NCBI RefSeq assembly: GCF_001570585.1 | Contig: NZ_BBXF01000001.1 | Coordinates: 613,691 to 677,690, forward strand | Origin: Herbidospora daliensis | Lineage (GTDB): Bacteria > Actinomycetota > Actinomycetes > Streptosporangiales > Streptosporangiaceae | Reading direction: 5' to 3' | Length of the DNA: 64,000 nucleotides | Shown: positions 1 through 64,000 of the stretch, one piece after another | How the letters are laid out: each line of letters starts with the position of its first letter | Position numbering within the stretch: the stretch's first letter is position 1 | Program-made: the position numbers and the translations under genes | The notes under the pieces: model-generated | The model's database searches: none | Seen by the model: the letters and a program-made list of their open reading frames with translations, nothing else | Told to the model about the DNA's origin: nothing

Positions 1-2289
1 CCGACGCGGGGACCGGCGGGCGAACCCGTCGTCGTCGACGACCAGGGCCGCGTCGTCACGCTGCACCGCGACACGGGCGGCCTGATCACGAAGATCGTCG
101 ACCCGCTCGGCGCGCAGGCCGCCTTCTTCCTGTACGACCTGGCCGGCCGCCCCGTCCGGCACACCGACGCCGCCGGGGCCGCGACCCTGTTCCGCTGGGA
201 CGACGACGACCGCCTGACCGCGATCGAGGACCCCACCGGCGGCACGCTGACCTTCGCCTACGACGGCCGGGCGGTGACCGGGCTCGACTGGGGCGCCGGC
301 CGGCTCGCCTTCGCCTACGCCCCCGGCCGCACCACGGTGACCGACACCGCCGGGCGGGTGAGCGTGCACGACTTCGACGAGAAGGGCCGGCTGACCGGGC
401 TCGGCGACGGCCGCCGCTGGTCCTGGACCGGCGACGACCTCCTCCACGAGGAGATCGACGCCCTCGGCGGCGTGGTCACCCGCGAGCACGACCCCGAGGG
501 CCGCGTGACCACGCTGCGGCTGCCGACCGGCGAGGAGAGCCACGCGACCTACGGCCCGCGCACCGTGCTGCGCGATCCGGCGGGCCGCGAACTGCGGCTG
601 GACGCCGACCCGTACGGCCGCCCGGTGCGCGCCCTGGTGCCCGGCCGGGACGAACCCCTCGACATCCGCACCTACCACCCGGTGCACGGCCGCGTGCTGA
701 CGTTCACCGACGGCGGCGGCCACACCACCTCCTTCGGCTACGACGCCGCCGGGAACCTGACCTCGGTCACCCCGCCCGCGCCGCTCGGCCCGGTCCGGTA
801 CGCCTACGACGGCCTGTCGCGCGTCACGGCCGTGACCGGGGGCGACGGCCGTACGGTCGGCTACCGGCACGACCCCGCCGGGCGCCTGGCGGAGGTCGTC
901 GACGAGGCGACCGGCACGGTGCTGGCCGCCTTCTCCCACGACGGCCTCGGCCGGGTCGCCCGCCGCTCCGGGCCCGGCTGGTCGTACGCCCACACCTGGA
1001 CCCCGACCGGCCGCGGCCCCCGGATCGCCCGGAGCGTGCGCACCGCCGACGGCGAACCGGACGAGGAGGTGCGTCACGACCACTCCCCCGACGGCGACCT
1101 GCTCGCCGTCACCACCCCGGGCGGCACCACCGCCTACTCCTACGACGACCACGGCCGCCCCGCGACGGTCACCACCCCCTCGGGGCACGTGGCCCGGCTC
1201 ACCCACGACGCCGCCGGGCGGCTGATCGGGGTGGACCTGGGGGCGGCCGTACAGGAGATCGAACACGACGCGTCGGGCCGCCGCACCGCGCTCACCGTGC
1301 GCGGCCCCGACGGCGAGCCGCGGCTGACCGCCCGCTACGCCTACGAGGGCGGCCTGCTGCGCGCCGCCGAGATCGACGGCGCGACCGTGGAGTACGCCTA
1401 CGACGGCCTGGGCCGGCTGATCCGGGCCGGCGACGTCGAGTACGCCTACGACCGCGCGAACAACCTGGTCAGGCTGGGCGAGATCGCCTTCACGCTGAAC
1501 GCGGCCGGGCAGGTCACCCGCTTCGGCGACACCCGGTTCGCCTACGACGGCGCGGGCGACTTCGTCGAGGAGGAGAACCCGACCGGCTCGTTCGCCTACA
1601 GCCCCACCCGCCAGACCCTCACCGGCGTCTTCGGCGGGGTCACGGTCGTGGACGTCGCCTACGACGGCCTCGACCAGCGCACCCCGCGCCGCATCACCGA
1701 GACCACCGTCGACGGCCGGACCGTCACCCACGTGCTGACCTGGTCGGAGCTCGGGCTGCTCCGCGTCGTCGACGACGGCGCACCCACCGACCTGATCCGC
1801 CTCCCCGACGGCACGCCGATCGCCCTGACCGCCCCCGGCGGCGCGCACCACTGGATCGTGACCGACCACCGGGGCTCGGTGCTGGCCCTGATCGGCCTCG
1901 ACGGCGAGGTCACCGCCCGCTACCGCTACACCCCCCACGGCGCGGTCACCGCCGAGGGCCCGGCCGCCGCCCTGAACCCGCTGCGCTTCCTGGGCGCCTA
2001 CCAGCTGCTGCGCAGCGCGCACGTGCTCGACGACCACCTCTACAACGGCTACTGGGGCCGCTTCACCCAGCCCGACCCGCGCCGCCGCGCGTACGCGCCC
2101 TACACCTTCCGCGACAACGACCCCGTCAACACCGGAACGCCGGCCCGGCACGACTTCTGGGCCGTGCTGGCCGGGCACCCGGCGGAGCGCTTCTTCCCCG
2201 GCCCGCCGGAGCCTCCGCTGCCGGAGTGCGCGGGCGACCGTCTCCCCCTGATCGCGGGCGAACCCCCGGCCCGCTTCCCCCTGCACTGA
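1..2289 (+). CDS. RHS/YD-repeat protein, C-terminal part (5' end outside window)
   Basis: The reading frame is open from the first base, so only the C-terminal ~762 residues are seen. It consists of degenerate YD repeats (recurring YDGLGR, YDxAG, GRxxxV strings), then an RHS-core-like stretch: a TDHRGSVLAL segment, YRYTPHGAV, and LYNGYWGRFTQPDP in place of the usual RYYDPxxGRF(I/T)xxDP. After NDPVN the protein ends with ~45 Pro-rich residues and a stop. RHS proteins form a large secreted or surface-associated beta-cage that often carries a variable C-terminal toxin; I see no toxin-like domain here. It ends 25 nt before the first cluster gene, on the same strand, and probably marks the left border of the polyketide cluster. 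The short tail could be a lost toxin or a naturally toxin-less form. Confidence 0.85.
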   Translation, partial: PTRGPAGEPVVVDDQGRVVTLHRDTGGLITKIVDPLGAQAAFFLYDLAGRPVRHTDAAGAATLFRWDDDDRLTAIEDPTGGTLTFAYDGRAVTGLDWGAGRLAFAYAPGRTTVTDTAGRVSVHDFDEKGRLTGLGDGRRWSWTGDDLLHEEIDALGGVVTREHDPEGRVTTLRLPTGEESHATYGPRTVLRDPAGRELRLDADPYGRPVRALVPGRDEPLDIRTYHPVHGRVLTFTDGGGHTTSFGYDAAGNLTSVTPPAPLGPVRYAYDGLSRVTAVTGGDGRTVGYRHDPAGRLAEVVDEATGTVLAAFSHDGLGRVARRSGPGWSYAHTWTPTGRGPRIARSVRTADGEPDEEVRHDHSPDGDLLAVTTPGGTTAYSYDDHGRPATVTTPSGHVARLTHDAAGRLIGVDLGAAVQEIEHDASGRRTALTVRGPDGEPRLTARYAYEGGLLRAAEIDGATVEYAYDGLGRLIRAGDVEYAYDRANNLVRLGEIAFTLNAAGQVTRFGDTRFAYDGAGDFVEEENPTGSFAYSPTRQTLTGVFGGVTVVDVAYDGLDQRTPRRITETTVDGRTVTHVLTWSELGLLRVVDDGAPTDLIRLPDGTPIALTAPGGAHHWIVTDHRGSVLALIGLDGEVTARYRYTPHGAVTAEGPAAALNPLRFLGAYQLLRSAHVLDDHLYNGYWGRFTQPDPRRRAYAPYTFRDNDPVNTGTPARHDFWAVLAGHPAERFFPGPPEPPLPECAGDRLPLIAGEPPARFPLH

Positions 2290-2314
2290 CCCGCACTGAC
2301 GAGAGGACCTCATC

Positions 2315-2719
2315 ATGGCCGACCAGATCGTGATCCGCGCGCCCAAGGAGATCGTGGTCAAGGTGGTGGACGACGTCACGGTCGCCGACCCGCAGATCGG
2401 GCAGACCGGCACGTTCGACGACGAGATCTACGACGAGGACGGCACCCTGCTGGGCACCTCCCACGGCTCGTTCCGCATCGAGTACGTGCGCCCCGGCGAC
2501 GGCGGCCTGATGACCTACTACACCGAGGACATCACGCTGACCGACGGCACCATCCACGCCGAGGGCTGGGCCGACTTCAACGACGTGCGCACCAGCGAGT
2601 GGGTCTACTACCCGGCCACCGGCACCGGCGGCAGGTACGAGGGCCTCACCGGGTTCCGCACCTGGCGCATGACGGGCGTGCGGGCCTCGGCCGAGGCGCG
2701 CATCCTGCTCGCCGGCTGA
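2315..2719 (+). CDS. abyU: AbyU-like spirotetronate cyclase (Diels-Alderase), beta-barrel
   Basis: A 134-aa protein with an upstream GAGAGG ribosome site. The sequence closely resembles my memory of AbyU, the abyssomicin spirotetronate cyclase, a small eight-stranded antiparallel barrel that catalyses the intramolecular [4+2] between the triene and the exocyclic methylene of the tetronate. Shared stretches include KVVDDV, FRIEYVRP, HAEGWADFNDVRTS and WRMTGVR. The AbyU active-site residues I recall (Glu19, Phe41, Tyr76, Tyr106, Arg122, Trp124, Met126) fall, with a constant offset of seven, on Glu12, Phe34, Tyr69, Tyr99, Arg115, Trp117 and Met119; all are conserved. There is no signal peptide, so it is cytoplasmic. 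It lies 4 nt before the tetronate cassette. The alternative is a non-catalytic allene-oxide-cyclase-like barrel, unlikely given the conserved pocket. Confidence 0.9.
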   Translation: MADQIVIRAPKEIVVKVVDDVTVADPQIGQTGTFDDEIYDEDGTLLGTSHGSFRIEYVRPGDGGLMTYYTEDITLTDGTIHAEGWADFNDVRTSEWVYYPATGTGGRYEGLTGFRTWRMTGVRASAEARILLAG

Positions 2720-2723
2720 GCCG

Positions 2724-3746
2724 ATGCACATCCTCTCGGCCGCCTCGGCGCTGCCCGGCCCGCCCGTCGACAACGCCGCGCTGGCCCGCCGCTTCGGCAT
2801 GGACGCGTTGTGGGAGCAGTGGGTGGCGGCGTTCATCGGCACCGACGCCCGCCACCTCGCGCTCGACCTGGAGTCGGGGAAGGTCACCACGACCCTGGCC
2901 GACCTGGCCGCCGACGCCGGGGCCCGCGCCCTGGCGGCGGCGGGCGTGACGGCGGGCGAGGTGGACGCGGTCGTCCTGGGCACCGCGACCCCCGACCGGC
3001 TGATGCCCGCCACCGTCAACGTGGTCGCCGACCGGCTCGGCATCGACCAGGTGCGCACCTTCCAGCTGCAGTCGGGCTGCTCGGGGGCCGTGCAGGCCCT
3101 CGACGTGGCCCGGCAGCTGCTGCTCGCCGGGGAGACCCGCACGGTGCTGGTGCTCGGCGGCGACGTCATCGCGCGCTTCTACGACGTGACCCGCGACCTG
3201 ACCAGGGCGGCCCCGGCCGAGCTGGTCAACTACGTGCTGTTCGGCGACGCGGCGGGCGCGGCCGTGGTGTCGGCGGACGCCCGGCCCGGGTCGGCGCGGG
3301 TGCGGGCGCTGTTCACCCGCCTGGTCGGCCTGGGCCGGGAACCCGGCGCGGTGCTGGAGTGGTTCGGCCCCGCCGACCGCGACGACGACCGCCCGGCCGC
3401 GACCGAGGACTACAAGGCCATCGAGAAGCACGTGCCCGAGATGACCGAGGAGGTGCTGCTCGAACTGCTGCGCACGGTGGGCTGGACCGACCGCGACGTC
3501 GACCTGGTGCTGCCGCCGCAGCTCTCGGGCCGGATGACCCGGCTCATCACCGACCGGCTGGCGCTGCCCGCCGCCCGCGAGGTCTCCGTCGTCGGCCACG
3601 CCGGGAACTGCGGCAACGCCATCGTCTTCCTCCAGCTGGAGCGGGCGCTGGCGGCGTTGTCGCCCGGCGAGCGGGCGATCGGGGTGTCGATCGAGTCGAG
3701 CAAGTGGATCAAGGCCGGGTTCGCCCTGGAAGGGGCGGCGGCGTGA
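2724..3746 (+). CDS. abyA1: FabH-like (KASIII) tetronate-forming synthase
   Basis: A 340-aa thiolase-fold protein of the KASIII type. The catalytic cysteine is Cys119 in QSGCSGAVQAL. The C-terminal glycine loop with the conserved Asn is at about residues 294-298 (GNCGN). The region that in housekeeping FabH carries the catalytic His (PHQAN) reads PPQLSG (264-269), so the usual His is Pro. In tetronate pathways (AbyA1/AgnD1-type proteins) this enzyme joins glyceryl-ACP to the PKS-bound beta-keto thioester with C-C and C-O bond formation, releasing the tetronate. That fits the absence of a thioesterase in the last PKS module. The start is 4 nt after the stop of the AbyU-like gene and the stop overlaps the next start (GTGA), so it is translationally coupled. 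Confidence 0.88.
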   Translation: MHILSAASALPGPPVDNAALARRFGMDALWEQWVAAFIGTDARHLALDLESGKVTTTLADLAADAGARALAAAGVTAGEVDAVVLGTATPDRLMPATVNVVADRLGIDQVRTFQLQSGCSGAVQALDVARQLLLAGETRTVLVLGGDVIARFYDVTRDLTRAAPAELVNYVLFGDAAGAAVVSADARPGSARVRALFTRLVGLGREPGAVLEWFGPADRDDDRPAATEDYKAIEKHVPEMTEEVLLELLRTVGWTDRDVDLVLPPQLSGRMTRLITDRLALPAAREVSVVGHAGNCGNAIVFLQLERALAALSPGERAIGVSIESSKWIKAGFALEGAAA

Positions 3747-5587
3747 ACGGCGTGCCCGCCGCCGCCGACTGGCCGTCGGTGCGGGGGCGGCTGGCGGAGC
3801 TGCCCGACGACGCGCTGCCGCGCGCCGGGCGTCTGCTGGCCCGGCTCGACCCCGCCGAGGTGCTCGCCGCCCATCCGGCCACGCCTCTGGTCTCCCTGTA
3901 CGTCACCGGCCACGGCACCCTCGCCGCGCTGCGCCCGGCGCTGGCGGTGGAACTGGCCCGGCACGGCCTGCTGGCCGGGGTCGCCCTCGCCGACTTCGAC
4001 GCCTGGGTGCGCGACCTGGCCAACCCCGCGAGCGACCTCTACACGGCCCTCGCGGCGGCCGAGGGGCCGGCGTTCGCGCTGGCCGTGCTCGACCCCGAGA
4101 TCGTCGCCGCCGAGCTACCCCTCCCCTGGCGGGCCGACGACGCCGCCCGGGTGTTCGACGCGAAGGTCACCCTGGTCGAGAAGCTCGCCGCGACGTTCGC
4201 CGCGACCGCGCGCGGGGCCACGCTGGTGCTCAACACCCTCCCGCTGCCGCGCGAGCTGACCGCCCAGCTGCTCGACCGGCGCGAGCGGGCCGCCCTCGGC
4301 GCGGCCTGGCGGGAGGCCAACGCGCGGCTGCTCCGGCTCGACCGCCCTGAGGTGGCCGTCGTCGACCTCGACCCGCTGCTCTCCGAGGGGGTCCGGGCCC
4401 GCGACCCCCGGCAGAGCGTCTACGCCCAGGCCCACCTGACCGACGACCTGCTCGCGGCGTACGCGCGGGAGGTCGGCCACCTGGCCCGGCAGGCGGCCGG
4501 GCTCGCCCGGAAGGTGCTCGTGCTCGACCTCGACGAGACCGTCTGGGGCGGGGTGCTCGGGGAGGCCGGGCCCGAGGGCATCGAGGTGGCCGAGGGCTAC
4601 CGGGGCGCGGCGTTCACCCGGTTCCAGCGGGTGGTGCGGCAACTCGGCGCGCAGGGCGTGCTGGTGGCGGCGGTCAGCAAGAACGACCCCGAGCCGGTGG
4701 CCGGGGTGCTGCGCGACCATCCCGGCATGACGTTGCGCGACGGCGACTTCGTCCAGGTGCGGGCCAACTGGCGGCCCAAGCACGACAACCTGGCCGAGCT
4801 GGCGGCCGACCTCAACCTGGGCGCCGACGCCTTCGTGTTCGCCGACGACAGCTCCTTCGAACGCGGCCTGGTGCGCCGCGAACTGCCCGGCGTCGCCGTG
4901 GTCGACCTCACCGCCGAACCCGCGCTGCACGTCGCGGCGCTGCTGCGCGACGGCTGGTTCGACGTGCCCCGGCTCACCTCGGAGGACCGGGCCCGCCCGG
5001 CCCGCTACCGCGAGGAGGACGCCCGGCGCGGCTTCCTGGAGACCTTCGACTCCCTCGACGGCTACCTGGCCGAACTCGGCACCGAGGTGCGGCTCGCGCC
5101 CGCCGCCCCGGCCCAGCTCGACCGGGTCTCCCAGCTCACCCTGCGCACCAACCAGTTCAACCTGACCACCCGGCGGTTGTCCCCGGCCGACGTGCGCGAC
5201 CTGGCCGGCGACCCGGACGCCCGGGTGCTCGCCGTCGCCTCCGCCGACCGGTTCGGCGACCACGGCCTGGTGGGCGCGGTCGTGCTGCGCCGCGACGGCG
5301 CGGTGCTGCGGGTGGAGGACTTCCTGCTGAGCTGCCGGGTGTTCGCGCGCGGCATCGAGCAGGCGGTGCTCGGCGCGGTGCTGGAGCACGCCCTCGGCTC
5401 GGCCGCCGCCGAGGTGCGGGCCGCCTACCGGCGCACCGCCAAGAACGGCAGGGTGGCCGGCTTCTATCCGGAGGCCGGGTTCGCGACCGTGCACGCCGAC
5501 GAGGCGGGGGCCGAGTTCCGGCACGACCTGACCCGGCCGCCGGAGCCGGTCCCGCACATCCGCCTCAGCGCCGATTTCGGAGGATGA
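3743..5587 (+). CDS. abyA2: FkbH-like glyceryl-ACP synthase/phosphatase
   Basis: A 614-aa protein starting at a GTG that overlaps the previous stop (GTGA). It has an N-terminal SGNH-like region (~1-250) and a central HAD domain with the nucleophile motif DLDETVWGG (~residues 258-266). A FADDSSFER segment follows, then a GNAT-like C-terminal region (RRTAKNGRVAGFY near the end). FkbH proteins take a glycolytic C3 unit (1,3-bisphosphoglycerate), dephosphorylate it and load it as glyceryl-S-ACP. The partner ACP is encoded next. In tetronate pathways this supplies the three carbons that close the tetronate ring. Length and domain order are normal for the tetronate subclass. Confidence 0.92.
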   Translation: MNGVPAAADWPSVRGRLAELPDDALPRAGRLLARLDPAEVLAAHPATPLVSLYVTGHGTLAALRPALAVELARHGLLAGVALADFDAWVRDLANPASDLYTALAAAEGPAFALAVLDPEIVAAELPLPWRADDAARVFDAKVTLVEKLAATFAATARGATLVLNTLPLPRELTAQLLDRRERAALGAAWREANARLLRLDRPEVAVVDLDPLLSEGVRARDPRQSVYAQAHLTDDLLAAYAREVGHLARQAAGLARKVLVLDLDETVWGGVLGEAGPEGIEVAEGYRGAAFTRFQRVVRQLGAQGVLVAAVSKNDPEPVAGVLRDHPGMTLRDGDFVQVRANWRPKHDNLAELAADLNLGADAFVFADDSSFERGLVRRELPGVAVVDLTAEPALHVAALLRDGWFDVPRLTSEDRARPARYREEDARRGFLETFDSLDGYLAELGTEVRLAPAAPAQLDRVSQLTLRTNQFNLTTRRLSPADVRDLAGDPDARVLAVASADRFGDHGLVGAVVLRRDGAVLRVEDFLLSCRVFARGIEQAVLGAVLEHALGSAAAEVRAAYRRTAKNGRVAGFYPEAGFATVHADEAGAEFRHDLTRPPEPVPHIRLSADFGG

Positions 5588-5593
5588 CGCCCC

Positions 5594-5821
5594 ATGATCT
5601 CCGTCGAGGAGTACCTCGTGCTGCTGCGCGACGAACTGGCCCTCCCGGTCACCGAGGACGACCTCGGCCGGTCGCTCGACACGGTCGACGCGTGGGACTC
5701 GGTCCACCTGCTCACCCTCTGCACGCTGCTGGAACGCCAGACGGGCCGGCCGTTGCCGTTCGCCCGGGTGCTGGAGGCCCCCAGCCTGGCGGCGGTCTAC
5801 GAACTGGCGGTCGCGTCGTGA
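5594..5821 (+). CDS. abyA3: Free-standing acyl carrier protein (glyceryl-ACP)
   Basis: A 75-aa carrier protein. The phosphopantetheine Ser is in AWDSVHLL (about residue 36), followed by a typical helix-loop-helix ending LAAVYELA. The ribosome site GGAGG overlaps the end of the FkbH gene, and the ACP stop overlaps the next gene's start (GTGA). The position directly after the FkbH gene matches the tetronate cassette, in which this ACP carries the glyceryl unit used by the FabH-like synthase. Another 322-aa frame covers this stretch (5584-6552) and is rejected as the ACP: its N-terminal third is Arg/Pro/Gly-rich shadow sequence before it joins the downstream acyltransferase frame. Confidence 0.92.
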   Translation: MISVEEYLVLLRDELALPVTEDDLGRSLDTVDAWDSVHLLTLCTLLERQTGRPLPFARVLEAPSLAAVYELAVAS

Positions 5822-6552
5822 CCGGCGTCGCGCCCTATCGGGAACGGCGGCACACGCTGTTCTTCCTGGAGGCGATCCGCGACTTCTCCCCCGTCTTCCT
5901 CGACACCGAGGTCGACATGACCGCCGTGCTGGCGCACCGCGCCGTCCACGGCCACGCGGTCACCGCCTACGTGCTGCACGCCGCCGGGCGGGTGCTGGCC
6001 AAGCACCCGGAGGCCAACGCGGCGATCCAGGGGCGGTTCCGGCCGAAAGTGGCCCGCTACCCGTTCGTCAGCGGCAAGGTGACGCTCGACCGCACGCTCA
6101 ACGGGCGGCGGGTGGTGCTCGGCACGGTGGTGCCGAACCTCCACGAGGCCGCCCTGTCCGACGTCCACGCCCATCTGGCGCGGGTGCGCCAGGGCGACCC
6201 GGAGAAGCTGAAGGACTTCGAGGGGGTGCGGCGGCTGCACCGCGCGCCGTGGGCGCTGGGCCGCCGCCGGTTCCGCAGGGCCGCCCGGTCGCTCGACCTG
6301 CGGCCGCACCTGACCGGCACCTTCGCGGTGACCTCGCTCGGCCACCGGGCGGTCGACTCCTTCCACTCGGTCGGCGGCACCACCACCACGTTCGGCGTCG
6401 GCCGGATCGCCGACCGGGTCGTGGTGCGCGACGGCGTGCCCGCCGTCGCGCCCGTGATGCGGCTCAGCCTCGCGTTCGACCACCGGGTGATCGACGGGGC
6501 GGAGGCCGCCGACGTGCTGACCGAGGTGAAAGAGGCCCTGGAGAACCTATGA
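5818..6552 (+). CDS. abyA4: 2-oxoacid-dehydrogenase-type acyltransferase (tetronate O-acetyltransferase)
   Basis: A 244-aa protein starting at GTG 5818 (GTGA overlap with the ACP stop). It is only the catalytic domain of a dihydrolipoamide acyltransferase: no lipoyl or peripheral-subunit-binding domain. The CAT-fold catalytic motif FDHRVIDGAEAA is at residues ~221-232. In the agglomerin/abyssomicin tetronate pathways (AgnD4/AbyA4) such a protein acetylates the primary hydroxyl of the tetronate's hydroxymethyl group, preparing it for elimination. I prefer GTG 5818 to the longer upstream frame because it gives the coupled overlap and the upstream part reads as another gene's shadow. The stop overlaps the next ATG (ATGA). 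Confidence 0.88.
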   Translation: MTGVAPYRERRHTLFFLEAIRDFSPVFLDTEVDMTAVLAHRAVHGHAVTAYVLHAAGRVLAKHPEANAAIQGRFRPKVARYPFVSGKVTLDRTLNGRRVVLGTVVPNLHEAALSDVHAHLARVRQGDPEKLKDFEGVRRLHRAPWALGRRRFRRAARSLDLRPHLTGTFAVTSLGHRAVDSFHSVGGTTTTFGVGRIADRVVVRDGVPAVAPVMRLSLAFDHRVIDGAEAADVLTEVKEALENL

Positions 6553-7592
6553 CCGACCTGGACGAGCTGAAGAACTACGTCGTCGCGCACGCCCGCTCGC
6601 AGGGCCTGCCGCCCGAGCACTCGGCGGCGATCCTGGCCCGCATCCACGACGACGATTCGTGGGTGCGCGAGTGGAGCGCCGAGGGCGACCGGATGGCCGC
6701 CGCCGACCGCCTGCTGGAGGCCAACGCCCACTACATCATGGCCCGCTTCCCCTACCTCGACGGCCCGGCGCGGCAGGAGGCCGCCGCCCGCAGCCGGGCC
6801 GTCTTCGACCGCTGGCGGGCCGGCTTCCCGCAGATCAGGCCGCTGGAGGGCCCGGCCCCCGGCTGGACCGTCGGCCTGGACGCCGCCGAGCCCCGGCCGC
6901 TGCTGGTGCTGACCGGCGGCATCATCTCGGTCAAGGAGCAGTGGGCGGCGGTGCTGCCGCAGCTCGACGCGCTCGGCTTCGCCGGGATCGTCACCGAGAT
7001 GCCGCAGGTCGGCGAGAACCCGGTGCCCTACGACGCCGACGCCTGGCGCTTCTTCCCCGCCCTGCTCGACGCGGTCGACGGCCGCGCCGACACCGCCAGG
7101 ACCTACCTGCTGGCGCTGAGCTTCAGCGGCCACCTGGCGCTGCGCGCCGCCGGGCACGACGACCGGATCAGGGGCGTGGTGGGCGCGGGCGCGCCGCTGC
7201 GCCACTTCTTCACCGACGAGACCTGGCAGGCGAGGGTGCCGGGCGTCACCACCGAGACGCTGGCCCACCTGACCGGGGCCGGCCGCGACAAGGTCTACCC
7301 GCTGATCCGCGACTGGGCGCTGACCCCGGAGGAGCTGTCGGCGGTGCGGGTCCCGGTCGCCCACGTGACGAGCCTGCGCGACGAGATCATCCCGCCCGCC
7401 GACGCCGCCCTGCTGCGCGAGCGGGTGCGCGGGGTGCGGGTGCTGGAGCACGACGACGTGCACGGCGCGCCGTCGTCGTTCGCGCAGACCCGGCTCTGGA
7501 CGCTGCTGTCGGTGCTGCGCATCCACGGCGGCTTCGCGCCCCAGCGGGTGGCCCTCACGAAGGAGTTCTCGAAGCTCCGGTACGCCTCATGA
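6549..7592 (+). CDS. abyA5: Alpha/beta-hydrolase-fold eliminase (exocyclic methylene formation)
   Basis: A 347-aa protein with a helical N-terminal region (1-~115) and an alpha/beta-hydrolase core. The nucleophile elbow reads LALSFSGHLALR (about residues 189-200), with an acidic residue in SLRDEIIPP and a His in DDVHGAPSS. In agglomerin/abyssomicin-type pathways (AgnD5/AbyA5) this protein removes acetate from the acetylated tetronate to give the exocyclic C=C that becomes the dienophile. Its start overlaps the acyltransferase stop (ATGA). Its last codons overlap the end of the convergent TetR gene by a few bases, so the two transcription units meet tail to tail without a spacer. Confidence 0.87.
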   Translation: MTDLDELKNYVVAHARSQGLPPEHSAAILARIHDDDSWVREWSAEGDRMAAADRLLEANAHYIMARFPYLDGPARQEAAARSRAVFDRWRAGFPQIRPLEGPAPGWTVGLDAAEPRPLLVLTGGIISVKEQWAAVLPQLDALGFAGIVTEMPQVGENPVPYDADAWRFFPALLDAVDGRADTARTYLLALSFSGHLALRAAGHDDRIRGVVGAGAPLRHFFTDETWQARVPGVTTETLAHLTGAGRDKVYPLIRDWALTPEELSAVRVPVAHVTSLRDEIIPPADAALLRERVRGVRVLEHDDVHGAPSSFAQTRLWTLLSVLRIHGGFAPQRVALTKEFSKLRYAS

Positions 7593-8228
7593 CCCGAACG
7601 CGCGCAGGAACGTGTCGACCCCGGCGACGGCCACCTTCTCGGCCTCGCGGGGGTCGAGCGGCCGGGAGCCGAACGTGCTGAGCGTCGGGAGCTCCTCGTA
7701 GACCAGGGCGATGAACTGGTTGGCCGCCCTGATCGGGTCGTCGATGCGGAGGTGGCCGGCGTTGGCCAGCCGGGCCAGCCGCCCGGCCAGCGCCTCGATG
7801 AACTGGTCGGGGCCGCTCGCCCTGACCTGGTCGAACAGGTCGGGGAAACGCACCGCCTCGGCGTAGAGGAGACGGCGGACGGCCTGCGACTGCTCGTCGG
7901 TGTAGCAGGCCACCAGCTTGCCCGCGACGTCTTCAAGGCCGGGGCGCAGCCCGTCGGCCGCGCCGGGGAACGACTCCAGGACCTCCATCGTCTTGCCGTT
8001 GGCCCGCGCCGCGGTCTCGGTCATGACGTGGCGGAACAGGTTCTCCTTCGAACCGAGGTGGTTGTAGATGGTCGGCTTGGCCACCCCCGCCTCGGCGGCG
8101 ATCAGGTCGAGGCTCGCCTGCGCGTAGCCGACGCGGGCGAACACCCGTAGCGCGGCCTCCACGATGGCCCGGCGTTTGTCCAGCCGCCCTCGGTCGGAGG
8201 TCGATTTCTCGGTGTCGCCAACGCTCAT
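7587..8228 (-). CDS. TetR/AcrR-family transcriptional repressor
   Basis: A 213-aa protein with a typical N-terminal DNA-binding domain: KRRAIVEAALRVFARVGY, then a helix-turn-helix (AAEAGVAKPTIYNHLGSKE, about residues 44-62). The C-terminal half is a divergent ligand-binding domain. It is divergent from the MFS exporter, with a perfect 6-bp inverted repeat in the 79-bp gap, the classic layout for a regulator that represses its exporter (and itself) until an effector such as the product binds. It is probably the counterpart of AbyC. It is the only transcriptional regulator I find in or next to the cluster; the LuxR and SARP regulators I recall from aby are absent from the window. Confidence 0.9.
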   Translation of the reverse strand: MSVGDTEKSTSDRGRLDKRRAIVEAALRVFARVGYAQASLDLIAAEAGVAKPTIYNHLGSKENLFRHVMTETAARANGKTMEVLESFPGAADGLRPGLEDVAGKLVACYTDEQSQAVRRLLYAEAVRFPDLFDQVRASGPDQFIEALAGRLARLANAGHLRIDDPIRAANQFIALVYEELPTLSTFGSRPLDPREAEKVAVAGVDTFLRAFGS

Positions 8229-8255
8229 TTCGCCATGCTACCGTCCCAGGCAGGT

Positions 8256-8277
8256 AATTGAACTCACCAGTTCATTT
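8256..8277. promoter_or_regulatory. Likely TetR operator between repressor and MFS exporter
   Basis: TGAACTCACCAGTTCA (8259-8274) is a perfect 6+6 inverted repeat with a 4-bp centre, extending imperfectly to 8256-8277 (AAT/TTT flanks). It lies 31 bp upstream of the TetR start and 30 bp upstream of the MFS start, so one dimeric repressor could block both promoters. No clear -35/-10 pair can be assigned. Confidence 0.65.
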
Positions 8278-8307
8278 TCACTGTCTCCCCGGTTCAAAGG
8301 AGTTGTC

Positions 8308-9738
8308 ATGTCAGGCACGGTCCGGCTCGACCGCGCGCTGCTCACGCTGATCGGCGTGATGGTGCTCGGCGGGATGATGTCCTACCTCGACGCGACGATC
8401 GTCAACGTCGGGATCAGCACGCTGACCGCCGAGTTCGAGGCGACCCTGGCCACGATCGAGTGGGTGACCACCGGCTACCTGCTCGCGGTCGCGCTGGCGA
8501 TCCCGCTGGCCGGGTGGGCGACGGTGCGCTTCGGCGCCAAGCGCATGTGGCTGCTCGGCCTGACCGTGTTCCTGGCCGGGTCGACGCTCTCGGCCTTCGC
8601 CTGGAACGCCGAGAGCCTCATCGTGTTCCGGATCCTCCAGGGCCTCGGCGGCGGCATGGTCGACCCGATCATGATGACCGTCGTGGCGGGCGCGGCCGGT
8701 CCGGCCCGCATCGCCCGCGTGATGGGGCTCATCTCGATCCCGATCACCCTCGGCCCGGTCGTCGGCCCGATCGTCGGCGGCCTGATCCTCGACAACCTCA
8801 GCTGGCAGTGGATGTTCCTGGTCAACATCCCCTTCGCGGTCGCCGCGATCGTGCTGGCCGTGGTCGTGCTGCCGGCCGACGGGCCCGGGGCCGACGCGCC
8901 GCTCGACTGGATCGGCGTGTTCACCCTGTCGCCCGGCTTCGCCGCGCTCGTCTTCGCGTTGTCGCGCGCCGGGGCCGAGGGCTTCGGCAGCACGTCGGTG
9001 GTGATCGGCCTGGTCGTGGGCCTGGCGCTGTTCGCCGCCTACATCGTGCACGCCCTGCGTACCCGCGGCACGCCGCTGCTCGACCTGCGGCTGTTCCGCA
9101 GCAGGGGCTTCAGCGCCAGCGTGACCACCATGTTCCTCATCGGCGGCGGCCTGTTCTCGCTGCTGTTCCTGCTGCCGCTCTACTACCAGGAGGTGCGCGG
9201 CGAGTCGGTGCTGGCCTCGGGCCTGCTGCTGGCCCCGCTCGGGCTCGGCACGCTCGTCGGCATGCCGGTCGCGGGCAACCTGGCCGACAAGCTCGGCGCG
9301 CGGCGGCTGGTGCCGGTCGGCGCGCTGCTCATCGGGCTGGGCGCGCTGGTGTTCACCGGCTCCGACGCGGGCACCTCGCAGCTGCTGCTGACCGGCGCGC
9401 AGCTCGCCGCCGGGTTCGGCCTCGGGCTGGTCGGCGCGCCGACGATGGGGTCGGTCTACCGGACGGTGCCCGGCGACGCGGTGGCCGGGGCGACCGGCGC
9501 GGTCTTCATCCTCAACCAGATCGGCGCCTCGCTCGGCATCGCCGTCGTCGCGCTCATCCTCCAGGGCGGCGGCGCGCACACCGCCCCCACGCCCACGACC
9601 TTCGCCAACGCCTTCTGGTGGCCGGTGGCCGCCGCAGCGGTGGTCTTCGCGGCCGGGCTGCTGCTCCCCGGCAGGCCCGAGGCCGCCCCCGCCGAGCCCG
9701 TCGCCAAACCGGCCCCCTCCGAAGGAGCCCTGTCATGA
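8308..9738 (+). CDS. abyD: MFS drug exporter, DHA2 (14-TMS) family
   Basis: A 476-aa integral membrane protein with about 14 hydrophobic segments. Family signatures include LDATIVNVG in TM1, the motif A loop [13 protein letters not shown], and motif C-like [19 protein letters not shown] in TM5. DHA2 proteins export hydrophobic drugs by proton antiport, so this is the likely self-resistance/export protein for the spirotetronate. I chose ATG 8308 rather than the upstream in-frame ATG (8164), because AAAGGAG lies 6-12 nt before it and the extra N-terminus would run through the repressor gene and operator. The stop overlaps the monooxygenase start (ATGA). Confidence 0.92.
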
Positions 9739-10742
9739 CCCTGCCCTTATCGGTCCTCGACGTCGTCCCGGTCTTCGAGGGCGGCTCGGCCACCCAGGCC
9801 CTGAACGACACCGTCGCCTTCGCCGCCGAGGCAGAGAAGCTGGGCTACCTGCGCTACTGGGTGGCCGAGCACCACAACACCACCAGCCTGGCCACCTCCG
9901 CCCCGGCCGTGCTGGCCGGGCGGCTCGCGGCGGCGACCACGACCCTGCGGGTGGGGTCGGGCGGGGTGCTGCTGCCCAACCACGCCCCGCTCGTGGTGGC
10001 CGAGCAGTTCGGCACGCTGGAGGCCCTCCATCCCGGCCGGATCGACCTCGGGCTCGGCCGGGCCCCCGGCACCGACCCGCGCACCGCCCGCGCGCTGCGC
10101 CGCTCCCCCGAGGGCGCGGCCGACTTCGCCGGGGAGATCGGCGAGCTGCGCGGCTACTTCGCGCCCGCCGACCCGTCGACCGGCATCGTCGCGGTCCCGG
10201 CCGCCGACGCGCGGCCCGACCTGTGGGTGCTCGGGTCGAGCCCCGGCAGCGGCGCGCTCGCCGGGTCGCTGGGGCTGCCGTACGCGTACGCGCACCAGAT
10301 CAACCCGCGCGACACGGCACAGGCGCTGGCGGCCTACCGCGACGCGTTCCGGCCCTCGGCCGACCTCGACCGGCCGCGCACCCTGATCGCGGCGCTGGTC
10401 ACCGTGGCCCCCACCGACGACGAGGCCCTCATCGCGGCCTCCTCCTACCTGCTCGGCAAGGTGCTGATGCGCACCTCGCCCCACTTCGACGTGTTCCCGG
10501 CCGGGGCGCGGGCGGCCGCGTACCGGTGGTCGCCGGCCGAGCGGGAGTTCGTGCGGGCCCTGGTCGAGCCGCAGCTCATCGGGAGCGTCGAGACGGTGGC
10601 CGGCAAGCTCGACCGGCTGGTCGGGGAGACCGGCGCCGACGAGCTGATGGCGCTGACCGTGGTGCCGTCGCAGGACGACCGGCTGCGGTCGTTCCGGCTG
10701 CTGGCCGAGGCCGCGTCGATCGTGGTTTCAGCCCCGCTTTAG
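9735..10742 (+). CDS. Luciferase-like (LLM-class) flavin monooxygenase
   Basis: A 335-aa TIM-barrel protein of the bacterial luciferase-like family: [13 protein letters not shown] at the N-terminus, [13 protein letters not shown] (beta2 region), [42 protein letters not shown] core (about residues 74-115), and [10 protein letters not shown]. It should use reduced FMN from an unlinked reductase. The abyssomicin cluster carries a monooxygenase (AbyE) at the equivalent place beside the exporter, so an oxidative tailoring role is likely. The substrate cannot be read from the sequence; an F420-dependent reductase of the same fold is the alternative. The start overlaps the MFS stop (ATGA) and an AAGGAG lies just before it. 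Confidence 0.82.
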
Positions 10743-10756
10743 CGGCACTCCCGATA

Positions 10757-10779
10757 GTTCGAGCGAGCGCACATCGAAC
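10757..10779. promoter_or_regulatory. Inverted repeat upstream of ABC transporter operon
   Basis: GTTCGA (10757-10762) and TCGAAC (10774-10779) form perfect 6-bp arms with an 11-bp spacer, in the 52-bp gap between the monooxygenase stop and the solute-binding-protein start. GGAG (10785-10788) is the ribosome site. Possible operator; function unproven. Confidence 0.4.
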
Positions 10780-10794
10780 GTATCTGGAGTTCCC

Positions 10795-12426
10795 ATGCCT
10801 CCATCACGTGCCGTACTGGCGGCCGTCGTCCTCATCGCCCTCGCCGCCTGCGGCACGGAGAACACCGGTGGGACCAGCGGCGGCCAGGCGGCCGAGCCCG
10901 CCGTCTCCGGCACCCTCACCCACGCGGTCAACGAGGAGCCCGACTGCTGGGATCCGCACGTCAGCGCGCAGGACGTCACCTCGTTCCTGCAGCGCCCGGT
11001 CTACGACTCGCTGGTCTACCAGACGCCCGACGGCGCCCTGGAGCCGTGGCTGGCCACCAAGTGGGAGATCAGCCCCGACAGCAAGACCTACACCTTCACG
11101 CTGCGCGAGGACGTCGTCTTCCACGACGGCGCCAAGCTCGACGCCGAGGCGGTCAAGGCCAACTTCGACCACATCACCGCCAAGGAGACCAACTCCCAGT
11201 ACGCGGCCGGGCTGCTCGGCCCGTACAAGGGCGTGACGGTCGTCGGCCCCCACCAGGTGAAGGTCGAGTTCGACCGGCCCTACGTGCCGTTCCTCCAGGC
11301 GGCCAGCACCACGGCGCTGGGCATCGCCTCCCCCGCCACGCTGAAGGCCGGGCCGGACAAGCTGTGCGCCGCCGGCGCCGGCTCGGTCGGCTCGGGGCCC
11401 TTCACGTCGGGCGCCTACGTGCGCGGCCAGGAGCGGACGTACACCAGGAACGCCGCCTACAACTGGGCGCCCAAGAGCGCCGGGCACACCGGCCCGGCCC
11501 GGCTGGAGACCTTGAAGGTCCGGTTCATCTCCGAGGCGGCCACCCGGGTCGGGGCGCTGACCTCCGGCCAGGTCGACACGGCCAGCGCGATCCCGGCCAA
11601 CCAGCTCGGGCTGCTCACGGCCGACCCGAGGCTGCAGGTGCTCGACAAGCAGGTGCCCGGGGCGGTGAACGCCTTCTACCTGAACACCAAGGGCGCGCTG
11701 TTCTCCGACGTGCGGGTGCGGCGGGCCTTCCAGCGGGCCATCGACGTCGACACGCTGGTGAAGTCGGTCTTCCAGGGCCTCTACCAGCGGGCCTGGAGCC
11801 CGCTTTCGCCGACCACCCCGGCCAGCTACGACGCCTCGCTGGAGAACACCTGGCCGCCCGACCCGGCGTTGTCGGCCAAGCTGCTCGACGAGGCCGGCTG
11901 GACCGGCCGCGACGCCGAGGGCTACCGCACCAAGGACGGCAAGCGGCTCACCGTGGTCGCCCCGATCTACGGCGAGGCGAGCACGTTCTCGCAGGCGGTG
12001 CAGGGCGACCTGAAGAAGTCGGGCATCTACCTGGAGCTGCTCGCCTCGACCGACGCGATCGAGATCGGCGGCCGCCTCGACGAGGGCCGCTACGACGTGG
12101 TCGAGTTGTCGTGGGCGCGCGGCGACGGCGACATCCTGAGCCACTTCTTCTTCTCCGACCAGACGTCCAAGAACAGCGGCCACAACTTCGCCCAGGTCAC
12201 CGACCCCGAGGTCGACACGTGGCTGACGGCGGCGCAGACCGCGCAGGAGCCCGCCCAGCGCGCCGCCGAGTACGCCAAGGCGCAGAAGTGGGCGATCGAG
12301 AACGCCGTGGTGGTGCCGACCTACGTCGACACGCAGAACCTCGGCGCCAGCAAGAAGGTGCGCGACCTGCGGCTGAGCATCTCGGCGCACCCCGAGTTCT
12401 ACGGCGCCTGGGTCGAGGCCCCGTGA
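10795..12426 (+). CDS. Extracytoplasmic solute-binding lipoprotein, family 5 (peptide/nickel type)
   Basis: A 543-aa lipoprotein precursor: a short signal peptide ends at a LAAC lipobox (Cys19). A Gly/Ser-rich tether follows, then a family-5 binding protein with the signature region around residues 80-120 (WLATKWEISPDSKTYTFTLR, DVVFHDGAKLDAEAVKANFDH). It should capture a peptide- or metallophore-like ligand outside the membrane and deliver it to the two permeases encoded next. The abyssomicin cluster also holds a four-gene ABC system (AbyF1-F4), so the placement is conserved rather than accidental. Its ligand is unknown. The GTGA overlap with the next gene shows one operon. Confidence 0.9.
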   Translation: MPPSRAVLAAVVLIALAACGTENTGGTSGGQAAEPAVSGTLTHAVNEEPDCWDPHVSAQDVTSFLQRPVYDSLVYQTPDGALEPWLATKWEISPDSKTYTFTLREDVVFHDGAKLDAEAVKANFDHITAKETNSQYAAGLLGPYKGVTVVGPHQVKVEFDRPYVPFLQAASTTALGIASPATLKAGPDKLCAAGAGSVGSGPFTSGAYVRGQERTYTRNAAYNWAPKSAGHTGPARLETLKVRFISEAATRVGALTSGQVDTASAIPANQLGLLTADPRLQVLDKQVPGAVNAFYLNTKGALFSDVRVRRAFQRAIDVDTLVKSVFQGLYQRAWSPLSPTTPASYDASLENTWPPDPALSAKLLDEAGWTGRDAEGYRTKDGKRLTVVAPIYGEASTFSQAVQGDLKKSGIYLELLASTDAIEIGGRLDEGRYDVVELSWARGDGDILSHFFFSDQTSKNSGHNFAQVTDPEVDTWLTAAQTAQEPAQRAAEYAKAQKWAIENAVVVPTYVDTQNLGASKKVRDLRLSISAHPEFYGAWVEAP

Positions 12427-13361
12427 GGGGTGTGCTGACCCGGCTGGTGAGCGCGGCCCTCGTCGTGTGGGCCGCGGCCACCTGCGCCTTCCTGGTTCTC
12501 CAGCTCATCCCGGGCGACCCGGTCTACGCCGTCGTCGGCTCCGACGCGCTGGTCTCCGAGGAGCAGCACGAGCGGATCCGCGCCGAATACGGCCTCGACC
12601 AGCCGCTCGTGGTGCAGTACCTGAGCTACGTCGCCCGGCTGGCGACCTTCCGGTTCGGCGACTCCTACCAGCTCCAGCAGCCGGTGGCGACGGTGCTGGC
12701 CGACCAGCTGTGGCCGACCGTGCAGCTCGCGCTGGCGGCCACCGTGCTGGCCCCGATCCTGGCGGTGCTGGTGGCGGTGGCCACCTCGGGGCGGCGGCAC
12801 TGGCCGCGCCGGGTGGCGGCGGCGGTGGAGCTGGTGGTGGTGTCGACGCCGTCGTTCTGGCTCGGCATCATGCTGCTGACGATCTTCTCGTTCCGGCTGG
12901 GCTGGTTGCCGGTGTCGGAGACCGGCGGCGTCGCGTCGCTGGTGCTGCCCACGATCACCCTGGCGCTGCCGATCGCGGCCGTGCTGACCCAGGTGATGCG
13001 CGAGGGCCTGCTCGCCGCGCTCGACCAGCCGTTCGCGGTGACCGCGCGGGCGCGCGGCGTGCCCGAGACGGCGGTGCGCTACCGGCACGCCCTGCGCCAC
13101 TCGGCGCTGCCCGCGCTGACCATGGCGGGCTGGTTCACCGGCACCCTGCTCGGCGGCGCGGTGATCGTGGAGAACGTGTTCGCCCGGCCCGGCATCGGGC
13201 GCGTCACCCTCCAGGCGGTCGGCGACCGCGACCTGCCGGTCGTGCAGGGCGTGGTGGCGCTGTCGGCGGTGGTGTTCGTCGCGGTCAGCGTGCTGGTCGA
13301 CGTCCTGTACGCCGTCGTCGACCCCCGCCTGCGCCGGAGGACGGGGGTGCAGGCGATATGA
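12423..13361 (+). CDS. ABC transporter permease, DppB-like
   Basis: A 312-aa inner-membrane protein starting at GTG 12423, overlapping the binding-protein stop. Features typical of DppB-type permeases: an N-terminal TM followed by LIPGDPVYAVVG, an extracytoplasmic domain, and a cluster of TMs carrying the EAA coupling loop (ARGVPETAVRYRHALRHS). The C-terminus contains AVVDPRLRRR. It pairs with the DppC-like permease whose ATG overlaps its stop (ATGA at 13358). A longer upstream frame is rejected because it runs through the binding-protein gene as Arg/Gly/Pro-rich shadow sequence. Confidence 0.9.
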   Translation: MRGVLTRLVSAALVVWAAATCAFLVLQLIPGDPVYAVVGSDALVSEEQHERIRAEYGLDQPLVVQYLSYVARLATFRFGDSYQLQQPVATVLADQLWPTVQLALAATVLAPILAVLVAVATSGRRHWPRRVAAAVELVVVSTPSFWLGIMLLTIFSFRLGWLPVSETGGVASLVLPTITLALPIAAVLTQVMREGLLAALDQPFAVTARARGVPETAVRYRHALRHSALPALTMAGWFTGTLLGGAVIVENVFARPGIGRVTLQAVGDRDLPVVQGVVALSAVVFVAVSVLVDVLYAVVDPRLRRRTGVQAI

Positions 13362-14164
13362 GGCACACAGGCATCGCGCTGGCGGGGGCGTTCCTGGTGC
13401 TCCTCGTCGTGGCGGCGCTCTTCCCCGGGCTGCTGGCCGGGGGCGACCCGACCGCGACCGACCCGCTGTCCACCTTCCTGCCGCCCGGCTCGGCGCACTT
13501 CTTCGGCACCGACCAGCTCGGGCGCGACGTCTTCACCCGGGTCGTGTACGGCGCCCGCCACTCGCTGGCCATCGGCGCGGCGGCCACCGTGGGCGGGCTC
13601 CTCATCGCCGTGGTGTGGGGCCTGCTGGCGGCGTTGTCGGGCCGGTTCGGCGACGCGGTGCTGATGCGGGTCGCCGACGCCCTGCTGGCGCTGCCCGGCC
13701 TGCTGCTGGCCCTGCTCGTGGTGCTGATCACCGGCAAGGGCGTGGTCGGCGCGACGCTCGCGGTGGCCGTGGGCATCGCGCCCGGCTTCGCCCGGGTCGT
13801 GCGCGCGCAGGCGCTCGTGGTGCGCCGGTCGGGCTACGTCGAGGCGGCGATCGGGCTCGGTGTGCCCCGGCCGCTGGTCGTGCTGCGGCACGTGCTGCCC
13901 AACACGTTCGGGCCGCTGCTGGTGCTGGCCACCGTCACGCTCGGCGTCTCGATCTCTTCGGGCGCGGCCCTCAGCTACCTGGGCCTGGGCGCGCAGCCGC
14001 CGACGCCCGAGTGGGGGGCGATGCTCACCGAGAGCCAGGGCTTCCTGCATCTGGCCTGGTGGGCGGCGCTGTTCCCGGGGCTGCTGCTGGTCTTGACCGT
14101 CGTCGCGGTGACCGTCGCCGGTCGCCACGCCCAGAACCGATCCGAGGGACGGTACGCCTCATGA
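13358..14164 (+). CDS. ABC transporter permease, DppC-like
   Basis: A 268-aa permease. The N-terminal TM is followed by HFFGTDQLGRDVFTRVVYGAR, a hallmark of DppC-type subunits. The EAA loop is EAAIGLGVPRPLVVLRHVLP, which docks on the ATPase, and the family-typical GAALSYLGLGAQPPTPEWG follows near the C-terminus. It forms the heteromeric channel with the preceding permease. ATGA overlaps occur at both ends. Length is slightly short for the family but all landmarks are present. Confidence 0.9.
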   Translation: MRHTGIALAGAFLVLLVVAALFPGLLAGGDPTATDPLSTFLPPGSAHFFGTDQLGRDVFTRVVYGARHSLAIGAAATVGGLLIAVVWGLLAALSGRFGDAVLMRVADALLALPGLLLALLVVLITGKGVVGATLAVAVGIAPGFARVVRAQALVVRRSGYVEAAIGLGVPRPLVVLRHVLPNTFGPLLVLATVTLGVSISSGAALSYLGLGAQPPTPEWGAMLTESQGFLHLAWWAALFPGLLLVLTVVAVTVAGRHAQNRSEGRYAS

Positions 14165-15750
14165 GCCTCGTCGAGGCCGTAGACCTTGACGTCCGGTTCG
14201 CCGCCGGCCGGGTGCACGCCGTGCGCGGCGCGTCGTTGCGGCTGGCGGCGGGCCGCTGCCTGGCCCTGGTCGGCGAGTCGGGGTCGGGCAAGTCGGCGCT
14301 GGCCCGCTCGCTCCTCGGGCTGGCCGGGCCGACCGCCACGGTCACCGCCGCCGAACTGCGCGTCGCCGGGGAGGACGCCCGGACCTTCGGCCCGCGCGAG
14401 TGGCGCCGGGTGCGCGGCCGGCACGTCGGGCTCGTCTCCCAGGACGCGCTGGTCGCCCTCGACCCGCTGCGCCCGATCGGCGCCGAGATCACCGAGTCGC
14501 TGCTGGCGCACCGCACGGTGCCCCGGAGCCGGGCCCGCGAACGGGTGGTCGACCTGCTCACCCGGGTCGGGGTGCCCGACCCGGAGGAGCGCGCCCGCCA
14601 GTACGTCCACCAGCTCTCGGGCGGGCTGCGCCAGCGGGCCCTCATCGCCTCGGCCATCGCGGCCGAACCGGGGATCCTGATCGCCGACGAGCCGACCACC
14701 GCGCTCGACGCCGCCGTGCAGGCGCGGGTGCTGGCCCTGCTGGCCGAGCTCAAAGAGCAGGGCACCGGGCTGCTGCTGATCTCCCACGATCTCGCGGTGG
14801 TGGAGGCGCTGGCCGACGAGGTCGCGGTGATGCGGCACGGCGTGATCGTCGAGACCGGCCCGACCGAGCGGGTGCTGGAGGAGCCGCGGCATCCGTACAC
14901 GAAGGAGCTGCTCGCCGCCGTGCCGGGGAGCAGGCCCCGGACCGGGCGGGGGCGGCCACCCGAAGGCGCTCCGTTGCTCGACGTCACCGGCGTGGTGAAG
15001 CGGTTCGCCGGCCGCACGGCGGTGGCGGGCGTCGGCTTCACGCTGCGGCCGGGCGAGACGCTCGGGCTGGTCGGCGAGTCGGGTTCGGGCAAGACCACGC
15101 TGGCCCGCGTCGTGCTCGGGATGGCCCGGCCCGACGAGGGCACGGTGCTGCTCGACGGCGAACCCTGGAGCGGGGTGCCCGAACGGGCCCGCCGGACGCG
15201 GCGGCACACGATCCAGCTCGTGCCGCAGGACCCGCTCAGCGCCGTCGACCCGCGCTGGCCGGTGTCGCGGATCGTCGGCGAGGCGCTGGCCGCGACCGGC
15301 GTGCCCCGCGCCGAACGCGCCGACCGAACCGTGGTGCTGCTGGACCGGGTCGGGCTGACCGCCGACCTGCTCGGGCGGCGGCCCGCCGCGTTGTCGGGCG
15401 GCCAGCGGCAGCGGGTGGCCGTCGCCCGCGCCCTGGCGACCAGGCCGCGGCTGCTGGTGTGCGACGAGCCGGTGTCGGCGCTCGACGTGTCGGTGCAGGC
15501 GCAGGTGCTCGACCTGCTGCGCCGCCTCCAGGAGGAGCTCGGCCTGGCCACCCTGTTCATCTCCCACGACCTGGCCGTGGTGCGCGAGGTCTGCGACCGG
15601 GTGATGGTGATGAAGGACGGGGTCGTCGTCGAGTCGGGGCCGGTCGAGGAGGTGTTCGCGGGGCCCGTGCATCCGTACACGAAGTCGCTGCTGGACGCGG
15701 TGCCGCGCCGGGCCCGCGCGGCGCGCGAACCCGCGCAAGAACGGCTTTAG
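14161..15750 (+). CDS. ABC transporter ATPase, two fused nucleotide-binding domains (DppD-DppF type)
   Basis: A 529-aa fusion of two ATPase domains. NBD1 (1-~260) has Walker A GESGSGKSA, signature QLSGGLRQR, Walker B ILIADEPTTALD and H-loop LISHDL. NBD2 (~275-520) has Walker A GESGSGKTT, signature ALSGGQRQR, Walker B LLVCDEPVSALD and FISHDL. Both domains end in the HPYTK(E/S)LL(A/D)AVP element typical of oligopeptide-transporter ATPases. It powers the permease pair encoded upstream. All catalytic motifs are intact in both halves. It terminates with TAG inside a GGCTTTAGAGCC motif that recurs upstream of the PKS genes. Confidence 0.92.
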   Translation: MSLVEAVDLDVRFAAGRVHAVRGASLRLAAGRCLALVGESGSGKSALARSLLGLAGPTATVTAAELRVAGEDARTFGPREWRRVRGRHVGLVSQDALVALDPLRPIGAEITESLLAHRTVPRSRARERVVDLLTRVGVPDPEERARQYVHQLSGGLRQRALIASAIAAEPGILIADEPTTALDAAVQARVLALLAELKEQGTGLLLISHDLAVVEALADEVAVMRHGVIVETGPTERVLEEPRHPYTKELLAAVPGSRPRTGRGRPPEGAPLLDVTGVVKRFAGRTAVAGVGFTLRPGETLGLVGESGSGKTTLARVVLGMARPDEGTVLLDGEPWSGVPERARRTRRHTIQLVPQDPLSAVDPRWPVSRIVGEALAATGVPRAERADRTVVLLDRVGLTADLLGRRPAALSGGQRQRVAVARALATRPRLLVCDEPVSALDVSVQAQVLDLLRRLQEELGLATLFISHDLAVVREVCDRVMVMKDGVVVESGPVEEVFAGPVHPYTKSLLDAVPRRARAAREPAQERL

Positions 15751-15757
15751 AGCCGCC
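15743..15757. promoter_or_regulatory. GGCTTTAG motif before the acyltransferase/P450 operon
   Basis: GGCTTTAGAGCCGCC lies 28 bp before the acyltransferase start and includes the ATPase stop codon. A similar motif lies before the PKS start (GGCTTTAGATCGCC, 19260-19273), and a weaker one before the ABC operon (GCTTTAGCGGC, 10736-10746). Three occurrences just upstream of transcription-unit starts suggest a shared regulatory or promoter element; the count is small and chance is possible. Confidence 0.35.
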
Positions 15758-15784
15758 CAATACCACGCTGCCAGCCTCACTCCC

Positions 15785-16915
15785 ATGACCAGCTCACCAG
15801 AACAGACCCGCGGCGCACGGCTCCCGTCGCTGACCGGGCTGCGCTTCCTCGCGGCGCTGCTCGTGTTCGCCTTCCACACCACCTGGCAGACCAAGTTCGT
15901 CGACACCCCGGTCTTCGAGAGCGCCGGCTTCTACGGCGTCACCTTCTTCTTCGTGCTCAGCGGGTTCGTGCTGACCTGGTCGGCCCGGCCCGGCGACACG
16001 CCGCCGAAGGTGTGGCGGCGGCGGGTGGTGAAGATCTTCCCCAACCACCTGGTCACGTTCGCCGTGGCCGGGGTGCTGATGCTGCTGACCGCGCAGGCGT
16101 TCACCACCACCGGCACCCTGGCCAACCTGTTCCTGCTCCAGGCGTGGATCCCCGACCTCACCGTGCCGAACACGATGAACTCGGTGAGCTGGTCGTTGTC
16201 GTGCGAGTTGTTCTTCTACCTGACCTTCCCGTGGATCCTGCGGCTGCTGAACCGCTTCTCCGCGCGGGCGTTGTGGATCACGGCCGGCGCCCTGGTGGCG
16301 GTGACGCTGCTGGTGCCGCTGGTGTCGGTGTACCTGATCGGCGGGCAGCCGCTGCCGTTCATCTCCGACGGGACGTTGTCGTTCGAGCAGATCTGGTTCG
16401 TGTACTTCTTCCCGCCGGTCCGGGCGGCCGAGTTCGTCCTCGGCGTGGTGGCGGCGCGGCTGGCGCTGGAGGGGGCGTGGCCCCGGTTCGGACTGGCCCC
16501 CGCGCTGCTCGTCGCGGTCGGCGGCTACGTCGTGCAGGCGAACGTGCCCTACCTCTGGGGCATCGCCGGGACGGCGGCCATCTGGCTGACGCCGCTGGTG
16601 GTGGCCGCCGCGCAGGCCGACCGGCGGCTGACCCGGTCGCCGTTCCGGGGGCGGGCGCTGGTGCGGCTCGGGGAGTGGTCGTTCGCGTTCTACATGGTGC
16701 ACGGGCTGACGGTCACCTACCTGCACCGCTACCTGGTCGCCGACCGCGACCCGACGCCGCTCGCGGGGGCGGGGCTGCTGGTGCTGGCCCTCGCGGTCGC
16801 GCTGGTGCTGGCCTGGGCCCTGTTCACGTTCGTGGAGACCCCGGCGGTCCGCCGGTTCAGCGCGTCACGGCAGGTCCCGACGGTCTCCACGCCTCTCAGG
16901 GAGGTGGCCGAATGA
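15785..16915 (+). CDS. Membrane acyltransferase, acyltransferase-3 family
   Basis: A 376-aa integral membrane protein with about ten hydrophobic helices. Family landmarks: LTGLRFLAALLVFAFHTTW near the N-terminus (with the conserved Arg and His), GVTFFFVLSGFVLTWS, and an NSVSWSLSCELFFYLTFP segment. These proteins transfer acetyl or other acyl groups from the cytoplasmic side to sugars, lipids or antibiotics such as macrolides. Within the cluster, coupled by ATGA to the P450, it is a good candidate for O-acylating the spirotetronate or an intermediate. I do not recall such a gene from the described abyssomicin cluster. No strong Shine-Dalgarno is visible before its ATG. Surface-polysaccharide modification is the alternative. 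Confidence 0.85.
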   Translation: MTSSPEQTRGARLPSLTGLRFLAALLVFAFHTTWQTKFVDTPVFESAGFYGVTFFFVLSGFVLTWSARPGDTPPKVWRRRVVKIFPNHLVTFAVAGVLMLLTAQAFTTTGTLANLFLLQAWIPDLTVPNTMNSVSWSLSCELFFYLTFPWILRLLNRFSARALWITAGALVAVTLLVPLVSVYLIGGQPLPFISDGTLSFEQIWFVYFFPPVRAAEFVLGVVAARLALEGAWPRFGLAPALLVAVGGYVVQANVPYLWGIAGTAAIWLTPLVVAAAQADRRLTRSPFRGRALVRLGEWSFAFYMVHGLTVTYLHRYLVADRDPTPLAGAGLLVLALAVALVLAWALFTFVETPAVRRFSASRQVPTVSTPLREVAE

Positions 16916-18093
16916 CTCAGCTGCCCGAGTATCCGCAGGCCCGCGGGTGCCCTTTCCAGCCCGCGTCCGGGTACGCCGACTACGCCCCGGTCGCCAAGGT
17001 GCGGCTCTACAACGGGCGCGAGGTGTGGGCGGTGACCGGGCACGCCGAGGCGCGGCAGGTGCTGCTCGACCCGGTCACCTACTCCTCCGACCGGGTCCAT
17101 CCGCACTACCCGGCGCTGGCGCCCCGCTTCGAGTCGGCCCGCAAGGTGCGCAACTTCATCGGCATGGACCCGCCGGAACACACCGTGCAGCGGCGCATGC
17201 TGCTGTCGAGCTTCACCGTGAAGAAGACCAACGCGCTGCGGCCCCGCATCCAGAGCCTGGTCGACGGGCTCGTCGACGAGATCGAGGCCAAGGGCCCGGT
17301 CGCCGACCTGGTGCCCGACTTCGCGCTGCCGGTGCCCTCGATCGTCATCTGCGAGCTGCTCGGCGTGCCCTACGCCGACCACGGGTTCTTCGAGCACCAG
17401 TCGCGGCGGGTGGTCACCGGCAGCACCACCCTGGAGGAGAGCGCCGACGCGTTCGCGCAGCTCAAGGGGTATCTCGACGAGCTGATCCGGCGCAAGCAGC
17501 GGGAACCCGGCGACGGGCTGCTCGACACCCTGATCGCCGAGCAGGTCGAGACGGGCGGGCTGACCCGGGCCGAGCTGGTCGACATCGCGCTGCTGCTGCT
17601 CGTGGCCGGTCACGAGACCACCGCGAGCGCCATCGCGCTCGGCGTCGTCACCCTGCTTGAGCACCCCGATCAGCTGGCCGCGCTGCGGTCGGACCCGCGA
17701 CTGCTGCCGACGGCCGTGGAGGAGCTGCTGCGCTTCATGGCCATCGCCGACGGCATCGCCCGGTTCGCCACCGCCGACGCCGACCTGGCCGGGCACCGGG
17801 TGCGGGCCGGCGACGGGGTCGTGGTCGTCATCGCCACCGCCAACCGCGACGGCGAGGCGTTCCCCTCCCCCGCCGCGTTCGCGGTCGACCGCGGGGCCCG
17901 CCACCACGTGTCGTTCGGGCACGGCGTGCACCAGTGCATCGGCCAGAACCTGGCGCGCGCCGAGATGGAGATCGCGCTCGGCACGCTCTTCCGCAGGCTG
18001 CCCGGCCTGCGGCTGGCCCGGGACCTCGCCGACCTGCCGATCAAGGAGGCGGGCGGCGTCCAGGGTGTCTGGGAACTGCCCGTCACCTGGTGA
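16912..18093 (+). CDS. Cytochrome P450 monooxygenase (first of two)
   Basis: A 393-aa soluble bacterial P450. Landmarks: MDPPEHTVQRR (C-helix region), I-helix AGHETTAS with the acid-alcohol pair, K-helix EELLR, and heme-binding [15 protein letters not shown] with the proximal Cys at about residue 343. It ends ELPVTW, the same C-terminal motif as the second P450 of the cluster. A ferredoxin gene lies 13 nt downstream, so electrons are probably delivered by that 3Fe-4S protein. Abyssomicin-type clusters use P450s for late epoxidation or hydroxylation of the spirotetronate core; which position this one oxidises cannot be read. ATGA overlap with the acyltransferase and a GGGAGG ribosome site support the start. 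Confidence 0.92.
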   Translation: MTQLPEYPQARGCPFQPASGYADYAPVAKVRLYNGREVWAVTGHAEARQVLLDPVTYSSDRVHPHYPALAPRFESARKVRNFIGMDPPEHTVQRRMLLSSFTVKKTNALRPRIQSLVDGLVDEIEAKGPVADLVPDFALPVPSIVICELLGVPYADHGFFEHQSRRVVTGSTTLEESADAFAQLKGYLDELIRRKQREPGDGLLDTLIAEQVETGGLTRAELVDIALLLLVAGHETTASAIALGVVTLLEHPDQLAALRSDPRLLPTAVEELLRFMAIADGIARFATADADLAGHRVRAGDGVVVVIATANRDGEAFPSPAAFAVDRGARHHVSFGHGVHQCIGQNLARAEMEIALGTLFRRLPGLRLARDLADLPIKEAGGVQGVWELPVTW

Positions 18094-18106
18094 ACAGGAG
18101 TCGTAC

Positions 18107-18298
18107 ATGCGAATCAGCGCCGATCAGGGACGCTGCCTGGGCGCGGGACAGTGCGTGCTGTCCGCGCCCGACCACTTCGACCAGTCCGAGCTCGGGCTGG
18201 TCGACGTGCTCGACCCGGAGGTGCCGGAAGGGGACGAGCAGCGTTTCCGGGACATCCTCGACCTCTGCCCGTCACAGGCCCTGTCACTGGAGGCGTGA
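18107..18298 (+). CDS. 3Fe-4S ferredoxin
   Basis: A 63-aa ferredoxin: MRISADQGRCLGAGQCVLS gives two of the cluster cysteines in CxxxxxC spacing, and the last is in DLCPSQAL near the C-terminus. This is the short actinobacterial type that partners P450s. An AACAGGAG ribosome site lies upstream. It follows the P450 and precedes the esterase in one operon. No ferredoxin reductase is encoded in the window, so reduction must come from elsewhere. Confidence 0.93.
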   Translation: MRISADQGRCLGAGQCVLSAPDHFDQSELGLVDVLDPEVPEGDEQRFRDILDLCPSQALSLEA

Positions 18299-18300
18299 CC

Positions 18301-19161
18301 ATGCCGATCAGCGGAACCCTCGCCGACGCCGTCGCCGACCGCGCCGGAACCCGCCCCCGGCCGCTGGCCGAACTGCCGGAGTTCGACTCCGTCGACGTGA
18401 CCGAGCCCGCCGCGCCGGTGCACGTGCGCGTCTACCGCCCGCGCGGCGTGCCCGGACCGCTGCCCGCGACGTTGTGGCTGCACGGCGGCGGGTTCGTGCT
18501 GGGCAACGTCGACCACGTCCACCAGGCGGCGGCGCAGGCGGCGGCGTACGCCTCCGCCGTCGTGGTCGCGGTCGGCTACCGGCTCGCGCCCGAGCACCCC
18601 TTCCCGGCCGGGCTGGACGACTCCTACGCGGCGCTCGAATGGCTGGCCGCCGAGGCCGGCGCGCTCGGGGTGGACGCCGCCCGGCTCGGCGTGGCCGGGG
18701 CGAGTTCCGGCGCGGCGCTGGCCACGGGCGTGGCGCTGCTGGCCCGCGACCGGGGCGGGCCGCCGCTGGTGTTCCAGCACCTGGCGACACCGGCCCTGGA
18801 CGACCGTCTGGAGACCGCGTCGATGCGCACGCTGACCGACGCGCCCATCTGGAACCGGGGGCTGGCGCTGGAGAGCTGGCGTCTCTACCTGGGCGGCGGC
18901 GGGGTCTCCGGCTATGCCGCGCCCGCCCGGGTGGACGACCTGGCCGGCCTGCCGCCCGCCTACGTCTCCACCGCGGGCCTCGATCCGCTGCGCGACGAGG
19001 GCGTCCTGTACGCCCTGCGGCTGGCCCAGGCCGGGGTGCCCGTCGAGCTGCACAACTTCCCGGGCTTCTACCACGCCTTCGGCGGGCCCGATCTGCCGTC
19101 GGAGCAACAGCGGATCGCGGTCGAGCATCTGGCGGCGCTCAAGCGGGGGCTCTGGCCGTGA
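18301..19161 (+). CDS. HSL-family alpha/beta-hydrolase (esterase)
   Basis: A 286-aa esterase of the hormone-sensitive-lipase class: oxyanion-hole motif LHGGGFVLG (about residues 60-68), nucleophile elbow GASSGAAL (Ser at about 139), acid in GLDPLRDEG and His in GFYHAFGG. GGAGG lies 8 nt upstream. It is the last gene before the PKS genes and is not a type II thioesterase (different fold subclass and motifs). Together with the membrane acyltransferase three genes upstream it could add and remove an acyl group during tailoring or export. That pairing is an inference; a simple detoxifying esterase is the alternative. Confidence 0.87.
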   Translation: MPISGTLADAVADRAGTRPRPLAELPEFDSVDVTEPAAPVHVRVYRPRGVPGPLPATLWLHGGGFVLGNVDHVHQAAAQAAAYASAVVVAVGYRLAPEHPFPAGLDDSYAALEWLAAEAGALGVDAARLGVAGASSGAALATGVALLARDRGGPPLVFQHLATPALDDRLETASMRTLTDAPIWNRGLALESWRLYLGGGGVSGYAAPARVDDLAGLPPAYVSTAGLDPLRDEGVLYALRLAQAGVPVELHNFPGFYHAFGGPDLPSEQQRIAVEHLAALKRGLWP

Positions 19162-19312
19162 CGGCGCCGCCGGGTGAGCGGCCGGTCGGCGCCGCTCGCC
19201 AGGCGGCGGAACGACGGCGGGCGGGGCCGGCCAGGCGGGAGCCGTAACGGAGCAGAAGTGGCTTTAGATCGCCTCAAGGCCATCCTTAGCGGTTCCGGCC
19301 AAGCTGCGTTGT
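19162..19312 (+). promoter_or_regulatory. Leader region of the PKS operon
   Basis: A 151-bp non-coding gap. The first 90 bp are very GC-rich and hold no gene. GGCTTTAGATCGCC (19260-19273), then CCTTAGCGG (19283-19291), match the motif seen before the acyltransferase operon. No convincing Shine-Dalgarno precedes ATG 19313 (CAAGCTGCGTTGT), so translation may start weakly or leaderless. Likely promoter of the three PKS genes. Confidence 0.45.
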
Positions 19313-37921
<18,609 letters not shown>

Positions 37922-37928
37922 CGGCACG

Positions 37929-40900
37929 ATGACCACCGAGGCCAAGCTCCGCGACTACCTCAAGAGGGTCACCGGCGACCTGCTGCAGACCCGGCAGCGG
38001 TTGTCGGAGGTCGAGTCGGCCCGCCAGGAGCCGATCGCGATCGTCGGCATGGCCTGCCGCTACCCGGGCGGGGTGCGCTCGCCGGAGGACCTGTGGCGGC
38101 TCGTCTCCGAGGGCGTGGACGCGATCTCGCCGTTCCCCGCCGACCGGGGCTGGGACGTCCCGGCGTTGTACGACCCCGACCCGGAGCGCATCGGGAGGAC
38201 GTACACGAAAGAAGGCGGTTTCCTGCACGACGCCGCCGACTTCGACCCGGCCTTCTTCGGCATCAGCCCCCGCGAGGCGGTCAGCATGGACCCGCAGCAG
38301 CGGCTGCTGCTGGAGACCGCCTGGGAGGCGTTCGAGCGCGCCGGCATCGACCCGGAGTCGGCGCGCGGCTCCCGGACGGGCGTGTTCGCGGGGGTCATGT
38401 ACGCCGACTACGGCGGCCGGATCAGGCAGGCGCCCGAGGAGCTGGAAGGCTACATCGGCACCGGCAGCGCCGGCTCGGTCGCCTCGGGCCGGTTGTCCTA
38501 CGTGCTCGGCCTGGTCGGCCCGGCCATCACGATCGACACGGCCTGCTCGTCGTCGCTGGTGGCGCTGCACCTGGCGGTCCGCGCGCTGCGGGCCGGCGAG
38601 TGCGACCTGGCGCTGGCGGGCGGCGCGACGGTGATCGCCACGCCGGGCCTGTTCGTCGAGTTCAGCCGCCAGCGCGGGCTGTCTCCCGACGGCCGCTGCA
38701 AGGCCTTCGCGGCGGCGGCCGACGGCACCGGCTGGGGCGAGGGCGTCGGCCTGCTGCTGGTCGAGCGCCTGTCCGACGCGGTCCGCAACGGCCACCCGGT
38801 CCTGGCGGTCGTGCGCGGCACCGCGGTCAACCAGGACGGCACCAGCGGCCAGCTCTCCGCCCCGAACGGACCCGCGCAGCAGCGGGTCATCAGGGCGGCC
38901 CTCGCCGACGCGGGCCTGTCGCCCTCGGACGTGGACGCCGTCGAGGCGCACGGCACCGGCACCCGCCTCGGCGACCCGATCGAGGCGCAGGCCTTGCTCG
39001 CGACCTACGGTCAGGACCGGGACGAACCGGCCTGGCTGGGCTCGCTGAAGTCGAACATCGGCCACACGCAGGCGGCGGCCGGGGTCGGCGGCATCATCAA
39101 GATGGTCCATGCGATGCGGCACGGCGTGCTGCCGAAGACCCTGCACGTGGACGAACCCAGCCCGCACGTCGACTGGACGACCGGCGCGGTGAACCTGCTG
39201 ACCGAGGCCCGTCCCTGGGGGCGGCCCGACGACCGTCCCCGACGTGCGGCGGTGTCGTCGTTCGGGATCAGCGGCACCAACGCCCACGTCGTCCTGGAGG
39301 AGAGCCCGGCGGCACCTCGGGACCCGGCCGGCGCGCCCGGCCCCGTGCCGGTCCTGCTGTCGGCCCACAACCCCGAGGCGCTGGGGGCGCAGGCCCGGCA
39401 GTTGCGCGACCACCTCGCCGCCCGGCCCGAGCTGGAGCCCGTGCACCTCGCGCACACCCTCGCCACCGGACGGGCCGGGCTCCCGCACCGGGCGGTGGCC
39501 GTCGCGGCCGACCGGGCCGGGCTGCTCGCCACCCTCGACGCGCTGGCCGCCGACCGGCCGCACCCCGATCTCGTCAGGGACGTGGCGGCTCCGCGCGGGA
39601 AGGTGGTCTTCGTCTTCCCCGGTCAGGGGTCCCAGTGGGACGGCATGGCCAGAGACCTCCTCGCCACCTCCCCTGTGTTCGCCGAGCACCTGCGGGCCGC
39701 CGCCGAGGCGATCGAGGCCCATGCGGGCTGGAACCTGATCGACGTGCTGAACGGCCCTTCCATCGATCGGGTGGACGTCATCCAACCGGCCCTGTTCGCC
39801 GTCATGACCAGCCTGGCCCGCCTGTGGGAACACCACGGCGTCCGCCCTGACGCGGTCATCGGCCACTCCCAGGGCGAGATCGCCGCCGCCCACATCGCGG
39901 GCGCGCTCACCCTCGACGACGCCGCGAAAATCGTCACCCTCCGGTCGAAGGCGTTGCTGGCGCTGGCCGGAACGGGCGGGATGGCCTCCGTGTCCCTGAG
40001 CGCCGCCGCGCTGGCCGCCCACCTCGCGCCCTACGACGACCTGCACGTCGCCGCCCGCAACAGCCCTCGCGCGACCGTCATCGCGGGTGACGCCGCGCAG
40101 CTCGACGATCTTCTGACCACCCTCGACGCCCGCAGGATCCCGGTCGACTACGCCTCCCACAGCCCCCACGTCCACCGCCTCCGCGACGAACTCCTGACCC
40201 TCCTCGGCGGAATCGCGACGCGACCGGCCGCCGTCCCGCTCTACTCGACCGTCACGACCGAGATCGCCGACCTCACCCCCGAGTACTGGTTCGACAACCT
40301 GGCCCGCCCGGTCCGCTTCCACGAGACCCTCGAAAAGCTCGCCGGCGACGGCTACACCACGTTCGTCGAGGCGAGCCCCCATCCCGTCCTCACGACGCCC
40401 GTCCAGGACACCGTCGACGACCCCGCCCTCCTGGTGACCGGCACCCTGCGCCGCGACAAGGGCACCCTCCACCAGTTCCACCTGAACCTGGCCGCCCTGA
40501 AGACCGGCGGCCACGACGTGGCCTGGCACCTGCCGGAACAGGACGCCACCGACCTGCCGACCTACCCCTTCCAGCGTGAGCGCTACTGGCTGGAGGACGC
40601 CGCCGCCCCCGGCGACCCCGAGAGCCTCGGCCTGCGCGCCACCCGCCACCCGCTGCTGCCCGCCTCGACCACCCTCGCGACCGACACCCTCCTGCTCACC
40701 GGCCGCGCCGCCCCCCGCATCCACCCGTGGCTGACCGAACACACGATCCACGGCACGCCGGTGCTGCCTCCGGCCGCCTACCTCGACCTCGCCCTCCAGG
40801 CCGGGCACGCATTAGGCGGCCTCGCGGTCGCGGAGCTGGTCACGGGCCCACCCCTGGCCCTCCCCACCGAGGGCGCCGTCGACCTCCAGCTCACCGTCGG

Positions 40901-43900
40901 CCCGCCGACCGAACAGGGCCAGCGCCCCTTCACCCTGTACGCCCGCCCCGGCGACGCGGAAGAGGTCCAATGGACCAGCCACGCCACAGGCACCCTGGCC
41001 CCGCTGACCTCGTCGCCTGCACCGGCCACTCCGACCGGATCAGTCCCATCACCTGGCCGCGTCCCAGCACCCGTGCTTGTCCCGCCACCCGGCCAGATCC
41101 CGCCCTCGGCCCCTGACTCCAACCGGCCGACCGCGACGGCCTCGGTCGTGCCGGGCGCGACGGCTTCGGTCTGGCCGCCGTCGGGTGCTGTCGAGGTCGA
41201 TGTGAGCGAGGTCCACGCGGCCCTGGCCGCCGCCGGGCATGACCACGGCGATGCCTTCCATGGGCTGAGCCGGTTGTGGCGGCGCGACGGTGAGGTCTTC
41301 GCCGAGGTGACCGGCCCGGCCGCTCTCGACGCCGGGCGGCATGCCCTGCACCCTGCCCTGCTCACCGCCGCGCTTCAGCCGTTGCTCGCCGGTGCGGGTC
41401 CGGCGGCCGTGCCGGCGGAGTGGCGGGGGGTGGTCCTCCACACGCCCGGAGCCGCCGAGCTGAGAATCCACGCCACCCGCATCGGGGAACACGACTTCGC
41501 CCTCGCGATCACCACTCCCGACGGGCTTCCGGTCGCGTCGGTCGAGTCGGTCCGGTTGCGGCGGCTCGACGGGTTGCGGCCCGCCGGCGCCCGGCCCGAC
41601 CGGTTCCTCACCCTCACCTGGCCCGAGACCCCGTTGCCGACAGATACGGCCGTCTCCTGGACGGCGGCCGATCCGGGCATCCCCGGTCTGCCCGAACCGG
41701 GTGACGGAGACCCGGAGTTCGTGCTCCTCCCGGTCACCTCGGCCAGCACCCTCCTGCCCGAGCTGCTCGACTGGCTGGCCGGCGACTCGCCCGCCCGGCT
41801 CGTCGTCGTCACGCGGCACGCCGTCACCGTCGCGGCGGGCGACGTCCAGGATCTCGCGCCCGCGCCCGTCTGGGGGCTGGTCAGGGCGGCGCAGTCGGAG
41901 CATCCGGGCCGGATCGTCCTGGTCGACCTCGACGGCCACGAGTCATCGCTGCGGGTGCTGCCGGCCGCCCTCGCGCTGGACGAGCCGCAGGTCGCGCTGC
42001 GGCAGGGGGTCGCGCACGTGCCGCGGCTGGTCACCGCAGGGCCGGCCGACTTCCCTTCGGAGCCGGCGAGGAGGGCGGGGACCGTGCTGGTCTCCGGTTC
42101 CGGCGACCTCGCCGAAGCGGCGGCCGAGCACCTCGTCACCGTTCTCGGGCGCGACCGGCTGCTGCTCGTGGAGGGCGATCCCAAGCTGGCCGAGAGGTTG
42201 CGGGCGCTGGGCGCCGACGTCCTGGTCGCCGCCGACGGGGCGGACGACCGGGAGTCGCTGGCCGAGGCGCTGGCGCTGCTCCCGGCGGAGCACGCGCTCA
42301 CGGGGGTCGTGCACGTCGCCGATTCCGACGTGGAGTCGGTGCTCACGTCGTACACACCCGAGCAGTTCACCACCGGGCTGCGCCGCGCCGGCGACGCGGC
42401 CTGGAACCTGCACGAACTGACCCTCGGCCTGGATCTGGACCTGTTCGCCCTGCTCACCCCGCACGTCTCCGGGGTGCTGGGCGGCACCGGGCAGGGCGCG
42501 CGGGCGGCGACCGGCGCCTACCTCGACGCGCTCGCGCACCACCGCGCCACGCTCGGGCTGCCGGGGGTCGCCATCGCCTGGGGTCCCAGGGAGGAGGATC
42601 CGGGTTCCGGGCGGGCCGGGCTGGTGCCCTCGGGCGCGGGGCAGAGCGCGCCGCTGTTCGGGCTGGCGCTGGGCTCCGCGCGGGCCGCGCTGGTGGCGGC
42701 CCGCCCGGCGACCGCCGCGCTCCGGGCGCTGGCCGCCGCCGGTCTGCTGCCGCCGCCGCTGCGGCCCTTCGCCGGTCAGGTCGCGGCGGTCGCGGGCGCG
42801 CCGGTCGTCGCGACGCTGGCCGGGCGCTCGCCCGCCGACCAGGAACGACTGCTCCTGGACGTCATCACCGACCAGGCCGCAGCCGTTCTCGGCTTCACCG
42901 GGCAGAGCGGCCTCGACGCCACCCGCGCGTTCAAGGACCTGGGCTTCGACTCCCTGACGGCGGTCGAGTTCCGCAACCGGCTCGCCACGGCCACCGGCCT
43001 CAAGCTGCCCACGACGCTGATCTTCGACCACCCGTCGCCGCGCGCCCTGGCCGCCTTCCTGCGCGCCGAACTGCTGGGCGCCTCCGCCACGCCGGTCGCC
43101 GCCGCCCCGCGCCGGGCCGACGAGCCGATCGCGATCGTGGCGATGGCCTGCCGCTATCCGGGTGACGTGCGCACCCCGGAGGACCTGTGGTCGGTGGTGT
43201 CCGGCGAACGCGACGTCATCTCGCCGTTCCCCGCCGACCGGGGCTGGGACCTGGAGCGCCTGTTCGACCCCGACCCCGCCCACGCGGGCACCTCATACGC
43301 CCGCGAGGGCGGTTTCCTGCACGACGCGGCGGGCTTCGACCCGGCGTTCTTCGGCATCAGCCCGCGCGAGGCGGTCAGCATGGACCCGCAGCAGCGGCTG
43401 CTGCTGGAGACCGCCTGGGAGGCGTTCGAACGGGCCGGCATCGACCCGACGTCGCTGCACGGTTCGGCGACGGGCGTCTACGCGGGCGTGGTCTACACCG
43501 ACTACGGCTCGCGGGTACGGCTCCCGCCGGACATGGAGGGCTATCTCGGCATCGGCAGCGCGGGCAGCATCGCGTCGGGACGCATCGCGTACACCCTCGG
43601 CCTGCGCGGCCCGGCCGTCACCGTGGACACCGCCTGCTCGGCGTCGCTGGTCGCGCTGCACCTGGCGGTCCGCGCGCTGCGGGGCGGGGAGTGCGACCTG
43701 GCGCTGGCGGGCGGCGCCACCGTGCTCTCCCACCCGGACATCTTCATCGGCTTCAGCCGCCAGCGCGGCCTGGCCCCCGACGCGCGCTGCAAGGCGTTCG
43801 CCGCCGCCGCCGACGGCACCGCCTTCGGCGAGGGCGTGGGCCTGCTGCTGATCGAGCGCCTGTCGGACGCCGTCCGCAACGGCCACCCGGTCCTGGCCGT

Positions 43901-46900
43901 GATCCGGGGCACCGCGATCAACCAGGACGGCGCCTCGAACGGCCTGACCGCGCCCAACGGCCCGTCGCAGCAGGCGGTCATCCGCGCGGCCCTCACCGAC
44001 GCGGGCCTGTCCGCCTCCGACGTGGACGCCATCGAGGCGCACGGCACGGGCACCCGCCTCGGCGACCCCATCGAGGCGCAGGCCCTGCTCGCGACCTATG
44101 GTCAGGACCGCGACGAACCGGCCTGGCTGGGCTCGCTGAAGTCGAACATCGGCCACACCCAGGCGGCGGCCGGGGTCGGCGGGGTGATCAAAATGGTCGA
44201 GGCCCTCCGGAACGAAGTGCTGCCCCGAACCCTGCACGTGGACGAGCCGACCCCGCACGTCGACTGGGCCGCGGGCGACGTGCGCCTTCTCGCGGAGGCC
44301 CGCCCGTGGGCTCGGGAGGCCGGGCGGGTCCGGCGCGCGGGCGTCTCGGGCTTCGGCATGAGCGGCACCAACGCCCACGTCATCATCGAGGAGGCCCCCG
44401 ACGCCGCCGCGCCGCGCTCCGAACCCGCCTCGCCTTCCCGGAGCGAAGCTTCCGAGGCCGCCGCCGACGCGCCGGTGCTGCTTTCGGCGCACAACGGTCA
44501 GGCGTTGCGGGCGCAGGCCCGGCGGTTGCGCGACCACCTGTCCGCCCGCCCGGCCCTGCTGCCCTCAGACCTGTCCCGCACCCTCGCCACCGGCCGCGCC
44601 GCGCTCGCCCACCGGGCCGCCGTCGTCGCGGGAGACCGCGAGACGCTGCTCGCGGCGCTCGACGCCCTCGCGGACGACCGCCCCGACCCGCAGCTGGTTC
44701 GAGGGCAGGTCAGCCCGCTGGGCAAGACGGTCTTCGTGTTCCCCGGTCAGGGGTCCCAGTGGGACGGCATGGCCAGAGACCTCCTCGCCACCTCCCCCGT
44801 CTTCGCCGACCACCTCCGGGCCGCCGCCGAGGCGATCGAGAGACACGCGGGCTGGAACCTGATCGACGTCCTCGACGGCCCGCCCGTCGACCGGGTCGAC
44901 ATCATCCAACCGGCCCTGTTCGCCGTCATGACCAGCCTGGCCCGCCTGTGGGAACACCACGGCGTCCACCCGGACGCCGTCATCGGCCACTCCCAGGGCG
45001 AGATCGCCGCCGCCCACATCGCGGGCGCGCTCACCCTCGACGACGCCGCGAAAATCGTCACCCTCCGCTCGAAGGCCCTACTCGCCCTCGCCGGAACGGG
45101 CGGGATGGCCTCCGTCTCACGAAGCGCCGCCGACGTGGCCGCCCGCCTCACCCGATACGACGACCTGCACATCGCCGCCCACAACAGCCCCAACGCCACG
45201 GTCATCGCCGGCGACCCCGCCCAGCTCGACCACCTGCTCGGCACTCTCGAGAACGCCCGCAGGATCCCCGTCGACTACGCCTCCCACAGCCCCCACGTCC
45301 ACCGCCTCCGCGACGAACTCCTCGCCCTGCTCGACGGCATCCGGCCGCAACCCCCGGCCGTCCCCCTCTACTCCACCGTCACCGCGGACCTCCCCGCCCT
45401 CACCCCCGAGTACTGGTTCGACAACCTCGCCAACCCGGTCCGCTTCCACCAGACCCTCACGAAGCTCCTGGACGACGGCCACACCACGTTCGTCGAAGCG
45501 AGCCCCCACCCGGTGCTGACGACGGCCGTCCAGGACACCCTCGAACACCCGTCGCTGCTGGTCACCGGCACCCTGCGCCGGCACAAGGGCACCCTGCGCC
45601 AGTTCCGGCTGAACCTGGCCGCCCTCCACGCCGACGGCCACCCGGTCGACTGGCGGCTGCCGGAGCAGGGCGTCACCGACCTGCCCACGTATGCCTTCCA
45701 GCGCGAGCGCTACTGGCTGACCGGCCCGCCGGTGGGCGGCGTCGACGCGGCCGAGCACCCGTTCCTGACCGCGGTGACCGTGCTCGCCGAGACGGGGGCG
45801 CTGGTCGCGACCGGCAGCGTCTCCCGCGACGCGCACGGCTGGCTCGCCGACCACGCCGTGCGCGGCACGGCCCTGCTTCCGGCGACGGCCCTGCTCGAAC
45901 TCGCCCTCCAGGCCGGGCACCTGTCGGGCGCCGCGTCCCGCCTCGACGAACTCACCCTGGAGGCCCCCCTCCACCTGCCCGACCGGGGAACCGTCCGGCT
46001 CCAGGCGGAGGTGAGCGCCCCCGACGAGTCGGGCCACCGCCGGGTGACCGTGCACTCCCGCCGCGCGGGCGACCTGGAGTGGACCCGCCACGCCGCCGGC
46101 ACCCTGACCCCGCCCGGCGAACCCCCCGCGGCGACGGCCTGGCCCCCGCCGGACGCCGTCCCCCTCCCGGTCGGCGACCTCTACGACCGGCTGGCCGACC
46201 TCGGCTACGAGTACGGCCCCGCCTTCCGCAACCTCACCGCCGCCTGGCGCGAGGGCGACACCGTGCACGCGGAGGTCCGCCTGCCGGAGGGCCACGAGGA
46301 CGACGCCGCCCGGTTCGCCCTCCACCCCGCCCTCTTCGACGCGGCCCTGCACGCCATGGCGCTCGGCGGTTTCCTCGGCGAAGGGGTCCGGCTCCCGTTC
46401 ACCTGGTCGGGCGTCGACCTGTTCGCCACCGGCGCCACCGCCCTGCGCGCCACCCTGACCCCCGCCGGCGACGACACGGTCGCCGTCACCCTCACCGACC
46501 CGACCGGCGCCCCGGTCGCCCGGGTCGAGTCCCTGACCCTCCGCGCCGCCCCTGCGACGCAGACCGCCGAACCCAGTTCCCTGTACGACCTGACCTGGAC
46601 CGACCTCCCCGCGATCCCGGGGGAGGATCCGGCCGCGCGCCTTCCCGCCGACGTGACCGTGATCGAGTGGCCCGCCTCCGCCGCCGACGGGGACGTCCCG
46701 CAAGCCGTGGCCGCCAACGTACGATCACTGATCGACCGGCTGACCGCCTGGCTGGCCGAGAACCACGGCCCCGCCTCCCGTCTGGCGATCCTGACCAGGA
46801 ACGCCGTCGCCGTGTCACCGGGCGACCGCCTCGACCTCGCCTCGGCCCCCCTGTGGGGAGTTGCGCGGTCGGCCGCCACCGAGAACCCGGGCCGCGTCGT

Positions 46901-49253
46901 CGTCGTCGACCTCGACGACGCCTCGGCCGACGCCCTCCCGGCGGCCCTGGCGAGCGGCGAGCCCCAGCTGGCCCTCCGCGACGGCCGCGCCCTGGTCCCC
47001 CGGCTGGCCCGGACCCCCCGTCACCCCGCCGTCGACCCACCGGCAGGCACGTGGCGGCTGACCACCCCGGGCGGCTCCCCCGACGACCTGCGCGCCGCCC
47101 CCTTCCCCGAGGCCGAGGCTCCCCTGGCTCCCCACCAGGTCAGGCTGCACGTCCGCGCGGCGGGGCTGAACTTCCGCGACGTCCTGACCGCGCTCGGCAT
47201 GGTCCCCTCGCCCACCCCCCTGGGCGCCGAAACGGCGGGCGTCGTGGCCGAGGTCGGCGCGGCGGTCTCGGGGCTGAGCGTCGGGGACCGGGTCTTCGGC
47301 CTGGTGCCGGGCGCGGTGGGGCCGGTCGCCGTCGCCGACCACCGGCTGCTCGCCCCGATCCCCGGCGGCTGGTCGTTCGCCGAGGCCGCGAGCGTGCCGG
47401 CCGTATTCACCACCGCCTACCACGCCCTCGTCACGCTGGCCCGCGTCCAGGCGGGAGAACGGGTGCTGGTCCACGCCGCCGCCGGCGGGGTGGGGCTGGC
47501 GGCGGTGCAGCTGGCGCGGCACCTGGGCGCGGAGGTGTACGCCACCGCCAGCCCGGCCAAGTGGCCCGCGCTGCGCGCCCTGGGGATCCCGCCCGAGCGC
47601 ATCGCCTCCTCCCGCACCGACGCGTTCGCGGCCGCGTTCAGGCAGGTCGACGTCGTGCTGAACTCCCTGACCGGGGACCTGCTCGACGCCTCGCTCGGCC
47701 TGCTGCCGCCGGGCGGCCGGTTCGTCGAGATGGGCATCGCCGACCCCCGCGACCCCGACGGCGTCGAGTACCTGCCGTTCGAACTGCTCGACATGCCGGT
47801 CGAGGAGGTCGCGGCCGCCTTCCACGGAGTGCTGGCGCTGTTCGCGGAGGGGGCGCTGCGGCCGTCGCGGGTCACCACCTGGGACGTGCGGCAGGCCCCG
47901 GCCGCGTTCCGGCACTTCGCCCAGGCGGCCCACGTGGGCAAGCTGGTGCTGACGCTGCCGTCCGTACACGAAGGGACCGTGCTCGTCACCGGCGGGACCG
48001 GCACGATCGGGGCGGCGCTGGCCCGGCACCTGGTGGCCGCGCACGGCGTGCGGCATCTGCTGCTGACGAGCCGGCGCGGCCCGGACGCGCCCGGCGCGGC
48101 CGAGCTGGCCGGGGAACTGGCCGCGGCGGGGGCGGAGGTGCGGGTCGTGGCCTGCGACGCCGCCGACCGGGCGGCGCTGGCCGCGCTGCTGGCCGACGTC
48201 CCCGGTGACCGGCCGCTCACGGCCGTCTTCCACACGGCCGGAGTGCTCGACGACGGCGTGCTCGCCTCGCTGACGCCGGAGAAGGTCGCGGCGGCGCTGC
48301 GGCCCAAGGTCGACGCCGCCTGGAACCTGCACGAGCTGACCGGCGACCTCGACGCGTTCGTGTTGTTCTCCTCGGCGTCGGGGCTGCTCGGCGGCGCGGG
48401 TCAGGCCAACTACGCCGCCGCCAACGTCTTCCTGGACGCCCTCGCCGCGCACCGCCGCGAGCGCGGGCTGCCCGCGACCTCGCTCGCGTGGGGCCTGTGG
48501 CGGGAGGCGAGCGGCATGACCGGGCACCTGGGCGCGGCCGACCTGGCCCGCATCGCCCGGGGCGGGCTCGCGCCGATGCCGGTGGAGGAGGGGCTGGCGC
48601 TGTTCGACGCCGCCCTGCGGGCCGACCGGCCGCTGCTGGTGCCGGCGGTGCTCGACGAGGGCGCGCTGCGGGCGCGGGCCGAGGCGGGTGAGGCGCCGCC
48701 GGTCCTGCGGGGGCTGGTGCGTGCTCGTGTACGCCGGGCCGCCCGGCACGCGCCGGTCTCGCCCGCCGGCCTGGCCGACCGGCTGGCCGCGCTGCCGGGG
48801 CCCGACCGGGCGCAGGCGCTGCTGACCCTCGTCAGGGAGCAGGTGGCGGCGGTGCTCGGGCACTCCGGCGCAGACGGGGTCGCCGCCGACCAGGCGTTCA
48901 AGGAGATCGGCTTCGACTCGCTGACCTCGGTCGAGCTGCGCAACCGGGTGGCGGCGGCGACCGGGCTGCGGCTGCCGACCACGCTGGCCTTCGACTTCCC
49001 GACCCCGGCCGCGCTGGCCGTCCACCTGCGCGGACTGCTCGCCCCCGACGACACGGCGGCCGAACTCGACCGGCTGCTGTCGTCGGTGACCGTCGACGGA
49101 CCCGATTTCGCCACGATCAGAGACCGGCTGCGCGCGGCGTTGTGGCGCTGGGAGGAGGGCTCCCGCCACGGCGAGGAGACCGGCGACGACCTCGCGGCGG
49201 CCACCGACGAGGAGCTCTTCCGCACGCTCGACGAGGAACTCGACCCGCTGTGA
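37929..49253 (+). CDS. abyB2: Type I PKS: modules 4-5
   Basis: A 3774-aa synthase with an N-terminal coiled-coil docking segment ([20 protein letters not shown], residues 5-24). Module 4 is KS-AT-DH*-KR*-ACP with dead reductive domains, and module 5 is KS-AT-DH-ER-KR-ACP. Both ATs are methylmalonyl-type. It therefore adds one methyl-branched beta-keto unit and one fully reduced methyl-branched unit, as in abyssomicin (C7 ketone with C6 methyl; C5 methylene with C4 methyl). The C-terminal [13 protein letters not shown] helix is almost the same as the tail of the previous synthase, so docking specificity must lie elsewhere. GAGGACAGG lies 11 nt before the ATG, which is 7 nt after the preceding stop. 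Confidence 0.95.
38028..43075 (+). other. PKS module 4: KS-AT(methylmalonyl)-inactive DH-inactive KR-ACP
   Basis: KS from ~34, Cys206. AT ~559-850: Ser647 in GHSQG and YASH at 741-744, both methylmalonyl markers. DH: His938 kept ([10 protein letters not shown]), but the Asp is Thr1146 (LLTAALQ), so it should not dehydrate. KR: the nucleotide loop is SGSGDLAE (from 1389), LDD is missing and the catalytic Tyr is Arg1525 (QGARAATG), so it is dead. ACP Ser1675 intact. Net result: an unreduced alpha-methyl-beta-keto unit. Confidence 0.9.
43119..49045 (+). other. PKS module 5: KS-AT(methylmalonyl)-DH-ER-KR-ACP
   Basis: KS from ~1731, Cys1903 in TACSASL. AT: Ser2355 (GHSQG), YASH from 2450: methylmalonyl, near-copy of AT4. 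DH: His2642 ([10 protein letters not shown]) and Asp2804 (LFDAALH). ER ~3040-3338 with [11 protein letters not shown] and the NADPH loop [10 protein letters not shown] at ~3183. [10 protein letters not shown] from 3354, LDD at 3440-3442, Tyr3495. ACP Ser3664. The only fully reducing module; gives a saturated methyl-branched unit. Confidence 0.93.
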
Positions 49254-49267
49254 CCCCTGGAGACGAC

Positions 49268-52200
49268 ATGACCAGCAACGAGGACCGGCTGCGCGAGTAC
49301 CTCAAGCGGACCACCGCCGACCTGCGCCAGGCCCGGCGGCGCATCCGCGAACTGGAGGACCGGCCGCACGAGCCCATCGCGATCGTCGCCGCCGCCTGCC
49401 GCCTGCCCGGCGGCGCCGACAGCCCCGAGGCGTTGTGGCGGCTGCTCGACGCGGGGATCGACGCCGTCGGCGGCTTCCCCGCCGACCGGGGGTGGGACCT
49501 CGACGCGCTGTACGACCCCGACCCGGACCACACCGGGACGACGTACACGAAGGAAGGCGGTTTCCTGTACGACGCCGCCGGCTTCGACGCGGCCTTCTTC
49601 GGCATGGGCCCGCGCGAGGCGACCGCCACCGATCCGCAGCAGCGGCTGCTGCTGGAGACGTCGTGGGAGGCCGTGGAGCGGGCCGGGATCGCGCCGGGAT
49701 CGCTGCGCGGCAGCCGGACGGGCGTGTTCGCCGGGGTCGTGTCCCAGGCGTACGTGCCGCCGCCCGACCGGGTCCCGGACGGCTTCGAGGGCCACCTGAT
49801 GACCGGCAACGCGACCAGCGTCGCCACCGGCCGGATCGCCTACCACCTGGGGCTGGAGGGACCGGCGGTGACCGTCGACACGGCGTGCTCGTCGTCGCTG
49901 GTGGCGCTGCACCTGGCGGCCCAGTCGCTGCGGCGCGGCGAGTGCGACCTGGCGCTGGCGGGCGGGGTCACGGTGATGGCGACGCCGGTGCTGCTGGTCG
50001 AGTTCAGCCGCCAGCGCGGGCTGGCCCCCGACGCGCGGTGCAAGGCGTTCGCCGCCGCCGCCGACGGCACCGGCTTCGCCGAGGGCGTCGGCCTGCTCGT
50101 GCTGGAACGCCTCTCGGACGCCCGGCGCAACGGCCGGACCGTGCTGGCCGTGCTGCGCGGCTCGGCGGTCAACCAGGACGGCGCGTCGAACGGCCTGACC
50201 GCGCCCAACGGCCCGACGCAGGAGCGGGTGATCAGGGCCGCGCTCGCCGACGCCCGCCTCGCCCCCGAGCAGGTCGACGCCGTGGAGGCCCACGGGACGG
50301 GCACCCGTCTGGGCGACCCGATCGAGGCGGGGGCGATCCTGGCGACGTACGGGCGGAACCGGGACGAACCCCTGTGGCTGGGGTCGGTGAAGTCGAACCT
50401 CGGCCACACCCAGGCCGCCGCCGGGGTGGCCGGCGTCATCAAGATCATCGAGGCGCTCCGGCACGAGACGCTGCCCCGCACCCTGCACGTGGACGAGCCG
50501 ACCCCGCACGTCGACTGGGAGAGCGGCGCGGTCCGCCTCCTCACCGAACCGGTGCCGTGGCCCCGGGGCGGGCACCCGCGCCGGGCGGGGGTCTCGTCGT
50601 TCGGCATCAGCGGCACCAACGCCCACGTCATCATCGAGGAGGCGCCCTCGACGGAAGGCGTCGAACCCGGAGCCCCCAGCCGTGAGGACCCGGGCGCCAA
50701 GGGAACGGCGGCCACCGGTTCTCGCCATGATCCGGCGGTGGACCCGGGCGCCCCCGCCGCGCCGTGGCCCTTGTCGGGCCGCACCGAGACCGCCCTCCGT
50801 GCCCAGGCGGCCCGCCTGCTCGACCGCCTGACCACCCACCCGCACCTGGACGACGCCCGGGTCGGCCGCACCCTGGCGCTGGGCCGCACCCCGCTGAAGC
50901 ACCGGGCGGTCGTGCTGCCCGGCGACCGCGACCAGCGCCTGCGCGCCCTGGCCGACCTCGCGGCGGGCCGCACGTCGCGGCACGTGGTCCGGGCGACGGC
51001 CGCCGAACGGACCGGCGCGGCCTACCTGTTCACCGGCCAGGGCAGCCAGCGCCCCGGCATGGGCCGCGGCCTCTACGAGACGTGGCCGGTCTTCGCCGAG
51101 GCGCTGGACGAGGTCGCCGCCGGCTTCACGCCCCACCTGGACCACCCGTTGAAGGACCTGCTGTTCGGCGACGCGGCCGTCCTCGATCGGACCGAATACG
51201 CCCAGCCCGCCCTGTTCGGCCTGGAGGTCGCCCTGTTCCGGCTGCTGGCGCGGCTCGCCCCGCCGCCCGCGCGGGTGGCCGGGCACTCGCTCGGCGGGCT
51301 GGCCGCCGCGCACGCCGCCGGGGTGCTCTCGCTCGACGACGCCTGCGCCCTGGTCGCGGCGCGGGCGAGGCTGATGCAGGCCCAGCCCGAAGGCGGCGCG
51401 ATGACGGCGATCGAGGCCACGGAGGCCGAGGTCTCCGAGGCGCTGCACGGCTATGCGGGCCGGGTCGGCCTGGCCGCCGTCAACGGCCCCACGGCGGTGG
51501 TCGTCTCCGGTGACGCCGACGCGGTCACCGAGGTCGCCGCCACCTTCACCGCGCGCGGCCACCGCACCAGCAGGCTGCGGGTCGGCCACGCCTTCCACTC
51601 ACCGCACATGGACGGGGCCCTTGAGCCCTTCCGCGCGGCGGCCGCCAGGGTGACGTTCCGCGAACCGGTCATCCCTCTCGTGTCGGAGGTGACCGGCCGC
51701 GAGGCGACGTACAGAGAACTGGAAGACCCGGACTACTGGGTGCGCCACCTGCGGTCCACGGTCCGGTTCGGCGACGTGGTCGCCACCCTGCGCGAAGCCG
51801 GGGTGCGCACGTTCGTCGAGGTCGGCCCCGACGCCGTGCTCACCCCGATGGCGGCGCGGGCGCTGCCCGACGACGCGCTCGTGCTCCCGGCCCTGACGAA
51901 GGACCGGCCCGAGCCGGAGGCGGTGGCGGCGCTGGTCGCGCGGCTGCACGCGGCGGGCGGCGCGGTCGACTGGTCGGCCTGGCACGAGCCCGGCCCGCCC
52001 GCCGACCTGCCGACCTACCCGTTCGAACACGAGCACCACTGGTGGGGCTCGGCGGCCCGGACCGCCGGCCCGGAGGCGGGACCGGCCGAGACGACGCTGC
52101 TCGACCTGGTGCGGTCGCACGCCGCCGAGGTGCTCGGCCACGCCGCGCCCGACCGGATCGGCCCGGAGGACAATTTCCTGCACATCGGCTTCTCGTCGTT

Positions 52201-52327
52201 CAGCGCCCTGGAGGTGCGCAACCGGTTGTGCGAGGCGACGGGGCTGACCCTGCCGCCGGTGCTGCTGTACGACTACCCGACCCCCGCCGCCGTCGCGGGC
52301 TTCCTGGAGGAGCGGCTCACCACGTGA
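49268..52327 (+). CDS. abyB3: Type I PKS: module 6 (KS-AT-ACP, no thioesterase)
   Basis: A 1019-aa single-module synthase. The ATG at 49268 has GGAG 5 nt upstream and opens a coiled-coil docking segment ([20 protein letters not shown]). KS: Cys207 (TACSSSL). AT: Ser674 in GHSLGG, HAFH at 774-777: malonyl. ACP: the attachment motif reads GFSSF instead of GFDSL; Ser977 is kept but the preceding Asp is Ser976. There is no reductive domain and no thioesterase. The product is a beta-keto thioester, the substrate for the FabH-like tetronate synthase. The stop overlaps the convergent P450 gene by 11 bp. The longer frame from 49142 lies inside the previous gene and is rejected. Confidence 0.94.
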
Positions 52328-53501
52328 CCGGCAGCCGGTGGATTCCCTGCACCGACCCGCCCGGCTTGACCCCGAGCGCCTCGACGGGCTCGGCGAGGCG
52401 CAGGCCGGGCAGGCGGGTGACCAGCTCGCGCAGCCCGATCTCCAGTTCGGCGCGGGCCAGGTTCTGCCCGATGCACTGGTGGACGCCGTGCCCGAAGGCC
52501 AGGTGCCCGCGCGCGTCGCGGCCGAGGTCGAGCGTGTCGGGGTCGGCGTAGACGCGCCCGTCGCGGTTGGCGGCGGCGTTGGGCAGGTAGACGCCGTCGC
52601 CCGCGCGGATCGTCACCCCGCCGACCTCGATGTCGGCGGCGGCGACCCGCTGGAGCTCGTCGGCGACCGACAGGAAGCGCAGCAGTTCCTCGACGTGGTC
52701 CTTGGCCCGGTCGGGGTGCTCACGCAGCACGGCGAGCTGTTCGGGGTGCTCCAGCAGGGTCAGGATGCTCAGCGCCATCATGCTGGCCGTCGTCTCGTGC
52801 CCGGCGACCAGCAGGAACATCGAGATCGACGCGACCTCGGCCCGGGTCAGCCGCCCGGTCGCCAGCTGCTCCCTGAGCAGCGTGTCGACCACGCCCTCGC
52901 CGGGCTCGGCGAGCTTGCGTCCGATCAGCTCGTCGAAGTAGGCGGTCAGCGCCACGGCCGCGTCGGCGGCGTCCTGGGCGGTGCTGGTCGCCATCAGCAT
53001 CTTCCTGGTCTGCGCCTCGAAGAAGTCGTGGTCGGCGTACGGCACCCCGAGCAGTTCGCAGATCACGGTCGACGGCACGGCGAGCGTGAACTCGGGCACC
53101 AGGTCGGCGCCGGGCCCCTTCGCGAGCAGCGCGTCGATGCGCTCGGTGACGATGCGCAGGATCACCGGCCGCAGCTTCTTGAGCCCGTTGACGGTGAAGC
53201 TCGGCGCGAGCATGCGCCGCTGCACGTCGTGCTCGGGCGGGTCCATGCCAACAAGGGCGACCAGCCGGGAGGCGGCCATCCGGGGCACCAGCACCGGGAA
53301 GTCGGCCCGCGACCGGTCGGACGACAACCGGGGGTCGAGCAGGAGCGCCCGCGTCTCGGGGTGCCCGGTGATCACCCAGGCGACCCGGCCGTCGTACAGG
53401 CGCACGCGCGTGGCGACGCCGGACTCCCGCAGCCGCTCGTATCCGGCGGGCGGGTGGTAGGGGCAACCTCGGTTCATGGGGAAGTCGGGGATCTCGCTCA
53501 T
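52317..53501 (-). CDS. Cytochrome P450 monooxygenase (second)
   Basis: A 394-aa P450 closely related to the first P450 of the cluster: N-terminal [12 protein letters not shown] (RGCPFQPASGY there), [14 protein letters not shown]-helix [10 protein letters not shown]-helix EELLR, heme motif [15 protein letters not shown], and the C-terminus LPVTW. It is encoded opposite to the PKS genes and overlaps their end by 11 bp. Abyssomicin clusters carry two P450s (AbyV, AbyX), one an epoxidase acting on the cyclised product; I cannot say which this is. It has no ferredoxin of its own and may share the one at 18107. Its promoter must lie in the 196-bp gap to the ketopantoate-reductase-like gene. Confidence 0.92.
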
Positions 53502-53553
53502 CCGTCCCTCGCACAGTCTCGATGGGTGGTGCGCTGGAGCATGAGGGGTCGCG

Positions 53554-53585
53554 CTGAAGCGATGCTGAATTCAGCCGCGCTTCAG
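53554..53585. promoter_or_regulatory. Nested palindrome upstream of second P450
   Basis: CTGAAGCG (53554-53561) and CGCTTCAG (53578-53585) are perfect inverted arms around a perfect 12-bp palindrome GCTGAATTCAGC (53564-53575). On each strand two CTGAA half-sites stand exactly 11 bp apart (53554 and 53565; complement 53570 and 53581), so the halves face the same side of the helix. It is 53-84 bp upstream of the P450 start and 113 bp upstream of the next gene. Likely operator for a dimeric or tandem-binding regulator. Confidence 0.55.
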
Positions 53586-53670
53586 GCCCGTGATGGAGGG
53601 GTGGAGACCGAGACGATCTCGCGGTGGCGGCGTACCCGCCGAGGTTTTGACCATTCGTGGATTGTGGACG

Positions 53671-53693
53671 AAAACGTATTCTGTCTACGTTTT
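53671..53693. promoter_or_regulatory. Perfect inverted repeat at the start of the ketopantoate-reductase-like gene
   Basis: AAAACGTA (53671-53678) and TACGTTTT (53686-53693) are perfect 8-bp arms around TTCTGTC. The right arm ends 4 nt before ATG 53698, where a ribosome site would be expected. A TATTCT (-10-like) hexamer lies inside (53677-53682). A bound repressor would cover promoter and start; the transcript may be near-leaderless. Confidence 0.55.
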
Positions 53694-53697
53694 TGGG

Positions 53698-54606
53698 ATG
53701 AAGATCCTGGTCGTGGGGGCAGGAGCGGTCGGCGGATACTTCGGCGGCCGCCTCGTTCAGGCGGGCCGAGACGTCACCTTCCTGGTCCGCCCCAAACGGG
53801 CCCGGCTCATCAGCACGCGCCGGTTGCGGATCGTCGGCCTGGGCGAGGAGACGACGCTTCAGCCGCACACGATCCTGGCGAACGAGATCACCTCGACCTA
53901 CGACCTGGTCCTCGTCTCGGTCAAGGCGGCCGCGCTGCGGTCGGCCATGGACGACTTCGCCCCGGCGGTCGGGCCCGGCACGCTCATCCTGCCGGTGCTC
54001 AACGGCATGCGGCACGTCGACGACCTCGCCGGGCGGTTCGGCGAGCGCAGGGTGCTCGGCGGGGTCGTGGTGGTGAGCACCACCCTCGACGCCGGGGGCG
54101 ACATCCTCCGGCTCGCCGACATGCAGAGCCTCACCTACGGCTCCCGCGCCGGGCCCGCGCCCGACGAGCTGGTCGGCGTGCTCGGCGGCGCCGGGTTCGA
54201 GACCCGGCAGGCGGCCGACATCGTCGGCGAGATGTGGGCCAAATGGGTGTTCATCGCCGCGACCGGCGCGGTGACGTGCCTGATGCGCGGCACGGTGGGG
54301 GAGGTCGCGTCCACGCCCGGAGGGGTGGAGTTCGCCCGCGCGGTCGTGGCCGAGTGCGCCGCCGTCGCCGAGGCCGCCGGTCATCCGGTGCCGGCCGACG
54401 CGCTCGACGCCACCCGCCAGACGGTGACCGCGACCCACTCGTCGCTGACGTCGTCGGCCTACCGCGACCTGATCCGCGACCGGCCCGTCGAGGTCGAGGA
54501 GATCTTCGGCGACCTGGTGCGGCGCGCCCGGGAACTGGGCACGCCGGTCCCGCTGCTCGGCCTGGCCACCCTCAACCTCCGCGTCTACATGGGCCGGCGG
54601 GCGTGA
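53698..54606 (+). CDS. panE: Ketopantoate reductase-like protein (2-dehydropantoate 2-reductase family)
   Basis: A 302-aa protein with an N-terminal Rossmann fold: [19 protein letters not shown] carries GxGxxG. It continues [15 protein letters not shown] and the helical PanE C-terminal domain ([26 protein letters not shown], about residues 178-203). The family reduces 2-ketopantoate to pantoate with NADPH in CoA synthesis, but many actinobacterial paralogues have other 2-oxoacid substrates. ATG 53698 is chosen over an upstream in-frame start because the protein then begins directly with the family's Rossmann motif. It is coupled (GTGA) to the decayed lactate-monooxygenase-like gene, so an alpha-hydroxy/alpha-keto acid role is also possible. 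Probably outside the biosynthetic cluster. Confidence 0.82.
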
Positions 54607-55323
54607 CCGCCCAGTTCGGCGACTACCAAAACAAAATCTACGCGGCCGGCCTGCGCGGGCTGGTCCCCGCGTTGCCGATGACCTTCGCCGGCCTGGAGGC
54701 CGGGGCCGAGGCGGCGCTGCCCCCGTCGATCTGGTCCTACGTCGCGGGCGGCGCGGGCGACGAGCACACCCAGCGCGCCAACGTCGCGGCCTTCCGGCCG
54801 GCGCCGCCCGGCGCGACCTGTCCATCGAGCTGTACGGAATGCGGCTCCCCACCCCGCTCTTCCTGGCCCCGATCGGGGTGATCGGCCTGTGCGCCCAAGA
54901 CGGCCACGGCGACCTCGCCACCGCACGGGCGGCTCCGCCGACCCCATGTGCGTCTGCCACCCCGACGACGCCCGCCGCGCCAAGGACGCCGGAGTCGTTG
55001 GCATCTACTGCTCCAACCAGGGCGGCCTGCCCGCCCTCGACGTCCTGCCCGAGGTGGTCGAGGCGGCGGACGGCCTGCCGGTGCTGTTCGACTCGGGCGT
55101 GCGGTCGGGCGCCGACGTGGTCAAGGCCCTGGCGCTGGGCGCGACCGCCGTGGGCGTCGGCCGCCCCTACGCCTACGGCCTGGCGCTCGGCGGCGCCGGC
55201 GGGATCGTCCACGTGCTCCGGACGATCCTCGCCGAGGCCGACCTGATCATGGCCGTCGACGGCTACCCGTCCGTCGCCGACCTGACCCCGCAGAGCCTCC
55301 GCCCGGTCCCGGCCGGGTCATGA
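54603..55323 (+). pseudogene. Decayed FMN-dependent lactate 2-monooxygenase/alpha-hydroxy-acid oxidase
   Basis: The frame from GTG 54603 gives the family N-terminus ([36 protein letters not shown]). It then slips: the next frame reads [27 protein letters not shown]. After ~54930 there is a jump to the C-terminal third in yet another register ([58 protein letters not shown]). The middle of the FMN-binding barrel (~150 residues), including part of the active site, is missing. So at least one frameshift and one internal deletion have occurred; no functional enzyme is expected. Sequencing error cannot explain the deletion. Confidence 0.85.
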
Positions 55324-56595
55324 CCCCACCGCGACGGTGACCTTCCGCCACGGCGTCCACTCCGAGACGAGCGGAGCCTCCACCGCCTCCGCGCGCACCC
55401 GCCAGCGGATGTGCCAGCCGTCGGCCAGCAACCCTTCGGGCAGGGTGACCGCCGCCGGGCCGAGACCGGCCCAGATCTGCCCGGCGCCCTGCTCCGGCAC
55501 GTCGGGGTCGTGCTCGACCTCGAAGCGGGCGCGCATGGTGAAGCCGTAGGGGTGGGAGACGAAGACCCGCAACGTCGGGGTGAGGCTCGACGTCACCGCC
55601 ACCTCGCCCTTCTGCACCGACGGCCGGACGACCGGACCAGAAACCCGGGGAGGCGCCTCGTGCACCTCGCCGTACCGCCACCCGGTCCAGGCGCCGACGT
55701 ACCCGTTCGCCGGGACGTGGTCGCGGCCCCGCCAGCGGATCTGCCAGCCCTGCTGGAGCAGCCCCTCGGGCACCCGTGCCGTCGCCGATTCGCCCGGGTC
55801 CGCCACGTCGGAGACGGCCGTCCAGATGAGGCCCGTGCCCTGGCCGGGCACCGCCGGGTCGTGCTCGATCTCGAACTCCGCCTGTACGCCGCCTCCGGTC
55901 AGCAGCGGCGTCAGCGAGGCGACCGTGGTGACGCCGTTCCACACGTGGACCGGCGCGATCGGCACGGTCCGCGTCACGACCACCAGGCCGGTGTCGACGG
56001 TGAGCGTCAGGACCGGCGGCGCGAGGTCGGCGCTCTCCGACGCCGCGAAGACCCAGTAGCCCTCGTCGACGTTCTCGTCGTCGCCCTCGACGGCCAGACC
56101 GTAGTTCTGCGCCCCGGCGCCCCACGCCCGCACGATGTCGGTGACCGGCCATTCGACGAAGGCGGGCGCGCTCTCGCAGTCGTGACCGGCGATCGCCGCG
56201 CCCTCGGGGGTCGTGGCGGGCGTGCTGGCCCAGTGCAGGTCGTCGGGGTTCCACGGGGTCGTCACCCGGCTGACCCGGACGCCCTCGTGGGCGCCGGGGT
56301 GGCACGCCGTCGCGGCGTCGACGGCCAGCCGCAACGTCGCCGAGGTGACGCGGCCCTCCACGGACGGCAGGACGAACCTCAGATAGGCCCGGCCTTCGGA
56401 CCCGTCGGGGAAGTCGCCCACGTAGTGGCGCGCGGCGTCGGGCGGCGCCGGGGACCCCGGCCCGTTACTCGACGCCACGCCGACGTCGGCGAGCAGGGCG
56501 GCGTCGGCCGTGACGTCGGCGTAAGCGGCCGGGACGGCGGTGAGGCCGGTCGCCACCAGGGTGAGGGCGAGTAGGAGGGACGTGCGACACATCAT
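55318..56595 (-). CDS. Secreted DNRLRE-domain protein (copy 1)
   Basis: A 425-aa exported protein: a signal peptide ([20 protein letters not shown], cleaved near AYA-D) is followed by a DNRLRE-type beta domain (~45-205; landmarks [53 protein letters not shown]). Two Ig/fibronectin-like repeats follow, each with an FEIEHDPxVPxQGxGxIW motif and a WxIRWRxR segment. DNRLRE domains occur at the N-termini of cell-wall and RHS-type proteins and probably bind surface polymers. It is a paralogue of the next gene with the same domain order, shortened by one linker. No enzyme motif is seen. The gene ends opposite the pseudogene, overlapping it by a few bases. Confidence 0.8.
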
Positions 56596-56671
56596 CGGGC
56601 GCTCCTCGGGACGCGGAGCGGCCGTCGGTCGGGTGCGCCCCCGCAGGGCACCCGCCGACGGCCGCCGGAGA

Positions 56672-58027
56672 TCACTGGTTCAGGTCGACGGTGAAGTAGC
56701 GCCACTCCGACTGCGCCGCGAACGGGCCGCCGTTCGCGCGGACCCGCCAGCGCAGCCGCCAGCCGTCGTGCAGCACGCCCTCGGGCACGGTGAGCTCCGT
56801 CTGCGTCCCCGAGGGGGAGTCGTCGAGCGGGGAGCCCGACCAGTGGTAGCCGGCGCCCTGGTCCGGTACGGCCGGATCGTGCTCGATCTCGAAGGCCACG
56901 TTCAGCGGGTCGACGAACGGGTGGCTCGCGGTGGCCCGGAAGGTGGGGGTGAGGGTCGTGGTCACCGTCACGCCGCCCGACTCCTGGGCCGGGGTCATCT
57001 CGGCCCCGGTGATCTCGGGCACGACGCTGGACAGGGTGGCCGGCTGCCACGGCGACCAGTCGGAGGTGGTGCCCGCCGTCACGTTGTGGGCGCGGACCCG
57101 GAAGCGGATGCGCCAGCCGTCCTGGAGCAGCCCTTCGGGGACGTCCGCTATCGGCTTGCCGCCGTTGGAGGTCTGGTTCGAGGTGGCGCTCCAGATCAGC
57201 CCGGTGCCCTGTTCGGGCACGGCGGGGTCGTGGTCGATCTGGAACTCGGCGGTCAGCCGGCCCCCGGCCGGATCGCGCACCTGCGTGTAGATGCGGGGCG
57301 TGGTCGAGGCGAGCCACAGGTGGTCGCCGTCCTGGTGGCTGCCGGTGACGTACACCTGCCCCGTGGACGGCGTGGAGGGCACCTCCATGGTGACCGACAG
57401 GACCGGGGCGGGACTGTTCTCGGAGGCCCCGAGGTACCAGACGCCGTCGTCGGTCGACTCGTTCGGAGACTGGAGCACGAAGCCGTGGTTCTCCGCCCCG
57501 GCCGCCCAGTCGTGGACGATGCCCGTGACCGGCCACTCCGTCTGCCCGGCGGCGGTCCCGCAGGGGAGGTCGGCGAGGGCGGTGACCGCGTTCTCCGGCA
57601 CCGAGGCGGGCGTGTTGCCCCAGTGCAGGTAGTCGGCGGCCCAGGGTTCGGCGACCCGGCGCACCTCGATCCCCTCCCTGGCGGCCGGCCGGCAGGTCGG
57701 CGTCTTGACGACCGGGATCCGCAACGCGGCCGAAAGGATCACGCCCTGCGGCAGCGAGGACAGGTCGAACCGCAGGTAGCCCCGGTAGTCGGCGGCCGCC
57801 GACCCGCCGACGAGGAGGTACTGCGCGTCGGGCCGGGCGGGCGAGGCGTGGTTGTTCCCGGTGAACACGTGGACGTCGTCGACCACCCCGAGGGTCTTCA
57901 CGACGACGAGGGCCGGGGGCGTTTCGGCCGCCGCCGGGGCCGGCGCGACGGCCGGTCCGGCCACCGCCAGGGCGGCGACGAGCAGGGAGAGTGCCCTCCT
58001 CCGCAGGAGGGATGGTGCAGACATCAT
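56672..58027 (-). CDS. Secreted DNRLRE-domain protein (copy 2)
   Basis: A ~451-aa exported paralogue of the neighbouring protein: signal peptide MMSAPSLLRRRALSLLVAAL ending at APAAAE, DNRLRE domain (YRGYLRFDLSSLPQGV, LRIPVVKTPTCRPAAREGI, WPVTGIVHDWAAGAENHGFVL), then Ig-like repeats with FQIDHDPAVPEQGTGLIW and [19 protein letters not shown] place the start at 58027 (or 58024) because AAGGAG lies 4-7 nt upstream; the longer frame to 58081 adds 18 residues before a normal signal peptide. The two genes are separated by 76 bp and lie on the same strand, so tandem duplication is likely. Confidence 0.8.
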   Translation of the reverse strand: MMSAPSLLRRRALSLLVAALAVAGPAVAPAPAAAETPPALVVVKTLGVVDDVHVFTGNNHASPARPDAQYLLVGGSAAADYRGYLRFDLSSLPQGVILSAALRIPVVKTPTCRPAAREGIEVRRVAEPWAADYLHWGNTPASVPENAVTALADLPCGTAAGQTEWPVTGIVHDWAAGAENHGFVLQSPNESTDDGVWYLGASENSPAPVLSVTMEVPSTPSTGQVYVTGSHQDGDHLWLASTTPRIYTQVRDPAGGRLTAEFQIDHDPAVPEQGTGLIWSATSNQTSNGGKPIADVPEGLLQDGWRIRFRVRAHNVTAGTTSDWSPWQPATLSSVVPEITGAEMTPAQESGGVTVTTTLTPTFRATASHPFVDPLNVAFEIEHDPAVPDQGAGYHWSGSPLDDSPSGTQTELTVPEGVLHDGWRLRWRVRANGGPFAAQSEWRYFTVDLNQ

Positions 58028-58095
58028 CGGGCTCCTTGGGATGCGGAGATGATCTTTGGCATCGCGCAAGGACATTAACAAAATCCCCGAATAAT

Positions 58096-58113
58096 CGAAA
58101 TATTGACATTTCG
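58096..58113. promoter_or_regulatory. AT-rich inverted repeat upstream of DNRLRE genes
   Basis: CGAAAT (58096-58101) and ATTTCG (58108-58113) flank ATTGAC, in an AT-rich stretch (58070-58130) unusual for this window. It lies about 70-90 bp upstream of the DNRLRE copy 2 start. Probable promoter/operator region for the minus-strand genes. Confidence 0.35.
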
Positions 58114-58151
58114 AAGATGAAATCAGGAAGGACCGACAAACCCCGTCTTCG

Positions 58152-58382
58152 TCACCCCTTCAGCCGGGCGCCGAGCGACACCAGGGCGCCGGCCATCATC
58201 AGCGCCGCGTTCGCCTGGACCTCGTAACCGTCGAGGAACGCCGTACGCTCGACGACGATACGGTTGAAATGGTCGAAGAACCGGAGCGGAATCACGGGGT
58301 CGCCCGCGATGACCTGGTTCAGCATTCCGGTGAGACCTTCGAGAATGGCGACGACGCCGATCGACGCGATCAGTTTCCGCAT
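58152..58382 (-). CDS. Small membrane protein, tandem paralogue A
   Basis: A 76-aa protein with two hydrophobic segments (about 5-27 and 55-72) flanking an amphipathic middle with FNRIVVERTAFLDGYE. It shares a pattern with its upstream neighbour: MRK at the start, LEGxxG, FNRxVVER, GYExxAN. The ATG directly follows the neighbour's TAA stop, with GGAGG inside the neighbour's last codons, so the two are translationally coupled. I do not recognise the family; an actinobacterial holin-like or membrane-anchored helper is possible but unsupported. Confidence 0.7.
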   Translation of the reverse strand: MRKLIASIGVVAILEGLTGMLNQVIAGDPVIPLRFFDHFNRIVVERTAFLDGYEVQANAALMMAGALVSLGARLKG

Positions 58383-58613
58383 TTATGAATCCTCCAGCCG
58401 GGAGGCCGCCGCCATCACGACGATCCCGAGAACGGCGAGAATGAGGTTCGCGAAGATCTCGTAACCCTGCAGCGCGTCGACGCGTTCGACGACGAAGCGG
58501 TTGAAGGCGTTCAGCACGATGCCGAAGAAAGGCTGCACCGCGATCTGGTCGATCGTCCCGCTGACGCCTTCGAGGACCATCAGAAATCCCAGCCCCTGCA
58601 AGAATTTACGCAT
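58383..58613 (-). CDS. Small membrane protein, tandem paralogue B
   Basis: A 76-aa protein of the same length and pattern as its neighbour: MRKFLQGLGFLMVLEGVSG, a middle FNRFVVERVDALQGYE, and a second hydrophobic segment (ILAVLGIVVMAAAS). Equal length, shared landmarks and head-to-tail order show a tandem duplication followed by divergence. No strong Shine-Dalgarno precedes the ATG. Function unknown. A heteromeric two-protein membrane complex would fit the coupling. Confidence 0.68.
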   Translation of the reverse strand: MRKFLQGLGFLMVLEGVSGTIDQIAVQPFFGIVLNAFNRFVVERVDALQGYEIFANLILAVLGIVVMAAASRLEDS

Positions 58614-59272
58614 GCCGCCAGCCTAAAGGGGGGTCCTCTCGGCGCGGATCGCCCATCGGGCTGACGCGATCCGCCGAAAGTCGGATCGGCGGGCCGTCGC
58701 CGGTCTTCGGCCGGCCGCGCTCATACTTTGGTCGCATCGCGGAGGGAAAATTTCGACTTCCGTCGACCGCCCCCATCCCGTCGGCCGATGAATACAAACG
58801 CATTCGGTCTCTAACGTGTGACAAATGCTGGGCACAATTCATCATTCACCGGAGCATGCTCGCGGCGACCATTCTGGTGAACATGCGAGGGAGTCGACTA
58901 CGCGAAACGGTGACGGAACCTGCCCTGCCGGGCTTGGTCGACGACCGGATCTGCCCGCGCTGCGGCGAACCGCTCATCCATCCACGAGCAGCGTCGCCGG
59001 TTCCGCATGCGCGCGCAGCACCCCGATCACCCGCGGCAGCCGCTCGGTCGCATTCCCGGACGCCTCACGGTGCCGAGCCGACAGATCCGCCGCCATTTCC
59101 ACGGGTGACGGGTCGGCTAAGCAGCGGTCGTCCAGGATCGGACGAGCGCATGGACGCGCCTCTCTCCAGCGGCCGAGCAGCCGGAATCCGGCCCGCGTCG
59201 ACGCCGGCGGGAGAAGTCCGGCGAGTTCGTCGAACCGTATGAATTCGTGAGAGAACCGTAGGCTTCGCTGAG
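58614..59272. other. 659-bp region without a confident gene
   Basis: The first 250 bp hold an inverted repeat CCGCCG (58671-58676)/CGGCGG (58687-58692) and an AT-rich stretch (58725-58870), probably promoter sequence for neighbouring genes. Two overlapping plus-strand frames (from 58825 and 58856) have no family features apart from CPRCGEPL in one, and look like chance. The best coding signal is a minus-strand remnant at 58974-59249, listed separately. Confidence 0.5.
58974..59249 (-). pseudogene. Possible 5'-truncated gene remnant
   Basis: On the minus strand a stop-free frame ends with TGA at 58974-58976. It reads as plausible protein: EFIRFDELAGLLPPAST, AGFRLLGRWREARP, PILDDRCLADP, EMAADLSARHREASG, ERLPRVIGVLRAHAEP. 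No ATG or GTG start is found at its 5' side before the frame meets the promoter of the histidine-kinase gene; the only internal ATG would give 40 residues. It could be the C-terminal part of a gene whose start was lost. I do not recognise the family. Confidence 0.3.
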
Positions 59273-60397
59273 ATGGAGACGCCCGGAGTGAGACGTTCGT
59301 CCCGGCGCACGCCGCGTGACTGGCTGGTCGACACGCTCCTGTTCCTGTTCGCCGCCGTGATCGGGGTCGTGACGGCCGCCGAGCGCCTAGGCATGCCCGA
59401 GCCGGTGACGCCTGCCGTGTTCGTGCTCGACCAGGTCGTCGGGGTGCTGGGCTGCGCGGCCCTGTGGTGGCGCAGGCGGTGGCCGGTCGAGCTGGCGCTG
59501 GCGCTGGTCGTGTTGTCGGCCTTCTTCGAGCTGGCCGGGGGCGCGACGCTGGTGGCGATGTTCACGGTGGCGGTGCACCGGTCGGTGCGCGCCACCATGA
59601 CGATCTTCGGGCTGGGCCTCGTGACCGCGTTCGTGTTCGCGCTGGCCCGGCAGGGGCCCGGCGAGACCCGGGACACGCTGTTCCTGCTCGGGGTCTCGCT
59701 CCAGACGGCGGCCACCGGCTGGGGCCTGCTCGTCCACCACCGACGGCGGCTGCTGGAGACGCTGAAGGAGACCGCGGCCAGGGCCGAGGCCGAGGCGCAG
59801 CAGCGGGTGCGCGAGGCCCTCGCGCGGGAGATCCACGATGTGCTCGGTCACCGGCTCTCGCTGCTCAGCGTGCACGCGGGCGCGCTGGAGTTCAATCCGG
59901 ACGCCTCCCCCGACGAGGTCTCCCGGGCGGCGACGGTGATCCGGCAGAGCGCCCATCAGGCGCTCCAGGATCTGCGCGAGGTCATCGGGGTGCTGCGCGC
60001 GCCCGTGGAGGAGCTCTCGCAGGGTTCGCTCGACCGGATCAAGGAGCTCGTCGCCGAGTCGCGGCGGGCGGGCATGACCGTCCGCCTGACCATGGACGTC
60101 GACGGCGCCGCCGTCCCCGGCCGGGCCGGGCACACCGGTTACCGCATCGTCCAGGAAGGGCTGACCAACGCCCGCAAGCACGCGCCCGGCGCGGAGGTCG
60201 CGGTCACGGTGGCGGGCACGCCGGGCGAGTGGCTGACCATCGAGGTCCGCAACGCCGTCACCGCCTCCCCCGGCGGCCCGCCCGGCCAGGGGCTGGAGGG
60301 GCTGGCCGAGCGGGTCCGGCCCATGGGCGGCCGGGTGACGTACGGCCCCGACGGCGACGCCTGGTCGTTGTCGGCGTGGCTACCCTGGCCTCCATGA
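59273..60397 (+). CDS. Sensor histidine kinase, NarL/DesK type
   Basis: A 374-aa membrane kinase: 4-5 hydrophobic segments (about 18-125), a coiled coil (LLETLKETAARAEAEAQQR), the HisKA_3 dimerisation domain with phospho-acceptor His188 in EIHDVLGHRLSL, and an HATPase_c domain (VQEGLTNARKHAPGA N-box, GLEGLAERV G-box). It senses an unknown membrane or cell-envelope signal and phosphorylates the coupled response regulator (ATGA overlap). No extracytoplasmic sensor domain is seen, as in DesK-like kinases. There is no Shine-Dalgarno of note. Confidence 0.92.
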   Translation: METPGVRRSSRRTPRDWLVDTLLFLFAAVIGVVTAAERLGMPEPVTPAVFVLDQVVGVLGCAALWWRRRWPVELALALVVLSAFFELAGGATLVAMFTVAVHRSVRATMTIFGLGLVTAFVFALARQGPGETRDTLFLLGVSLQTAATGWGLLVHHRRRLLETLKETAARAEAEAQQRVREALAREIHDVLGHRLSLLSVHAGALEFNPDASPDEVSRAATVIRQSAHQALQDLREVIGVLRAPVEELSQGSLDRIKELVAESRRAGMTVRLTMDVDGAAVPGRAGHTGYRIVQEGLTNARKHAPGAEVAVTVAGTPGEWLTIEVRNAVTASPGGPPGQGLEGLAERVRPMGGRVTYGPDGDAWSLSAWLPWPP

Positions 60398-61050
60398 CCG
60401 CCGTGCTCATCGCCGACGACGACCCGCTGGTCCGCATGGGGCTGACCCTGATGTTCCGGGGCGCGCCCGATCTCACGGTCGTCGCCGAGGCCGGAGACGG
60501 GCGGGAGGCGGTGGAGCTGACCACCCGGCACCGTCCCGACGTCGTGCTGATGGACATCCGGATGCCGGTCATGGACGGCCTGACCGCCACCGAGGAGATC
60601 CGCTCGCGGCCGGGCGCGCCGGAGGTCATCGTCATGACCACCTTCGACGCCGACGACCACGTCCTGCGCGCGCTGCGCGCCGGGGCGGCCGGCTACCTGC
60701 TCAAGGACACCCCGCCGGCCGAGATCGTCGCCGCGGTGCGCCAGGTCCGGATGGGCAACCCGGTGCTCTCCCCCGCCGTGACGCGCCGCCTGCTCGCCCG
60801 GGTCACCGACTCGCGCGCCGACGAACGCCGCACCCGCGCCGGGGAGCGCCTGTCGGTGCTAGTCGGCCGCGAACGCGAGGTCGCCGTCGCGGTCGGCCGC
60901 GGCCTGTCGAACGCCGAGATCGGCGCCGAACTCCACATCAGCCTGGCCACGGTCAAGACCCACGTGTCGGCCGTCCTGACCAAGTGCGGCCTGAACAACC
61001 GCGTCCAGATCGCGCTGCTGGTCCACGAGGCCGGCCTCCTCGACGACTGA
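60394..61050 (+). CDS. Response regulator, NarL/FixJ (LuxR-HTH) family
   Basis: A 218-aa regulator: receiver domain 1-120 with phospho-acceptor Asp54 (VVLMDIRMPVMDG), the acidic pair DDD near the N-terminus, Lys in LLKDTPP, and a C-terminal LuxR-type helix-turn-helix (VGRGLSNAEIGAELHISLATV, about 166-186). It is the partner of the kinase whose stop overlaps its ATG. Targets are unknown; the secreted RCC1-repeat protein directly downstream is a candidate. Confidence 0.94.
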   Translation: MTAVLIADDDPLVRMGLTLMFRGAPDLTVVAEAGDGREAVELTTRHRPDVVLMDIRMPVMDGLTATEEIRSRPGAPEVIVMTTFDADDHVLRALRAGAAGYLLKDTPPAEIVAAVRQVRMGNPVLSPAVTRRLLARVTDSRADERRTRAGERLSVLVGREREVAVAVGRGLSNAEIGAELHISLATVKTHVSAVLTKCGLNNRVQIALLVHEAGLLDD

Positions 61051-61113
61051 ACCCGCTCCGGCCTGGGACACGGTGTTCCACTCCGATGAACGGCGGAGGA
61101 ACGCCTGACCGGT

Positions 61114-62511
61114 GTGAGAACGATGAGGTTTGTGGCCGCCGTGCTGGCGGTCGTCGCGGCGCTGGCCGCGTTCACGCCCGAGCCGCAGTGGACGGGCGTC
61201 AAGTTCTGGGCCTGGGGGCTGAACTCCGGCGGCCAGTTCGGCGACGGCACCACCGACGGCAGTCCGGTCCCGACGCTGGTGGGCCGGTTGCCCGGCCGTC
61301 CGTATGGTTCGGTGCGCATCAGGCAGGTGGCGACCGGGGGCACGTTCAGCGCCGGGATCAACGACCGCGGCGTGGTCTACCTGTGGGGCGACCTGCCCGG
61401 CGTGGTCTCCTCGACGACCCCGCGCGAGGTCTACGGCCTGCCGTTCGTCAGCTCGTTGTCCGTGGGCGACCGGCATGTGCTGGCCGTGGACGCCGACGGG
61501 TCGGTCTGGGCGTGGGGCGACAACACCTACCGCCAGCTCGGCGACGGCACGACCGTCAGCCGGCCCACGCCGGTGAAGGTTCCCGGCCTGGCCGATGTGC
61601 GCAGCGTGTCGGCCGGATACCGGTACAGCCTGGCCGTCACGACCGACGGCTCCGTCTGGGCCTGGGGCCACAACGGGTTCGCCGAGCTCGGCGACGGCAC
61701 CACGGTCAACCGCCCTGCCCCGGTCCGGCTCACGGGCGTCTCCGGCGTGCTGACCGCGCACGCCTCGCGCAGCGGCGTGCACTCGGCCGCGCTGAAGTCC
61801 GACGGCACGGTGTGGACGTGGGGCTCCAACGCCTCGGGCCAGCTCGGCATCGGGGCGGCCCCGAGGTCGTACGTGCCGGTGCAGGTGCCCGGCATCGCGA
61901 ACGCGCAGATGGTGCTGCCCGGCGAGAAGTCGACGTTCGCCGTCGCCGGAGGCCACCTCTACGCCTGGGGCGACAACACCTCCGGCCGCCTCGGCGACGG
62001 CACCACCCTGCCCCGGCGCACCCCGGTCGTCACCCCGATCGCCGGCCTGACCTGGGCCGACCCCGGCACCGGCGGCACCTCGGCCGGCGTCACCGCCGAC
62101 GGGAGGGTGCTGACCTGGGGCGACAACACCCACGGCGCGCTCGGCACCGGCTCGGCGGCCCCCTACGAGACCGCCGCGCACCCGGTCGCGGTGCTCACCT
62201 CGCGGGTGAGCACGATCTCGGTCGGCCGCTCGACCACCCTGGCCCTGGTCGGCAACCAGCCCGACCCGACGCCGACGAGCCCGCCGGCCACGGTGGCGGT
62301 GCCCGACGTGACGGGCCTGTTCGAGGACACCGCGATCACCCGGATCGCCGAGCACGGCCTGACACTCGGCTCGGTGACCCAGTGGGTCGACCGGTTGTGC
62401 AGTGAGGTCGGCCAGGTGACCGAGCAGGATCCGGCCCCCGGCGTCGTCGTGCCGCGCGGCCACGAGGTGAACATCACCGTCGCCGTCGCCCCGGCCGGGC
62501 CGTGTCCGTGA
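61114..62511 (+). CDS. Secreted RCC1-repeat protein with C-terminal PASTA domain
   Basis: A 465-aa protein with an N-terminal signal-like segment (MRFVAAVLAVVAALAAF). RCC1/BLIP-II-type propeller repeats follow (recurring WAWGDNTYRQLGDGTT, WAWGHNGFAELGDGTT, WTWGSNASGQLG, YAWGDNTSGRLGDGTT, LTWGDNTHGALGTG; about 30-385). After a Pro/Thr linker comes one PASTA domain (VAVPDVTGLFEDTAITRI to VPRGHEVNITV, ~398-455). RCC1 propellers bind proteins, and PASTA domains bind peptidoglycan or beta-lactams, so a wall-associated inhibitor or scaffold is plausible. The start is GTG 61114 or ATG 61123; GGAGG at 61095 is rather far from both. Confidence 0.85.
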   Translation: MRTMRFVAAVLAVVAALAAFTPEPQWTGVKFWAWGLNSGGQFGDGTTDGSPVPTLVGRLPGRPYGSVRIRQVATGGTFSAGINDRGVVYLWGDLPGVVSSTTPREVYGLPFVSSLSVGDRHVLAVDADGSVWAWGDNTYRQLGDGTTVSRPTPVKVPGLADVRSVSAGYRYSLAVTTDGSVWAWGHNGFAELGDGTTVNRPAPVRLTGVSGVLTAHASRSGVHSAALKSDGTVWTWGSNASGQLGIGAAPRSYVPVQVPGIANAQMVLPGEKSTFAVAGGHLYAWGDNTSGRLGDGTTLPRRTPVVTPIAGLTWADPGTGGTSAGVTADGRVLTWGDNTHGALGTGSAAPYETAAHPVAVLTSRVSTISVGRSTTLALVGNQPDPTPTSPPATVAVPDVTGLFEDTAITRIAEHGLTLGSVTQWVDRLCSEVGQVTEQDPAPGVVVPRGHEVNITVAVAPAGPCP

Positions 62512-62606
62512 GCGCCCGGACGGCCCCGCCGCCCCGGAACGACCAGCGCCGCCCGAAGCCGCCGCCGAAGCCGAAGAACGTCGGCGGCGCCCGTTAGGTT
62601 GGCCCG

Positions 62607-63164
62607 GTGACGTCACCCCGAACCGTCGAAGAAGCCGTCCAGGCCGAGTCGTCCGGCCGGCCGCCGCGTTACCTGTTCTTCTGGGGCCACCGCCCGTCCC
62701 GCGACGGCGGGGTGGGCGCGGGCTGCCTGAGCCAGTGGTGGGAGGCCGAATTCACCGAAGACGGCCACGTCTTCCGCTCGGCCGAGCACTACATGATGGC
62801 CCACAAGGCGTGGTTGTTCGACGACGCCGAGACGGCCGCCGGGATCCTCGCGGCGGCCCACCCGGGCGAGGCCAAGAAGCTGGGCCGCCAGGTCCGCGGC
62901 TTCGACGACGCCGTCTGGACCGCCCACCGCTACGACATCGTGGTCCGGGGCAGCACCGCCAAGTTCGCCGCCCATGCCGACCTGCGCGCGTTCCTGCTCG
63001 GCACCCGCGACCGGGTGCTGGTCGAGGCCAGCCCCTACGACCGCGTCTGGGGCATCGGCCTGACCGCGAGCGACGAACGGGCCGCCTCGCCCACGACCTG
63101 GCGCGGCCTCAACCTGCTCGGCTTCGCCCTGATGGAGGCCCGGGATCGGCTGACGGAAGGGTGA
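62607..63164 (+). CDS. NADAR-family protein (YbiA-like)
   Basis: A 185-aa protein of the NADAR/YbiA fold: YLFFWGHRPSRDG, WEAEFTEDGHVFRSAEHYMMAHKAWLF, VRGFDDAVWTAHRYDIV, and the C-terminal GLNLLGFALMEARD. Family members are N-glycosidases acting on early riboflavin-pathway intermediates (YbiA) or on ADP-ribosylated molecules, i.e. damage control or nucleotide metabolism. The GTG start at 62607 lacks a strong ribosome site. The end overlaps the convergent kinase gene by 56 bp. Confidence 0.9.
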   Translation: MTSPRTVEEAVQAESSGRPPRYLFFWGHRPSRDGGVGAGCLSQWWEAEFTEDGHVFRSAEHYMMAHKAWLFDDAETAAGILAAAHPGEAKKLGRQVRGFDDAVWTAHRYDIVVRGSTAKFAAHADLRAFLLGTRDRVLVEASPYDRVWGIGLTASDERAASPTTWRGLNLLGFALMEARDRLTEG

Positions 63165-64000
63165 CCGTCATGGTCAGCCCGCCGCCCGGCGTCTCGTCGG
63201 GGGTGAGCGCGCCGCCCATCGCCTCGGCCAGCCCTCGCGACAGTGCGAGACCGAGCCCGACCCCCGAGTGGGTGTCGCGGTCGCCGAGGCGCTGGAACGG
63301 CTGGAAGACCTGGTCGTGGGCCTCGGGCGGGATGCCGGGGCCGCGGTCGACGACGCGGATCTCCACCTTGTTGTCGTGGGAGCTGGCCGTGACCAGCACG
63401 GAGTCGGGGCTGTAGCGCAGCGCGTTCGACACCAGGTTGGCCAGCACCCGTTCGAGCAGCGCCGGGTCGGCGGTCACCTCGGGCAGGTCGTCGGGCACGT
63501 CGATGCGCACCCGCAGGTCCTCGACCGCCCTGGGCAGCACCTCCGCCAGCGCGACCGGCTGGAGGGCCACGCCGAGCACCCCGGCCTGGAGCCGGCTCAT
63601 GTCGAGGAGGTTCTCCACCAGCCGGGTCAGTTTCACCAGCGACTCGTCGGCGGTGGCGAGCAGTTCGGCCTGGTCGGCGGCTGACCACGTCACGTCGGTG
63701 CTGCGCAGGCCCTCGACCGCCGCCTTGGCCGAGGCGAGGGGGGTGCGCAGGTCGTGGCTGACGGCGGCGAGCAGGGCGGTGCGCATCCGGTCGGCCTCGG
63801 CCAGCGGTTTGGCCTGTTCCGCTTCGGCCTCCAGGCGGCGCTGGCGCAGCGCGACGGCCGTCTCGGCGGCGAACGCCTCCAGGACGCGGCGGTCGGAGGC
63901 GCCCAGCAGGCGGCCCCGCACCGCGAGCACCAGGTTCTCGTCGATCACCACGTCGGTGTCGGCGGCGCCGGGGCTGGTGCACGGCACCCCTCCGGAGGTG
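63109..64000 (-). CDS. kdpD: Sensor histidine kinase, KdpD-like C-terminal part (5' end outside window)
   Basis: The frame is open to the window edge, so the N-terminus is missing. What is seen is a GAF-like end (DRRVLEAFAAETAVALRQRR), the HisKA domain with AAVSHDLRTPLASAKAAVEGL, and the HATPase_c domain (ANLVSNALRYSPDS N-box, VVDRGPGIPPE, GVGLGLALSRGLAEAMGG). The order and the VSHDLRTPLAS/NAL(R)YSP pattern are those of KdpD, the potassium/turgor sensor that controls the KdpFABC potassium pump. Its partner genes should lie right of the window. Confidence 0.8.
   Translation of the reverse strand, partial: TSGGVPCTSPGAADTDVVIDENLVLAVRGRLLGASDRRVLEAFAAETAVALRQRRLEAEAEQAKPLAEADRMRTALLAAVSHDLRTPLASAKAAVEGLRSTDVTWSAADQAELLATADESLVKLTRLVENLLDMSRLQAGVLGVALQPVALAEVLPRAVEDLRVRIDVPDDLPEVTADPALLERVLANLVSNALRYSPDSVLVTASSHDNKVEIRVVDRGPGIPPEAHDQVFQPFQRLGDRDTHSGVGLGLALSRGLAEAMGGALTPDETPGGGLTMTVTLPSADPGPPSGRSRAG

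What the first reader, a model, noticed from the sequence alone, without database searches (positions are those of the whole stretch)
2315..53501. Near-complete abyssomicin-type spirotetronate cluster with a C19-skeleton prediction
Seen: KSQ loading; three malonyl KR-DH modules; a methylmalonyl module with dead DH and KR; a methylmalonyl DH-ER-KR module; a non-reducing malonyl module without TE; a five-gene tetronate cassette; and an AbyU-like cyclase. Known: abyssomicin C needs exactly this (triene, C7 ketone, C4/C6 methyls, C3 beta-keto, glyceryl-derived tetronate, [4+2]). Inference: the core product equals the abyssomicin skeleton (14 + 2 + 3 carbons), with oxidation by two P450s and one flavin monooxygenase.
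Basis: partly seen in the sequence, partly recalled or inferred. Interest (0 to 1): 0.75.

Follow-up and report, generated by a model that had tools for sequence, protein, structure and literature searches.

The report
Herbidospora abyssomicin-type antibiotic gene cluster
This stretch of an actinobacterium's genome is a largely intact gene cluster for a small antibiotic of the abyssomicin family, of a layout already catalogued in 2020, with a few extra tailoring genes and a puzzling repeat-protein partner of its ring-closing enzyme that deserve a test.

Summary
The finding is real and its core reading is right. The window lies in a Herbidospora genome (genus level only). [quoted passage not shown] A C19 abyssomicin-C-type core follows; it is inferred, not measured. 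The layout equals 'type 1b' of Iglesias et al. 2020, who name Herbidospora among type 1 hosts. Corrections: the cluster starts left of the finding (abyK directly before abyU; two regulators outside the window); module 5 DH keeps His but has Asp to Thr; module 4 DH has an eroded second motif, so the enone is uncertain; the downstream P450 is AbyX-like, not a second AbyV; an O-acyltransferase and an esterase without aby counterparts suggest an acylated product or acylation cycle. Most novel open point: AbyK is predicted as a stand-alone Rhs/YD shell, lies upstream of AbyU in 21 of 24 loci, and shares one open frame with AbyU in two lineages.

The parts
1..2289 (+). abyK: YD/Rhs-repeat protein (836 aa; likely GTG start about 221 bases left of the window)
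   Evidence: RHS_repeat 8.1e-37; TIGR01643 1e-26; frame and start
2315..2719 (+). abyU: spirotetronate cyclase (Diels-Alderase), AOC-like barrel
   Evidence: AOC_like 1.3e-43; AbyU 5dyv 221.9 bits; Glu19, Tyr76, Arg122, Met126 of AbyU all kept
2724..3746 (+). abyA1: KAS III-like tetronate-forming enzyme
   Evidence: best PDB chain 5by7, 491 bits
3743..5587 (+). abyA2: FkbH-like glyceryl transferase/phosphatase
   Evidence: TIGR01686 1.1e-86
5594..5821 (+). abyA3: discrete ACP for the glyceryl unit
   Evidence: PP-binding 2.8e-4; position in the cassette
5818..6552 (+). abyA4: E2-type acyltransferase
   Evidence: 2-oxoacid_dh 2e-18
6546..7592 (+). abyA5: alpha/beta hydrolase-fold enzyme
   Evidence: AbyA5 4ywf 354 bits; tree
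7587..8228 (-). abyC: TetR regulator
8308..9738 (+). abyD: MFS exporter
9735..10742 (+). abyE: luciferase-like flavin monooxygenase
   Evidence: TIGR03558
10795..12426 (+). abyF1: solute-binding protein
12444..13361 (+). abyF2: permease
13355..14164 (+). abyF3: permease
14161..15750 (+). abyF4: double ATP-binding protein
15785..16915 (+). Acyl_transf_3 membrane O-acyltransferase; no aby counterpart
   Evidence: 1.1e-31; beside abyV in 7 of 11 genomes searched
16912..18093 (+). abyV orthologue, cytochrome P450 (11,12-epoxidation)
   Evidence: best of 93 PDB matches is AbyV 7qan, 503 bits (identity of 7QAN)
18107..18298 (+). ferredoxin directly behind abyV
   Evidence: Fer4_15 2.1e-7
18295..19161 (+). 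HSL-family esterase (Abhydrolase_3)
   Evidence: 6.8e-60; LipP1 7.5e-73, below its cut-off
19313..37921 (+). abyB1: KSQ-AT-ACP and three KS-AT(mal)-DH-KR-ACP modules
   Evidence: Pfam on its first 1996 residues
25259..25690 (+). low-complexity insertion (136 residues in rare alignment columns) in a DH loop of module 2; approximate limits
36053..36076 (+). eroded second DH motif (HPALLD) of module 4, Asp kept
37929..49253 (+). abyB2: module 5 (methylmalonyl, dead DH and KR) and module 6 (methylmalonyl, DH-ER-KR)
49250..52327 (+). abyB3: module 7, KS-AT(mal)-ACP, no TE
52317..53501 (-). AbyX-like cytochrome P450
   Evidence: 61-62% to the P450 at the abyX place of two Micromonospora, 51-52% to that at the abyV place; 7qan only tenth

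Best explanation
An aby-type (type I) abyssomicin cluster of layout 'type 1b'. KSQ makes an acetyl starter; modules 2-4 build a conjugated triene (C8-C13), module 5 leaves the C7 ketone and the C6 methyl, module 6 a saturated C4-methyl unit, module 7 the C3 beta-keto unit. A2/A3 supply glyceryl-ACP, A1 and its partners release the chain as a tetronate, A4/A5 acetylate and eliminate to the exo-methylene dienophile, AbyU closes the spiro-cyclohexene by [4+2] (15R as for AbyU), AbyV, perhaps fed by the adjacent ferredoxin, epoxidises C11-C12 and the tetronate enol opens the epoxide to the oxabicycle. Result: a C19 abyssomicin core. The acyltransferase and esterase then probably acylate and deacylate a hydroxyl (C11-OH is the candidate). 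Shown here: genes, domains, active-site residues, orthology. Inferred: every chemical step and the product.
For: Domain order and active-site residues match the published aby synthase, including two propionate-type ATs in modules 5 and 6 and the Asp-to-Thr change in DH5 (PMC3625739, passages). Cyclase 77% identical to AbyU, key residues kept; a Micromonospora gifhornensis locus whose AbyU segment is identical to the 5dyv segment gives an aby reference. A1, A5 and P450 best PDB matches are aby-family proteins (that 5by7 is AbyA1 is recalled). All 22 cluster genes of the window have matches in the same order in H. mongoliensis, Acrocarpospora catenulata, Streptomyces fragilis and Actinacidiphila epipremni. 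A5 tree. AbyU gives 15R, AbyV epoxidises the 11,12-alkene (PMC11318650, first part).
Against: DH4 is seven to nine residues short at its HPALLD motif and DH2 carries a long insertion, so the triene may not form fully in this strain. No abyT, abyZ or abyW counterpart was recognised among the 20 genes scanned; flavin reduction for AbyE must then come from elsewhere. The extra acyltransferase and esterase are unexplained by abyssomicin C. No expression or chemistry.
Confidence: 0.85

Rival explanations
1. Same cluster, but module 4 DH is inactive in this species, so the strain makes a 9-hydroxy, 8,9-dihydro abyssomicin without the enone (Michael acceptor). The diene C10-C13 and the [4+2] step would survive, and the carbon count stays 19.
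For: The window DH4 reads [12 protein letters not shown] where H. solisilvae reads [19 protein letters not shown]. sakaeratensis is partly changed (GFDPVLFDAVLHP), H. solisilvae and H. mongoliensis are intact.
Against: The first-motif His and the catalytic Asp are kept; KR4 is intact; an assembly error is not excluded, as no reads were seen.
Confidence: 0.3
2. An abm-type (type II, 15S) abyssomicin cluster.
For: Similar gene content and the same number of modules as abm.
Against: Module 2 AT is HAFH (malonyl), module 6 is YASH; abm has propionate in modules 2 and 5 and acetate in 6. The cyclase scores 220-222 bits to AbyU against 63-64 to AbmU.
Confidence: 0.04
3. A larger class II (decalin-bearing) spirotetronate such as the chlorothricin or kijanimicin type, only partly in the window.
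For: Shares the five-gene tetronate cassette.
Against: Only six extension modules, contiguous, ending in a TE-less module 7; B1-B3 find no match (E 1e-8) in the 18.7 kb left and 12.3 kb right of the window; no FAD-dependent cyclase recognised among the 20 genes scanned.
Confidence: 0.02
4. A decaying, silent cluster.
For: DH2 insertion and DH4 erosion are seen in this species.
Against: All large frames are open, with high third-position GC in those listed; six of seven genus genomes keep the cyclase at 96-100% identity, the window genome among them.
Confidence: 0.1

Closest known systems
aby cluster, atrop-abyssomicin C, Verrucosispora (Micromonospora) maris AB-18-032 (PMC3625739, passages)
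   Same: abyK, A1-A5, B1-B3 with the same module plan, C, D, E, F1-F4, V, X; AbyU
   Different: All non-PKS genes but one P450 lie upstream of the PKS; no counterpart of abyT, abyZ or abyW recognised; extra acyltransferase and esterase; DH5 His kept
abyssomicin BGC type 1b of Iglesias et al. 2020 (PMC7176366, sections 7, 10, 11 and passages)
   Same: All genes upstream of the PKS, one P450 downstream; Herbidospora is named among the hosts of types 1a and 1b together
   Different: They call the downstream P450 an extra copy of abyV; here it is closer to abyX
abm cluster, neoabyssomicin/abyssomicin 2, Streptomyces koyangensis (PMC5819245, section 11 part 1)
   Same: Cassette, seven modules, P450 with ferredoxin, four-part ABC importer
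   Different: Methyl positions (AT2 and AT5 propionate); AbmU only 63-64 bits to the window cyclase; abm-specific genes such as the aldo/keto reductase not recognised among the 20 genes scanned
Rhs/YD-shell proteins (RhsA 7q97, Tse5 8cp6, TcdB2-TccC3 4o9x)
   Same: The AbyK model is predicted to share the YD-shell fold
   Different: AbyK is encoded inside a biosynthetic cluster; its last 90 or so residues are predicted disordered

Membership tests
abyssomicin (aby, type I) BGC | KSQ plus six extension modules in the aby order with methylmalonyl at modules 5 and 6 only | tested here: met
abyssomicin (aby, type I) BGC | module 5 reductive domains inactive | tested here: met
   by sequence: KR Lys/Tyr lost, DH Asp to Thr
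abyssomicin (aby, type I) BGC | AbyU-type spirotetronate cyclase | tested here: met
abyssomicin (aby, type I) BGC | five-gene tetronate cassette closest to aby | tested here: met
   A5 tree (A5 only was treed)
abyssomicin (aby, type I) BGC | AbyV epoxidase | tested here: met
   by sequence; 62-63% to the abyV-place P450 of two Micromonospora
abyssomicin (aby, type I) BGC | working DH in modules 2, 3, 4 for the triene | tested here: inconclusive
   DH3 motifs intact; DH2 with loop insertion; DH4 second motif eroded
abyssomicin (aby, type I) BGC | C19 abyssomicin product with 15R centre | not testable with these tools
   needs LC-MS and NMR
type 1b layout (Iglesias 2020) | type 1a blocks all upstream of the PKS and one P450 downstream | tested here: met
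   gene map; definition; the downstream P450 is AbyX-like rather than AbyV-like
abm (type II) BGC | methylmalonyl AT in module 2, malonyl AT in module 6 | tested here: not met
   AT2 HAFH, AT6 YASH; abm plan
class II spirotetronate BGC | FAD-dependent decalin cyclase and longer PKS | tested here: not met
   none recognised among 20 genes scanned by Pfam; seven modules in all
Rhs/YD-shell family (AbyK) | YD repeats and closed beta shell | tested here: inconclusive
   repeats met; shell predicted only (pLDDT 77, pTM 0.80)

The most novel reading that the evidence does not exclude
AbyK is a dedicated Rhs-type protein shell for the Diels-Alderase: a YD-repeat cocoon, of the fold otherwise known for carrying toxins, re-used to house, fold or deliver AbyU (or its reactive tetronate substrate) in abyssomicin biosynthesis. 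Evidence: an AbyK-like gene lies upstream of abyU on the same strand in 21 of 24 loci; the gap is -8 to +103 bases in 18 of the 19 loci measured, the nineteenth being one open frame; AbyK and AbyU form one open frame in Streptomyces iconiensis and in a genome of another family, probably Frankiaceae; the AbyK C-terminal probe hit 5 of 394 class genomes, all five with an A5 homologue and four with an AbyU-type cyclase of 85% identity or more. Published deletion cut product to about 30% and complementation restored it (PMC3625739, passage). Against: two of 24 loci with 10 kb upstream held lack it, AbyU works in vitro without it, and the fused frames keep possible internal starts.
Probability: 0.25. 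Interest if true: 0.75.

Novelty: new member of a known kind. Interest (0 to 1): 0.35.

Why it matters
As a cluster it adds a well-resolved Herbidospora member to a catalogued family of antifolate antibiotics and says what it most likely makes. Three points go beyond that. (1) The acyltransferase and esterase suggest acylated abyssomicins or an acyl protect/deprotect step. (2) A ferredoxin sits directly behind abyV here and behind the abyV orthologue of M. gifhornensis, whereas the AbyV study stated that no native ferredoxin had been identified in the aby cluster (PMC10107801, passage). (3) The role of AbyK was called elusive in 2011; its link to AbyU and the predicted Rhs shell make it testable.

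Tried and rejected
Rejected: abm-type product (AT motifs); class II spirotetronate (no cyclase recognised, too few modules); panE at 53590 as part of the cluster (in H. mongoliensis it lies about 1.3 kb from the P450 at 74% identity, and no match was found in the other three clusters); a fixed acyltransferase-esterase pair (S. iconiensis has the acyltransferase without the esterase; esterase in 5 of 6 acyltransferase-bearing clusters read and in 0 of 4 without it, the two Micromonospora being read only in part). A second KSQ synthase of the same genome (C3:266.5-300 kb) was considered as a partner: PKS matches 46-54%; of the cassette only A2 was matched (35%, at about 302 kb, its FkbH-like part). 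Inconclusive: model of the S. iconiensis AbyK-AbyU frame; the shell is mostly confident, the linker (about 766-903) disordered and the cyclase part low (mean pLDDT 73, pTM 0.71), so inside or outside the shell is not told. The fused frames may still start AbyU internally: a purine-rich stretch precedes an ATG (L013) or a GTG (G473). A phylum-wide sample for the cyclase found only the window itself in 396 genomes; a class-wide one found 13 of 394. Literature: 'AbyU' with 'Rhs' listed only unrelated papers; 'abyssomicin' with 'acyltransferase' and 'O-acyl' listed 2 papers, neither opened; 'abyssomicin' with 'AbyK' gave 3 papers, with 'YD repeat' 2, with 'Herbidospora' 3. One A5 tree only; the other cassette genes were not treed. 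Some motif labels are wrong (loose regexes); two searches were used instead.
Full report
Place and host. The window is G000:C1:613691-677690. Six of seven genomes of its genus carry the cyclase at 96-100% identity, the window genome included; one lacks it. The genus is thus Herbidospora; the species is not told (may leave out the window's own record).

Observation. Gene map by third-position GC, ORFs and Pfam: abyK 3' part (to 2289), abyU 2315-2719, A1-A5 2724-7592, TetR 7587-8228(-), MFS 8308-9738, luciferase-like 9735-10742, Opp-type ABC 10795-15750, Acyl_transf_3 15785-16915, P450 16912-18093, ferredoxin 18107-18298, Abhydrolase_3 18295-19161, PKS B1-B3 19313-52327, P450 52317-53501(-). Left of the window lie a LuxR-type 909-aa regulator (C1:610499-613228, minus strand) and a SARP regulator (C1:608936-609793), near where aby has abyH and abyI (gene table of PMC3625739, passages).

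PKS. Loading KS has Gln; ATs are HAFH in loading and modules 2, 3, 4, 7 and YASH in 5 and 6; KRs of 2, 3, 4, 6 have LDD motifs and the Tyr/Asn motif; KR5 has lost the NADPH motif, Lys and Tyr; DH5 keeps His and has Asp to Thr; only module 6 has an ER; no TE. Published aby: propionate ATs in modules 5 and 6, DH5 His to Leu and Asp to Thr, KR5 Lys to Ile and Tyr to Val (PMC3625739, passages). abm differs: propionate in 2 and 5 (PMC5819245). The same module plan stands in H. mongoliensis, A. catenulata, S. fragilis and A. epipremni.

Anomalies. DH2 of the window has 136 residues in columns filled by fewer than 4 of 25 DH sequences; the other four clusters of that alignment have 2, 3, 19 and 51 there, and H. 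sakaeratensis, solisilvae and yilanensis have a short loop. DH4 is seven residues shorter than H. solisilvae and nine shorter than H. mongoliensis just before its Asp and lacks HPALL; H. sakaeratensis is partly eroded, the other two intact (counted by eye). By the module-to-carbon map (established PKS logic) DH4 makes C8=C9, the enone partner, so this decides the reactive group, not the carbon number.

Cyclase and cassette. Best PDB matches are three near-identical AbyU sequences (220-222 bits; 5dyv and 7pxo are named AbyU in PMC11268479; 5dyq and 8qfu by sequence), then 7dvi (123) and, further down, AbmU (63-64). A M. gifhornensis locus holds an AbyU segment identical to that of 5dyv. Glu19, Tyr76, Arg122 and Met126, named in PMC11268479 (passages), are kept. 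A5 best hit is AbyA5. A5 tree of 48 rows: the window lies among the AbyU-cluster rows; the node joining these with the two Micromonospora rows has 99/99 support and 26 rows, of which 5 came from the A5 search; one of these is identical to Frankia EI5c, two are in genomes that also carry AbyK, two (G673, G444) are in genomes with only distant cyclases. The AbyU-cluster rows are therefore not a strict clade (4 label changes).

P450s. The upstream P450 is the AbyV orthologue (7qan top of 93 PDB sequences; 62-63% to the abyV-place P450 of two Micromonospora against 54% to the abyX-place one). The downstream one is AbyX-like (61-62% against 51-52%; 7qan tenth). This refines the 'extra copy of abyV' of type 1b (PMC7176366, section 7). 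A ferredoxin gene follows the abyV orthologue here, in M. gifhornensis (L053:12089-12274 minus, Fer4_15 3.4e-12) and in M. wenchangensis.

Extra tailoring. The acyltransferase lies beside abyV in 7 of 11 genomes (Herbidospora, Acrocarpospora, Streptomyces, Actinacidiphila); the two Micromonospora have only 43-47% relatives elsewhere, Frankia EI5c and Parafrankia none. The esterase is in 5 of 6 acyltransferase-bearing clusters read and 0 of 4 others. Reading: O-acylation, perhaps reversible, of a product hydroxyl. This is inference; a search of the retrospective PMC8225091 for six acylation words hit only a reference title.

Papers seen: PMC7176366 (outline, sections 7, 10, 11, passages), PMC5819245 (outline, section 11 part 1), PMC3625739, PMC6100094, PMC11268479, PMC8225091 (passages), PMC10107801 (abstract, passages), PMC10946715 (part 1 of 4, passages), PMC11318650 (part 1 of 3), PMC11812412 (part 1 of 2).

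Verdict.

Noticed in passing
window 1-2289; L013 7313-10405; L113 1470-4601: AbyK (YD/Rhs repeat) upstream of AbyU in 21 of 24 loci, and in one open frame with it in two lineages; predicted Rhs shell.
   Followed up: partly
window 18107-18298; L053 12089-12274 (minus): Ferredoxin gene directly behind abyV here and in M. gifhornensis, a candidate for the native AbyV electron donor.
   Followed up: partly
window about 25259-25690: Low-complexity insertion with 18-base repeats in the DH of module 2, not seen in the four other Herbidospora species read.
   Followed up: partly
window 36053-36076: Second DH motif of module 4 eroded, partly so in H. sakaeratensis.
   Followed up: partly
window 15785-16915 and 18295-19161: Acyltransferase and esterase without aby counterparts, conserved at the same place in related clusters.
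   Followed up: partly
G000:C3:266517-299580 (L061, L062): A second KSQ-like modular PKS in the same genome, its start 73% identical in DNA to the first 1.2 kb of B1; of the cassette only a 35% match to A2 nearby.
   Followed up: partly
   Followed up: no
window 54682-58160: Downstream of panE: a short piece resembling the end of an FMN-dependent dehydrogenase (54889-55323) and two similar large, probably exported proteins on the minus strand (by eye).
   Followed up: no
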